A stretch of 41,056 nt of DNA from a virus. The DNA lies in IMG/VR virus record IMGVR_UViG_3300042887_002870, positions 1 through 41,056 of that record; one strand, 5' to 3'. A program made the position numbers and the translations under genes. How positions within the stretch are numbered: position 1 is the first letter of the stretch; every line of letters begins with the position of its first letter. Shown one piece after another: positions 1-41,056 of the stretch. The notes under the pieces are model-generated. The model did not search any database and had not been told where the DNA came from. It saw only the letters and a list, made by a program, of their open reading frames with translations.

Positions 1-1319
1 TCGTTATCTACTTGAATACAATATCCATCACTCTTGCCAACATATTCTATATTTGTAATAAATACTTTTTCATATTTAGACTGTCCCGCTTTAGATTTTG
101 TATGATCTATATAGTTATTTAATTTCCTTTCAAGTGAAAAGACTGGTTGATTTGTATATATGCGAATTCTATTACAGTCAGCATATTTATTGCCATTAAA
201 CCAAGATTCTTTTACTTCATGCTTGCAATGCAATCCCAGAGACCGAGCTAAATCTAAAAAGTCTTTAGACAACTGATTAGATACTGTATAGTATTCTATA
301 TTCTTATTTGACGAACATCCGTCTGTGTCCATCAAGCCTTTTAAAAGTTCCATTCGCTGGTCATAAGATGCAAATAGATATTCTTTTGGAATAAATTTAG
401 TATGAGAATTATGTTCCCATATACCAATCTCTTTTAATAAATGATAAAAAGATACAACAGAATTATCGCTTCTTATAATACTGCATATTTTATGATTGTT
501 TTCATTAAATATAGATAATTTATATCCATTTGGCAATAAGGATTCAAATCTTTTTATTATATCGTTATCTTGGGATGTAAATGTAATAGTTTTATGCGTT
601 AAACTTCCATCACCCAATAAAACTCCTACAATATAAGGATGAAGTTTTTGCTTGCTTGATTCAGGAAAATCCACCGCTTTATTGATAGGTAGAGCATATC
701 TATATTCTTTTGTCATTTTTGGAATTTTTGATTTGCTATCTTTTCTAATCCAAAAATAATTATCAACCATTTCTTTGGTTGAAATATTTATCCAAGCCGT
801 TTTTAATTTGTTTTTATTCTTATTTCTGTCCCAAACCTTCCACATATGATCTTCACAAATCTCAATTGAACGACCATCACGGAGCGTAATTTTATAAAAA
901 TTTAAATTTTTTTGCAGAATAGTAGTATTGACAACCGTTGTTCTCCTTCCATCTGAACCATATACAGTGTCTCCTACATTGATATCTTTTATTGGAACCC
1001 ATCCAGCAGGAGTTAGAATAGGGCAATGTGGATGAACCGCTTTGCCGAAACCTCTACTTCCTACCAACATAGGAAACTTTCTGTTCCACATATCATGTAA
1101 TATTAGAGCCTGTGTAGGAGAAATTTCAACATTAAAAATATATTTACATACAAATGAAAAATATTCCGGGCGCGTCATAAGCCACGCCAGCATTTCGGGA
1201 ACTTTTGCCTTATCTTCTCCTGCTAATTCATGTATATAATCAAGAGGATTAAATAATTTATCCTCATCTACATCTATATTTAGCCATGCATCATTCAGTT
1301 TCAGTTCTATATCGTTCAT
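1..1319 (-). CDS. terL: Large terminase subunit N-terminus interrupted by a class 3-like LAGLIDADG intein (partial)
   Basis: The frame is open from ATG 1319 to the window edge, 439 codons without a stop. Residues 1-93 are the N-extein and end in the Walker A run VGSRGFGK, as in phage packaging ATPases. At Ala94 (codon 1040-1038) an intein begins. Numbered from Ala1, it shows a block A with ILTPAGW and VGD, a block B with CEDHMW that places Trp at position 67, LAGLIDADG motifs at about 135-147 (LLGDGSL) and 229-241 (GLMDTDG), and a block F CIQVD with Cys341. Ala1 plus block-B Trp and block-F Cys is the signature of class 3 inteins. The block G Thr and the C-extein lie outside the window. The gene overlaps the ERCC4-like gene upstream by 29 bp in the same operon. 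TerL would drive DNA packaging after the intein is removed. Confidence 0.9.
   Translation of the reverse strand, partial: MNDIELKLNDAWLNIDVDEDKLFNPLDYIHELAGEDKAKVPEMLAWLMTRPEYFSFVCKYIFNVEISPTQALILHDMWNRKFPMLVGSRGFGKAVHPHCPILTPAGWVPIKDINVGDTVYGSDGRRTTVVNTTILQKNLNFYKITLRDGRSIEICEDHMWKVWDRNKNKNKLKTAWINISTKEMVDNYFWIRKDSKSKIPKMTKEYRYALPINKAVDFPESSKQKLHPYIVGVLLGDGSLTHKTITFTSQDNDIIKRFESLLPNGYKLSIFNENNHKICSIIRSDNSVVSFYHLLKEIGIWEHNSHTKFIPKEYLFASYDQRMELLKGLMDTDGCSSNKNIEYYTVSNQLSKDFLDLARSLGLHCKHEVKESWFNGNKYADCNRIRIYTNQPVFSLERKLNNYIDHTKSKAGQSKYEKVFITNIEYVGKSDGYCIQVDN
1038..1040 (-). other. Predicted N-extein/intein splice junction (GFGK|Ala1)
   Basis: The codon for intein residue Ala1 directly follows the Walker A lysine of TerL. 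Insertion at a P-loop is the usual location for inteins in ATPases, because it keeps the enzyme inactive until splicing. Ala rather than Cys or Ser at position 1 rules out standard class 1 chemistry and fits class 2 or class 3 inteins. Confidence 0.8.
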
Positions 1320-1776
1320 AGGTTCTCTTCATTAGTGAAAGTGCTGCTTTATTAGCAAAATATTTACTCCCTGCAAATATAAATTTAACATTATGATTTA
1401 GTTGTATTTCCATAATTTGCTTTAGTAAGTATTTTCCAGATATTTTTGTCTCTTTTTGCAGCTTTGCGTTTTTACGATGGAACGGATATTCAATTACATC
1501 TTGTAAAGGAAACTCGCAAATGATAAAAGAGTGTGGATATTGGTCCATTCTATGCAACTCTTTTGCAAATCTGGTATAGTCACGACCTAAATTACTTGCT
1601 ATTTCTTCAACACATCCTTTTCTTTCAATAACTAGCTTATCTTCTAGCCCCTTTACAGTGTAATCACCTGTTTTTAGGGTTCCAATCTCCTCTGCAACCG
1701 TATGCTCATAGTGAAATTCCCAAGGAGTTTGCTCTCTTGTGTCTCGAATAATAGTAAAGTCAGGTTTTTTTTCCAT
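1291..1776 (-). CDS. ERCC4/XPF-type nuclease domain protein
   Basis: This 161-residue protein carries DTREQTPW near residue 12, then TGDYTVKG and the catalytic-type run VIERKG about 30 residues later. This is the GDX(n)ERKXXXD-like arrangement of XPF/Mus81 nucleases. The family cuts branched or flap DNA; in a phage packaging operon it could resolve DNA before or during packaging (inference). It has no helicase or HhH domain, so it is a minimal nuclease. Its start overlaps the HNH gene by 17 bp and its end overlaps terL by 29 bp, so translation is probably coupled. Confidence 0.85.
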   Translation of the reverse strand: MEKKPDFTIIRDTREQTPWEFHYEHTVAEEIGTLKTGDYTVKGLEDKLVIERKGCVEEIASNLGRDYTRFAKELHRMDQYPHSFIICEFPLQDVIEYPFHRKNAKLQKETKISGKYLLKQIMEIQLNHNVKFIFAGSKYFANKAALSLMKRTYERYRTETE

Positions 1777-2038
1777 TTTTTTTCGCCATACTTAAAAATA
1801 CTTGTTGAAAATGCACTTCTTTGCCGGTAATTTCTTTATGACAGCTCTTACAGAGCGTAATTCCATTGTCTGGATCAAATCTTAAAGTACCGGCATCGGC
1901 CCAAGTCATAATGTGATGAACTTCAAGTTGTTTGCGCTTACGAGATTTGCACATTTGGCACTTGTGCTTGTCCCTTTTTAAGACTTCTGCTCTGAACTTT
2001 ATGTAATTGGGGTCTCCATAGTCTCGCTTGCTCGACAT
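1760..2038 (-). CDS. HNH endonuclease, terminase-associated
   Basis: The product is about 92 residues from ATG 2038, chosen because the upstream in-frame ATG at 2071 lies deep inside the previous gene. It has CQMC, EVHHI, a late N-G-I and CKSCH, which is a zinc-bound HNH fold. Small HNH proteins next to terminases are known to help the packaging motor cut DNA in several phages; homing activity is the alternative. It lies antiparallel to nothing and overlaps the dehydratase gene by about 100 bp in another frame. Confidence 0.8.
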   Translation of the reverse strand: MSSKRDYGDPNYIKFRAEVLKRDKHKCQMCKSRKRKQLEVHHIMTWADAGTLRFDPDNGITLCKSCHKEITGKEVHFQQVFLSMAKKNGKKT

Positions 2039-3029
2039 CGCTATCCACCATTCTTCTAACAAGAGTTTCAAAAGATATTTCAGGCTTCCACTTTAACTTT
2101 TTTATAGCTTTTGAGGGACTACCCAACAAAAAGTCAACTTCAGCCGGTCGGAAAAATGCTGGATCAATAACTACATACTTCTCATAGTCTAAATTTAAAT
2201 AACTAAATGCAATATTTAAAAATTCCCTAACAGTATGAGTTTCGCCCGTAGAAATTACATAGTCATCAGGCTTATCTTGTTGCAACATTAACCACATAGC
2301 TTTGACATAATCTTGCGCATGACCCCAATCACGATAAGAGTCAAGATTACCAAGACGCAACTTAGGAAATTTAGAATCTTTTTCACTTGCTAAAAATTCT
2401 CCTAGCCATTTGGTAATTTTACGAGTAACGAACTGATCGCCCCTTCGTTCGCTCTCATGATTAAAAAGAATTCCAGAGCATCCATATATATTATATGAAT
2501 CACGATAATTACGAACTAAATGATGCCCCGCTAGTTTAGCGATTGCATATGGCGATTGCGGCATAAATGGCGTATCTTCATTTTGAAATTTAATTGGATT
2601 ATCACCAAAATCATCATAAATAGTGGTATAATTTTTCCCAAACATTTCACTAGAAGACGCTTGATAAAACTTAGTCCCTGTGCTACAATTACGAATAGCC
2701 TCAAGGCAATTGAGAACGCCCCTTGCTGTTATATCCCACGTTGTTCCCGGCTGATCAAAAGAGGTTTTAACGTGCGATTGTGCCCCCAGATTATAAAACT
2801 CATCAACCTCATAGTCATTAAGAAGTCTGTATAAAAAACCCTCATCTGTAAGATCTCCCTCTATTAAGTGAAAATTTTTATTGCCTACGGCATTAGCAAG
2901 TCGTGAAAAGTTAGGAGTTGATGATCGGCGAAAAACCCCCATTACTTCATATTTTTTCTCCAGTAAAAGCTCGGTCAAATAACTACCATCTTGTCCTGTT
3001 ATTCCTGTTATAACTGCGCGCTTTTTCAT
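1938..3029 (-). CDS. gmd: GDP-mannose 4,6-dehydratase
   Basis: This is a 363-residue extended SDR enzyme that converts GDP-mannose to GDP-4-keto-6-deoxymannose, the entry to GDP-fucose, GDP-rhamnose or GDP-colitose. TGITGQDG at residues 8-15 is the NAD(P)-binding glycine motif, SSSEMFG holds the Ser and Glu active-site residues, and YAIAK is the YxxxK pair. Homology seems to stop near VRRMVDSD; the last ~30 residues run over the HNH gene in another frame, so the tail may be lineage-specific. It sits inside the packaging operon, 3 bp after the upstream gene. Together with the glycosyltransferases at 32-36 kb it suggests the phage makes its own deoxysugar glycan. Confidence 0.93.
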   Translation of the reverse strand: MKKRAVITGITGQDGSYLTELLLEKKYEVMGVFRRSSTPNFSRLANAVGNKNFHLIEGDLTDEGFLYRLLNDYEVDEFYNLGAQSHVKTSFDQPGTTWDITARGVLNCLEAIRNCSTGTKFYQASSSEMFGKNYTTIYDDFGDNPIKFQNEDTPFMPQSPYAIAKLAGHHLVRNYRDSYNIYGCSGILFNHESERRGDQFVTRKITKWLGEFLASEKDSKFPKLRLGNLDSYRDWGHAQDYVKAMWLMLQQDKPDDYVISTGETHTVREFLNIAFSYLNLDYEKYVVIDPAFFRPAEVDFLLGSPSKAIKKLKWKPEISFETLVRRMVDSDVEQARLWRPQLHKVQSRSLKKGQAQVPNVQIS

Positions 3030-3032
3030 TTT

Positions 3033-3824
3033 TTAATCCTCTACTGTTTCGGGTGTTAAAAAGGGCTGGTCAGTAATCCCATCCTCGTATGCGTGGGCTT
3101 CTGCCAGCCGCTCTCTTTCTTTGTCCATTGCTAGTCGCATTTTTTCCATGTCGGTTCCTGCCGACTTTCTAAAATCAGAATCTAAAATAATTTTTTTAAT
3201 TAAAGACGCAAAGGTTGTCTTAGAGTCTTCGATAGCTTTGATTCTCTGCTCTCTTGTACCCTTTAAGTCTTTTAACATTGCGGACTTTTTAGTTTGTAAG
3301 TCTTTATAGTCTCGTGATAGGGCTTCTTGAGAGGCCCGTAGTACAGCCCCTTGTCTTTGTAAATTAATAACTAAGTCGTGGTCCATCTGATCGGGCGGCA
3401 AATTATTCTCTTCAATAATTTTCTGCTCAATATCAGAAATAGCTTTAATGTTCTCATTTTGAGATTTAAGACTTCGATTCATTAAAATTTCTAATTTAAT
3501 CGTATCAACAATCTGTATCTCTTCTGTGTGAAAAACATCATCCCTAAACTGGGACCACATTTTTTTCCAGTGAAAAATAAACATTTCCAGTTCATCTTCA
3601 GAGAATTGACTTTCAAGATCGCTCCAGTATGCTTTTTGTTTCAACTCGTTATAGGCTTCGACCTCTTTTTTATCAGAGGCCGAAAACCCTAAATTTTGTT
3701 GAATCCATAGCTTTACTGATTTGGGGTCACGATCAAGAACAGCGGCCATATTCTCATAAGACATATCTTTAATATGTTCTTTAATGTACGCCTGTTCAGA
3801 AAGATCGAGTCGCCCTTTACGCAT
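3033..3824 (-). CDS. HTH and coiled-coil protein, possible small terminase subunit
   Basis: This 263-residue protein has an N-terminal helix-turn-helix-like stretch (about residues 8-45, with ENMAAVLDRDPKSVKLWI), a charged middle region and long heptad-rich helices at about 140-225. DNA-binding HTH plus oligomerising coiled coil, and a place in the terL operon, would suit a small terminase. I see no motif that proves it. It overlaps the sigma-like gene by 8 bp and ends 3 bp before gmd. Confidence 0.5.
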   Translation of the reverse strand: MRKGRLDLSEQAYIKEHIKDMSYENMAAVLDRDPKSVKLWIQQNLGFSASDKKEVEAYNELKQKAYWSDLESQFSEDELEMFIFHWKKMWSQFRDDVFHTEEIQIVDTIKLEILMNRSLKSQNENIKAISDIEQKIIEENNLPPDQMDHDLVINLQRQGAVLRASQEALSRDYKDLQTKKSAMLKDLKGTREQRIKAIEDSKTTFASLIKKIILDSDFRKSAGTDMEKMRLAMDKERERLAEAHAYEDGITDQPFLTPETVED

Positions 3825-4350
3825 AAAAACTCTCCAGAATTGAACGCAACTCAGCTACTAAATTATTCTTTTTAGTTTTTGTTAGCGGCAAGTCATTTTT
3901 AAATCTTAAGAAATCGCTTCGCATATTAGCAGGTAAATGAATATCAATATACTCATAGAGTTCGCGCTCTTCTAGGGACTCCGAACACTCTGAATTAACA
4001 ACAAGGTACTTTATATTATCAATGCTAGAAGCATCCAATAACTTTTTCTTGCCGTTTTGAATGATCTGGGCTTTTCCCTCGTCGGGGCGATAGTAATTAT
4101 CCCTTTTAAAGTTGTTCAATCTATTTTTTATGTGAATCGAAAGAAAATTTTCAAGGGGCCGAACACCATCGTAACGGTTCATTGCTTCCATTCCAATAAT
4201 AAATGCCTCCTGCGCAATATCTTCCTTTTCATAATTAGGAAAAGTATATTTTCCCGCTAAACGATTAGACACTCTCGTTATTACTGCTACTACCTGATCC
4301 TGCGTCATGTTCTGGGGCAACTTCACTGTTTTCGCTCCCGCCTTTGGCAT
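3817..4350 (-). CDS. Sigma-70-like factor (phage late sigma type)
   Basis: The product is 177 residues. Residues about 40-90 read like sigma region 2: YEKEDIAQEAFI, then MNRYDG, then IKNRLNNFKRDNYYR, the core-binding and -10-reading helices. A weak region 4-like segment may follow, but I cannot see a clear HTH. T4 gp55-type late sigma factors have this size and layout. It sits second in the terminase operon, so it may direct late transcription (inference). The ATG at 4350 has no strong ribosome site; ATG 4308 is an alternative start. Confidence 0.72.
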   Translation of the reverse strand: MPKAGAKTVKLPQNMTQDQVVAVITRVSNRLAGKYTFPNYEKEDIAQEAFIIGMEAMNRYDGVRPLENFLSIHIKNRLNNFKRDNYYRPDEGKAQIIQNGKKKLLDASSIDNIKYLVVNSECSESLEERELYEYIDIHLPANMRSDFLRFKNDLPLTKTKKNNLVAELRSILESFYA

Positions 4351-4495
4351 TTTCGATTTTTTTGGTTGACTTTTTTGAAGGGGTGGTTACAATAGTGTTG
4401 GGCGCTGGATCTGGAATTTCTAAATCAGCAGCTACTGACTTTTGTAAATCTGCGGTTTCCCGCATAGAAATCTCTACTGGAATAAAAGGTCTCAT
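4265..4495 (-). CDS. Small disordered protein, first gene of leftward operon
   Basis: ATG 4495 is chosen because AGGAGG lies about 9 bases upstream. The 76-residue product has no recognised domain. The second half is rich in Ser, Thr, Lys, Glu, Asn and Gly and looks disordered. It overlaps the start of the sigma-like gene by 86 bp in another frame. It is the first gene of the leftward operon, back to back with the rightward HNH gene. Confidence 0.6.
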   Translation of the reverse strand: MRPFIPVEISMRETADLQKSVAADLEIPDPAPNTIVTTPSKKSTKKIENAKGGSENSEVAPEHDAGSGSSSNNESV

Positions 4496-4527
4496 GAGGC
4501 AACGCCTCCTAAAAAAAGATGTGAAAC

Positions 4528-4953
4528 ATGCATAATACAACAATACTTAATAGTAACTATACACACTTAACAGTAGTTTCTTGGAAAAGAGGACTTCGAC
4601 TATTAATGAGTGAGAAGGTTCACCCTATCGACTTCTATGATGGCTGCGCCATCATTTCAACAGCAGGAGAGGCATTTCAAATTCCTAAAACTGTTGTTCT
4701 TAAAAAGTATGTAAAGTTGCCCGACATTATGTATCGTCCTAATCGTAGAAATATATTCCTACGTGATAATTATAGCTGCGCATATTGCCAAAGGCAACTT
4801 GCTGCTGAAGAATTATCAATTGATCATATAATTCCAAAAAGCAAAGGGGGAAAAGAAACATGGGAGAATCTAATAACTGCTTGCAAAAAATGCAACTGTT
4901 TGAAGGGGGACCGAACTCCAGAAGAAGCAGGAATGCCTATTTTAAAGAATTAG
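4528..4953 (+). CDS. HNH endonuclease
   Basis: This 141-residue protein opens with the family-typical HLTVVSWKRGLRLL segment. It then has RRNIFLRDNYSCAYC, SIDHIIPKSKGG and ENLITACKKCN, that is a CxxC pair, the D-H of HNH, the Asn and a second CxxC. The ending GDRTPEEAG is also usual for this bacterial and phage HNH family. It is the first rightward gene and starts 32 bp from the divergent leftward operon. Its role is unknown; it could be a homing-type or DNA-damage nuclease. Confidence 0.88.
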   Translation: MHNTTILNSNYTHLTVVSWKRGLRLLMSEKVHPIDFYDGCAIISTAGEAFQIPKTVVLKKYVKLPDIMYRPNRRNIFLRDNYSCAYCQRQLAAEELSIDHIIPKSKGGKETWENLITACKKCNCLKGDRTPEEAGMPILKN

Positions 4954-5138
4954 AGGCGAATATAATTCGCCATTTAATTAATAAATATAGGAATAGCGAA
5001 GTCATTATCTATAATGATTCTTATTGCTACTTGGAAGTTCCTGATCTTGATGTGGATTTACAATTCCTAAGAATTGTATTTGGTAATTTTAAAAAGATTG
5101 AGGTTGGTAGATTTGGGTTTCATGTGGCCTATTCTTAA
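4860..5138 (+). CDS. Hypothetical protein overlapping the HNH gene
   Basis: A 92-residue frame starts at ATG 4860, inside the HNH gene, with GGGGG 8-9 bases upstream. About the first 31 residues are forced by overlap with HNH codons; the remainder (from about 4954) looks like ordinary protein sequence, hydrophobic and acidic in alternation. No family is recognised. The overlap start may be real, or the downstream part may be a remnant of a longer gene. Confidence 0.4.
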   Translation: MGESNNCLQKMQLFEGGPNSRRSRNAYFKELEANIIRHLINKYRNSEVIIYNDSYCYLEVPDLDVDLQFLRIVFGNFKKIEVGRFGFHVAYS

Positions 5139-5296
5139 TATATAAGGTGTTACTTTTTTATTTTGAGGTTGGATTGTGTTTGACTCACCCGCCCTTTTTT
5201 GGGGCGGTAGAGTGTTCAGCTAGTGAACAAAAAACCACCACCCCCATACACGGGAATATTGGTAAAAAAATATTTTAAAAATTTTCTTTTTTTATG

Positions 5297-5325
5297 TTGA
5301 CATCTACCCGAAAAAAGACGATAAT
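5297..5325 (+). promoter_or_regulatory. Promoter P5297 for 5371 gene
   Basis: TTGACA, 17-bp spacer, GATAAT, with an A/T-run (UP-like) just upstream and a TATATATAAG tract after the -10. This exact layout recurs in most cassettes up to 11.4 kb. Confidence 0.85.
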
Positions 5326-5370
5326 ATATATATAAGTGATAGGGAACAGCAAACAAGAGGAGAGATAGAG

Positions 5371-5595
5371 ATGAAAATGACAATCGCCAACAAAGCCGCC
5401 TTCAACAGCCTTCCAGCCGAAGTTCAGAACGCTATCAAAAACGCTAACGTCAATCAGGTCAAAAAAGGTAGCGTCCAATCGGGTAGCTGGATGATTCAAT
5501 TCAAATCAAAGAACGCTGGTCAATATACGGCTACGGCTTACCATAAGAATCATGGCACAACTCAGAATCTTGCTACATATATCGGTGTTAAATAA
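5371..5595 (+). CDS. Small conserved cassette protein, copy A
   Basis: This 74-residue protein is preceded by GAGGAGAG. It is a clear paralogue of the product at 6956-7180: both begin MKMTIANK and share the block SGSWMIQFKSKNAGQYTATAY and the ending YIGVK. The conserved part reads like a small beta-rich domain with one N-terminal helix. No known family is recognised. It forms a single-gene cassette with its own promoter and terminator. Confidence 0.85.
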   Translation: MKMTIANKAAFNSLPAEVQNAIKNANVNQVKKGSVQSGSWMIQFKSKNAGQYTATAYHKNHGTTQNLATYIGVK

Positions 5596-5599
5596 TATA

Positions 5600-5622
5600 A
5601 AGCGGCTTAGGCCGCTTTTTTT
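5600..5622 (+). terminator. Rho-independent terminator
   Basis: The stem AGCGGC/GCCGCT with a short TTAG loop is followed by a run of T, just after the 5371 gene. Confidence 0.85.
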
Positions 5623-5632
5623 ATATATATAG

Positions 5633-5752
5633 GTTTTACAATTGACAAATACTTAAGTGTTTAGTATATAAGGACTTATGTTAGATTGGCCGGGGGCGCG
5701 ATGCTGTAAGTCCTTACACTGTAAAGAGTTACGACATAACAAATGTAAGATA
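5633..5752. repeat. Four-box intergenic module, copy 1
   Basis: TAAGNNCTTA-type boxes occur in two pairs, 15 bp apart start to start, on either side of a GC-rich core (GGCCGGGGGCGCG). The outer ends are TTTTACAATTGACAA and an AAATGTAA run, themselves an inverted pair. Here boxes 2 and 3 are perfect and boxes 1 and 4 degenerate. Confidence 0.85.
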
Positions 5753-5793
5753 CTAATATATAAAAATATTTTTAAAATTTTTCAGAATTTATC

Positions 5794-5822
5794 TTGACTT
5801 TGATCGTGAAAAGTACGATAAT
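5794..5822 (+). promoter_or_regulatory. Promoter P5794
   Basis: TTGACT, 17-bp spacer, GATAAT, with an A/T tract upstream; it drives the genes at 5870, 6191 and 6488. Confidence 0.82.
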
Positions 5823-5869
5823 ATATATATAAGAGATAGGTGATAGCAATCAACGCAAAGGAAAGAACG

Positions 5870-6133
5870 ATGATCAACTCAAACAAATCACGCAAGGCTA
5901 ACAATGGTCGCAACGCTTTCGGTCGCAAGGTAGAATACATTCAGAATACTGAATTTGCTAAAATGTATCAGACTGTCACTGGTACATACAAGGTAACATA
6001 CAAGCAGTATTTCAATGATGATCGTCTAGGTATGGAATTTGACAATATCACAGACGCTTCGGAAATGTTCGATATGATTAACATGGCTGGTATCGAACGT
6101 GAAGAATTGGAAAATTTGGGCTTTGCACAATAA
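5870..6133 (+). CDS. Hypothetical cassette protein
   Basis: ATG 5870 is chosen over an in-frame ATG at 5840 because AAAGGA sits 7-8 bases ahead and 5840 lies within the leader, near the transcription start. The 87-residue product has a basic, Asn-rich start and a YKVTYKQYF / GMEFDNITDASEMFDMI body, which looks like a small alpha/beta domain. No family is recognised. It is first in a three-gene cassette. Confidence 0.75.
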   Translation: MINSNKSRKANNGRNAFGRKVEYIQNTEFAKMYQTVTGTYKVTYKQYFNDDRLGMEFDNITDASEMFDMINMAGIEREELENLGFAQ

Positions 6134-6190
6134 GCCCTATACGATATAATATAGCAAGATAAAAACTTCCCAAGTGAAAAGGATAGAAAA

Positions 6191-6472
6191 ATGAGTCAGA
6201 AAAATTTCGCAACGCTTATCATGCAAGATCGCCGTGACGGTCAGAAACAAGTCTTCTCAATTGCTGACGGTTCGGCTGAAAGCATCTGCGAAGAACTGGA
6301 AGCCTATGGGCTTGGTTCGGTTCAAGAGTGCATGAATCGTCTAATGAATGACGAATCAATTTTCTTTTCATCTTTCATCGTTTATCTATCGGAACAGCCG
6401 ATCTTTCAAGGCCCAAACTTGAACGAAGAACGATGGATTGAAATTTATGGCATGGAATGCGATATAGCATAA
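6191..6472 (+). CDS. Hypothetical acidic protein
   Basis: This 93-residue product is preceded by AAGGA. It begins with a beta-like ATLIMQDRRDGQKQVFSIADG run and continues with an acidic helical part. No family is recognised. It lies 57 bp after the previous gene and 15 bp before the next, in one transcript. Confidence 0.75.
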   Translation: MSQKNFATLIMQDRRDGQKQVFSIADGSAESICEELEAYGLGSVQECMNRLMNDESIFFSSFIVYLSEQPIFQGPNLNEERWIEIYGMECDIA

Positions 6473-6487
6473 TAGAAAGGATATACA

Positions 6488-6709
6488 ATGAAACGAGCTT
6501 GGAAAGAATTATCAGCCCCTGAAAAAAGACTGTATAGAGATACAGTTATCAGGAAGTATGATTTAGAAATATTGCTTTCTATTGACGAAGAAAGTATGAC
6601 GCAAGCCGAACATGATGAATTAAAAACTCATTTAGGTTGGCTTGATAAGTGGGATGAAACAAATGTCAGACCCACGCTAGATGAAATACTAGACGAAAAT
6701 GGCCTTTAA
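6488..6709 (+). CDS. Hypothetical charged helical protein
   Basis: This 73-residue product is preceded by AAAGGA and is rich in Glu, Lys and Trp, probably all helical. Its stop codon TAA lies inside the loop of the cassette terminator (ATGGCC tttaa GGCCAT), so the last codons are also part of the terminator stem. No family is recognised. Confidence 0.75.
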   Translation: MKRAWKELSAPEKRLYRDTVIRKYDLEILLSIDEESMTQAEHDELKTHLGWLDKWDETNVRPTLDEILDENGL

Positions 6710-6724
6710 GGCCATTTTCTTTTA
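6697..6724 (+). terminator. Terminator overlapping the 6488 gene stop
   Basis: The stem AATGGCC/GGCCATT is followed by TTCTTTT; the stop codon occupies the loop. Confidence 0.8.
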
Positions 6725-6731
6725 GCTATAA

Positions 6732-6848
6732 GTTTTACAATTGGCAAGTGTCTAAGTTCTTAATACGTAAGGACTTAGAGTAGGCCAGCCCCGGAGGATA
6801 TTCGTAAGTCCTTATATAGTAAGTAGTTATAGCATAACAAATGTAAAA
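6732..6848. repeat. Four-box intergenic module, copy 2
   Basis: Boxes are TAAGTTCTTA, TAAGGACTTA, TAAGTCCTTA and TAAGTAGTTA around a core with CAGCCCCGGAGG. The outer ends are TTTTACAATTGGCAA and ACAAATGTAAAA. Confidence 0.85.
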
Positions 6849-6882
6849 CCTAAAAATATTTCTAAAAATTCTTTTTTTTATG

Positions 6883-6911
6883 TTGACAGCTATATGAAAA
6901 GACGATATTAT
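6883..6911 (+). promoter_or_regulatory. Promoter P6883 for 6956 gene
   Basis: TTGACA, 17-bp spacer, TATTAT, with an upstream A/T tract. The region is nearly identical to that of copy A at 5297, so promoter and gene were duplicated together. Confidence 0.82.
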
Positions 6912-6955
6912 ATATATATAAGAGATAGGAAACAACGAACGAAGGAGAGATAGAG

Positions 6956-7180
6956 ATGAAGATGACAATCGCCAACAAAGTTGCTTTCAACAACCTGCCA
7001 TCAGCCGTTCAAAACGCTGTCAAAAATGCTACGGTTGATCAAGTCAAAAAAGGCAACATTCAGTCGGGTAGTTGGATGATCCAGTTCAAGTCAAAAAATG
7101 CTGGCCAATATACTGCTACAGCCTATCATAAAAATCACGGTACAACAAACAACATCGCTTTATATATCGGTGTTAAGTAA
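6956..7180 (+). CDS. Small conserved cassette protein, copy B
   Basis: This is a 74-residue paralogue of the 5371 product, about 75-80 percent identical by eye, with GAAGGAGAG upstream. Changes are mostly conservative, for example Ala/Val and Asn/Asp, as expected for two selected copies rather than a decaying duplicate. It is a single-gene cassette with its own promoter and terminator. Confidence 0.85.
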   Translation: MKMTIANKVAFNNLPSAVQNAVKNATVDQVKKGNIQSGSWMIQFKSKNAGQYTATAYHKNHGTTNNIALYIGVK

Positions 7181-7183
7181 TAA

Positions 7184-7211
7184 TAAGGCGGCTTAAGCCG
7201 CTTTTTTTTAT
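7184..7211 (+). terminator. Rho-independent terminator
   Basis: The stem GGCGGC TTAA GCCGC is followed by eight T. Confidence 0.85.
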
Positions 7212-7219
7212 GGTTATAG

Positions 7220-7340
7220 GTTTTACAGTTGACAAGAATCTAAGTACTTACCATGTAAGGAGTTACGATAAGTTGGTCCGGGGGCGCGGCCCTAAGCCCT
7301 TATGCCACAAGTACTTATAGTATAACAATTGTCAAATGTC
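7220..7340. repeat. Four-box intergenic module, copy 3
   Basis: Boxes are TAAGTACTTA, TAAGGAGTTA, TAAGCCCTTA and AAGTACTTA around GTCCGGGGGCGCGGCC. The outer ends are TTTTACAGTTGACAA and ACAATTGTCAAATGT. Confidence 0.85.
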
Positions 7341-7386
7341 CGATATTAGTGTACAAAAATATTTTTAAAAAATTTAGAAAATATTC

Positions 7387-7415
7387 TTGACTATGTAGAC
7401 AAAAAAGACGATAAT
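7387..7415 (+). promoter_or_regulatory. Promoter P7387
   Basis: TTGACT, 17-bp spacer, GATAAT, A/T tract upstream; it drives 7464 and 7679. Confidence 0.82.
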
Positions 7416-7463
7416 ATATATATAAGAGATCGGGAAACGGAAACAAGAGAAAAGAGAATAGCC

Positions 7464-7664
7464 ATGACAGTGAAAATCGAATTCGCCCCAGTTGCAACCG
7501 AAATCGTTCGTAAGGGTTGGAATTCCGAAACAACGGAATACACCTTTGCTAATGCTGACGATGCAAATCTTTTTTTCATCAATAAATGGGTCTGCGGCCC
7601 TATTGGTGAATGGAAGAAAATCAATGGCAACAAAGTCACCGTGTTCAATTGTTCAGCAGACTGA
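7464..7664 (+). CDS. Hypothetical small protein
   Basis: This 66-residue product has an AAGAG site upstream. It has a beta-like VKIEFAPVATEIVRKGW start and a Trp/Asn-rich end. The layout (short beta hairpin then DDANLFFINKW helix) resembles the 11369 product, which has DTENFLAWVNG in a similar place, so the two may be distant relatives. No family is recognised. Confidence 0.7.
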   Translation: MTVKIEFAPVATEIVRKGWNSETTEYTFANADDANLFFINKWVCGPIGEWKKINGNKVTVFNCSAD

Positions 7665-7678
7665 GAAAGAAAAGAACT

Positions 7679-7795
7679 ATGCTATATCGATACCTATGCC
7701 ATTTGTGCGACGAAATTTTCAGCTCTAATTTTACCATTAATCAGCTTCCTACAGTTGACGGAGAAATCGTCTGTCCCTGCTGTTCAGGAAAGTAA
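7679..7795 (+). CDS. 38-residue zinc-ribbon microprotein
   Basis: ATG 7679 lies 15 bp after the previous stop with AAGAAAAG upstream; a longer in-frame ATG at 7610 would sit inside the previous gene. CHLC near the start and CPCC at the end form a CxxC...CxxC zinc knuckle. Such mini zinc ribbons are common phage accessory products. Their targets are unknown. Confidence 0.65.
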   Translation: MLYRYLCHLCDEIFSSNFTINQLPTVDGEIVCPCCSGK

Positions 7796-7819
7796 GTGGC
7801 CATCTGGCCACTTTTTTTA
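7794..7819 (+). terminator. Rho-independent terminator
   Basis: The stem AAGTGGCC atct GGCCACTT runs into seven T; the 7679 stop codon overlaps its foot. Confidence 0.85.
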
Positions 7820-7828
7820 TAGCTATGG

Positions 7829-7951
7829 ATTTTACAATTGACAAGAGTCTAAGTTATTACTGCGTAAGGAGTTACGATAGGTCGCGCCGGGGGGCGCGCC
7901 CCTAAGTCCTTACTGCGTAAGCACTTAGAGAATAACAACTGTCAAATGTAA
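7829..7951. repeat. Four-box intergenic module, copy 4
   Basis: Boxes are TAAGTTATTA, TAAGGAGTTA, TAAGTCCTTA and TAAGCACTTA with CTGCG as spacer in both pairs. The core CGCGCCGGGGGGCGCGCC is nearly self-complementary. A further TTGACATTTGTCAA palindrome follows at about 7983. Confidence 0.88.
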
Positions 7952-8053
7952 CAGGTGATATATTAAGAGTGACGGCTTGGCTTTGACATTTGTCAACTGT
8001 AGCAGTGCTTAAAATAGCAATGTAAAAATTTATAAAAATTTTAGAAAATAGTG

Positions 8054-8082
8054 TTGACTTATCGGCGACTATAGACGATGAT
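8054..8082 (+). promoter_or_regulatory. Promoter P8054
   Basis: TTGACT, 17-bp spacer, GATGAT followed by the usual ATATATATAAG tract; it drives the 8122 gene. Confidence 0.75.
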
Positions 8083-8121
8083 ATATATATAAGTGATAGA
8101 GAAGTCCAAAGGGGAATGATC

Positions 8122-8289
8122 ATGAAAGTGTACGTGATATACGGTGGGCATATCGGGGAATGTTGGGTAGAATATGTATATGCTACATTTGAACTAGCCT
8201 ATGCCCATTTTGATAACTACTACGGAATGTCGCATAACCAAAAAATAGAAGCCATTCATGAATTTGAAGTTTTAACTTCTATCTCTTGA
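8122..8289 (+). CDS. Hypothetical 55-residue protein
   Basis: AAGGGGA lies ahead of ATG 8122; an in-frame ATG at 8116 is possible. The product starts MKVYVIYGGHIGECWVEYV, with a beta-strand and aromatic-rich pattern like the small phage proteins that begin VYVV. Its stop TGA forms the middle of the TTGACA box of the next promoter, a tight junction repeated many times in this genome. Confidence 0.7.
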   Translation: MKVYVIYGGHIGECWVEYVYATFELAYAHFDNYYGMSHNQKIEAIHEFEVLTSIS

Positions 8290-8314
8290 CAATTCCAATT
8301 CAGTATGGTAGAAT
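8286..8314 (+). promoter_or_regulatory. Promoter P8286, -35 overlaps stop codon
   Basis: TTGACA, 17-bp spacer, TAGAAT; the TGA of the 8122 gene is inside the -35. It drives the Gp88-like gene. Confidence 0.83.
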
Positions 8315-8348
8315 ATAGCAGGATAAGAAAAGTCTAAGGGGTTCAACT

Positions 8349-9083
8349 ATGTCAGTGAAATTCTCCGCTGCCAATACGAAAATCAAGAAACTTGCCAAGC
8401 TGCCCCAGTTTCAGCGTTGGCTCTCAAACAAACGTAAAATCTATTCTTTCGACTTGCTATCCGGTTTTTCATGCCCTGCTGCAAAGGATTGTCTATCACG
8501 TGCCATACAAACGTCCGAAGGTCGCCGTATTGAAGATGGCCCTGATACTGAATTCCGTTGTTTTTCCGCTTCTCAGGAAGTTGTATATACAAACGTATAT
8601 AACTTACGGAAGGGCAATTTTGACGCTCTCAGGGGTTGTACAACTGTAGAATCTATGGTCGATTTAATTCAATCGGCCTTTCCAAAAAATGCCGGAATTG
8701 TACGCATTCACGTTGCCGGGGATTTTTTCAACCGCTTGTATTTTCTGGCATGGTTGGAAATTGCCCGTAAAAATCCGAGCGTTCTTTTCTATGCCTATAC
8801 CAAACAATTGCCACTTGTAATAGAGAACGCCGATAAAATTCCAGATAATCTGGTATTAACGGCAAGCCGTGGCGGCAAGTATGATGAAATGATCGAGATT
8901 CACGATATGCGTTCGTCAACTGTAGTAGAGTCTGAAGATCACGCCACTGCTTTGGGGTTGCCAGTTGACAGTGATGATTCACACGCTGCCGACCCTGACA
9001 AACGTAGTGAGAGCTTCGCTCTTGTTATCCACGGCACGCAACCGAAGGGACGTAAAAAGTTGAGTTTGCCAGTCTTAGCATAA
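8349..9083 (+). CDS. Gp88-like protein, copy A
   Basis: This 244-residue protein matches the phage gene product 88 family first known from mycobacteriophages: SFDLLSGFSCPAAKDCLSRA, then DGPDTEFRCFSASQE, then IRIHVAGDFFN and LFYAYTKQLP. The function of the family is not known to me. Three Cys (42, 48, 71) are at the same positions in the second copy at 11951 and could bind a metal or Fe-S cluster (inference). It has its own promoter and AAGGGG site and is followed by a hydrophobic micropeptide gene, as is the second copy. Confidence 0.8.
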   Translation: MSVKFSAANTKIKKLAKLPQFQRWLSNKRKIYSFDLLSGFSCPAAKDCLSRAIQTSEGRRIEDGPDTEFRCFSASQEVVYTNVYNLRKGNFDALRGCTTVESMVDLIQSAFPKNAGIVRIHVAGDFFNRLYFLAWLEIARKNPSVLFYAYTKQLPLVIENADKIPDNLVLTASRGGKYDEMIEIHDMRSSTVVESEDHATALGLPVDSDDSHAADPDKRSESFALVIHGTQPKGRKKLSLPVLA

Positions 9084-9094
9084 GGGGCTGGCCT

Positions 9095-9163
9095 ATGATA
9101 ATTGTAATAGCCTTTCTGCTTGGGATGGCTGTTTCGCTAATGTCTAACAATAGTAAAATATAA
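9095..9163 (+). CDS. 22-residue membrane micropeptide, Gp88 partner A
   Basis: The reading frame starts 11 bp after the Gp88-like stop and encodes MIIVIAFLLGMAVSLM plus a short polar tail. The same kind of peptide (MIIVIAFILGMIVALL) follows the second Gp88 copy. Conservation of sequence and position across both copies is the argument for coding. It would be one membrane helix with a polar C-terminus. Confidence 0.72.
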   Translation: MIIVIAFLLGMAVSLMSNNSKI

Positions 9164-9187
9164 CCGGCGATAGCCGGTTATATTTTT
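9162..9187 (+). terminator. Rho-independent terminator
   Basis: The stem ACCGGC gata GCCGGT is followed by TATATTTTTT; it begins on the micropeptide stop codon. Confidence 0.8.
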
Positions 9188-9199
9188 TACCTGTAGCCC

Positions 9200-9320
9200 C
9201 TACATTTGACAGTTGTAAAACTCTAAGTGCTTACTGTGTAAGGACTTAGGATAGCCCCGGCCCTCCGGCGCAGTTGTAACTCCTTACGTAATAACGACTT
9301 ACAGCATAACATTTGTCAGA
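9200..9320. repeat. Four-box intergenic module, copy 5
   Basis: Boxes are TAAGTGCTTA, TAAGGACTTA, TAACTCCTTA and TAACGACTTA around CCCCGGCCCTCCGGCG. The outer ends are ACATTTGACAGTTGT and ACATTTGTCAGA. Confidence 0.85.
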
Positions 9321-9363
9321 GATTAGTGTACAAAAATATTTTTAGAATTTTCTTTTTTTGCTA

Positions 9364-9392
9364 TTGACTTATTAGGTGAAAAAGACGATAAT
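9364..9392 (+). promoter_or_regulatory. Promoter P9364
   Basis: TTGACT, 17-bp spacer, GATAAT, A/T tract upstream; it drives 9418, 9594 and 9860. Confidence 0.82.
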
Positions 9393-9417
9393 ATATATAT
9401 CAAGAAAGGGCATAGCG

Positions 9418-9597
9418 ATGATGATCTCAGAGAAAGTCAGAATCACGGTAGAGTTCAACGGTAAGAAATATCAGCAAATTACAAACGTAGTAAGCGATGG
9501 TGCTTATCATAACGTGTGTAATGAAATTAAGAAGATTATTGATTCGGCATGGATCAATAAGAAAATCACCTCATATTGTTGGAGCTATATATCATGA
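9418..9597 (+). CDS. Hypothetical 59-residue protein
   Basis: ATG 9418 follows AAGAAAGGG; an in-frame ATG at 9376 lies between the -35 and -10 boxes and cannot be used. The product is a small alpha/beta protein with VRITVEFNGKKYQQ near the start. Its stop overlaps the ATG of the next gene (ATGA), so the two are translationally coupled. Confidence 0.72.
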   Translation: MMISEKVRITVEFNGKKYQQITNVVSDGAYHNVCNEIKKIIDSAWINKKITSYCWSYIS

Positions 9598-9842
9598 CTG
9601 TCAGAGAATTAATCAATATTTTAAATTCAATTCCCGAAGATACTGAAGTCAGAATGATTGACACCCGTTCTCTCTGCGGAACTGAACATATACATTATAA
9701 TCTTGTAGAGGATGATTTAACATCATTATTCTACAAGGCTGAAGACAAGGTTTTACTATTGTCTGCACTTGAAAGAAAAGGAATTGTAGAGTGGGGCTGG
9801 GGCGACAATATAAAGTCATATACTGATGTAGAGATAAAATAA
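9594..9842 (+). CDS. VRELI-family small phage protein 1
   Basis: ATG 9594 overlaps the upstream TGA. This 82-residue product begins MTVRELINILNSIPEDTEVRMID. That start, a helix then a strand with 'leucine, proline, Asp/Glu, Val', is common in a widespread family of small phage proteins of unknown role. Relatives in this window are at 9860 and 16670. Confidence 0.78.
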   Translation: MTVRELINILNSIPEDTEVRMIDTRSLCGTEHIHYNLVEDDLTSLFYKAEDKVLLLSALERKGIVEWGWGDNIKSYTDVEIK

Positions 9843-9859
9843 CTATAGAGGGCATAATC

Positions 9860-10066
9860 ATGAGTGTCAGAGAACTAATCCAACAATTGTCAAAGATCGA
9901 AAATCAAGATCTTGAAGTTGTCTATGGCGATATCGATTATGAGAACTTTCCGGGTATTGATTTCTATTTGTGGAATTTAGACTATCCATCTTATGAAATA
10001 AAAGATGGTACAACTGTAGTAAATATCGGATGTCGAAGCGATAATGCAATTACAATTATCAATTGA
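9860..10066 (+). CDS. VRELI-family small phage protein 2
   Basis: This 68-residue product begins MSVRELIQQLSKIENQDLEVVYGD, related to the gene just upstream, with AGAGGG ahead of it. There is no terminator after it: its TGA stop is within the outer TTGACAACTG arm of intergenic module copy 6. Confidence 0.78.
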   Translation: MSVRELIQQLSKIENQDLEVVYGDIDYENFPGIDFYLWNLDYPSYEIKDGTTVVNIGCRSDNAITIIN

Positions 10067-10187
10067 CAACTGTCGAGACGTAAACCCTTACCCTATAAGG
10101 ACTTAGGGGGGGGGGCCGCCCCGGCGGCGCTGCCGTAAGTCCTTACTGCGTAAGTACTTACGATTCTACATTTGTCAACTGACAACT
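10062..10187. repeat. Four-box intergenic module, copy 6
   Basis: Boxes are TAAACCCTTA, TAAGGACTTA, TAAGTCCTTA and TAAGTACTTA; the core includes an 11-G run then CCGCCCCGGCGGCG. The left outer arm overlaps the stop codon of the 9860 gene. Confidence 0.85.
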
Positions 10188-10234
10188 ATAAAAGCACAGC
10201 TCAAAAATATTTTTAAAATTTTCCAGAATTTCTC

Positions 10235-10263
10235 TTGCAATGGTTCTGAAAAGACGATATATT
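10235..10263 (+). promoter_or_regulatory. Promoter P10235
   Basis: TTGCAA, 17-bp spacer, TATATT, A/T tract upstream; weaker boxes than its neighbours. It drives the acidic protein gene. Confidence 0.65.
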
Positions 10264-10317
10264 ATATACATGGTTAAGGTAATTCGCCTGACCGAAAAAC
10301 CCCTAGCGGAGCTTATC

Positions 10318-10632
10318 ATGAGCGACTTCATCAATGACATTCAGGCTGACGAACTGGTCAATGGCAACTATTATATGGGCGAATACCAGCCCACAGATCA
10401 GGATCTGGCCGATATGGCCGAAGCCTTTCAACTGTCGGACGATGAAACCGACGATATGCTGGCGGATATGCACGATTCCGCTGGCCACTGGGCCGATGAG
10501 TATGCCGAAGCTCATGAGGCCAATTTGGATTGGGATTGGATGGCGGAAATGGCGGATGATGATGCCATTACAGATGTCGGACACGGCAAGGATTGGGGCG
10601 ATACGGGCGAGTACGATTGCAATGACTGGTAA
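10318..10632 (+). CDS. Highly acidic protein, DNA-mimic-like
   Basis: ATG 10318 is chosen for CGGAG at 8-10 bases upstream and because the frame before it covers the promoter. The 104-residue product has about 32 Asp/Glu, one Lys and no Arg. Acidic residues sit in helical runs such as DDETDDMLADMHD and MADDDA, and there are five Trp. This is the profile of phage DNA-mimic inhibitors (anti-restriction or anti-defence proteins), but I recognise no family. Its codons are clearly more GC-rich than those of its neighbours, which hints at recent acquisition. Confidence 0.78.
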   Translation: MSDFINDIQADELVNGNYYMGEYQPTDQDLADMAEAFQLSDDETDDMLADMHDSAGHWADEYAEAHEANLDWDWMAEMADDDAITDVGHGKDWGDTGEYDCNDW

Positions 10633-10633
10633 G

Positions 10634-10660
10634 AAAAGCGGCCTTCGGGCCGCTTTTCAT
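10634..10660 (+). terminator. Rho-independent terminator
   Basis: The stem AAAAGCGGCC ttcg GGCCGCTTTT, a stable UUCG-type tetraloop hairpin, follows the acidic protein gene. Confidence 0.88.
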
Positions 10661-10671
10661 TTTGGCTTATA

Positions 10672-10792
10672 TTTTACAAATGACAGTTGTCTAAGTTATT
10701 GTGGCGTAAGGACTTAGGATAGGCCCGTCCGGGCGGCGCTGCCGTAAGTCCTTACTACGTAAGCACTTACAGCTCTACAATTGTCAAGTGTA
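10672..10792. repeat. Four-box intergenic module, copy 7
   Basis: Boxes are TAAGTTATTG, TAAGGACTTA, TAAGTCCTTA and TAAGCACTTA around CCCGTCCGGGCGGCG. Next to it, at about 10817-10855, are further TTGTCAACTGTCAATTGT and ACAATTGTAA elements. No rightward gene follows; the next gene is on the minus strand. Confidence 0.85.
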
Positions 10793-10858
10793 ACACGCTA
10801 TATAGTCGGAGTTGGCCGACATTTGTCAACTGTCAATTGTAAGATACAATTGTAAAAT

Positions 10859-10890
10859 AAAATGCAATCGGCCTAAACCGATTGCATTTT
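10859..10890. terminator. Bidirectional terminator
   Basis: The perfect stem AAAATGCAATCGG / CCGATTGCATTTT around CCTAAA can end both the leftward 10898 gene and rightward read-through. Confidence 0.85.
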
Positions 10891-10897
10891 ACAGTTA

Positions 10898-11167
10898 TTA
10901 TAGGCTATTTGCAAATGCCCGAATTGAAACATTTTTTGGCTTGTGCCATTCATCCTCATACAATTGTTCGAAGGTATCATCTGAAATGTTAAACTCTGAA
11001 TTTTCAAATCTCCCCGGCATATCTGCGCCGAAATTATCCTCAATATAATCTCTCAATTCCTGAATTTTTTCTTCCCGTAATTCATTATAGCATTTTGAAC
11101 AATAGTTCAAGCCCTCAGAATCGACATGATTAACTTCAACCGAGCTATCGCAATATGCACAATTCAT
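10898..11167 (-). CDS. Zinc-ribbon acidic protein on the minus strand
   Basis: ATG 11167 is chosen because AGGA lies 8 bases ahead; ATG 11176 is too close to that site. The 89-residue product has CAYC and, about 20 residues later, CSKC, a zinc-ribbon pair, followed by an acidic helical tail (YEDEWHKP). It is the only leftward gene in this rightward region and has its own promoter and terminator. No family is recognised. Confidence 0.78.
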   Translation of the reverse strand: MNCAYCDSSVEVNHVDSEGLNYCSKCYNELREEKIQELRDYIEDNFGADMPGRFENSEFNISDDTFEQLYEDEWHKPKNVSIRAFANSL

Positions 11168-11223
11168 TAGAATCATCCTATCTAGTGTCTAGGTTAAGCG
11201 AACTGCTTTAACCTTATATATAT

Positions 11224-11252
11224 AATATATCGGATAGAGTATTAAAAATCAA
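11224..11252 (-). promoter_or_regulatory. Leftward promoter for 10898 gene
   Basis: Read on the minus strand: TTGATT, 17-bp spacer, TATATT, preceded by a T/A tract. Confidence 0.7.
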
Positions 11253-11296
11253 TAGCAAAAAAGAAAAATAAAAATTATTTTTTTTAAAAAAATTAC

Positions 11297-11325
11297 TTGA
11301 CTTTCAAGGCGGCATAGTCGATAAT
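11297..11325 (+). promoter_or_regulatory. Promoter P11297
   Basis: TTGACT, 17-bp spacer, GATAAT and ATATATATAAG; back to back with the leftward promoter at 11224. Confidence 0.83.
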
Positions 11326-11368
11326 ATATATATAAGAGATCAAGAGACCACTAGGCAAGGGATCAAAA

Positions 11369-11569
11369 ATGACCGCTTCAAAGCCACGCTACTATCGTTT
11401 CACCGCTGGCCTTATTACTCGCCATTCTTATAGTGAGCGTTACGATTTTCAAAATAAGACCGATACGGAAAATTTTCTGGCGTGGGTCAACGGACATGAT
11501 CCAAAGCTGATTAAAGATATTAAAGTAGAATTTAATACAATTACGATTTTTTGGTGGCGGAACCGTTGA
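11369..11569 (+). CDS. Hypothetical 66-residue protein
   Basis: AAGGGA precedes the ATG. The product is basic, with a YYRFTAGLITRHSY strand pair and a DTENFLAWVNGHDPKL helix. Its TGA stop is inside the TTGACA of the next promoter. No family is recognised. Confidence 0.72.
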   Translation: MTASKPRYYRFTAGLITRHSYSERYDFQNKTDTENFLAWVNGHDPKLIKDIKVEFNTITIFWWRNR

Positions 11570-11593
11570 CACGCCGCTATTCTATGGTATAAT
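11566..11593 (+). promoter_or_regulatory. Promoter P11566, -35 overlaps stop codon
   Basis: TTGACA, 16-bp spacer, TATAAT; the TGA of the 11369 gene is within the -35. Confidence 0.87.
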
Positions 11594-11632
11594 AGAATCG
11601 TAACCAATAACTCAATTCAGGAAAGGGCTAAA

Positions 11633-11875
11633 ATGCCAGTAGATTTTGACTTCGCAATTCCGGTTTTGTGTGCCACAGAATCCGATAACGAAAATTTTGC
11701 CGTTCAGGTCGCAACTATGCGATCTGAAAAGGATGCTTTCACATACGGGAAATCATGCACCCGATACGGCGGGAAGGTGCTTTCAACGTGGAAATCCGAC
11801 GTAAGCGGGAATTGGTTTGTGCGGGTTATATACTATAAAGATGAAAACGGAAAAATTGGCCCAAAATACTCTTGA
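11633..11875 (+). CDS. Hypothetical 80-residue protein
   Basis: AGGAAAGG precedes the ATG. The second half reads like a beta-sheet (TRYGGKVLSTWKSDVSGNWFVRVIYY). No family is recognised. Its TGA is inside the TTGACA of the promoter for the second Gp88 copy. Confidence 0.72.
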   Translation: MPVDFDFAIPVLCATESDNENFAVQVATMRSEKDAFTYGKSCTRYGGKVLSTWKSDVSGNWFVRVIYYKDENGKIGPKYS

Positions 11876-11899
11876 CATCCCGTTTCGGTATAGTATAAT
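11872..11899 (+). promoter_or_regulatory. Promoter P11872, -35 overlaps stop codon
   Basis: TTGACA, 16-bp spacer, TATAAT. A CGTGG...CCACG hairpin (11905-11924) lies in the leader just after the expected start of transcription. Confidence 0.87.
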
Positions 11900-11950
11900 A
11901 TAATCGTGGTCACAGTGGCCACGATTTTCCAGTCCAAAGGATATACGGCA

Positions 11951-12685
11951 ATGAATTTCAGCCCTGCGAATACCAAACTCAAAAAACTGTATAAGTCTGA
12001 AAATCCCGCTATTCAGGCTTATTTAAGCGGAAAGCGCAAAGTCTATTCGTTCGATCTGTTGAGTGGTCATTCCTGCCCATTCGCAGATAAGTGCCTCTCA
12101 AAAGCAGTCGAAACGCCAGAGGGCCGACGCATACAGGATGGCCCAAATACTGAATTTAGGTGCTTTTCCGCTTCGCAGGAAGTGGTTTACACCAATGTTT
12201 ACAATTCCCGTAAAGGGAATTTTGAAAATGTTCGCTTTTTAGAGCGTGATGAAATAGCGGCTATTATTCAGGATTCATTGCCAAAAAATGCCGGTATCAT
12301 TAGAATCCATGTGGCCGGTGATTTTTTCAATATCAAATATTTTCAGGCATGGCTTGATGTGGCCCGGAATAATACAAATGTACTATTCTATGCCTATACA
12401 AAAGCCCTTCCTTTCTGGATTAAATGTCAGGATGAAATTCCTACAAATGTAATCTTGACCGCCTCATATGGTGGCCGATGTGATAGCATGATCGCAGAGC
12501 ATAACCTGCGATATTCGCTGGTTGTCAATTGTCAGGGAGAAGCTGACGATTTTAGCTTGGAAGTCGATAACGATGATTCTCATGCCGCCGATCCTACAAA
12601 TGTAAACAAATCGTTTGCATTGATCATTCACGGCACGCAGCCGAAGAAAGCGAAAAAGAAAGCCCTTACAAATATGGGGGCATAA
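11951..12685 (+). CDS. Gp88-like protein, copy B
   Basis: ATG 11951 is chosen for AAAGGA upstream; a GTG at 11906 lies in the leader hairpin. The 244-residue product is a full-length paralogue of the 8349 product: SCPFADKCLS, RCFSASQEVVYTNVYN, IRIHVAGDFFN, LFYAYTKALP and a C-terminal FALIIHGTQPK. Cys42, Cys48 and Cys71 are at the same positions as in copy A. Its stop overlaps the start of the micropeptide gene (TAATG), so this copy is translationally coupled to its partner. Confidence 0.8.
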   Translation: MNFSPANTKLKKLYKSENPAIQAYLSGKRKVYSFDLLSGHSCPFADKCLSKAVETPEGRRIQDGPNTEFRCFSASQEVVYTNVYNSRKGNFENVRFLERDEIAAIIQDSLPKNAGIIRIHVAGDFFNIKYFQAWLDVARNNTNVLFYAYTKALPFWIKCQDEIPTNVILTASYGGRCDSMIAEHNLRYSLVVNCQGEADDFSLEVDNDDSHAADPTNVNKSFALIIHGTQPKKAKKKALTNMGA

Positions 12686-12759
12686 TGATTATAGTAATCG
12701 CCTTCATTTTGGGCATGATCGTCGCACTATTGCCAAATGTAAAAGACAGTCAGCTTTAG
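12685..12759 (+). CDS. 24-residue membrane micropeptide, Gp88 partner B
   Basis: It starts on the stop codon of Gp88 copy B and encodes MIIVIAFILGMIVALLPNVK plus four residues. The first ten residues match the micropeptide after copy A at nine positions. The stop codon sits in the loop of the terminator. Single membrane helix predicted. Confidence 0.75.
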   Translation: MIIVIAFILGMIVALLPNVKDSQL

Positions 12760-12773
12760 CTGGCTGTTTTTTT
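12745..12773 (+). terminator. Rho-independent terminator
   Basis: The stem CAGTCAGC ttta GCTGGCTG is followed by seven T; it contains the micropeptide stop codon. Confidence 0.85.
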
Positions 12774-12781
12774 GTATAGTG

Positions 12782-12905
12782 GTTTTACAATTGTTATGCT
12801 GTAAACCCTTATGGCGTAAGGACTTACGGCACGCCGTGCCGGGGGGCGCGCCCCTAAGTCCTTGCTACGCAAGCACTTATGGCAATCATACATTTGTCAA
12901 TTGTA
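12782..12905. repeat. Four-box intergenic module, copy 8
   Basis: Boxes are TAAACCCTTA, TAAGGACTTA, TAAGTCCTTG and AAGCACTTA. The core GCCGTGCCGGGGGGCGCGCC is very GC-rich. The right end is ACATTTGTCAATTGTAG. Confidence 0.85.
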
Positions 12906-12944
12906 GCAGAGTAAAAATATTTATAAAAAAATTTATTTTACCTA

Positions 12945-12972
12945 TTGACTATGCCGATATATATTGTATAAT
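12945..12972 (+). promoter_or_regulatory. Promoter P12945
   Basis: TTGACT, 16-bp spacer, TATAAT, A/T tract upstream. Confidence 0.8.
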
Positions 12973-13014
12973 GATAGTATAAGAAACAAGAGACAAGTCA
13001 AGAGAGGGGAAAGA

Positions 13015-13242
13015 ATGATGAATACCGAAGGTCAATCTAATATCAAGTCTCAAGAATTGCTGAACAAAATCGTCGAAATGCTCGCCCCCGTGATTGATGA
13101 AAAAAACTGGGGATTTACTGACCGTGACGGTGATTTTCGACACTGTAAGCAATGGACAGACACTTTCAATCTTGGAAAGAAAGTCGGACATCCAAAAGAA
13201 ATTGCAGAAAAAATTATCGAATTAATCCGAGAATTTTCTTGA
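13015..13242 (+). CDS. Hypothetical 75-residue protein
   Basis: ATG 13015 follows GAGAGGGGA; an ATG at 12964 lies on the -10 box. The product is helical and charged at both ends with an NWGFTDRDGDF middle. No family is recognised. Its TGA overlaps the next TTGACA. Confidence 0.72.
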   Translation: MMNTEGQSNIKSQELLNKIVEMLAPVIDEKNWGFTDRDGDFRHCKQWTDTFNLGKKVGHPKEIAEKIIELIREFS

Positions 13243-13267
13243 CATGATAGGGTGAATATCCTATAAT
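13239..13267 (+). promoter_or_regulatory. Promoter P13239, -35 overlaps stop codon
   Basis: TTGACA, 17-bp spacer, TATAAT. Confidence 0.86.
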
Positions 13268-13306
13268 GATAGTATAAGAAACAAGGGAACGCTGAAAGGG
13301 CGAAAA

Positions 13307-13513
13307 ATGATCGAAGTCATAATCTCAGAAGTTCAGTATGTTGACGGTTGTTTCCGACACATTAGTGCCCGTGGTACTAACAAGCGTAGTTTCAAAAAAG
13401 CTACGGCAGCGGCACGAAAGGCTTTTGCCCGTGCTGAGTTGGGCGGCACTCCAACTGTCGGATTTTTTACCATTAAAAAAGATGGTAAAATTTTAGTTGA
13501 AAAGGTCAATTAA
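13307..13513 (+). CDS. Hypothetical basic protein
   Basis: AAAGGG precedes the ATG. The 68-residue product has a strand, a very basic Lys/Arg/Ala helix (KKATAAARKAFARAE) and a closing beta pair. It could bind nucleic acid (inference). No family is recognised. Confidence 0.72.
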   Translation: MIEVIISEVQYVDGCFRHISARGTNKRSFKKATAAARKAFARAELGGTPTVGFFTIKKDGKILVEKVN

Positions 13514-13515
13514 GA

Positions 13516-13543
13516 CTTGACAACTAATTCAAGTATGATATAA
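13516..13543 (+). promoter_or_regulatory. Promoter P13516 for structured RNAs
   Basis: TTGACA, 16-bp spacer, TATAAT. Transcription should start at about 13549-13550, exactly the 5' end of the stem of the RNA at 13549. Confidence 0.86.
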
Positions 13544-13548
13544 TAATA

Positions 13549-13624
13549 TTGTGAGGTGAGAGTCCTTTTATGCTACATGCGGCGGGGCTTAAACACTGAA
13601 TTAACAGATGAGGTCTCATCTCAC
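13549..13624 (+). ncRNA. Structured small RNA with 12-bp terminal stem
   Basis: The ends TGTGAGGTGAGA and TCTCATCTCACA pair over 12 positions with one G-U. The closed 76-nt unit begins at the predicted transcription start. The inside holds a second possible pairing (GTCC with GGGG) and no T-arm or anticodon arm, so it is not a tRNA. It is followed four bases later by a tRNA-like gene and a CTGACA...TGTCAG hairpin. No Rfam-type family is recognised. Confidence 0.6.
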
Positions 13625-13628
13625 AATT

Positions 13629-13694
13629 TGATCATGTCGTCTAATGTAAGACTGGTAGCAATATCACAATGCGGGTTCGAATCCCGCCATGATC
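13629..13694 (+). tRNA. tRNA-like gene with shortened anticodon arm
   Basis: The acceptor GATCATG/CATGATC and the T-arm GCGGG TTCGAAT CCCGC are perfect and the D-arm is GTC...GAC. Only 18 bases separate D and T arms, where about 22 are normal. The best anticodon stem is four pairs (TGGT/ATCA) with a six-base loop and no T at position 33. It is either a decayed tRNA or a tRNA mimic; no anticodon can be assigned. Confidence 0.55.
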
Positions 13695-13751
13695 ATTCTG
13701 ACAACTGTGTCAGGTTCCTGTATCAATGTTCACTATTCAAGGTGAAACGCT

Positions 13752-14051
13752 ATGGCTTCCCGTATCCGTGATTCTCGCCGTCAAGTTCTTCGTACATCTA
13801 AAGATAACGCTTCCATTATGCGGGGGCGTTCTGAGGGGCTGATTATCGGAAACAAACTGATCATCGTACAAGAGTCGAAGGATGGCACTGTAAGCGAGTT
13901 CCGTTGCCATATGGCCGATTCGACATTTGTCGGGCTTGTTAAACAAATTCAGACAATGCTCAAAAATAAGAATAAAAAGTCCCGTAAACGCAGACTTAAC
14001 TTCCGTGAACGGGTTGAAAGTTATGGTTGGAAATTAAATATTCCGGCTTGA
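13752..14051 (+). CDS. Hypothetical basic protein
   Basis: AAGGTG precedes the ATG. This 99-residue product has Arg-rich ends (MASRIRDSRRQVLR and KNKKSRKRRLNFRERV) around a beta-like centre (GLIIGNKLIIVQES). Nucleic-acid binding is plausible. Its TGA overlaps the next TTGACT. Confidence 0.72.
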   Translation: MASRIRDSRRQVLRTSKDNASIMRGRSEGLIIGNKLIIVQESKDGTVSEFRCHMADSTFVGLVKQIQTMLKNKNKKSRKRRLNFRERVESYGWKLNIPA

Positions 14052-14076
14052 CTTTCTGAATAGACTAGAATATAAT
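14048..14076 (+). promoter_or_regulatory. Promoter P14048, -35 overlaps stop codon
   Basis: TTGACT, 17-bp spacer, TATAAT. A GGTATCAGAAATAGGTCTGATACC hairpin-like leader follows (14078-14101). Confidence 0.84.
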
Positions 14077-14118
14077 AGGGTATCAGAAATAGGTCTGATA
14101 CCTTTTGAGGATGATAGA

Positions 14119-14415
14119 ATGTATAACTCTGCTGAAATCGCCAAACTTGACAAACTCAATTTTCCTTTTGACTATGCCATTAAGGGCAAGTCTTACAAAA
14201 GTGGGAAGGAAATTTTAGAGCTTAGAGAAAAGTTCAAGGGAAGTAAAAAGGCTTTCCGAAGTAAAGTAGAAAAGGCTGACAGAATTGAATTCTACGCCTT
14301 ACAAGTATCAGAGGGTAAGCCGATTGAATTTCAGCCTGATGAAAGAAAATTAAATAATCGTATGGTTAATTTTTTAAATGGCTATTACAGGATAGCGGAA
14401 CAACTTGACAAATGA
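14119..14415 (+). CDS. Hypothetical lysine-rich protein
   Basis: GAGGAT precedes the ATG. The 98-residue product is Lys/Glu-rich and helical, starting MYNSAEIAKLDKLNFPFDYAI. No family is recognised. It is followed at once by a long perfect terminator. Confidence 0.73.
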   Translation: MYNSAEIAKLDKLNFPFDYAIKGKSYKSGKEILELREKFKGSKKAFRSKVEKADRIEFYALQVSEGKPIEFQPDERKLNNRMVNFLNGYYRIAEQLDK

Positions 14416-14416
14416 C

Positions 14417-14452
14417 AAAATAAAAGGCGGGCTTAGGCCCGCCTTTTATTTT
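14417..14452. terminator. Long perfect-stem terminator
   Basis: AAAATAAAAGGCGGGC and GCCCGCCTTTTATTTT form a 16-bp stem around TTAG; it can work in both directions. Confidence 0.9.
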
Positions 14453-14460
14453 GTCTTAAC

Positions 14461-14570
14461 CTTTTACAGTTGTTATGCTGTAAGTGCTTATGGTGTAAGG
14501 ACTTAGGACTAGCCCCGCCCGGAGGGGTGTCGTAAGTCCTTACTGCGTAAAGACTTACGTAAATGTTAAA
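14461..14570. repeat. Four-box intergenic module, copy 9
   Basis: Boxes are TAAGTGCTTA, TAAGGACTTA, TAAGTCCTTA and TAAAGACTTA with spacers TGGTG and CTGCG and core CCCCGCCCGGAGGGG. The right outer arm is short. Confidence 0.87.
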
Positions 14571-14590
14571 ATAGAACGATTAGTTAATTT

Positions 14591-14665
14591 GGGGGGATTA
14601 GAGGGATTAGGAGGGTTGGGGGATCTAGGAGGTTTGGGTAGCTTGGGCGGTATAGGGGGTTTTGG
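14591..14665 (+). repeat. G-rich tract, possible G-quadruplex array
   Basis: Over about 75 bases the plus strand carries at least seven runs of three to six G separated by short A/T-containing spacers (for example GGGGGGATTAGAGGG). It has no coding potential and lies directly before two TTAAGATTCG repeats, as at 22269. Confidence 0.7.
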
Positions 14666-14678
14666 CACACCTTATCTA

Positions 14679-14776
14679 TTAAGATTCGCGCCAACATAGC
14701 ACAGTCAGCTAACTTTAATAAGTGTAACAGTTTATGTATTAAGATTCGCCACACTAAGCTATAGTCAGCTAATTTT
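14679..14776 (+). repeat. TTAAGATTCG/AGTCAGCTAA repeat pair, locus 1
   Basis: Two units (14679-14716 and 14739-14776) each read TTAAGATTCG, 13-14 variable bases, AGTCAGCTAA, and then a T-run. GTAACAG-TTAT lies between units, as at locus 2 (22342). The unit ends about 30 bp before promoter P14807. Confidence 0.85.
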
Positions 14777-14806
14777 TAAAATATATATTTTTTTACCCTA
14801 ATCCTC

Positions 14807-14834
14807 TTGACTTATAATGTCGATAATGTATAAT
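14807..14834 (+). promoter_or_regulatory. Promoter P14807
   Basis: TTGACT, 16-bp spacer, TATAAT; it drives two co-translated membrane peptides. Confidence 0.8.
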
Positions 14835-14877
14835 AGTAATATAACAAGAGAGTCAAGTAGCAAGAAAGGAAAAGAGT

Positions 14878-14991
14878 ATGTCAGAAGTCGATATGGTATC
14901 TTTGGCTGTTCAGGTTTATTGCTCGTCTTTAGCTTTTAGTGTTGGGCTATTGACGGGTGATTTGATCAAAAAGATTTGGAGGGCAATCTAA
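14878..14991 (+). CDS. 37-residue membrane protein
   Basis: AAAGGAAAAG precedes the ATG. MSEVDMVSLA is followed by one hydrophobic stretch (CSSLAFSVGLLTG) and a basic end, IKKIWRAI, so a single N-out, C-in helix is likely. Its stop overlaps the start of the next gene (TAATG). Confidence 0.65.
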   Translation: MSEVDMVSLAVQVYCSSLAFSVGLLTGDLIKKIWRAI

Positions 14992-15080
14992 TGAAGAAGT
15001 TTATATTTCCTATTACATGGCTTATCATGTCTGTATTAGGAGGGATAATTGGCGTGTGGCTTTCTCGGAATGTGCTATAA
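14991..15080 (+). CDS. 29-residue membrane protein
   Basis: It begins on the stop codon of the previous gene. MKKFIFPITWLIMSVLGG is followed by IIGVWLSRNVL, a single membrane helix with a Lys-Lys start. The coupled pair of tiny membrane proteins resembles phage membrane-modifying or holin-type accessory pairs, but no family is recognised. Confidence 0.62.
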   Translation: MKKFIFPITWLIMSVLGGIIGVWLSRNVL

Positions 15081-15084
15081 AGAC

Positions 15085-15112
15085 TTGACAACCAACAATA
15101 TTCTGATAGAAT
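15085..15112 (+). promoter_or_regulatory. Promoter P15085
   Basis: TTGACA, 16-bp spacer, TAGAAT, four bases after the previous stop. Confidence 0.8.
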
Positions 15113-15131
15113 ATAACAAAGGAGAAGAATC

Positions 15132-15404
15132 GTGAACTACACAGAAAATGGTTATTACGAAGTTCGACTACGAAATCCTTATGAAATACCATATGTCCAT
15201 GTTGCATTTTTTAGGAACTACGATACTTGTATAGAGTACATATATAAACAGCCTAATCCCAAAAATTACGTTGTTCGTGAATGTAGTTCAGTCAAAATTT
15301 TTGACTCAGTGGAAGAATACGAACAGTTCAAGCTGAACGAAACAAGAGATAGACTTATGAAAAATTTAACGCCTATTGAAAAAAAAGCGTTGGGTTTGGC
15401 TTGA
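15132..15404 (+). CDS. Hypothetical protein with GTG start
   Basis: GTG 15132 follows AAAGGAGAAG by the right distance and no ATG fits. The 90-residue product is rich in Tyr and Asn at the start and charged and helical at the end. No family is recognised. Its TGA is inside the next TTGACA. Confidence 0.72.
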   Translation: MNYTENGYYEVRLRNPYEIPYVHVAFFRNYDTCIEYIYKQPNPKNYVVRECSSVKIFDSVEEYEQFKLNETRDRLMKNLTPIEKKALGLA

Positions 15405-15428
15405 CAAGGCAGATTGGTCTGGTATAAT
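15401..15428 (+). promoter_or_regulatory. Promoter P15401, -35 overlaps stop codon
   Basis: TTGACA, 16-bp spacer, TATAAT. Confidence 0.87.
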
Positions 15429-15473
15429 AGAGTAGTAAACAACAAGTGATCCCCCTTTCAGGAGATATGTCGG

Positions 15474-15698
15474 ATGAAAGAAGTCGCTCAAGCATGTATT
15501 GCAAAACTTTTTGAAGATTGTATTAAATTGCTAATAAATGGCCTTTTGGTCTATATTAGCTGGAATACAGTTATGACAAAATTCAATTGGCCAACATTAA
15601 CATATATCGAGTGTATGGCCCTTCTTGTATTAATCATTCAGATTTGCGACTATTTTTCTATCACTGTAAAAATTAAAGAAATGCCAGAAAAAACTTGA
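15474..15698 (+). CDS. Small membrane protein, two helices
   Basis: AGGAGA precedes the ATG by about 10 bases. The 74-residue product has hydrophobic runs at about 16-30 (LLINGLLVYISW) and 46-60 (ECMALLVLIIQI), with short charged ends. It could be a holin-like or superinfection protein, but nothing in the sequence decides this. Its TGA is inside the next TTGACA. Confidence 0.7.
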   Translation: MKEVAQACIAKLFEDCIKLLINGLLVYISWNTVMTKFNWPTLTYIECMALLVLIIQICDYFSITVKIKEMPEKT

Positions 15699-15722
15699 CA
15701 AGTTTAAAATCTGGTGTATAAT
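15695..15722 (+). promoter_or_regulatory. Promoter P15695 for tRNA cluster, -35 overlaps stop codon
   Basis: TTGACA, 16-bp spacer, TATAAT; it drives Tyr, Leu, Lys and Thr tRNAs. Confidence 0.87.
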
Positions 15723-15732
15723 TGAAGTACAA

Positions 15733-15812
15733 GCGTGTTGACCGAGTTGGATAACGGGCCTGACTGTAAATCAGGTGTCTCAGACTTAAGAGGTTCGAGT
15801 CCTACCTGATCA
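15733..15812 (+). tRNA. tRNA-Tyr(GTA) with non-pairing acceptor stem
   Basis: The anticodon arm CCTGA CTGTAAA TCAGG gives GTA, and a long variable arm (GTCT/AGAC) fits a class II Tyr tRNA. The D-arm CCG...CGG is present. But the T-stem pairs only partly (AGAGG/CCTAC) and the expected acceptor strands GCGTGTT and CTGATCA do not pair. It may be decayed, edited or trans-assembled; ends are approximate. Confidence 0.55.
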
Positions 15813-15869
15813 GCTCCGCCACCATGTGTGGTTGGAAATCGTGGGGACCATTAACGTGGCCCCTAGTAT

Positions 15870-15943
15870 GGTGACGTAGCCCAACGGCAGGAGGCAACAG
15901 TTTTAGGAACTGTACAGTGTAGGTTCGAATCCTATCGTCACTA
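15870..15943 (+). tRNA. tRNA-Leu(TAG)
   Basis: The acceptor GGTGACG/CGTCACT, anticodon arm ACAGT TTTAGGA ACTGT and T-arm GTAGG TTCGAAT CCTAT are intact. The variable region is only five bases, unlike the long arm usual for bacterial tRNA-Leu. The ~60 bases before it (15813-15869) hold hairpins but no gene. Confidence 0.8.
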
Positions 15944-15946
15944 CTT

Positions 15947-16018
15947 GGATCTATGGTGTAATTGGCAGCACCGCAGACTTTTAATCTGTTAGTCTGGGTT
16001 CGAGTCCCAGTAGATCCA
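15947..16018 (+). tRNA. tRNA-Lys(TTT)
   Basis: The acceptor GGATCTA/TAGATCC and anticodon loop CTTTTAA with stem GCAGA/TCTGT make a canonical cloverleaf. Confidence 0.93.
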
Positions 16019-16024
16019 TTAGAA

Positions 16025-16097
16025 GCTGGGATAGCACAATTGGCGGTGCTTCTGTTTTGTAAACAGAGGGTTGTGGGTTCGAATCCCACTCCTAGCT
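16025..16097 (+). tRNA. tRNA-Thr(TGT)
   Basis: The acceptor GCTGGGA/TCCTAGC, anticodon arm TCTGT TTTGTAA ACAGA and T-arm GTGGG TTCGAAT CCCAC are canonical. Confidence 0.93.
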
Positions 16098-16098
16098 C

Positions 16099-16126
16099 TT
16101 GACTTCTTCAAACCTTGTGGTATAAT
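16099..16126 (+). promoter_or_regulatory. Promoter P16099 giving a possibly leaderless mRNA
   Basis: TTGACT, 16-bp spacer, TATAAT. The ATG of the next gene begins seven bases after the -10, where transcription should start. Confidence 0.82.
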
Positions 16127-16132
16127 AAGAGT

Positions 16133-16291
16133 ATGAAACGAGAAATCAAATTCACAGTCCATACGGATATCCGAAAAGCTAAACGTAAGCATCGTGACCA
16201 CCAAAGCGGTGGCGGAGAACACGACTCTCGCCCTAAGCGAGAGCGAACTCGTGAACGTCAAGATAATTCATGGAAGTCCCTTGACAACTAA
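16133..16291 (+). CDS. 52-residue basic protein, possibly leaderless
   Basis: ATG 16133 follows the -10 TATAAT by six bases, so there is no room for a ribosome site. The product is MKREIKFTVH followed by a stretch very rich in Arg, Lys and His, a likely nucleic-acid binder. The coding end contains the next -35 (CTT GAC AAC TAA). No family is recognised. Confidence 0.62.
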   Translation: MKREIKFTVHTDIRKAKRKHRDHQSGGGEHDSRPKRERTRERQDNSWKSLDN

Positions 16292-16308
16292 AAAAAATAT
16301 GATAAAAT
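16281..16308 (+). promoter_or_regulatory. Promoter P16281 within the end of the upstream gene
   Basis: TTGACA, 16-bp spacer, TAAAAT; the -35 encodes the last residues of the 16133 product. Confidence 0.82.
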
Positions 16309-16381
16309 ATCATTGTGTCCAATATTCATGCAAGCGTTGAGGTATCTGCCATGTTGATGTCTATAATAAATGCGAGGATAT

Positions 16382-16459
16382 ATGGTGTTGTTTATTGTGT
16401 TTATTTGTGGTTGTATATTTGCAATTCATGAAGATAATATGGAGAAAAAAAGTGGGTAG
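16382..16459 (+). CDS. 25-residue membrane peptide
   Basis: GAGGAT lies just ahead of ATG 16382. MVLFIVFICGCIFAI is a membrane helix with an ICGC motif, followed by a polar tail. Its TAG stop overlaps the GTG start of the next gene by a few bases. Coding is inferred from ribosome site and coupling only. Confidence 0.5.
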   Translation: MVLFIVFICGCIFAIHEDNMEKKSG

Positions 16460-16673
16460 GTCATACAGAGACTCAAACAGTGACAAATATTCAGACAAGC
16501 AAGGTGAGAACCAAGACTTTAGACGAAAGGTTAAACAGCGTCTAAAATCTATTGACTTTGATGAGGAGGAACTTGAACTTCCAGAACAGGAACCTCATTT
16601 TCGTAAAGGCAAGGTTAAAGTAGAGAAGCGTGATAAGTGGAATCGTGGCCCTGACAAGAGGTTGTTATCATGA
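16452..16673 (+). CDS. Charged hypothetical protein with GTG start
   Basis: GTG 16452 is preceded by GGAG at eight bases; an upstream ATG at 16428 in the same frame is an alternative. The ~73-residue product is almost all charged residues with a central acidic patch (DEEELELPEQE). It ends ATGA-coupled to the next gene. No family is recognised. Confidence 0.62.
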   Translation: MGRSYRDSNSDKYSDKQGENQDFRRKVKQRLKSIDFDEEELELPEQEPHFRKGKVKVEKRDKWNRGPDKRLLS

Positions 16674-16876
16674 CTTGGCGAGAATTAGGCGAAGCGATTG
16701 AAAATATGGAACCTCGTTTCCTAGATACAGAAATTCAATTGTACGATGCTACGGAGGGCATTACATATCATGATAATGTAGAGCTAATGGAAGATGAAAC
16801 ACATGATGACTATACCATTGACTTGAATCAACCACAAATTTGGTTCAACATGGATGAGACAACAGAGGAGCTGTAA
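16670..16876 (+). CDS. VRELI-family small phage protein 3
   Basis: ATG 16670 overlaps the upstream TGA. MTWRELGEAIENMEPRFLDTEIQLYD matches the start of the 9594 and 9860 products. The rest is acidic. The stop codon is in the loop of a GAGGAGC/GCTCCTC hairpin. Confidence 0.75.
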   Translation: MTWRELGEAIENMEPRFLDTEIQLYDATEGITYHDNVELMEDETHDDYTIDLNQPQIWFNMDETTEEL

Positions 16877-16889
16877 GCTCCTCTGTTAT
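16862..16889 (+). terminator. Hairpin at 16670 gene stop
   Basis: The stem ACAGAGGAGC/GCTCCTCTGT surrounds the stop codon; the T-run after it is weak, so it may only attenuate. Confidence 0.6.
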
Positions 16890-16953
16890 AAGGAGTTAGG
16901 TTTATCCCGCCGAGGGAAAGTTCGTAAATGCTTACTAATTAATAACTTAGATT
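16888..16953. repeat. Intergenic box module, copy 10 (degenerate)
   Basis: TAAGGAGTTA, a short GC core (CCCGCCGAGGG), TAAATGCTTA and TAATAACTTA remain; box 1 and the outer arms are missing. Confidence 0.65.
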
Positions 16954-17016
16954 ATGGAGGTTAGCAAGTGGAAGAAGATGTACTAGACTTTTCTGCTGAT
17001 TTTTGGGAAAAAAGAC

Positions 17017-17045
17017 TGGACACCGAGCCTGATTCTGCCGATAAT
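17017..17045 (+). promoter_or_regulatory. Promoter P17017
   Basis: TGGACA, 17-bp spacer, GATAAT followed by ATATATAG; it drives the lipoprotein gene. Confidence 0.75.
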
Positions 17046-17076
17046 ATATATAGTCAAGAACAGAAAGGACTGTCTT

Positions 17077-17259
17077 ATGCGTCAGATGATTTTCGGGGTT
17101 TTGATCCTGTCTCTGTGTGGATGCAAACACCTTCAGACGAAACAGGAGAAGTCAGTCATTCTTCAGCCCCCAACCGCCGAGCTAAAGGAAGAGCCAAAGC
17201 AAAAAATTGTAAACATCACTCTGCTGCGAGTTGAGAATTTTACAATAAAAGCCTTTTGA
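17077..17259 (+). CDS. Small lipoprotein, Rz1-like outer-membrane spanin candidate
   Basis: GAAAGGA precedes ATG 17077. The 60-residue product starts MRQMIFGVLILSLCGCKH: Arg, hydrophobic core, then an LCGC lipobox with Cys16 as the lipidated residue. A Gln/Pro-rich mature part (LQPPTAELKEEPKQ) follows. Small proline-rich lipoproteins of this kind are typical o-spanins in phage lysis, but no i-spanin overlaps it, so a host-surface role is also possible. Confidence 0.7.
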   Translation: MRQMIFGVLILSLCGCKHLQTKQEKSVILQPPTAELKEEPKQKIVNITLLRVENFTIKAF

Positions 17260-17263
17260 GGAC

Positions 17264-17291
17264 TTGACAACCGGCAGCTCTATGGTATAAT
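17264..17291 (+). promoter_or_regulatory. Promoter P17264
   Basis: TTGACA, 16-bp spacer, TATAAT. Confidence 0.88.
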
Positions 17292-17311
17292 AGTAGTGTA
17301 GGGAGGAAACG

Positions 17312-17482
17312 ATGGAAGAAAACTGCAAGATCTACATCAGCAAGACTCGGATGCTTGTTGATGCCTATGTGAACGATGAGGGCGATGTATTCTACAAAGC
17401 TCCGTGTCATGGTGGATATTACTTCTATCCTATGACAAAAGTATTTATGGACAAGTTCGGTGTAACAATCTATCCGGGGTGA
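17312..17482 (+). CDS. Hypothetical 56-residue protein
   Basis: GGGAGG precedes the ATG. The product has KIYISKTRMLVDAYVNDEGDVFYKAPCHGGYYFYP, a compact beta-like pattern. It ends three bases before the next gene. No family is recognised. Confidence 0.72.
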   Translation: MEENCKIYISKTRMLVDAYVNDEGDVFYKAPCHGGYYFYPMTKVFMDKFGVTIYPG

Positions 17483-17485
17483 CAT

Positions 17486-17689
17486 ATGATTTTCTTCTAC
17501 AAAGTGACGGATTTGAAAAATGGTAAAACATACTCTCAGCGTACTCATATTGATGAGTTTAGCTCCTATCGGGATTTTATTGGCTATCTGGAAGGCCAGA
17601 ACCAATTTTGGGTTGGCCAGTTGCGATTCGAAGAAGATCGAAAAAAAATCGCAGAAGACAGCTTGACAAGAGAACTTTTAGTGGTATAA
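17486..17689 (+). CDS. Hypothetical protein whose 3' end is a promoter
   Basis: This 67-residue product has a FYKVTDLKNGKTYSQ beta start and a charged helix end. No clear ribosome site is free of the upstream gene, so re-initiation is likely. The last codons, from Leu-Thr to the stop, encode TTGACA and TATAAT of the next promoter; the stop TAA is inside the -10. Confidence 0.7.
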   Translation: MIFFYKVTDLKNGKTYSQRTHIDEFSSYRDFIGYLEGQNQFWVGQLRFEEDRKKIAEDSLTRELLVV

Positions 17690-17690
17690 T
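17663..17690 (+). promoter_or_regulatory. Promoter P17663 embedded in CDS
   Basis: TTGACA, 16-bp spacer, TATAAT, fully inside the 17486 coding end; stop codon TAA lies in the -10. Confidence 0.87.
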
Positions 17691-17737
17691 AGAGTAGTGA
17701 AGTGAAGAAGAGTTCAGACAACAAAGAGAGGATTGAG

Positions 17738-18061
17738 ATGATCGCTAATTTGACCGCTGGTAACAAAGTCAAGTTCCAGTATATTGACCGTGTTCGTGAC
17801 TATTCAGTTTTTCCAACTGCTACTTCTTATGACATCGACACTTACGAAGGTACTGTTGTTGATGTACGAGATATTAGCATTGATAAGTTGTCACGAGAAA
17901 CTGTTGCTCGTCATCCAGAAGTTGAGCGGTCACGATACTTGGTGACTATACAGTTGTCAGACAACAAGATCAAGTCATTCTATGACGGTCGAGTTGTCAA
18001 CATCAAGAAAATTAACAAGAATTTTATCTCACGACTAGTTGACAAGTTGACTGGTAAGTGA
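17738..18061 (+). CDS. Hypothetical 107-residue protein
   Basis: GAGGATTGAG precedes ATG 17738. The first half looks like an SH3-like or small beta-barrel (NLTAGNKVKFQYIDRVRDY, then YEGTVVDVRDI), the rest is charged. No family is recognised. Its end carries the -35 and spacer of the tRNA promoter. Confidence 0.75.
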   Translation: MIANLTAGNKVKFQYIDRVRDYSVFPTATSYDIDTYEGTVVDVRDISIDKLSRETVARHPEVERSRYLVTIQLSDNKIKSFYDGRVVNIKKINKNFISRLVDKLTGK

Positions 18062-18067
18062 TATAAT
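18039..18067 (+). promoter_or_regulatory. Promoter P18039 for tRNA cluster, embedded in CDS
   Basis: TTGACA, 17-bp spacer, TATAAT; the stop of the 17738 gene is in the spacer. Confidence 0.87.
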
Positions 18068-18098
18068 AAGAGTGTGGTTAAAGGCCACACTCATCTAT

Positions 18099-18172
18099 GG
18101 TGCTGTAGCCTAAGTGGCAAAGGCATTCGGTTGTCAACCGAAAGATAGCGGGTTCAAATCCCGTCAGCACCG
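18099..18172 (+). tRNA. tRNA-Asp(GTC)
   Basis: The acceptor GGTGCTG/CAGCACC and anticodon arm TTCGG TTGTCAA CCGAA are canonical. A GTGTGG...CCACAC leader hairpin precedes it. Confidence 0.94.
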
Positions 18173-18177
18173 CTTAT

Positions 18178-18250
18178 GCCCCCATCGTCTAGTGGCCTAG
18201 GACGCAAGGTTTTCAACCTTGAGACCGGAGTTCAATTCTCCGTGGGGGTA
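18178..18250 (+). tRNA. tRNA-Glu(TTC)
   Basis: The acceptor GCCCCCA/TGGGGGT, D-arm GTCTAGTGGCCTAGGAC and anticodon arm CAAGG TTTTCAA CCTTG are canonical for Glu. Confidence 0.93.
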
Positions 18251-18252
18251 CT

Positions 18253-18376
18253 GACCATATGCCAGAGTGATAATGGACTTGTTATGCAAAATGGCCGATC
18301 AGTTTTTTACATCACTTGCGAATGATATAGACGAACAAGCAAGCAAGTATCTCAGGTTTGATTCCTGATATGGTCT
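18253..18376 (+). tRNA. Interrupted tRNA (possibly Cys) with ~55-nt insert
   Basis: The acceptor GACCATA/TATGGTC and T-arm TCAGG TTTGATT CCTGA are perfect and the D-arm is CCA...TGG. The length is 124 nt. The strands ACTTG and CAAGT, which would form the anticodon stem, are 62 nt apart. Removing about 18284-18338 would leave loop TT-GCA-AG, i.e. Cys, an isotype otherwise missing here. The repeated CAAGCAAG makes the boundary uncertain. Confidence 0.6.
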
Positions 18377-18379
18377 TAT

Positions 18380-18468
18380 GCGAGTGTGGCGAAATTGGCG
18401 AAACGCCTCGGACTTAAAATCCGAGACCCAAGCGGTAAACATTGTGGGTTCGAGTCCCACCACTCGTA
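18380..18468 (+). tRNA. tRNA-Leu(TAA)
   Basis: The acceptor GCGAGTG/CACTCGT, anticodon arm TCGGA CTTAAAA TCCGA and a long variable arm are canonical for class II Leu. Confidence 0.93.
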
Positions 18469-18505
18469 CTCCAGACCCTACGCAAGTCTGGAATCATTCT
18501 TGTTG

Positions 18506-18543
18506 AGGCCGCCTTGTTCTCGTTGAATGAGGCGGCTCCTTTT
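18506..18543 (+). terminator. Hairpin between tRNA-Leu and tRNA-Arg
   Basis: GAGGCCGCCT and AGGCGGCTCC pair around a 15-base loop and run into TTTT; it could be a terminator or a processing hairpin. Confidence 0.5.
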
Positions 18544-18545
18544 AT

Positions 18546-18618
18546 GCAGTCGTAGCCTAGTGGATGAGGCATCAGATTTCTACTCTGTTTTACGAGGGTT
18601 CGAATCCTTCCGACTGTA
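18546..18618 (+). tRNA. tRNA-Arg(TCT)
   Basis: The acceptor GCAGTCG/CGACTGT and anticodon loop TTTCTAC give TCT; the T-arm is GAGGG TTCGAAT CCTTC. Confidence 0.9.
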
Positions 18619-18624
18619 CTTTAT

Positions 18625-18655
18625 AAAGCCACTGCGAAAGCGGTGGCTTTTTTCG
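18625..18655 (+). terminator. Rho-independent terminator after tRNA cluster
   Basis: The stem AAGCCACTGC/GCGGTGGCTT around GAAA is followed by TTTTTT. Confidence 0.88.
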
Positions 18656-18664
18656 TATCTACTT

Positions 18665-18735
18665 TCCACACAAGGATTTACGTTACGCCCCCTAGGGGAG
18701 CCACCTAAGTCCTTGCTTCGCAAGTACTTACATCA
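18665..18735. repeat. Intergenic box module, copy 11 (shortened)
   Basis: Boxes 2-4 remain (AAGGATTTA, TAAGTCCTTG, AAGTACTTA) around CGCCCCCTAGGGGAG; box 1 and the outer arms are lost. Confidence 0.72.
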
Positions 18736-18769
18736 GCAAAAAATATTTTTAAAAAATACACTTCAGCTA

Positions 18770-18797
18770 TTGACTTCTCTTGTCGATATATTATAAT
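18770..18797 (+). promoter_or_regulatory. Promoter P18770
   Basis: TTGACT, 16-bp spacer, TATAAT, A/T tract upstream. A purine-rich leader with no start codon follows, then P18844. Confidence 0.8.
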
Positions 18798-18843
18798 AGT
18801 AGTGTAAGAGAGAACGAGAGGGGAAGAAAAAAAGAAAAGCCTC

Positions 18844-18871
18844 TTGACTCTCTAGGAAATCGTGATAGAAT
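18844..18871 (+). promoter_or_regulatory. Promoter P18844, second in tandem
   Basis: TTGACT, 16-bp spacer, TAGAAT, 46 bp after P18770; both drive the 18919 gene. Confidence 0.75.
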
Positions 18872-18918
18872 AGTAGTGTAGTCAGTAACCAGTAACCAAG
18901 TCTAAGGAGATTAGCTCA

Positions 18919-19152
18919 ATGTTCGGATTCAACAACAGCTTCAAGGTTGGCAACGGTGTTCAGCTTAAGTATCAGGTTGGTGGGACATCTAATATTCTGA
19001 GCAATCGGAATAATGGCGTTGTGCGTAAGGTTGGCATCAGCAAGCGGGGTGCTTACGTTCTTGTGACGTATCGCTGTAGCAAGACTGGTTCTAATCGTAT
19101 CGCAAACTTCTCAACTGCTAAGATGATTGACCCAGTAATTTTTTCTAGCTGA
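18919..19152 (+). CDS. Hypothetical small beta-barrel-like protein
   Basis: AAGGAGATT precedes the ATG. The 77-residue product has VGNGVQLKYQ, GVVRKVGISKRGAYVLVTYRC, a KOW/SH3-like turn pattern seen in small nucleic-acid-binding barrels. No family is firmly recognised. It has two tandem promoters. Confidence 0.75.
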   Translation: MFGFNNSFKVGNGVQLKYQVGGTSNILSNRNNGVVRKVGISKRGAYVLVTYRCSKTGSNRIANFSTAKMIDPVIFSS

Positions 19153-19156
19153 GGTC

Positions 19157-19184
19157 TTGACAAGTAGAGTTCCTATCGTATAAT
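19157..19184 (+). promoter_or_regulatory. Promoter P19157
   Basis: TTGACA, 16-bp spacer, TATAAT. The leader (AGTAGTGTAGTCAGTAACCAAGTCTA) is nearly the same as that after P18844. Confidence 0.87.
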
Positions 19185-19235
19185 AGTAGTGTAGTCAGTA
19201 ACCAAGTCTAGTATCTCAAGTAAGGAGAAAGCATA

Positions 19236-19550
19236 ATGGCTAAGGGTAAAGTTCAGATCACAGCAGAACAGTTCGGCGAACAGTATGTTAAGATGTTCAA
19301 TGATGGTTTCAATTCTGAGACCGGAGAAACGTCTGCCACTATTAACGATGTTGCTGCGTTCTTTGGTATGAAGCCAACCGTGGCTTATCAGAAGGTAGTG
19401 CAGATTAACAAGCTGCTTGCACCGTCTGGTCAGAGATTGCCCAAAATGTCAATGTCAAACGCAGAGCGTAAGAATCGAATCGACCTTACCCGACTCGCAG
19501 CTTTGGCTGCGTCTGCCAAGACCCGCAATTTGCTATCGCAGATTGACTAA
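19236..19550 (+). CDS. Hypothetical HTH-like protein
   Basis: TAAGGAGAAA precedes the ATG. The 104-residue product has a likely helix-turn-helix at about 37-60 (INDVAAFFGMKPTVAYQKVVQINK), as in small DNA-binding regulators, then a basic helical tail. It may be a phage transcription regulator (inference). Confidence 0.7.
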   Translation: MAKGKVQITAEQFGEQYVKMFNDGFNSETGETSATINDVAAFFGMKPTVAYQKVVQINKLLAPSGQRLPKMSMSNAERKNRIDLTRLAALAASAKTRNLLSQID

Positions 19551-19570
19551 AATATATTTCAGGAGAGGGC

Positions 19571-19598
19571 TTGACTTTCAAGCTCTCTCTGATATAAT
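19571..19598 (+). promoter_or_regulatory. Promoter P19571
   Basis: TTGACT, 16-bp spacer, TATAAT. Confidence 0.85.
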
Positions 19599-19628
19599 AG
19601 CAGTACAAGAAAGGATAATAAGATATAC

Positions 19629-19814
19629 TTGATTGACAAACCGATATATGCTGTTCTACTTCCAGATGGCACTCTTGCCACAGACAATTGGGATGACAGT
19701 GGCTCAATATGGATAACGCTCAGTAAGAGCTATGCCGAAAAGGAAGCAAAGCATACTCCAAATGCCAAGGTTGTTCTATACTCAGACTATATAAAGGAAA
19801 AGAATCATGATTGA
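19629..19814 (+). CDS. Hypothetical protein with TTG start
   Basis: No in-frame ATG is present; TTG 19629 follows AAAGGA by 14 bases, slightly far. The 61-residue product contains PIYAVLLPDGTLATDNWDDSG, a strand-turn-strand pattern, then a charged helix. It overlaps the next gene by 8 bp. Confidence 0.62.
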   Translation: MIDKPIYAVLLPDGTLATDNWDDSGSIWITLSKSYAEKEAKHTPNAKVVLYSDYIKEKNHD

Positions 19815-20019
19815 AGAACCGAAATACCGCTTTGTACTGGTAAATGATCAAACTGGCGAGAGTTTTGATCTTGATACCAGACATGTATGTAATGATGGGA
19901 TTGGCAAAGATAGCCGCCCTGATGTATGGTCTAGTTGCTCTGTTCGCAATGAGGCTTTGGAGCGTCTGGGATATAGTGTAAAAGTGGTCAAAAATGATCT
20001 TGACAATGATGAATCGTGA
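19807..20019 (+). CDS. Hypothetical protein
   Basis: AAAGGAAAAG precedes ATG 19807. This 70-residue product begins EEPKYRFVLVNDQTGESFDL. No family is recognised. Its last codons (from CTT GAC) form the -35 of the tRNA-Ile promoter. Confidence 0.7.
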   Translation: MIEEPKYRFVLVNDQTGESFDLDTRHVCNDGIGKDSRPDVWSSCSVRNEALERLGYSVKVVKNDLDNDES

Positions 20020-20027
20020 GGTATAAT
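20000..20027 (+). promoter_or_regulatory. Promoter P20000 embedded in CDS end
   Basis: TTGACA, 16-bp spacer, TATAAT; the TGA of the 19807 gene is in the spacer. Confidence 0.87.
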
Positions 20028-20044
20028 AGAGTCATAAACAATCG

Positions 20045-20118
20045 CGGCCTATAGCTCAATTGGTTAGAGTCCACTCCTTATAAGAGTGCGGTTGCGGGTT
20101 CGAATCCCGCTAGGCTGA
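20045..20118 (+). tRNA. tRNA-Ile(TAT)
   Basis: The acceptor CGGCCTA/TAGGCTG, anticodon arm CACTC CTTATAA GAGTG and T-arm GCGGG TTCGAAT CCCGC are canonical. Anticodon TAT reads ATA, a rare codon in many bacteria. Confidence 0.92.
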
Positions 20119-20190
20119 TTTTAACGCATATCTTGAACGAATGTGTATAATATTATGTAGAGATACATAACTTATACAAAGGAGATCAAA

Positions 20191-20730
20191 ATGATACCTG
20201 AATCAAAGATATGCAATATGTGCGGAATAGAGAAATCAAATTCTGAGTATGGAATAAGGAAACACAAGACAAGCGTGTATCTTAAGCCATACTGCAAGAA
20301 GTGCTGTGTACAATCCAAAAAAATAGGTCGAGAGAAAGCAAGAAAACAACTACCAGAGAAATTTTGCTATGTATGCAACTCTGTATTATCTGGAATGCAG
20401 AAAAAGTTCTGCTCTAGAAAGTGTAAATCAAAAAAGCAGTACAATACTGTATACGGAAATCAACTCAAAAGAGGTCTAAAAAGAAAAGAAGAACTAGTTG
20501 ACAAATTCGGTGGATGTTGTACAATATGTGGATACTCAAAATGTCTAGCAGCTCTTCATTTTCATCATATCGATCCAACGATGAAAGAATTTGCACTAGA
20601 TAGTAGAAAATTAAGAGGAACCACAATAGAGAGCATAGAAAAGGAAGCCAGTAAATGCATTCTGGTATGCTCTAACTGTCATGCAGAAATACATCATCCA
20701 GACCACATGAGAAAGGAGCGTAGCTCATGA
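20191..20730 (+). CDS. HNH endonuclease with extra zinc knuckles
   Basis: AAAGGAGATC precedes the ATG. This 179-residue protein has CNMC and CKKC, CYVC and CSRKC, then CTICG, LHFHHIDP and CSNCHAEIHH, so three or four zinc pairs precede and frame an HNH core. Its codons are more AT-rich and AGA-rich than neighbours. It sits between a tRNA and a small gene and is coupled by ATGA overlap to the latter. A free-standing homing nuclease is likely. Confidence 0.87.
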   Translation: MIPESKICNMCGIEKSNSEYGIRKHKTSVYLKPYCKKCCVQSKKIGREKARKQLPEKFCYVCNSVLSGMQKKFCSRKCKSKKQYNTVYGNQLKRGLKRKEELVDKFGGCCTICGYSKCLAALHFHHIDPTMKEFALDSRKLRGTTIESIEKEASKCILVCSNCHAEIHHPDHMRKERSS

Positions 20731-20987
20731 TGCTTCCAAAAGTCTCAGAAGCTGTAGCTGAGAATGTACAGATTCAGGCAATGCGTAATTTGGTAGAGTA
20801 TATGAAGAATAAGTCTGTCACTGTCGCAAAAGAGAATCCATTCTTAGCTGCTGCTATAGATGGCATGGCAAAAGAAATCTCAGAAGGTGATGATCACCTG
20901 TACAAAAGAGTCTACCTGTCAATGCTGGTCATTGCTGACATTATCAACACTCAAATGGAAGTTGATGATTTAAAATTTTGGAATTAG
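20727..20987 (+). CDS. Hypothetical helical protein
   Basis: It starts inside the HNH stop (ATGA) with GAAAGGAG ahead. The 86-residue product is mostly helical, with MKNKSVTVAKENPFLAAAIDGMAKEI in the middle. No family is recognised. Confidence 0.72.
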   Translation: MMLPKVSEAVAENVQIQAMRNLVEYMKNKSVTVAKENPFLAAAIDGMAKEISEGDDHLYKRVYLSMLVIADIINTQMEVDDLKFWN

Positions 20988-20990
20988 CAC

Positions 20991-21018
20991 TTGACAACGG
21001 GCAAAGCTCTGGTATAAT
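20991..21018 (+). promoter_or_regulatory. Promoter P20991
   Basis: TTGACA, 16-bp spacer, TATAAT, four bases after the previous stop; it drives the DUF932-like gene. Confidence 0.88.
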
Positions 21019-21066
21019 AAGAGAGTAAGAAACAAGAACGTAGTTCTAATAGCAAGGAAAGAAAAG

Positions 21067-22266
21067 ATGAGTAAGCTAGAGATTGGTGCTGGTAACGGTG
21101 GGGCTTTTGTCAAGACTCTGGTTAATCTTGAAACTGGTGAGACGGGCTTTCAGGAAGGGTTCCACGTTCACAAGTCTTGGTTCCGTAAGTGTAAGACATA
21201 TGATGAGGTTATGGAGTCTATCGCTAAATCTGAGGCCGACCGTGAGGATCAGCTTGTAGAGTTAAAGAATATTCATCCTGTGGTTAATCAGGATGGTAAG
21301 TTTGCATTTGAAGTAGGTAGTGAGCAATACGTGCCGACAGACTGGGCTTTGTCTCAGTTCTCAAGCCGTCTGAATCTGCCTTCCTCAACTGTTATTCGTG
21401 AGTTGGTCAATCAGCCTGACTCTGACTGGGAAGATGCTGATGTAGCTGTTCGCATTGCTAAGAATGCCATTCGTCGTGGCGATGCTGATAAGAAGTATCG
21501 ACTACGCACCTATAAGGATGGTACGCTTCGTGCATGGGTGACTGACAAGTATGCACCTGTTGATAATCGATGGTACATGGAAACGCTGAAGGATATTCTT
21601 CCGGGTTCTATGTACTCTCACTGGCGAGGTAGTGACGATACCATCTATGGTAATGTCCTGCTGCCAGATTCAATCATCGACTATGGACAGGATGATGACA
21701 GTGACTATGGCGGAATGCTCAGTATTAGTAACTGCGAGATCGGCAGGCGGCGACTGGGCCAGCGTCCTAGTATATTCCGTTCAATCTGCATGAATGGATG
21801 TATCTGGGATCAGGTCAAGGGCGAGATGATCAATCAGCGTCATATTGGACAGATCGATCTTGTTGAACTGCGTAAGCGTATGGTTGACAACATTGAACTG
21901 CAATTAAAGCTGGTTCCTGAAGCTGTTCGCAAGTTTATCAGCACAAGAGACCTGAAGGTGGAAGGTTCGCTCAAGGCGACTCTCGCTGCTGTCTGTATCA
22001 AGAATCGAGTTGAGCGTAAGCACTCGCAGGAGATTCTGGAACAGTTTGTGACCTTTGAGAAGGATCACCGAAGTCTGTTCGGTGTGATCAATGCGATCAC
22101 TCGTGCTGGCCAGAAGTTTGGCGATGAAGAGTGGGTTAAGTTTGATGAGCTTGGCGGAAAGCTCGCAGGTTACGATGATGGGGAATGGGGATCGGTTACG
22201 AGGTATGCAGCGACTCTAGGGGTTAAAGAGGTTGACGAGACTTTTATGGCTGGGGTAGCTGGGTAA
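21067..22266 (+). CDS. DUF932-like phage/plasmid protein
   Basis: AAGGAAAG precedes the ATG. The 399-residue product has LRAWVTDKYAPVDNRWYMETLKDI in its first half and IFRSICMNGCIWD in the second, features of the DUF932 (phage/plasmid-like) family. The family has no settled function; members are often among the most common accessory genes of large phages and plasmids, sometimes near recombination genes. It uses fewer rare codons and is more GC-rich than its neighbours. G-rich DNA starts at its last codons. Confidence 0.78.
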   Translation: MSKLEIGAGNGGAFVKTLVNLETGETGFQEGFHVHKSWFRKCKTYDEVMESIAKSEADREDQLVELKNIHPVVNQDGKFAFEVGSEQYVPTDWALSQFSSRLNLPSSTVIRELVNQPDSDWEDADVAVRIAKNAIRRGDADKKYRLRTYKDGTLRAWVTDKYAPVDNRWYMETLKDILPGSMYSHWRGSDDTIYGNVLLPDSIIDYGQDDDSDYGGMLSISNCEIGRRRLGQRPSIFRSICMNGCIWDQVKGEMINQRHIGQIDLVELRKRMVDNIELQLKLVPEAVRKFISTRDLKVEGSLKATLAAVCIKNRVERKHSQEILEQFVTFEKDHRSLFGVINAITRAGQKFGDEEWVKFDELGGKLAGYDDGEWGSVTRYAATLGVKEVDETFMAGVAG

Positions 22267-22268
22267 GA

Positions 22269-22312
22269 TGGGAAGGCTGGGAGGGGGCTGGGGAAACCCG
22301 ACCCTCTCCTGC
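22269..22312 (+). repeat. G-rich tract with hairpin, locus 2
   Basis: The run GGGAAGGCTGGGAGGGGGCTGGGG is followed by CCCGACCCTCTCC. It can form either a G-quadruplex or a hairpin that ends the DUF932 transcript. Like 14591 it comes just before TTAAGATTCG repeats. Confidence 0.65.
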
Positions 22313-22341
22313 CACCACTGCTTATTATACACCTTATATAA

Positions 22342-22429
22342 TAAGATTCGTCAGATCGTATAGAGTCAGCTAACTTTGTAACAGATTATTAATTAAGATT
22401 CGCACGTTAAGCGGTAGTCAGCTAACTTT
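22342..22429 (+). repeat. TTAAGATTCG/AGTCAGCTAA repeat pair, locus 2
   Basis: Two units (22342-22377 and 22393-22429), each with a 13-base variable spacer, separated by GTAACAGATTAT. CACCTTAT precedes the first unit at both loci. The second unit ends 12 bases before the ATG of the 22441 gene. Confidence 0.85.
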
Positions 22430-22440
22430 GGAGAAAACCA

Positions 22441-22629
22441 ATGGACGATGATAAGATTACTAAAGCAGAATTTCTAGCTGATTTCTTTTGTTCTTCTCTT
22501 GCTAAGGAAGTATATAAAAGTTTATCAGACGTTAGTAATAATAATGAAGTAGTTAGATCTTTAGTTAATTTTGCAGATAAGTTATGGGAGGAAATTAATG
22601 AATGTCAGGAAAATGAGACAGATTATTAA
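22441..22629 (+). CDS. Small acidic helical protein between direct repeats
   Basis: TTGGAGAAAA precedes the ATG. The 62-residue product is helical and acidic. The same ACAGATTATTAATTAAGATTCG sequence lies on both sides: before it at 22381 and across its own stop codon at 22618. The gene therefore sits inside a repeat array. I see no good -35/-10 ahead of it; the repeat itself may supply the promoter. Confidence 0.68.
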   Translation: MDDDKITKAEFLADFFCSSLAKEVYKSLSDVSNNNEVVRSLVNFADKLWEEINECQENETDY

Positions 22630-22666
22630 TTAAGATTCGCAGGATGAGTCACAGTCAGCTAAGTTT
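22630..22666 (+). repeat. TTAAGATTCG/AGTCAGCTAA repeat, fifth unit
   Basis: TTAAGATTCG, 13 bases, AGTCAGCTAAG; it overlaps the stop of the 22441 gene. Confidence 0.83.
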
Positions 22667-22681
22667 ACTAATTATATTAAA

Positions 22682-22717
22682 AAACCCCGGAGTGTTTAGC
22701 TCTGGGGTTATTTTTTT
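22682..22717. terminator. Terminator between convergent genes
   Basis: AACCCCGGAG/CTCTGGGGTT around TGTTTAG with T-runs on the right and A-runs on the left; it suits both the 22441 gene and the leftward 22747 gene. Confidence 0.85.
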
Positions 22718-22746
22718 ATATTAGCAAGTAAAGAAAGTTTATATAC

Positions 22747-23190
22747 TTACTCTACTGGCGTTACTGCCACATCACCATCAACAACGGGCGTAACGACTGC
22801 ATCGCCCTCTACCACTGTTGTTGGCGGCTCTGGCTCGGGGGCTGGGGCCGGAGTCGGAGTCGGCTCTGGCGGTGCTGGCGGTGCTGGCGGCTCGTCGGGC
22901 GTTTCACTAACAAGAGTAACCTTCACCTGTCCGGGCGCTGGCGGAGGAAGAGTATCTTTAGCAATAAAAGAAACAGGCTCACCCCACGGGCCTTCATTAC
23001 CAGCATCATCTATATCTTTAAGATATAAACTAACAGAAGCGCCTTCCTTTACGGGGGAAAGAGAAATATTACTCTCTGTAAAATGAACTTCTACAAGTTT
23101 TTCTTCACCGTCTACTGAAATCTTTACTACTCTCTTCTTTACATCTGGTGCTGAGAGAGGTGGTAACTCTAATGAATAAACTAATCCCAT
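22747..23190 (-). CDS. Fibronectin/Ig-like domain protein with proline-rich tail
   Basis: AGAGGAG precedes ATG 23190. The 147-residue product has one FN3/Ig-like domain (about 20-85, with KDIDDAGNEGPWGEPVSFIAKDTLPPPAPG), then a long Pro/Glu/Ala repeat (TPTPAPAPEPEP) and an ending with repeated VVDGDV. Such a layout suits a virion surface or decoration protein that binds host glycans. It is the only late-looking minus-strand gene outside the 1-4.5 kb operon. Confidence 0.7.
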   Translation of the reverse strand: MGLVYSLELPPLSAPDVKKRVVKISVDGEEKLVEVHFTESNISLSPVKEGASVSLYLKDIDDAGNEGPWGEPVSFIAKDTLPPPAPGQVKVTLVSETPDEPPAPPAPPEPTPTPAPAPEPEPPTTVVEGDAVVTPVVDGDVAVTPVE

Positions 23191-23371
23191 TCTATTCTCC
23201 TCTTTTAAATAATACCGAATCTTGTTGTTTCTATAAGAATCTAATAAAAACCCCTCTATTTCAGTTATAATATACCGAATTAACTGTATTAAGAAAGATA
23301 TATACTTTTTTAGTTTGCTAATATTGTTTTACTCCTTTCTTAAGTTAGAACTAGTTATTAAGGATAGATAA
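23191..23371. other. Divergent intergenic region
   Basis: About 180 AT-rich bases separate the leftward FN3 gene and the rightward 23372 gene. TATATTATAACT on the minus strand at about 23261-23275 could be a -10 or a late-type element for the FN3 gene. I see no clear -35 on either strand. Confidence 0.4.
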
Positions 23372-23545
23372 ATGGATAGAGTTTTATTGTATCTCCACGA
23401 CCATTATTTCACTCTGCGAAACGCTTCACCGTCTTGGAGCCTAAGACGGCTCATCATTTCACTTTCGTTACATAATGATGATAGCAGTTTTGTCGAAAAA
23501 GGCAACCTGAAAATGGAAAATCCAAAAATTTTTTTTATTTCTTGA
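23372..23545 (+). CDS. 57-residue hypothetical protein over hairpin-rich DNA
   Basis: AAGGAT precedes ATG 23372. The product starts MDRVLLYLHDHYFTLRNASPSW. Its TGA is inside the TTGACA of the next promoter, the same junction used by at least nine other genes, which supports coding. The DNA also holds two perfect 7-bp hairpins (CCGTCTT/AAGACGG and CATCATT/AATGATG), so it may be an RNA element instead. Confidence 0.5.
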   Translation: MDRVLLYLHDHYFTLRNASPSWSLRRLIISLSLHNDDSSFVEKGNLKMENPKIFFIS

Positions 23546-23569
23546 CATTTTGAAAAAAAATGCTATAAT
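23542..23569 (+). promoter_or_regulatory. Promoter P23542, -35 overlaps stop codon
   Basis: TTGACA, 16-bp spacer, TATAAT. A second TATAAT at 23597 may be an additional -10. Confidence 0.83.
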
Positions 23570-23624
23570 ACACGTAGAAGCGGACAAGAAATTGTGTATA
23601 ATATATATAGAAAGGGGTGCAGAG

Positions 23625-23918
23625 ATGCAACAAACCAAAACCCGCCCGACAGCTAAAGAAGCTGATAAAAGGGAGATGCCAACCATGAGTAAAGAACAAC
23701 TCAAAGTAAAGGTAGAAATTCAGAAGAATTTGCAAAAACCCGAAAGGTGTGTGAAATCAGACATAATCTTCTATGATAATAGCGCTGGCAGAGTAAATTA
23801 CTGGATTACAGTAGATGGTTCTAATAATTATGATATAATTTCATATTATTTTACTTATAAAAATGCGGTAATTAGGCTGTTTAGTGATTCTGGTGAAGTA
23901 AAATGCATTAATTTTTAG
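23625..23918 (+). CDS. Hypothetical protein
   Basis: AAAGGGG precedes ATG 23625; an ATG at 23550 lies within the promoter. The 97-residue product has a basic disordered start and a beta-rich end (NYWITVDGSNNYDIISYYF). No family is recognised. Confidence 0.72.
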   Translation: MQQTKTRPTAKEADKREMPTMSKEQLKVKVEIQKNLQKPERCVKSDIIFYDNSAGRVNYWITVDGSNNYDIISYYFTYKNAVIRLFSDSGEVKCINF

Positions 23919-24082
23919 CTAATTTGACATTTATCTCTTATTAGTTAGGGTGTTTCATTGTGTTTACGGGGGACCGTCTGTTAAACAAAATAACACTAAT
24001 TAATAATACAAAACAAAAACAAAACCAAACAACCCCCCTTTCTACATTGTCTATACTATCTATATATATAAAGGTTATATCT
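23919..24082. other. Intergenic region with GTTTAC/CAAAA tract
   Basis: A TTGACAT box at about 23924 has no good -10. From about 23985 the plus strand is nearly free of G (a CAAAA-type run ending in CCCCCC). TCTATATATATAAAGG near 24060 may act as the -10 and ribosome site for the 24083 gene. Confidence 0.4.
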
Positions 24083-24334
24083 ATGTTAAAATTTGAATTA
24101 TGTTTGTCTACTCATAATAAGAATACTATTCAGATAAAAGCAGGTGGTAATGAAGGATATTATACATTAGAGTTCTTAGATTTATATGAGGATGAAAAAG
24201 GTTGGAGATGCTCATTCTTTAGAAGAAATGGGTATCTGGAAAGAACAATAGCTTATGGAACTCTTCAGGAAGTAGTAAACGCAGCAGAGGCACATTATGA
24301 GGAAAACGCTCGGAACCAGCCTGAAAATCATTAA
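24083..24334 (+). CDS. Hypothetical beta-rich protein 1
   Basis: AAAGG precedes ATG 24083. The 83-residue product has GYYTLEFLDLYEDEKGWRCSFF, then a helix LQEVVNAAEAHYEE. The 24887 product has a similar order (YWTFVFYDVEKED..., then a helix LLETVVAAQAHW), so the two are probably distant paralogues. No family is recognised. Confidence 0.72.
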   Translation: MLKFELCLSTHNKNTIQIKAGGNEGYYTLEFLDLYEDEKGWRCSFFRRNGYLERTIAYGTLQEVVNAAEAHYEENARNQPENH

Positions 24335-24632
24335 AAAGGACGCAAAACGCTTATTTCCAAGCGATTATAAGAAAGAAGATAGGGTTAAAGCCTATTGGAA
24401 GCACTTTGAAATTCGAAATGAATACGTCAAAAAAAGTGCTAATGAGCTAGGATTATTCTTTAATTATCCTGAGTTTGGCTCATTAATTATATTCTTATGT
24501 GAGTTTAAAAGCTATAATGTAAAATGGAAGACAATAGCTAAAATGGGGCGAGTAGCAAAGAAAAAAGGTATGTTATTAGAGGTTAAAAGCATACAACTAT
24601 CCCCTGACGGAAGACAATGGAAATTCATATGA
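24297..24632 (+). CDS. Hypothetical basic protein
   Basis: ATG 24297 follows AGAGG within the previous gene, a 38-bp overlap. The 111-residue product is Lys-rich with a hydrophobic centre (FGSLIIFLCEFKSYNVKW) and KMGRVAKKKGM. Nucleic-acid binding is possible. It overlaps the next gene by 16 bp. Confidence 0.68.
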   Translation: MRKTLGTSLKIIKKDAKRLFPSDYKKEDRVKAYWKHFEIRNEYVKKSANELGLFFNYPEFGSLIIFLCEFKSYNVKWKTIAKMGRVAKKKGMLLEVKSIQLSPDGRQWKFI

Positions 24633-24823
24633 AGCAAAGAAGATCAAAAAGAACTCTCATAAAGAAAGAAAAGGGAAAAGACATTGTTGTATTCACCTGT
24701 AACCAGTGCCGAACGAGAGAAGTTGAAGATTTCATCTATTATCCGCTCTGTAAAAGGTGCAAGGAAAGCAATATTAAAATGTTGAAAAAGGAAAAAAAAG
24801 AGAAAAATGAAGAAAATCCTTGA
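24617..24823 (+). CDS. Zinc-ribbon basic protein
   Basis: ATG 24617 or in-frame ATG 24629 can serve as the start. CNQC and, 19 residues later, CKRC form a zinc ribbon, flanked by Lys-rich runs. Its TGA is inside the next TTGACA. RNA or DNA binding is likely. Confidence 0.7.
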   Translation: MEIHMKQRRSKRTLIKKEKGKDIVVFTCNQCRTREVEDFIYYPLCKRCKESNIKMLKKEKKEKNEENP

Positions 24824-24847
24824 CAAGTGCGGAAAATTTGATAAAAT
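24820..24847 (+). promoter_or_regulatory. Promoter P24820, -35 overlaps stop codon
   Basis: TTGACA, 16-bp spacer, TAAAAT. Confidence 0.84.
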
Positions 24848-24886
24848 ACAAGAGAGAACAGCATTACACCGTTAAAAGGACAAATA

Positions 24887-25297
24887 ATGAGCGATAAATT
24901 GAATTTTGAAATAAATGACGACATAATTCAAGAGATAACAAATCTTGGTGATTACACAATAACCCATACTAGGAGTCGCAATGGTAATAGTAGTGGGTAC
25001 TGGACTTTTGTTTTTTATGATGTGGAAAAAGAAGATACAACATACTCAAAAGATTTTGATTCACTATTAGAGACAGTAGTAGCAGCTCAAGCACATTGGA
25101 ACTGGAGATCGAACAAAAATGCAAAAGTAGTAGAATACAAGCCAGTACCGGAAGGTCACGAAAGATTAGAATCATGGGGGATAATTAAAGAAGACTTTAC
25201 AGAGGCAGTGAATGCAGAAGTATCTCTTCAGCCAATCATAGGCGTAGAACAATTAGCTCGTTTGATAAAAGGATGCGATAGCAATGCCGATGAGTAA
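24887..25297 (+). CDS. Hypothetical beta-rich protein 2
   Basis: AAAGGA precedes the ATG. The 136-residue product shares its strand-then-helix core (about 36-75) with the 24083 product but adds an acidic C-terminal region with VEQLARLIKGCD. No family is recognised. Confidence 0.73.
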   Translation: MSDKLNFEINDDIIQEITNLGDYTITHTRSRNGNSSGYWTFVFYDVEKEDTTYSKDFDSLLETVVAAQAHWNWRSNKNAKVVEYKPVPEGHERLESWGIIKEDFTEAVNAEVSLQPIIGVEQLARLIKGCDSNADE

Positions 25298-25363
25298 CAT
25301 TCAAGTACTCAATTGAATTTCTTAAAAATAAAAGCAATTTATGCAAAAAGTGCAAAAAAGCTC

Positions 25364-25391
25364 TTGACAATGTGGCTTAGTGGGGTATAAT
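25364..25391 (+). promoter_or_regulatory. Promoter P25364
   Basis: TTGACA, 16-bp spacer, TATAAT. Confidence 0.87.
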
Positions 25392-25433
25392 AAAAACGTA
25401 ACGGGAACAGAAAAGAAATTGAGAAGAATAACA

Positions 25434-25619
25434 ATGGGAATACATGAAAAATATTATGATAAAATCTATTTCAATGGTGAGCTTATACTAAGTCGAGAAA
25501 ATACTTACTATTTTGCAAAAACAAGTCGTAATTTTTATTGTGATTCGCCTTTGCAATTAGCGCTAGCTCTAGTTAAAATTATTGAAGATATGGGCAATCA
25601 GATAAACATGTTGGAGTAA
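25434..25619 (+). CDS. Hypothetical 61-residue protein
   Basis: GAGAAGAA precedes ATG 25434; an ATG at 25380 lies between the promoter boxes. The product has YDKIYFNGELILSRENTYYF, a beta start, then a helix LQLALALVKIIED. No family is recognised. Confidence 0.7.
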   Translation: MGIHEKYYDKIYFNGELILSRENTYYFAKTSRNFYCDSPLQLALALVKIIEDMGNQINMLE

Positions 25620-25626
25620 AAGCGTA

Positions 25627-25947
25627 ATGACTATTGAAATCACGCCCGAACTGTTGAATGAACTGCGATTAAACGCAGACGCATCGCCCGATGTGGTGCT
25701 GGCACTGGTAGATGAAATCAAACGATTAAAAGAACGATATGACGAGCAAAAACTTCTTGCCACAAGGATGATCGATCATGCGGTAGAGCAGAAGAAAGAG
25801 ATCGAGCAATTACGTAGTATTAAAAATGAACTAACTAAAGAATTATCATGTGTGCTTCAACATACAGATTTGTCAGGCTGGAGTTTAGGTGAGCAAATCG
25901 AGAAAAGTGCAAATGACTTATTGAGAAAAATTTCAAAAACTTCTTGA
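25627..25947 (+). CDS. Coiled-coil protein
   Basis: This 106-residue product is helical throughout, with heptads from about 28 to 75 (DEIKRLKERYDEQKLLATRMI...). It starts 7 bp after the previous stop. Its codons, such as GCGCTGGCACTGG-type usage early on, are more GC-rich than neighbours. Its TGA is inside the TTGATT of the next promoter. Confidence 0.72.
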   Translation: MTIEITPELLNELRLNADASPDVVLALVDEIKRLKERYDEQKLLATRMIDHAVEQKKEIEQLRSIKNELTKELSCVLQHTDLSGWSLGEQIEKSANDLLRKISKTS

Positions 25948-25971
25948 TTTCTAAAATTTATGAGGTATAAT
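25944..25971 (+). promoter_or_regulatory. Promoter P25944, -35 overlaps stop codon
   Basis: TTGATT, 16-bp spacer, TATAAT; it drives the two PEP-CTERM genes with a 70-base leader. Confidence 0.83.
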
Positions 25972-26041
25972 AGCAGAAGATGGAGAACTTGGCGAATGGA
26001 TTCCTTGACGTAGACGATTTCAAAAAGAAATAGGATAAAAA

Positions 26042-26716
26042 ATGAAAAAGTACATAGTTTTGGCAATCTTGTTGGTAGCAGTAAAAGTAAATGCTTCGGT
26101 CATTCCATCAGTAATGTCAACGGGAGTAAATGATTTTAGGAATGTACTAGATAATAATAGTATTGATTTTCACTATTTAGTAGATACTCCAAGTGGATTT
26201 ACATATAAAGTAGAACCGCAAGTTTATGGAAACGTAAGAGAGCAGTGGATGAATCCATCTTCACTAAGTCCAAGTGCGGCTTGGATTTCTTTTAGTACAG
26301 ACCCAAAATCTGTAGATAGTAGAAATAATTATACATACGCAACAACATTTAACTTAGACAGGTTTGATGTTAATTCTGTTAGTATATCTGGTAACTGGGC
26401 TTCAAGCTCATCTAGTAGTATTTATGTAAATGGCAATTATCTAATGTCTAATTATAGTACATCAGCTATACAAACTTACAATACATTGTCAAGTTTTACG
26501 GTTAACAACGCAACGGGCTTTTTACTTCCGGGCCTTAACACATTAACTTTTGTAGTGTCAAACGGAAGCTCAACTTTAGCTACATTGCCGCCAAACGGCT
26601 TGCTTGTATCAATGTCTGGATCTGCCCAAGCAGTTCCTGAGCCAAGCTCTTTTGTTCTTTCGTCAGTAGCAATCGCTCTATCCTCAGTATTTGCAATTAG
26701 GAGAAGAAAGAAGTGA
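26042..26716 (+). CDS. PEP-CTERM exported protein 1
   Basis: The 224-residue product has a signal peptide (MKKYIVLAILLVAVKVNA), a beta-sandwich-like body with AWISFSTDP and NTLTFVVSNGS, and the C-terminal sorting signal VPEPSSF, a hydrophobic helix and RRRKK. PEP-CTERM tails are recognised by exosortase in the host envelope, which cleaves and probably transfers the protein to a surface polymer. I see no exosortase in this window, so the host enzyme would be used. It is coupled by GTGA overlap to a paralogue. Confidence 0.9.
   Translation: MKKYIVLAILLVAVKVNASVIPSVMSTGVNDFRNVLDNNSIDFHYLVDTPSGFTYKVEPQVYGNVREQWMNPSSLSPSAAWISFSTDPKSVDSRNNYTYATTFNLDRFDVNSVSISGNWASSSSSSIYVNGNYLMSNYSTSAIQTYNTLSSFTVNNATGFLLPGLNTLTFVVSNGSSTLATLPPNGLLVSMSGSAQAVPEPSSFVLSSVAIALSSVFAIRRRKK

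Positions 26717-41056: not shown

Follow-up and report, generated by a model that had tools for sequence, protein, structure and literature searches.

Promoter early stem-loops (PeSLs) of T4-type phages, which Arbiol et al. reportedly described in 2010, are said to be conserved stem-loops that are linked to early promoters and mark variable early-gene cassette boundaries. Integron attC sites and REPINs, which lie between cassettes or genes, have inverted repeats arranged as four boxes or as doublets. In cluster A mycobacteriophages such as L5 and Bxb1, a single phage DNA-binding protein has some 20 to 30 sites scattered over each genome. These stoperators are oriented with transcription, their consensus varies among related phages (heteroimmunity), and each is a single 13-bp asymmetric site, mostly located off promoters and bound by a monomer (PMC9283540, PMC6550527). 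In phi29, the p4 regulator bends DNA and switches early promoters off from two regions near these promoters, each with two inverted repeats; the consensus is CTTTTT-15 bp-AAAATG, and the sites overlap -35 elements at a single regulatory locus (PMC3100819).

Here, a repeated module was analyzed in a stretch of 41,056 nucleotides (the window) from an IMG/VR virus record. A four-box scan (spacing 15 - 35 to 40 - 15) recovered exactly 11 modules, at the positions where an earlier note on this DNA had placed eleven copies, and none in shuffled sequence. Within the window, 21 copies of the box sequence TAAGNNCTTA were counted where 1.25 would be expected, and none of 100 shuffles had more than 4. 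All 21 copies fell within the eleven modules and none outside, so the motif count proposed in that note found the motif confined to modules. The eleven modules are real and lie far beyond chance. All are on the plus strand. The four-box scan and pair alignment placed module 1 at 5654..5731, with two palindromic pairs centered at 5666 and 5719, and modules 2 to 9 at 6753..6829, 7241..7317, 7850..7927, 9224..9301, 10081..10160, 10692..10769, 12802..12879, and 14481..14557, respectively. Modules 10 (16874..16949) and 11 (18656..18730) were defined by the four-box scan and scoring, together with a promoter match for module 11. They had the lowest scores, which agrees with the previous description of the last two copies as decaying. 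Four equal boxes with 15-bp spacing had also been described; the spacing was found, but only 21 of the 44 boxes matched TAAGNNCTTA exactly, the remainder carrying one to three mismatches, and two palindromic pairs fit better. The inverted outer arms (left, TTTTACAATTGACA; right, TGTCAAATGTAA) were clear in some copies (the left arm at 5634, 6733, 7221, 7830, and 10672) but altered or swapped in others.

Two pattern scans of a viral collection returned 22 and 14 stretches, some of them by chance. Several of these stretches shared a gene order in which a sigma70-region-2-like gene, an HTH "D5-like" gene, and a GDP-mannose dehydratase gene were followed by terminase and head genes. At least 571 relatives came from a search with the HTH family, and 80 of them were kept; further searches gave 336 and 177, with 80 kept from each; the three lists may overlap. 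In the window, the sigma70 region-2-like protein (3817..4350, minus strand) borders the array, a position that it also occupies in most relatives compared. The HTH protein with long helices (3033..3824, minus strand), which is D5-like by PHROG in relatives and possibly a small terminase, served as the syntenic anchor. The first set had 75 modules upstream of the HTH gene in 247 kb versus 0 downstream in 631 kb, and a module was present in 23 of the 35 loci with more than 2.2 kb upstream. A further count by side of the anchor gave 192 pairs versus 0. The pair pattern was matched in 8 of 12 whole records, with up to 21 modules per record, and in records with many matches these clustered in one region, for example, at 21.5 to 42.8 kb of an 88-kb record.

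For the hold-out, 159 new loci were collected and 5 near-duplicates were removed. In the resulting 154 loci, 636 pairs were found upstream of the HTH gene (842 kb), 1 downstream (1,461 kb), and 0 in shuffles, with a score matrix that was derived from related phages, so generality was tested within the lineage only. A doublet was present in 54 of the 80 hold-out loci with at least 5 kb upstream; the other 26 showed none, and six of these were of the CTGCC type described below. Arrays of this module recur, confined to a single early region, across a large lineage of uncultured phages; the lack of conservation in related phages that the earlier note had named as a refuting outcome was thus not seen. 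In the annotated phage collection, the HTH protein and the array DNA had no match, the terminase matched 43 records (all below 60% identity), and the Ro-like protein matched 12 (best full-length identity, 36%); at the sensitivity used, the lineage has no close relative there. The exact box2-box3 pattern gave two single matches in bacterial and archaeal genomes (Tissierellia, L037; Paenibacillus, L038). Among the papers listed by literature searches on the motif, phage repeat/promoter elements, and planctomycete phages, nothing concerned the module, and those listed for the motif were unrelated.

Each module consists of two palindromes of about 37 bp (box1 with box2 and box3 with box4) flanking a G/C-rich dyad core, with the palindrome centers 52 to 53 bp apart. 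In a multi-contig alignment, the unit reads outward approximately as YAAGGACTTACGNC. Paired units are turned toward each other, with 5 bp between them. Among 179 oriented distinct modules, the core was a GGCCGGCC-like dyad in the 53-bp class (118 modules) and a GGCnGCC-like dyad in the 52-bp class (54 modules). Pair distances below 120 bp numbered 144 in 17 loci, and 132 of them were 52 or 53 bp; shuffled sequence amounting to 138 kb yielded no pair. A single spacing was kept in 21 of the 24 contigs with at least three doublets, the mixed ones being L054, L072, and the window itself (50 to 55 bp). The held-out loci behaved similarly: 252 of 262 short pair distances were exactly 53 bp, and of the 39 contigs that had three or more doublets, 38 kept to one spacing. 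Since the DNA helix has 10.5 bp per turn, 52 to 53 bp corresponds to about five helical turns.

The earlier note had compared the modules to the PeSLs of T4-like phages, that is, to inverted repeats that form hairpins in RNA or single-stranded DNA. Their location between cassettes would suit such an element, and real modules folded better than shuffled sequence (-28.7 versus -19.7 kcal/mol). However, each of the five comparisons showed less complementarity between inverted partners within a module than between partners drawn from different modules of one contig (z = -2.0, -3.8, -4.5, -2.8, and -4.2; 151 modules, 26 contigs), a deficit to which the under-assembly of perfect palindromes could contribute. 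This test excluded the central base of odd-length cores, which biases the null, as well as doublets of other than 52 or 53 bp (7 of the 179 oriented modules) and contigs with fewer than three modules. Chimeric halves folded more stably than real modules (-31.5 versus -28.7 kcal/mol). The lower complementarity within modules and the stabler chimeras argue against a conserved stem-loop and for a protein on duplex DNA. In addition, the promoter follows the module, and a strict terminator, where one was found, precedes the module, so little transcription would be expected across it. The stem-loop analogy was therefore rejected, and we consider a hairpin of this kind very improbable.

All promoters were identified as consensus matches only. 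The A/T-rich promoter of module 1 (TTGACT...GATAAT) lies at 5794..5828 on the plus strand, and promoters of the same class were found at 6883, 7387, 9364, 12945, and 18770, directly downstream of modules; those near 8056 and 10234 were found by reading only. The promoter is displaced for module 7, where a minus-strand open reading frame (10898-11176) lies before the next such promoter (11297), and for module 9, where a G-rich stretch and repeats push it out to 14807; module 10 is without a convincing one. Across 176 modules, the -35 elements of outward-pointing promoter-like sequences peaked 60 to 120 bp from the module center, whereas sequences facing the modules were at the background level. 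In seven record sets, an outward promoter lay within 40 to 160 bp of 63 of 82 modules, compared with 19 to 31% of random positions. For held-out modules, a sigma70-like promoter was present 40 to 160 bp away on the array side in 132 of 194 cases, versus 2 of 194 on the other side and 43 of 194 random positions. The association with early promoters at cassette boundaries that is ascribed to PeSLs was therefore also found here, for promoter-like sequences. In the same seven sets, a module was located upstream of 36 of 196 strong promoters and missing from the other 160. Module-bearing promoters had a slightly higher upstream A/T content (0.69 versus 0.64; P = 0.002), and this difference was clearer in the window.

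A terminator had been reported before each copy. By eye, a terminator-like hairpin precedes nine of the eleven, the copies at 10081 and 16874 being the exceptions. Under a strict search, 17 of 168 modules had a terminator within 160 bp upstream, compared with 1 in shuffles, and no module had one within the same distance downstream; terminators are thus not general at such strictness. A position between terminator and promoter could also serve an insulator or boundary, with or without a protein, that separates strongly transcribed neighboring units, for example as a transcription roadblock, a supercoiling barrier, or a block to the spread of an A/T-binding silencer. The middle 8 bp of held-out modules were 94% G/C amid A/T-rich surroundings, and modules in the window go with cassette starts, one each, and not with individual promoters; both observations would fit such a boundary. 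Spacing precise to 1 bp and palindromic half-sites exceed what a passive boundary needs, and we regard this explanation as unlikely.

Close relatives differ in cassette content, and a number of the junctions coincide with the edge of a module, -38 to -50 bp relative to its center (L009/G006 and L016 with L001/L018). A phage recombinase or plain homology might therefore shuffle cassettes, in an integron-like manner or by homologous exchange, and the four-box layout is reminiscent of attC. Across 11 contig pairs, however, homology ended within 70 bp of a module in 18 of 160 cases against 9.7% expected at random, and no fixed crossover point was seen. Because breakpoints are no closer to modules than random positions are, the recombination role proposed earlier is unsupported, and we hold it to be improbable, somewhat more so than the boundary. 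No evidence on replication was found for the suggestion that the modules act as replication sites.

We therefore favor, as the fairly probable reading, a compound operator of a DNA-binding protein that acts on early promoters. The earlier proposal that a phage protein binds the boxes is favored by the fixed geometry, the helical phasing, the promoter position, and the lack of hairpin co-evolution; the putative protein would presumably be encoded by the phage. A predicted protein complex would sit on duplex DNA at the module, roughly 60 to 120 bp (center to -35) ahead of an early promoter, which tends to be preceded by A/T-rich DNA, and once bound would set the activity of the transcription unit downstream. 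In our view, the complex would most likely act by early shut-off or repression, activation and insulation being the alternatives. The site recurs in many early-region cassettes, which would let a single regulator address them together. Against this reading stand the many strong promoters that have no module, the hold-out loci that show no doublet, the single-pair variants, the mixed spacing of the window, and the search among nearby genes, described below, which gave no credible reader.

Relatives appear able to swap the whole site type. In six related loci, a perfect or near-perfect palindrome, CTGCCAAAATGGCAG, was doubled at 29 bp (30 of 46 short distances) in the same place as the TAAG modules; two of these CTGCC loci (L211 and L213) look like the same DNA by site count and position. 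Among 23 distinct 29-bp doublets, 19 had a promoter within 160 bp, and their cores ranged from strongly G/C-rich through mixed. Altogether, 234 loci were typed as TAAG (89), single pair (27), CTGCC (6), none (22), or too short to call (90). Further variants included altered inner boxes (L040 and L043), a TAAG pair and core joined with a TGTACA-type palindrome (L052/L053), and G/C-rich palindrome-like stretches flanking a G/C core (L112 and L055). L064 and L066 have a single pair, which means that a second one can be dispensed with. The module design persists although the site itself can be exchanged, which suggests different trans-acting proteins. It is possible, but doubtful, that a lineage-specific regulator reads the array, with one operator per early cassette, and that the site type (a TAAG doublet with 52/53-bp spacing, a CTGCC doublet with 29-bp spacing, or a mixed or single form) changes across the whole array in close relatives, giving heteroimmunity-like specificity groups. 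As a separate observation, L034 carries eight near-perfect TAAGTCCTTGCTACATAAGGACTTA palindromes without doublet spacing.

Candidate readers were sought among the neighboring genes. The D5-like HTH protein was judged unlikely: its N-terminal HTH is nearly identical in L040, with altered inner boxes, and L042, with normal ones, and is similar also in loci without TAAG doublets. Its predicted fold is an HTH plus long helices. A Foldseek search with this fold gave nothing below an E value of 0.001 and weak matches to the HK97 small terminase (E about 1), and the protein may be a packaging protein. A small HTH and AT-hook protein at the array edge was also judged unlikely, as its presence does not track site type (TAAG, 33/65; single pair, 1/13; short, 13/50; none, 17/20; CTGCC, 6/6). 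Comparison of gene presence within about 10 kb in 54 loci gave no credible reader, the best match being a likely spurious open reading frame. Pfam and PHROG scans of conserved proteins found endonucleases, a phosphoribosyltransferase-like protein, rIIA, ThyX, UvdE, terminase, and portal, and no obvious regulator. A DUF1559 protein with an N-methylation motif (G001) and putative PEP-CTERM-like ends in two window open reading frames hint at planctomycete hosts.

The module is a precise cis-element that marks the early region of an abundant phage lineage and gives a way to search for its regulator. If the site types were specificity groups, one could predict from them whether two phages are able to share a cell or would interfere there, and such co-infection compatibility is normally out of reach for uncultured phages.

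Among the known systems, attC sites and REPINs share the four-box or doublet inverted-repeat layout, but they have other sequences, and here breakpoints are not enriched and dyad complementarity is avoided rather than kept. Like PeSLs, the modules are a repeated element tied to early promoters at cassette boundaries; unlike them, they are paired palindromes upstream of the promoter with stem complementarity below random. With the p4 sites they share paired inverted repeats close to early promoters, but they form an array of similar copies, and the p4 consensus is unrelated. Cluster A stoperators resemble them in having many dispersed copies per genome (here up to 21 modules per record) with a shared consensus, in being oriented with transcription, and in a consensus that varies among related phages. 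Those stoperators are asymmetric 13-bp single sites mostly away from promoters, whereas the modules are palindromic doublets with a fixed 52/53-bp spacing and a G/C core, located before promoters. By this comparison, the modules would work like dispersed operators, as cluster A stoperators do, but with a site anatomy of their own that places them outside that class.

The palindromic unit of the window's modules (two palindromic pairs around a G/C-rich core) also occurred in another phage contig, L034, where eight 25-bp palindromes of near-perfect symmetry, TAAGTCCTTGCTACATAAGGACTTA, were found at 4303-4871. They shared the unit of the module pairs but lacked the doublet spacing. In the upstream regions of three other phage loci (L175, L206, and L213), many CTGCC doublets, a different palindrome doubled at 29 bp, were followed by an additional AGCAAATATCATGCCAAA-like repeat. 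Within the window, repeats and a G-rich repetitive stretch (14584-14780) lay between module 9 (14481..14557, + strand) and its displaced promoter at 14807.

Among the cassette genes, two closely similar 74-aa open reading frames (5371-5595 and 6956-7180) occupied adjacent cassettes, and the pair probably arose from a duplicated cassette. The array also held two GP88 (PF17338) paralogues (8349-9083 and 11906-12685), a family matched in 8 of the 10 relative records. In the window, 19 (ARAGORN) or 20 (Rfam) tRNA genes were grouped in a few clusters (13630-20118, 30492-31106, and 37290-38775), and a Ro60-like RNA-binding protein (28843-30348) shared 36% identity with a protein of this type from Myxococcus phage Mx1.

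In the phage locus L119, the edge of the array encoded a small HTH protein (4503-4760) whose tail, KPRGRP, was AT-hook-like; proteins of this type were common throughout one clade. In the window, the protein at 3817-4350, which neighbors an HTH protein, contained sigma70 region 2 only, an architecture reminiscent of T4 gp55-type late sigma factors.

Follow-up and report, generated by a model that had tools for sequence, protein, structure and literature searches.

Promoters read by sigma factors of the ECF type, such as sigma-E and SigH, consist of two elements, -35 and -10, whose usual blocks are GGAAC and CGTC. In T4 late and SPO1 middle transcription, a phage-coded sigma redirects the host polymerase to promoter sequences found only in the phage. 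The promoter/stem-loop repeats known as PeSL lie between small dispensable genes of T4-like phages, and these genes differ between relatives. We know of no regulatory signal in the large uncultured phage group considered here, and a search of the literature on planctomycete phage promoters and related topics returned nothing relevant. Cluster K mycobacteriophages carry SAS and ESAS elements, for which a role in gene expression has been proposed, the ESAS halves being 17-nt imperfect inverted repeats with a variable spacer, located near GGGATAGGAGCCC (PMC12699233).

Our analysis concerns a two-part element of about 53 bp, TGKAWYANNYTATNTAWTNNGATTCG-N13/14-AGTCAGCTAACTTT, of which five copies, all on the + strand, are present in the window (the whole 41,056-nt stretch that was analyzed). 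We propose, from the sequence and its context, that this unit may be a phage-specific promoter read by host RNA polymerase with a phage sigma factor, a reading to which we give roughly an even chance. The copies fall at two loci, A and B, each preceded by a G-rich tract:

14591..14658, + strand: G-rich tract of locus A, TTTGGGTAG-like with a period of about 9 nt; its position is kept in two relatives
14663..14716, + strand: unit 1, with GATTCG at 14683 and GTCAGCTAA ending at 14712
14723..14776, + strand: unit 2, with GATTCG at 14743
22252..22311, + strand: G-rich tract of locus B, whose 3' part is the 5' arm of the hairpin ending the 399-aa gene
22325..22377, + strand: unit 3, the ATAAGATTCG variant, with GATTCG at 22345
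22377..22429, + strand: unit 4, with GATTCG at 22397
22614..22666, + strand: unit 5, with GATTCG at 22634; this unit overlaps the 3' end of the gene at 22441

Exact matches to TTAAGATTCG-N-AGTCAGCTAA occur at 14679, 14739, 22393 and 22630, and 100 shuffles gave none; the copy at 22341, in unit 3, starts with ATAAGATTCG and is one base off the exact string of the other four. The pattern AAGATTCG-N-GTCAGCTAA fits all five copies, the reversed-pattern control gave zero, and a pattern search of the window found no sixth copy. The architecture described in the original prediction holds up well. The order of G-rich tract, CACCTTAT, unit, GTAACAG and second unit is present at both loci; the spacers, given there as 13-14 bp, measure 14 bp in the units of locus A and 13 bp in those of locus B; and the fifth unit, placed at the end of the gene at 22441, starts right at the stop codon of that ORF. 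CACCTTAT and GTAACAG turn out to be two forms of a single variable stretch, TGKAWYANNYTAT, that extends the unit on its left.

Scanning viral contigs for the pattern turned up the unit in two more records, IMGVR_UViG_3300034107_000314 (155 kb; G001) and IMGVR_UViG_3300042868_006487 (35 kb; G002). A weight matrix finds five copies in each, with no sixth on either strand of the whole 155-kb record. The three phages share one layout, with two tandem units at locus A, upstream of a cluster of tRNA and small genes, and three at locus B, downstream of the phrog_1362 gene and around a gene of the 22441 type, so that the two loci flank tRNA genes. A gene for an Ro60-like RNA-binding protein with a vWA domain (28843-30348 in the window) also lies near tRNA genes. 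All 15 copies are co-oriented with the neighboring genes, the distance from GATTCG to AGCTAA is 17 or 18 bp in every one, and the split of spacer lengths between loci A and B is the same in all three phages. Tandem units are spaced 52 or 53 bp apart in three of four tandem pairs and 60 in the remaining one. Aligned, the 15 copies show TGKAWYANNYTATNTAWTNNGATTCG, then a partly conserved spacer, then AGTCAGCTAACTTT, and conservation stops at CTTT; GTCAGCTAA is invariant by construction of the search, while the rest of AGTCAGCTAACTTT is nearly invariant. Locus B is framed by the following features:

21067..22266, + strand: gene for a 399-aa protein (phrog_1362), preceding locus B in all three phages
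22441..22629, + strand: gene for a 62-aa acidic helical protein, conserved in both relatives (48% and 44% identity)
22683..22709, + strand: terminator hairpin directly after unit 5 (z -5.4)

The phrog_1362 protein of the window is about 64% identical to those of the relatives. That the roughly 53-bp element stays constant although the neighboring proteins are 44-64% identical implies strong selection on non-coding DNA. We rejected the idea that the unit is read as in-frame protein, since the frame is open before the 22441 homologue in both relatives and is not open in the window or at locus A.

Beyond these three phages, the first-scan matches in L006-L009 fall in unrelated contigs without the other features of the unit, and we treated them as chance, as we did three single matches in unrelated bacteria from a scan of genome contigs. 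No units were found in more distant relatives with a phrog_1362 gene, nor in fragments with an ECF-type sigma, which are without the phrog_1362 region. Megablast against phage records gave no match, and tblastn of the 399-aa protein gave one weak match, to Pelagibacter phage HTVC112P. Three phrog_1362 phages, L020 (6955-7428), L021 (10384-10893) and L022, have a different tandem repeat of their own, with a ATAGCAAGTGT core, which precedes small ORFs downstream of the phrog_1362 gene.

How are the genes beside the units transcribed? Fifteen sigma-70-type promoters with 11 or 12 of 12 matches serve genes of the window region, and one sigma-70-like promoter follows the locus A pair:

14807..14834, + strand: sigma-70-like early promoter after unit 2, TTGACT-16-TATAAT

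The original prediction had stated that the gene at 22441 has no other visible promoter, and in the window this is what we see: no sigma-70-type promoter lies on the + strand from 21567 to the gene, and no near-perfect one follows that at 20991, which serves the preceding gene. Both relatives do have a near-perfect sigma-70-type promoter upstream of the 22441 homologue, placed before the unit. In each of the three phages, the Shine-Dalgarno site of the 22441 gene follows directly on the right end of a unit. A fourth such case comes from the 155-kb relative, where a 45-aa ORF, not present in the other two phages, lies between the first locus-B unit and the 22441 homologue. There a single unit stands between an intrinsic terminator and this small ORF, whose Shine-Dalgarno site comes immediately after the unit, with no sigma-70-type promoter of more than 9 of 12 matches between terminator and ORF. 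Past the last unit, stems of differing sequence begin 1-2 bases after CTTT(T) in all three phages, being weak in the two relatives (z -0.65 and -0.75) and individually significant only for the window terminator. The 22441 product itself is predicted to fold into three helices and has no structural match.

We favor the promoter reading on several grounds: the -35/-10-like geometry, within the roughly 16-18 bp expected between the blocks of a sigma-70-family promoter; the unit lying flush with a Shine-Dalgarno site; the lack of a sigma-70-type promoter before the 22441 gene in the window; the sigma factors encoded by the phages; the order terminator-unit-gene in the 155-kb relative, with nothing else in the gap; and 15 co-oriented copies in three phages, among which the distance between half-sites differs by no more than one base. 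The differing stems just past CTTT(T), such as a new RNA 5' end would give, are a weaker argument. Moreover, over the 15 units there are no consensus RNA base pairs, and no Rfam match specific to the units reaches its cut-off, so the unit is probably recognized as DNA rather than as RNA. Of the three readings originally offered, then, a promoter for a phage factor fits best, while the replication origin and the recombination site fare poorly.

From this arrangement we infer promoter activity, start site, cognate sigma and timing as follows. GATTCG would be the -35 element and AGCTAA, the end of GTCAGCTAA, the -10 element, with the 17-18 bp between them as promoter spacer, and transcription would start at a base just after CTAACTTT(T). 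For unit 4 the start would fall near 22430, where the 22441 gene has its Shine-Dalgarno site. The left extension TGKAWYANNYTATNTAWT, AT-rich and at about -57 to -38, could act as an upstream element or activator site. The units would then switch on the 22441 gene and the other small genes adjoining them, those of locus A driving the small-gene/tRNA operon and unit 5 a short terminator-ended RNA, presumably at a stage when the early sigma-70-type promoters are not enough.

Which sigma factor might read the unit? All three phages have a region-2-only sigma where the early and late genes diverge, and in the window it is

3817..4350, - strand: sigma-70-family protein (sigma-1), for which Pfam shows region 2 only; its gene is the first in the divergent region

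The 155-kb relative also encodes sigma-2, a full-length ECF-like protein with regions 2 and 4 (TIGR02937, E 6e-11, residues 16-163), whose model is of low confidence (mean pLDDT 60.6) and whose structure matches are mainly sigma factors. This ECF-type sigma was found only in that record among the three with units, the window being a fragment of its phage; it would be the likeliest partner of the unit, a pairing that we infer. As to the host, the ORFs at 40-75 kb of the 155-kb relative include DUF1559 (PF07596, SBP_bac_10) and N_methyl domains, together with those of DNA polymerase III alpha, RecA and class II ribonucleotide reductase. Planctomycetes, in which DUF1559 is a typical domain, are judging by gene content probably the host of this phage group.

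A separate motif, TGTGTATA(AT), lies upstream of genes at 4565 (-), 20142 (+) and 23593 (+) in the window and at 6508, 36793, 63477, 87181, 130858, 138203 and 141267 in the 155-kb relative. It could be a second promoter-like class of these phages, one that may belong to the region-2-only sigma. Elsewhere in the window, long direct repeats lie between operons at 5266-11350 (for example 245 nt at 5358 and 6943, 80% alike), which suggests duplicated small genes with their promoters.

Several points count against a promoter. Five copies at two loci in 155 kb are few for a sigma regulon, and the many constrained positions, spread over about 53 bp, exceed the usual needs of a sigma promoter. Unit 5 faces directly into a terminator. 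The TGTGTATA class serves other genes, and the ECF-type sigma, with its low-confidence model, comes from the 155-kb relative only. Because the structural region of that phage is without the unit, and because TGTGTATA stands before other genes, the unit is not a general late promoter. Finally, the left part of the unit is richer in AT than the proposed -10, and TATNTAWT in that part could be the true -10.

The last point leads to an alternative that we consider unlikely. Here the left part, TGKAWYANNYTATNTAWT, would be the promoter, a single -10-like box for the region-2-only sigma, and the stretch from GATTCG to AGTCAGCTAACTTT would be a conserved 5' leader, bound as RNA or acting in translation. 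TATNTAWT is indeed the most AT-rich part of the unit and looks like the TGTGTATAAT class that precedes other genes, and a similar TGTAACACCTTATGTAATCAG, without the right part, lies upstream of early operons in both relatives. However, the would-be -10 box varies between copies at its second and fifth bases, and a leader acting as RNA sits poorly with the missing consensus structure.

A second alternative is that the units are operators for a phage regulator or DNA-organizing protein (a repressor, partition or loop protein) and not promoters at all. The region has other paired signals, of which the one nearest locus A is

14465..14557, no strand assigned: imperfect palindrome pair of the TAAGTNCTTACTNCGTAAGNACTTA type, 52 bp apart around a GC-rich center, upstream of locus A

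Nine such pairs occur in the window between 5654 and 14557, 52-55 bp apart around a GC-rich center and upstream of early promoters. Single TAAGTNCTTACTNCGTAAGNACTTA palindromes lie at 16925 and 18706, and paired ones are found also in both relatives and in a distant phage, L025 (2103/2156). Since AGTCAGCTAACT is itself a near-palindrome, and since the prevailing spacing of the tandem units is like that of the palindrome pairs, an operator has something to recommend it. But it would leave unexplained both how a gene between terminator and unit is transcribed and why the unit fits so tightly to the Shine-Dalgarno site, and we regard it as rather improbable.

We think it quite improbable that the units are recombination or gene-cassette sites, that is, repeats between which genes are gained or lost. 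The extra 45-aa ORF of the 155-kb relative is what such a site might produce, and the unit spacer sequences look shuffled between the locus B positions; yet genes gained beside a promoter repeat would leave an identical picture. Moreover, neither of the half-sites TTAAGATTCG and AGTCAGCTAA is an inverted repeat of the other, exchange between A and B is hard to square with spacer lengths that are locus-specific in all three phages, every genome seen has both loci intact, and no integrase or invertase domain turned up among the scanned ORFs of at least 150 aa on the 40-131 kb side.

The G-rich tracts were originally thought to form, with the units, a shared G-quadruplex module. What survives of this is position: the only two G4-type motifs of the window are both beside units, and of the seven in the three phages six come immediately 5' of a unit array, on its strand. 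At locus B the tract belongs to an intrinsic terminator, the hairpin being strong in the window (z -3.96) and a clear terminator with a T-run in both relatives, while a fold of 14455-14670 gives the locus A tract no C-rich partner arm of its own. Thus the two tracts differ in kind while keeping conserved positions. A coding repeat was rejected for the G tract, which is open in one phage and has stops in another. A replication origin seems very improbable: locus A does join a G tract and iteron-like units to an AT-rich run, with tract and units kept in three phages, but there are two separate loci, the G tract precedes the units instead of following them and at locus B belongs to the terminator, and GC skew makes no turn at the loci: in the 155-kb relative it does not turn at 112-120 kb, and its only lasting sign changes fall near 38 and 131 kb, at the points where the genes reverse direction.

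Returning to the promoter reading, how does the unit compare with the systems described at the outset? Like PeSL, the units are repeats between small genes, with gene content differing between relatives; unlike PeSL, they contain no stem-loop and occupy two loci only. The likeness to SAS and ESAS lies in short, conserved, two-part phage elements with a spacer just upstream of start codons, whereas the halves of the unit are unrelated to each other, its spacer is fixed within one base and its sequence is different, neither the GGGATAGGAGCCC start-associated motif nor the 17-nt inverted repeats by which those elements are defined being found in the unit alignment (PMC12699233). With T4 late and SPO1 middle promoters the unit would share the use of a phage-coded sigma that diverts host polymerase, but it has a different consensus, occurs in very few copies and does not precede structural genes. 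ECF promoters and the unit both have a pair of short blocks at a near-fixed distance, a -10 side beginning GTC and a short way to the coding start, and one relative encodes an ECF-like sigma. The blocks themselves differ from GGAAC and CGTC, however, and the long conserved upstream extension, the tandem arrangement and the restriction to two loci set the unit apart from ECF promoters. We therefore offer, as a tentative possibility, a new promoter class for a phage sigma of the ECF type, in which the upstream recognition block is extended and a G-rich tract immediately precedes the array; confined to two loci that bracket the tRNA cluster, it would control a small acidic protein and short RNAs. 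In any case, the unit is a promoter candidate defined by its sequence and open to testing, in a large group of uncultured phages, and it is linked here to phage-encoded sigma factors.

Follow-up and report, generated by a model that had tools for sequence, protein, structure and literature searches.

A tRNA-Cys-derived element with an enlarged anticodon arm in a phage tRNA operon: a candidate RNA-processing relic rather than an intron-containing tRNA gene

RNase P and the enzymes that form tRNA 3' ends recognize the acceptor stem, the T arm and the D/T elbow of their substrates; the anticodon arm is not required. Interruptions of tRNA genes are known from several systems. The canonical position of archaeal and eukaryotic tRNA introns is 37/38 (PMC4090602). 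According to a 2014 review, the group I introns of phages all reside in protein genes, despite the many tRNA genes that phages carry (PMC3984707). In bacterial Y RNAs, a tRNA-like module is joined to a stem that binds Ro60 (PMC8394870). Here we describe an interrupted, tRNA-derived element at positions 18253-18376 (plus strand) of an uncultured phage record of 41 kb (41,056 nt, referred to as the window), which is probably a fragment of a larger genome, a syntenic relative measuring 155 kb.

The element is a real tRNA-derived gene. When the stretch was scanned alone, the Rfam tRNA covariance model (RF00005) aligned with it end to end (model positions 1-71) and yielded a score of 38.8 bits at a cut-off of 29. 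Whole-window Rfam scans did not report it, presumably because of their speed filters. ARAGORN called 19 tRNAs in the window, this element not among them; the intron-aware tRNA calling recommended in the initial annotation also missed it when carried out with ARAGORN and introns allowed. The acceptor strands GACCATA (18253-18259) and TATGGTC (18369-18375) pair over 7 bp and the T arm (TCAGG-TTTGATT-CCTGA, 18352-18368, plus strand) over 5 bp, both as perfectly as had been annotated. A scan of the window for 7-bp acceptor stems abutting 5-bp T arms yielded 20 sites, with none on the minus strand and none in 30 shuffled windows. The core positions U8, A14, G15 with C48, G18, A21 and A58 are all present.

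The D arm (CCA-GAGTGATAA-TGG, 18262-18276, plus strand) has A at position 19 and the T loop U at position 56, and this A19:U56 pair replaces the normally near-invariant elbow pair G19:C56. Viral contigs were searched for the variant (AGTGATAA followed by GGTTTGATTCC), and the matches were checked by ARAGORN. The pattern occurred at 52 loci, 35 of which were tRNAs sharing the D loop and U56 of the element; these included two tRNA-Cys(GCA). Since 35 of the 52 loci are tRNAs, the elbow is a matched exchange with which the upper RNA body should fold; by this sequence comparison, A19:U56 is a genuine tRNA variant and not a sign of decay. Cysteine is the likeliest isotype, judging by U at position 73 (T at 18376), the GCCA-AGTGATAA D arm and the ATGCAAA that follows the 5' strand of the anticodon stem. 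T73 also occurs in the tRNA-Gln of the window at 38156, U73 not being exclusive to Cys in this phage, and the isotype is therefore a reading of these features rather than a proven identity. No other tRNA-Cys was found within the window, in agreement with the initial annotation.

In the covariance-model alignment the anticodon stem consists of CUUGU (18278-18282) and GCAAG (18343-18347), the latter followed by the variable loop UAUC (all on the plus strand). The 60 nt between the strands (18283-18342, with ATGCAAA at 18284-18290) replace the 7-nt anticodon loop, an excess of about 53 nt, and a readable 7-nt anticodon loop is not formed. The stem had been annotated as ACTTG and CAAGT; both strands are present (18277-18281 and 18345-18349), their spacing is 63 nt instead of the 62 nt reported, and the model prefers the CUUGU/GCAAG pairing. 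The insert alone is unstructured (folding z of +0.88 relative to shuffled sequence), and the arm with its outer 5 bp fixed folds no better than shuffled sequence (z of +0.39). A small ORF across the insert (MDLLCKMADQFFTSLANDIDEQASKYLRFDS) was considered and rejected: it has no phage homolog, no Shine-Dalgarno sequence was seen, and its length is not unusual by our estimate. Identity as a tmRNA was rejected as well, given that ARAGORN finds none and that the open frame through the insert, lacking a phage homolog, stops within the T arm.

The initial annotation proposed that the insert is spliced out. Such a small intron of 51-55 nt, removed by protein-based cutting and ligation to give a working tRNA-Cys(GCA), is in our judgment quite improbable. 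An excision has to be assumed before GCA stands at positions 34-36 of a 7-nt loop, and several different cuts lead to Cys(GCA). Possible excisions were enumerated by requiring a 5-bp stem and U33. Removal of 18284-18338, the cut originally suggested, does give a product that ARAGORN accepts as tRNA-Cys; this product (loop TTGCAAG) lacks base 26, has a variable loop of only 3 nt and is one among several. Removal of 18290-18340 (51 nt, or shifted by 1-2) is also accepted by ARAGORN and speaks best for splicing, as it leaves the textbook Cys loop ATGCAAA, a 5-bp stem and a 5-nt variable loop with the interruption at about the canonical 37/38 site, but it requires two bases at position 26. No excision gives strictly canonical length (one base 26 and a variable loop of 4-5 nt). 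Because several excisions are possible, the splice product is not fixed by the sequence.

Hallmarks of an intron are likewise missing, whether self-splicing or of the bulge-helix-bulge (BHB) type. The BHB pattern (a 4-bp helix between two 3-nt bulges) had five loose matches, none with an acceptable anticodon loop. Neither the window scans nor the local Rfam scans matched a group I or group II intron, for which the possible insert of 51-55 nt is too short, and group I introns were not known from any phage tRNA gene as of the 2014 review (PMC3984707). A tRNA splicing endonuclease and RtcB were not found in the window, itself a fragment, or in the records of the two relatives described below; a search for T4-type Rnl1 gave no match, and neither did its controls. 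Points in favor of splicing are that the anticodon-stem strands still match, that Cys codons, at 17 per 1000, cannot be called rare, and that the 155-kb relative (G002) encodes an Rnl2-type RNA ligase (104311-105408, minus strand; Pfam RNA_ligase E 1.5e-29). The ligase gene lies close to the position that the Ro60 gene occupies in the window. A more specific version, in which a phage-specific intron of about 51 nt at 37/38 would hide the tRNA-Cys from anticodon nucleases until spliced by an undescribed cut-and-ligate route, is very improbable. If spliced, the element would to our knowledge provide the first phage tRNA with a small intron removed by proteins.

The element had further been counted as a third interrupted tRNA, also of 124 nt, with a maturation route shared by all three. 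The interruption was confirmed. Regarding the length, it is shared with only one of the other two elements (30983-31106, 124 nt; the other, 30802-30892, has 91-92 nt), and the equality looks coincidental. A shared route finds no support in the inserts themselves. Both other elements contain AGTCTAATATA...GTGATCA...TGATAT...ATTGGATTACAAT, which forms a 10-bp arm, and are strongly structured (folding z of -3.3 and -2.4), compared with a z of about 0 for 18253-18376. Ordered words common to all three inserts were no better than chance (p 0.12 against shuffled sequence), and a common element was rejected. In 30802-30892 the AGTCTAATATA element makes up the entire anticodon arm and is thus not an intron within a normal one.

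The elements at 30802 and 30983 are located directly downstream of a Ro60/Rsr-like gene (28843-30348; Pfam vWA_Ro60 1e-17, PDB Rsr 2nvo 2e-12, TROVE proteins) and 12 kb from the Cys element. The Ro60-like RNA-binding protein is 36% identical to one encoded by Myxococcus phage Mx1; a search by peptide pattern yielded no IMG/VR relative. Four hairpin RNAs with the stem motif GAAATGA...CUACAAU...UG-UUC (30349-30415, 30562-30638, 30711-30800 and 30893-30980) alternate with tRNA-Met, tRNA-Gly and the two tRNA-like RNAs. These hairpins are probably Y RNAs; the one at 30893-30980 gives a weak hit to YrlA in which the conserved motif is aligned, its 19.6 bits falling short of the cut-off of 69. The 30802 and 30983 elements are then probably another kind of RNA and parts of this Ro60/Y-RNA neighborhood; on this reading, the case for a single tRNA maturation route common to all three falls away.

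This neighborhood also bears on the idea that the Cys element serves specifically as a regulatory, tRNA-like RNA or as a decoy, whether of the Y-RNA type or as bait for anticodon nucleases, with the enlarged arm as its functional part. The phage does encode a Ro60-like protein and further long-armed tRNA-like RNAs, and a two-armed tRNA-like RNA of 107 nt exists in relatives. The Cys element, however, is 10 kb away from the Ro60 gene and lacks the stem motif of the Y RNAs; its arm is unstructured and, by the word comparison above, not related to those of the two other elements, so that we regard such a role as improbable. The 107-nt RNA (G001 26742-26848; G002 121057-121163, minus strand) is approximately 95% identical between the two related phages and consists of an acceptor stem, one long arm and a T arm, with no D arm.

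The Cys element is the third of five genes in a tRNA operon on the plus strand. A consensus sigma-70 promoter (TTGACA-17-TATAAT, 12/12, extended -10; 18039-18067) is followed by tRNA-Asp(GTC) (18099-18172) as the first gene and by tRNA-Glu(TTC) (18178-18250), which ends 2 nt ahead of the element. Downstream, tRNA-Leu(TAA) (18380-18468) starts 3 nt past the element, and tRNA-Arg(TCT) (18546-18618) is the last gene, with an intrinsic terminator (18625-18650) at the end of the operon; an additional terminator-like hairpin is found at 18507-18537. All four flanking tRNAs were identified by both ARAGORN and Rfam.

Two syntenic relatives, IMGVR 3300042868_006487 and 3300034107_000314, were the only ones found via the neighboring proteins (protein identities of 61-65%). 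Both have Ile-Glu-(Gln)-Leu-Arg at the operon site, with neither the Cys element nor a tRNA-Cys in the sequence examined. This lineage has unstable tRNA clusters: the relatives are without a Cys gene at this site, and the tRNA-Tyr of the window appears to be a Tyr/Asn chimera. This tRNA-Tyr(GTA) (15737-15820) resembles the tRNA-Tyr of the relatives in its 5' part and their tRNA-Asn in its 3' part, as if approximately 195 nt had been lost between two T arms, and its acceptor strands no longer match. In record L003, a region of about 120 nt between tRNA-Tyr and tRNA-Asn (8020-8150) contains two T-arm-like hairpins and is possibly a composite tRNA-like element. A candidate for another truncated element in the window (38560-38621) proved to belong to a normal tRNA-Ser(UGA), of which it is the 3' portion and which starts near 38540 (38540-38622); neither ARAGORN nor the gathering scan with Rfam called this probable gene.

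Searches of phage records revealed no homologs of the element. The exact element pattern, relaxed patterns for interrupted Cys tRNAs and the 5' half gave no second copy in the viral contigs of IMG/VR, and the relaxed pattern gave no relative in the bacterial and archaeal genomes of GTDB. A single metagenomic contig and the lack of another copy are what an assembly or sequencing artefact would produce; the acceptor, D and T arms that flank the insert nevertheless fit together as a single tRNA, and the element follows in proper order and register on one intact tRNA and precedes another, so that we regard an artefact as very improbable.

A second tRNA-like element illustrates how the two halves of such a molecule can separate. 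In the window it is located at 13629-13695 (plus strand) and has a degenerate lower half with a GCAA tetraloop in place of the anticodon loop. All three phages, i.e., the window and the two syntenic relatives, have a tRNA-like element upstream of the same conserved gene (13752 in the window). The lower half differs among them: the window has a D arm and the GCAA mini-hairpin, one relative has one long hairpin (65 nt), and in the other the lower half is absent and a 41-nt acceptor/T minihelix remains. In the upper half, both partners have changed in 7 of the 12 pairs, with 94% of the cells paired; none of the 500 shuffles and none of the slid versions attained this level (all values from three sequences only). 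As the double changes keep the pairs, the upper half of this element is held by its base pairing, whereas the anticodon half can change freely or be lost. A non-decoding tRNA-Cys placed between two other tRNAs could be retained on the same grounds.

The explanation that we favor, at roughly even odds, is that the Cys element is a decoding-incompetent tRNA-Cys relic in a five-gene operon, with an upper half kept for the RNase P-dependent separation of its neighbors, and that it is not spliced. An insertion of about 53 nt would have enlarged the anticodon loop of a tRNA-Cys, with the loss of decoding. Co-transcribed with four other tRNAs from one strong promoter, the element would be cut out by the normal tRNA-end enzymes, which would free tRNA-Glu and tRNA-Leu on its two sides. 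Its RNA would most likely remain an unspliced, tRNA-shaped cutting mark, and the need for processing would most likely be the reason why the upper half was retained. The processing role is argued here from the other elements (three sequences) and from known RNase P biochemistry. Against the relic stands that the anticodon stem is paired at 5 of 5 positions and that ATGCAAA is readable just ahead of the insert, a state to be expected from an intron and also from a very recent insertion.

The element being a single copy, with no second one that could show selection, a young neutral pseudogene has to be weighed as well, in which a recent insertion broke the tRNA-Cys and no selection holds the remaining upper half. 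The absence of the element from the relatives, the tRNA losses and fusions in these same clusters, and an insert without recognizable structure or homolog would all fit; all 12 pairs of the upper half are intact, however, and the elbow has changed in step at both of its positions, so that we consider this account unlikely, if still worth serious attention. Should the processing relic be correct, the element, together with the minihelices of the related phages, would show that upper tRNA halves can be retained after the loss of decoding. Two selective reasons for phage tRNA genes, translation and RNA cutting, would then be separated, and counts of phage tRNA genes should be read with the caution that they can include non-decoding copies.

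Regarding known systems, the element shares U73, the CCA-AGTGATAA-type D arm and A19:U56 with uninterrupted phage tRNA-Cys(GCA) (IMG/VR L046 and L076), from which it differs by approximately 53 extra nt between the stem strands and by the absence of an anticodon loop. The possible insert is in the size range of archaeal and eukaryotic BHB introns and has their position near 37/38 (PMC4090602), whereas the element comes from a bacterial virus, offers no BHB that gives a canonical loop and is accompanied by no splicing endonuclease that we could find. Group I introns of bacterial tRNA genes likewise interrupt the anticodon loop, but the insert is far shorter, has no Rfam match and contains no catalytic core. 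With YrlA and the other bacterial Y RNAs that act with Ro60 (Rsr), the element has a tRNA-like fold in common, and the same phage carries a Ro60-like gene and Y-RNA-like stems; unlike them, it is not near the Ro60 gene (10 kb), has no Ro60-binding stem and has free acceptor ends, and the local Rfam scan gave no YrlA match at 18253-18376. With the acceptor/T-arm minihelices that serve as RNase P substrates it shares the coaxial acceptor-T stack, the T loop and a polycistronic transcript (PMC11143913). The element differs from these substrates in being natural and in having a D arm and a large loop, and its predicted structure is compatible with RNase P cleavage at the 5' end of the acceptor stem.
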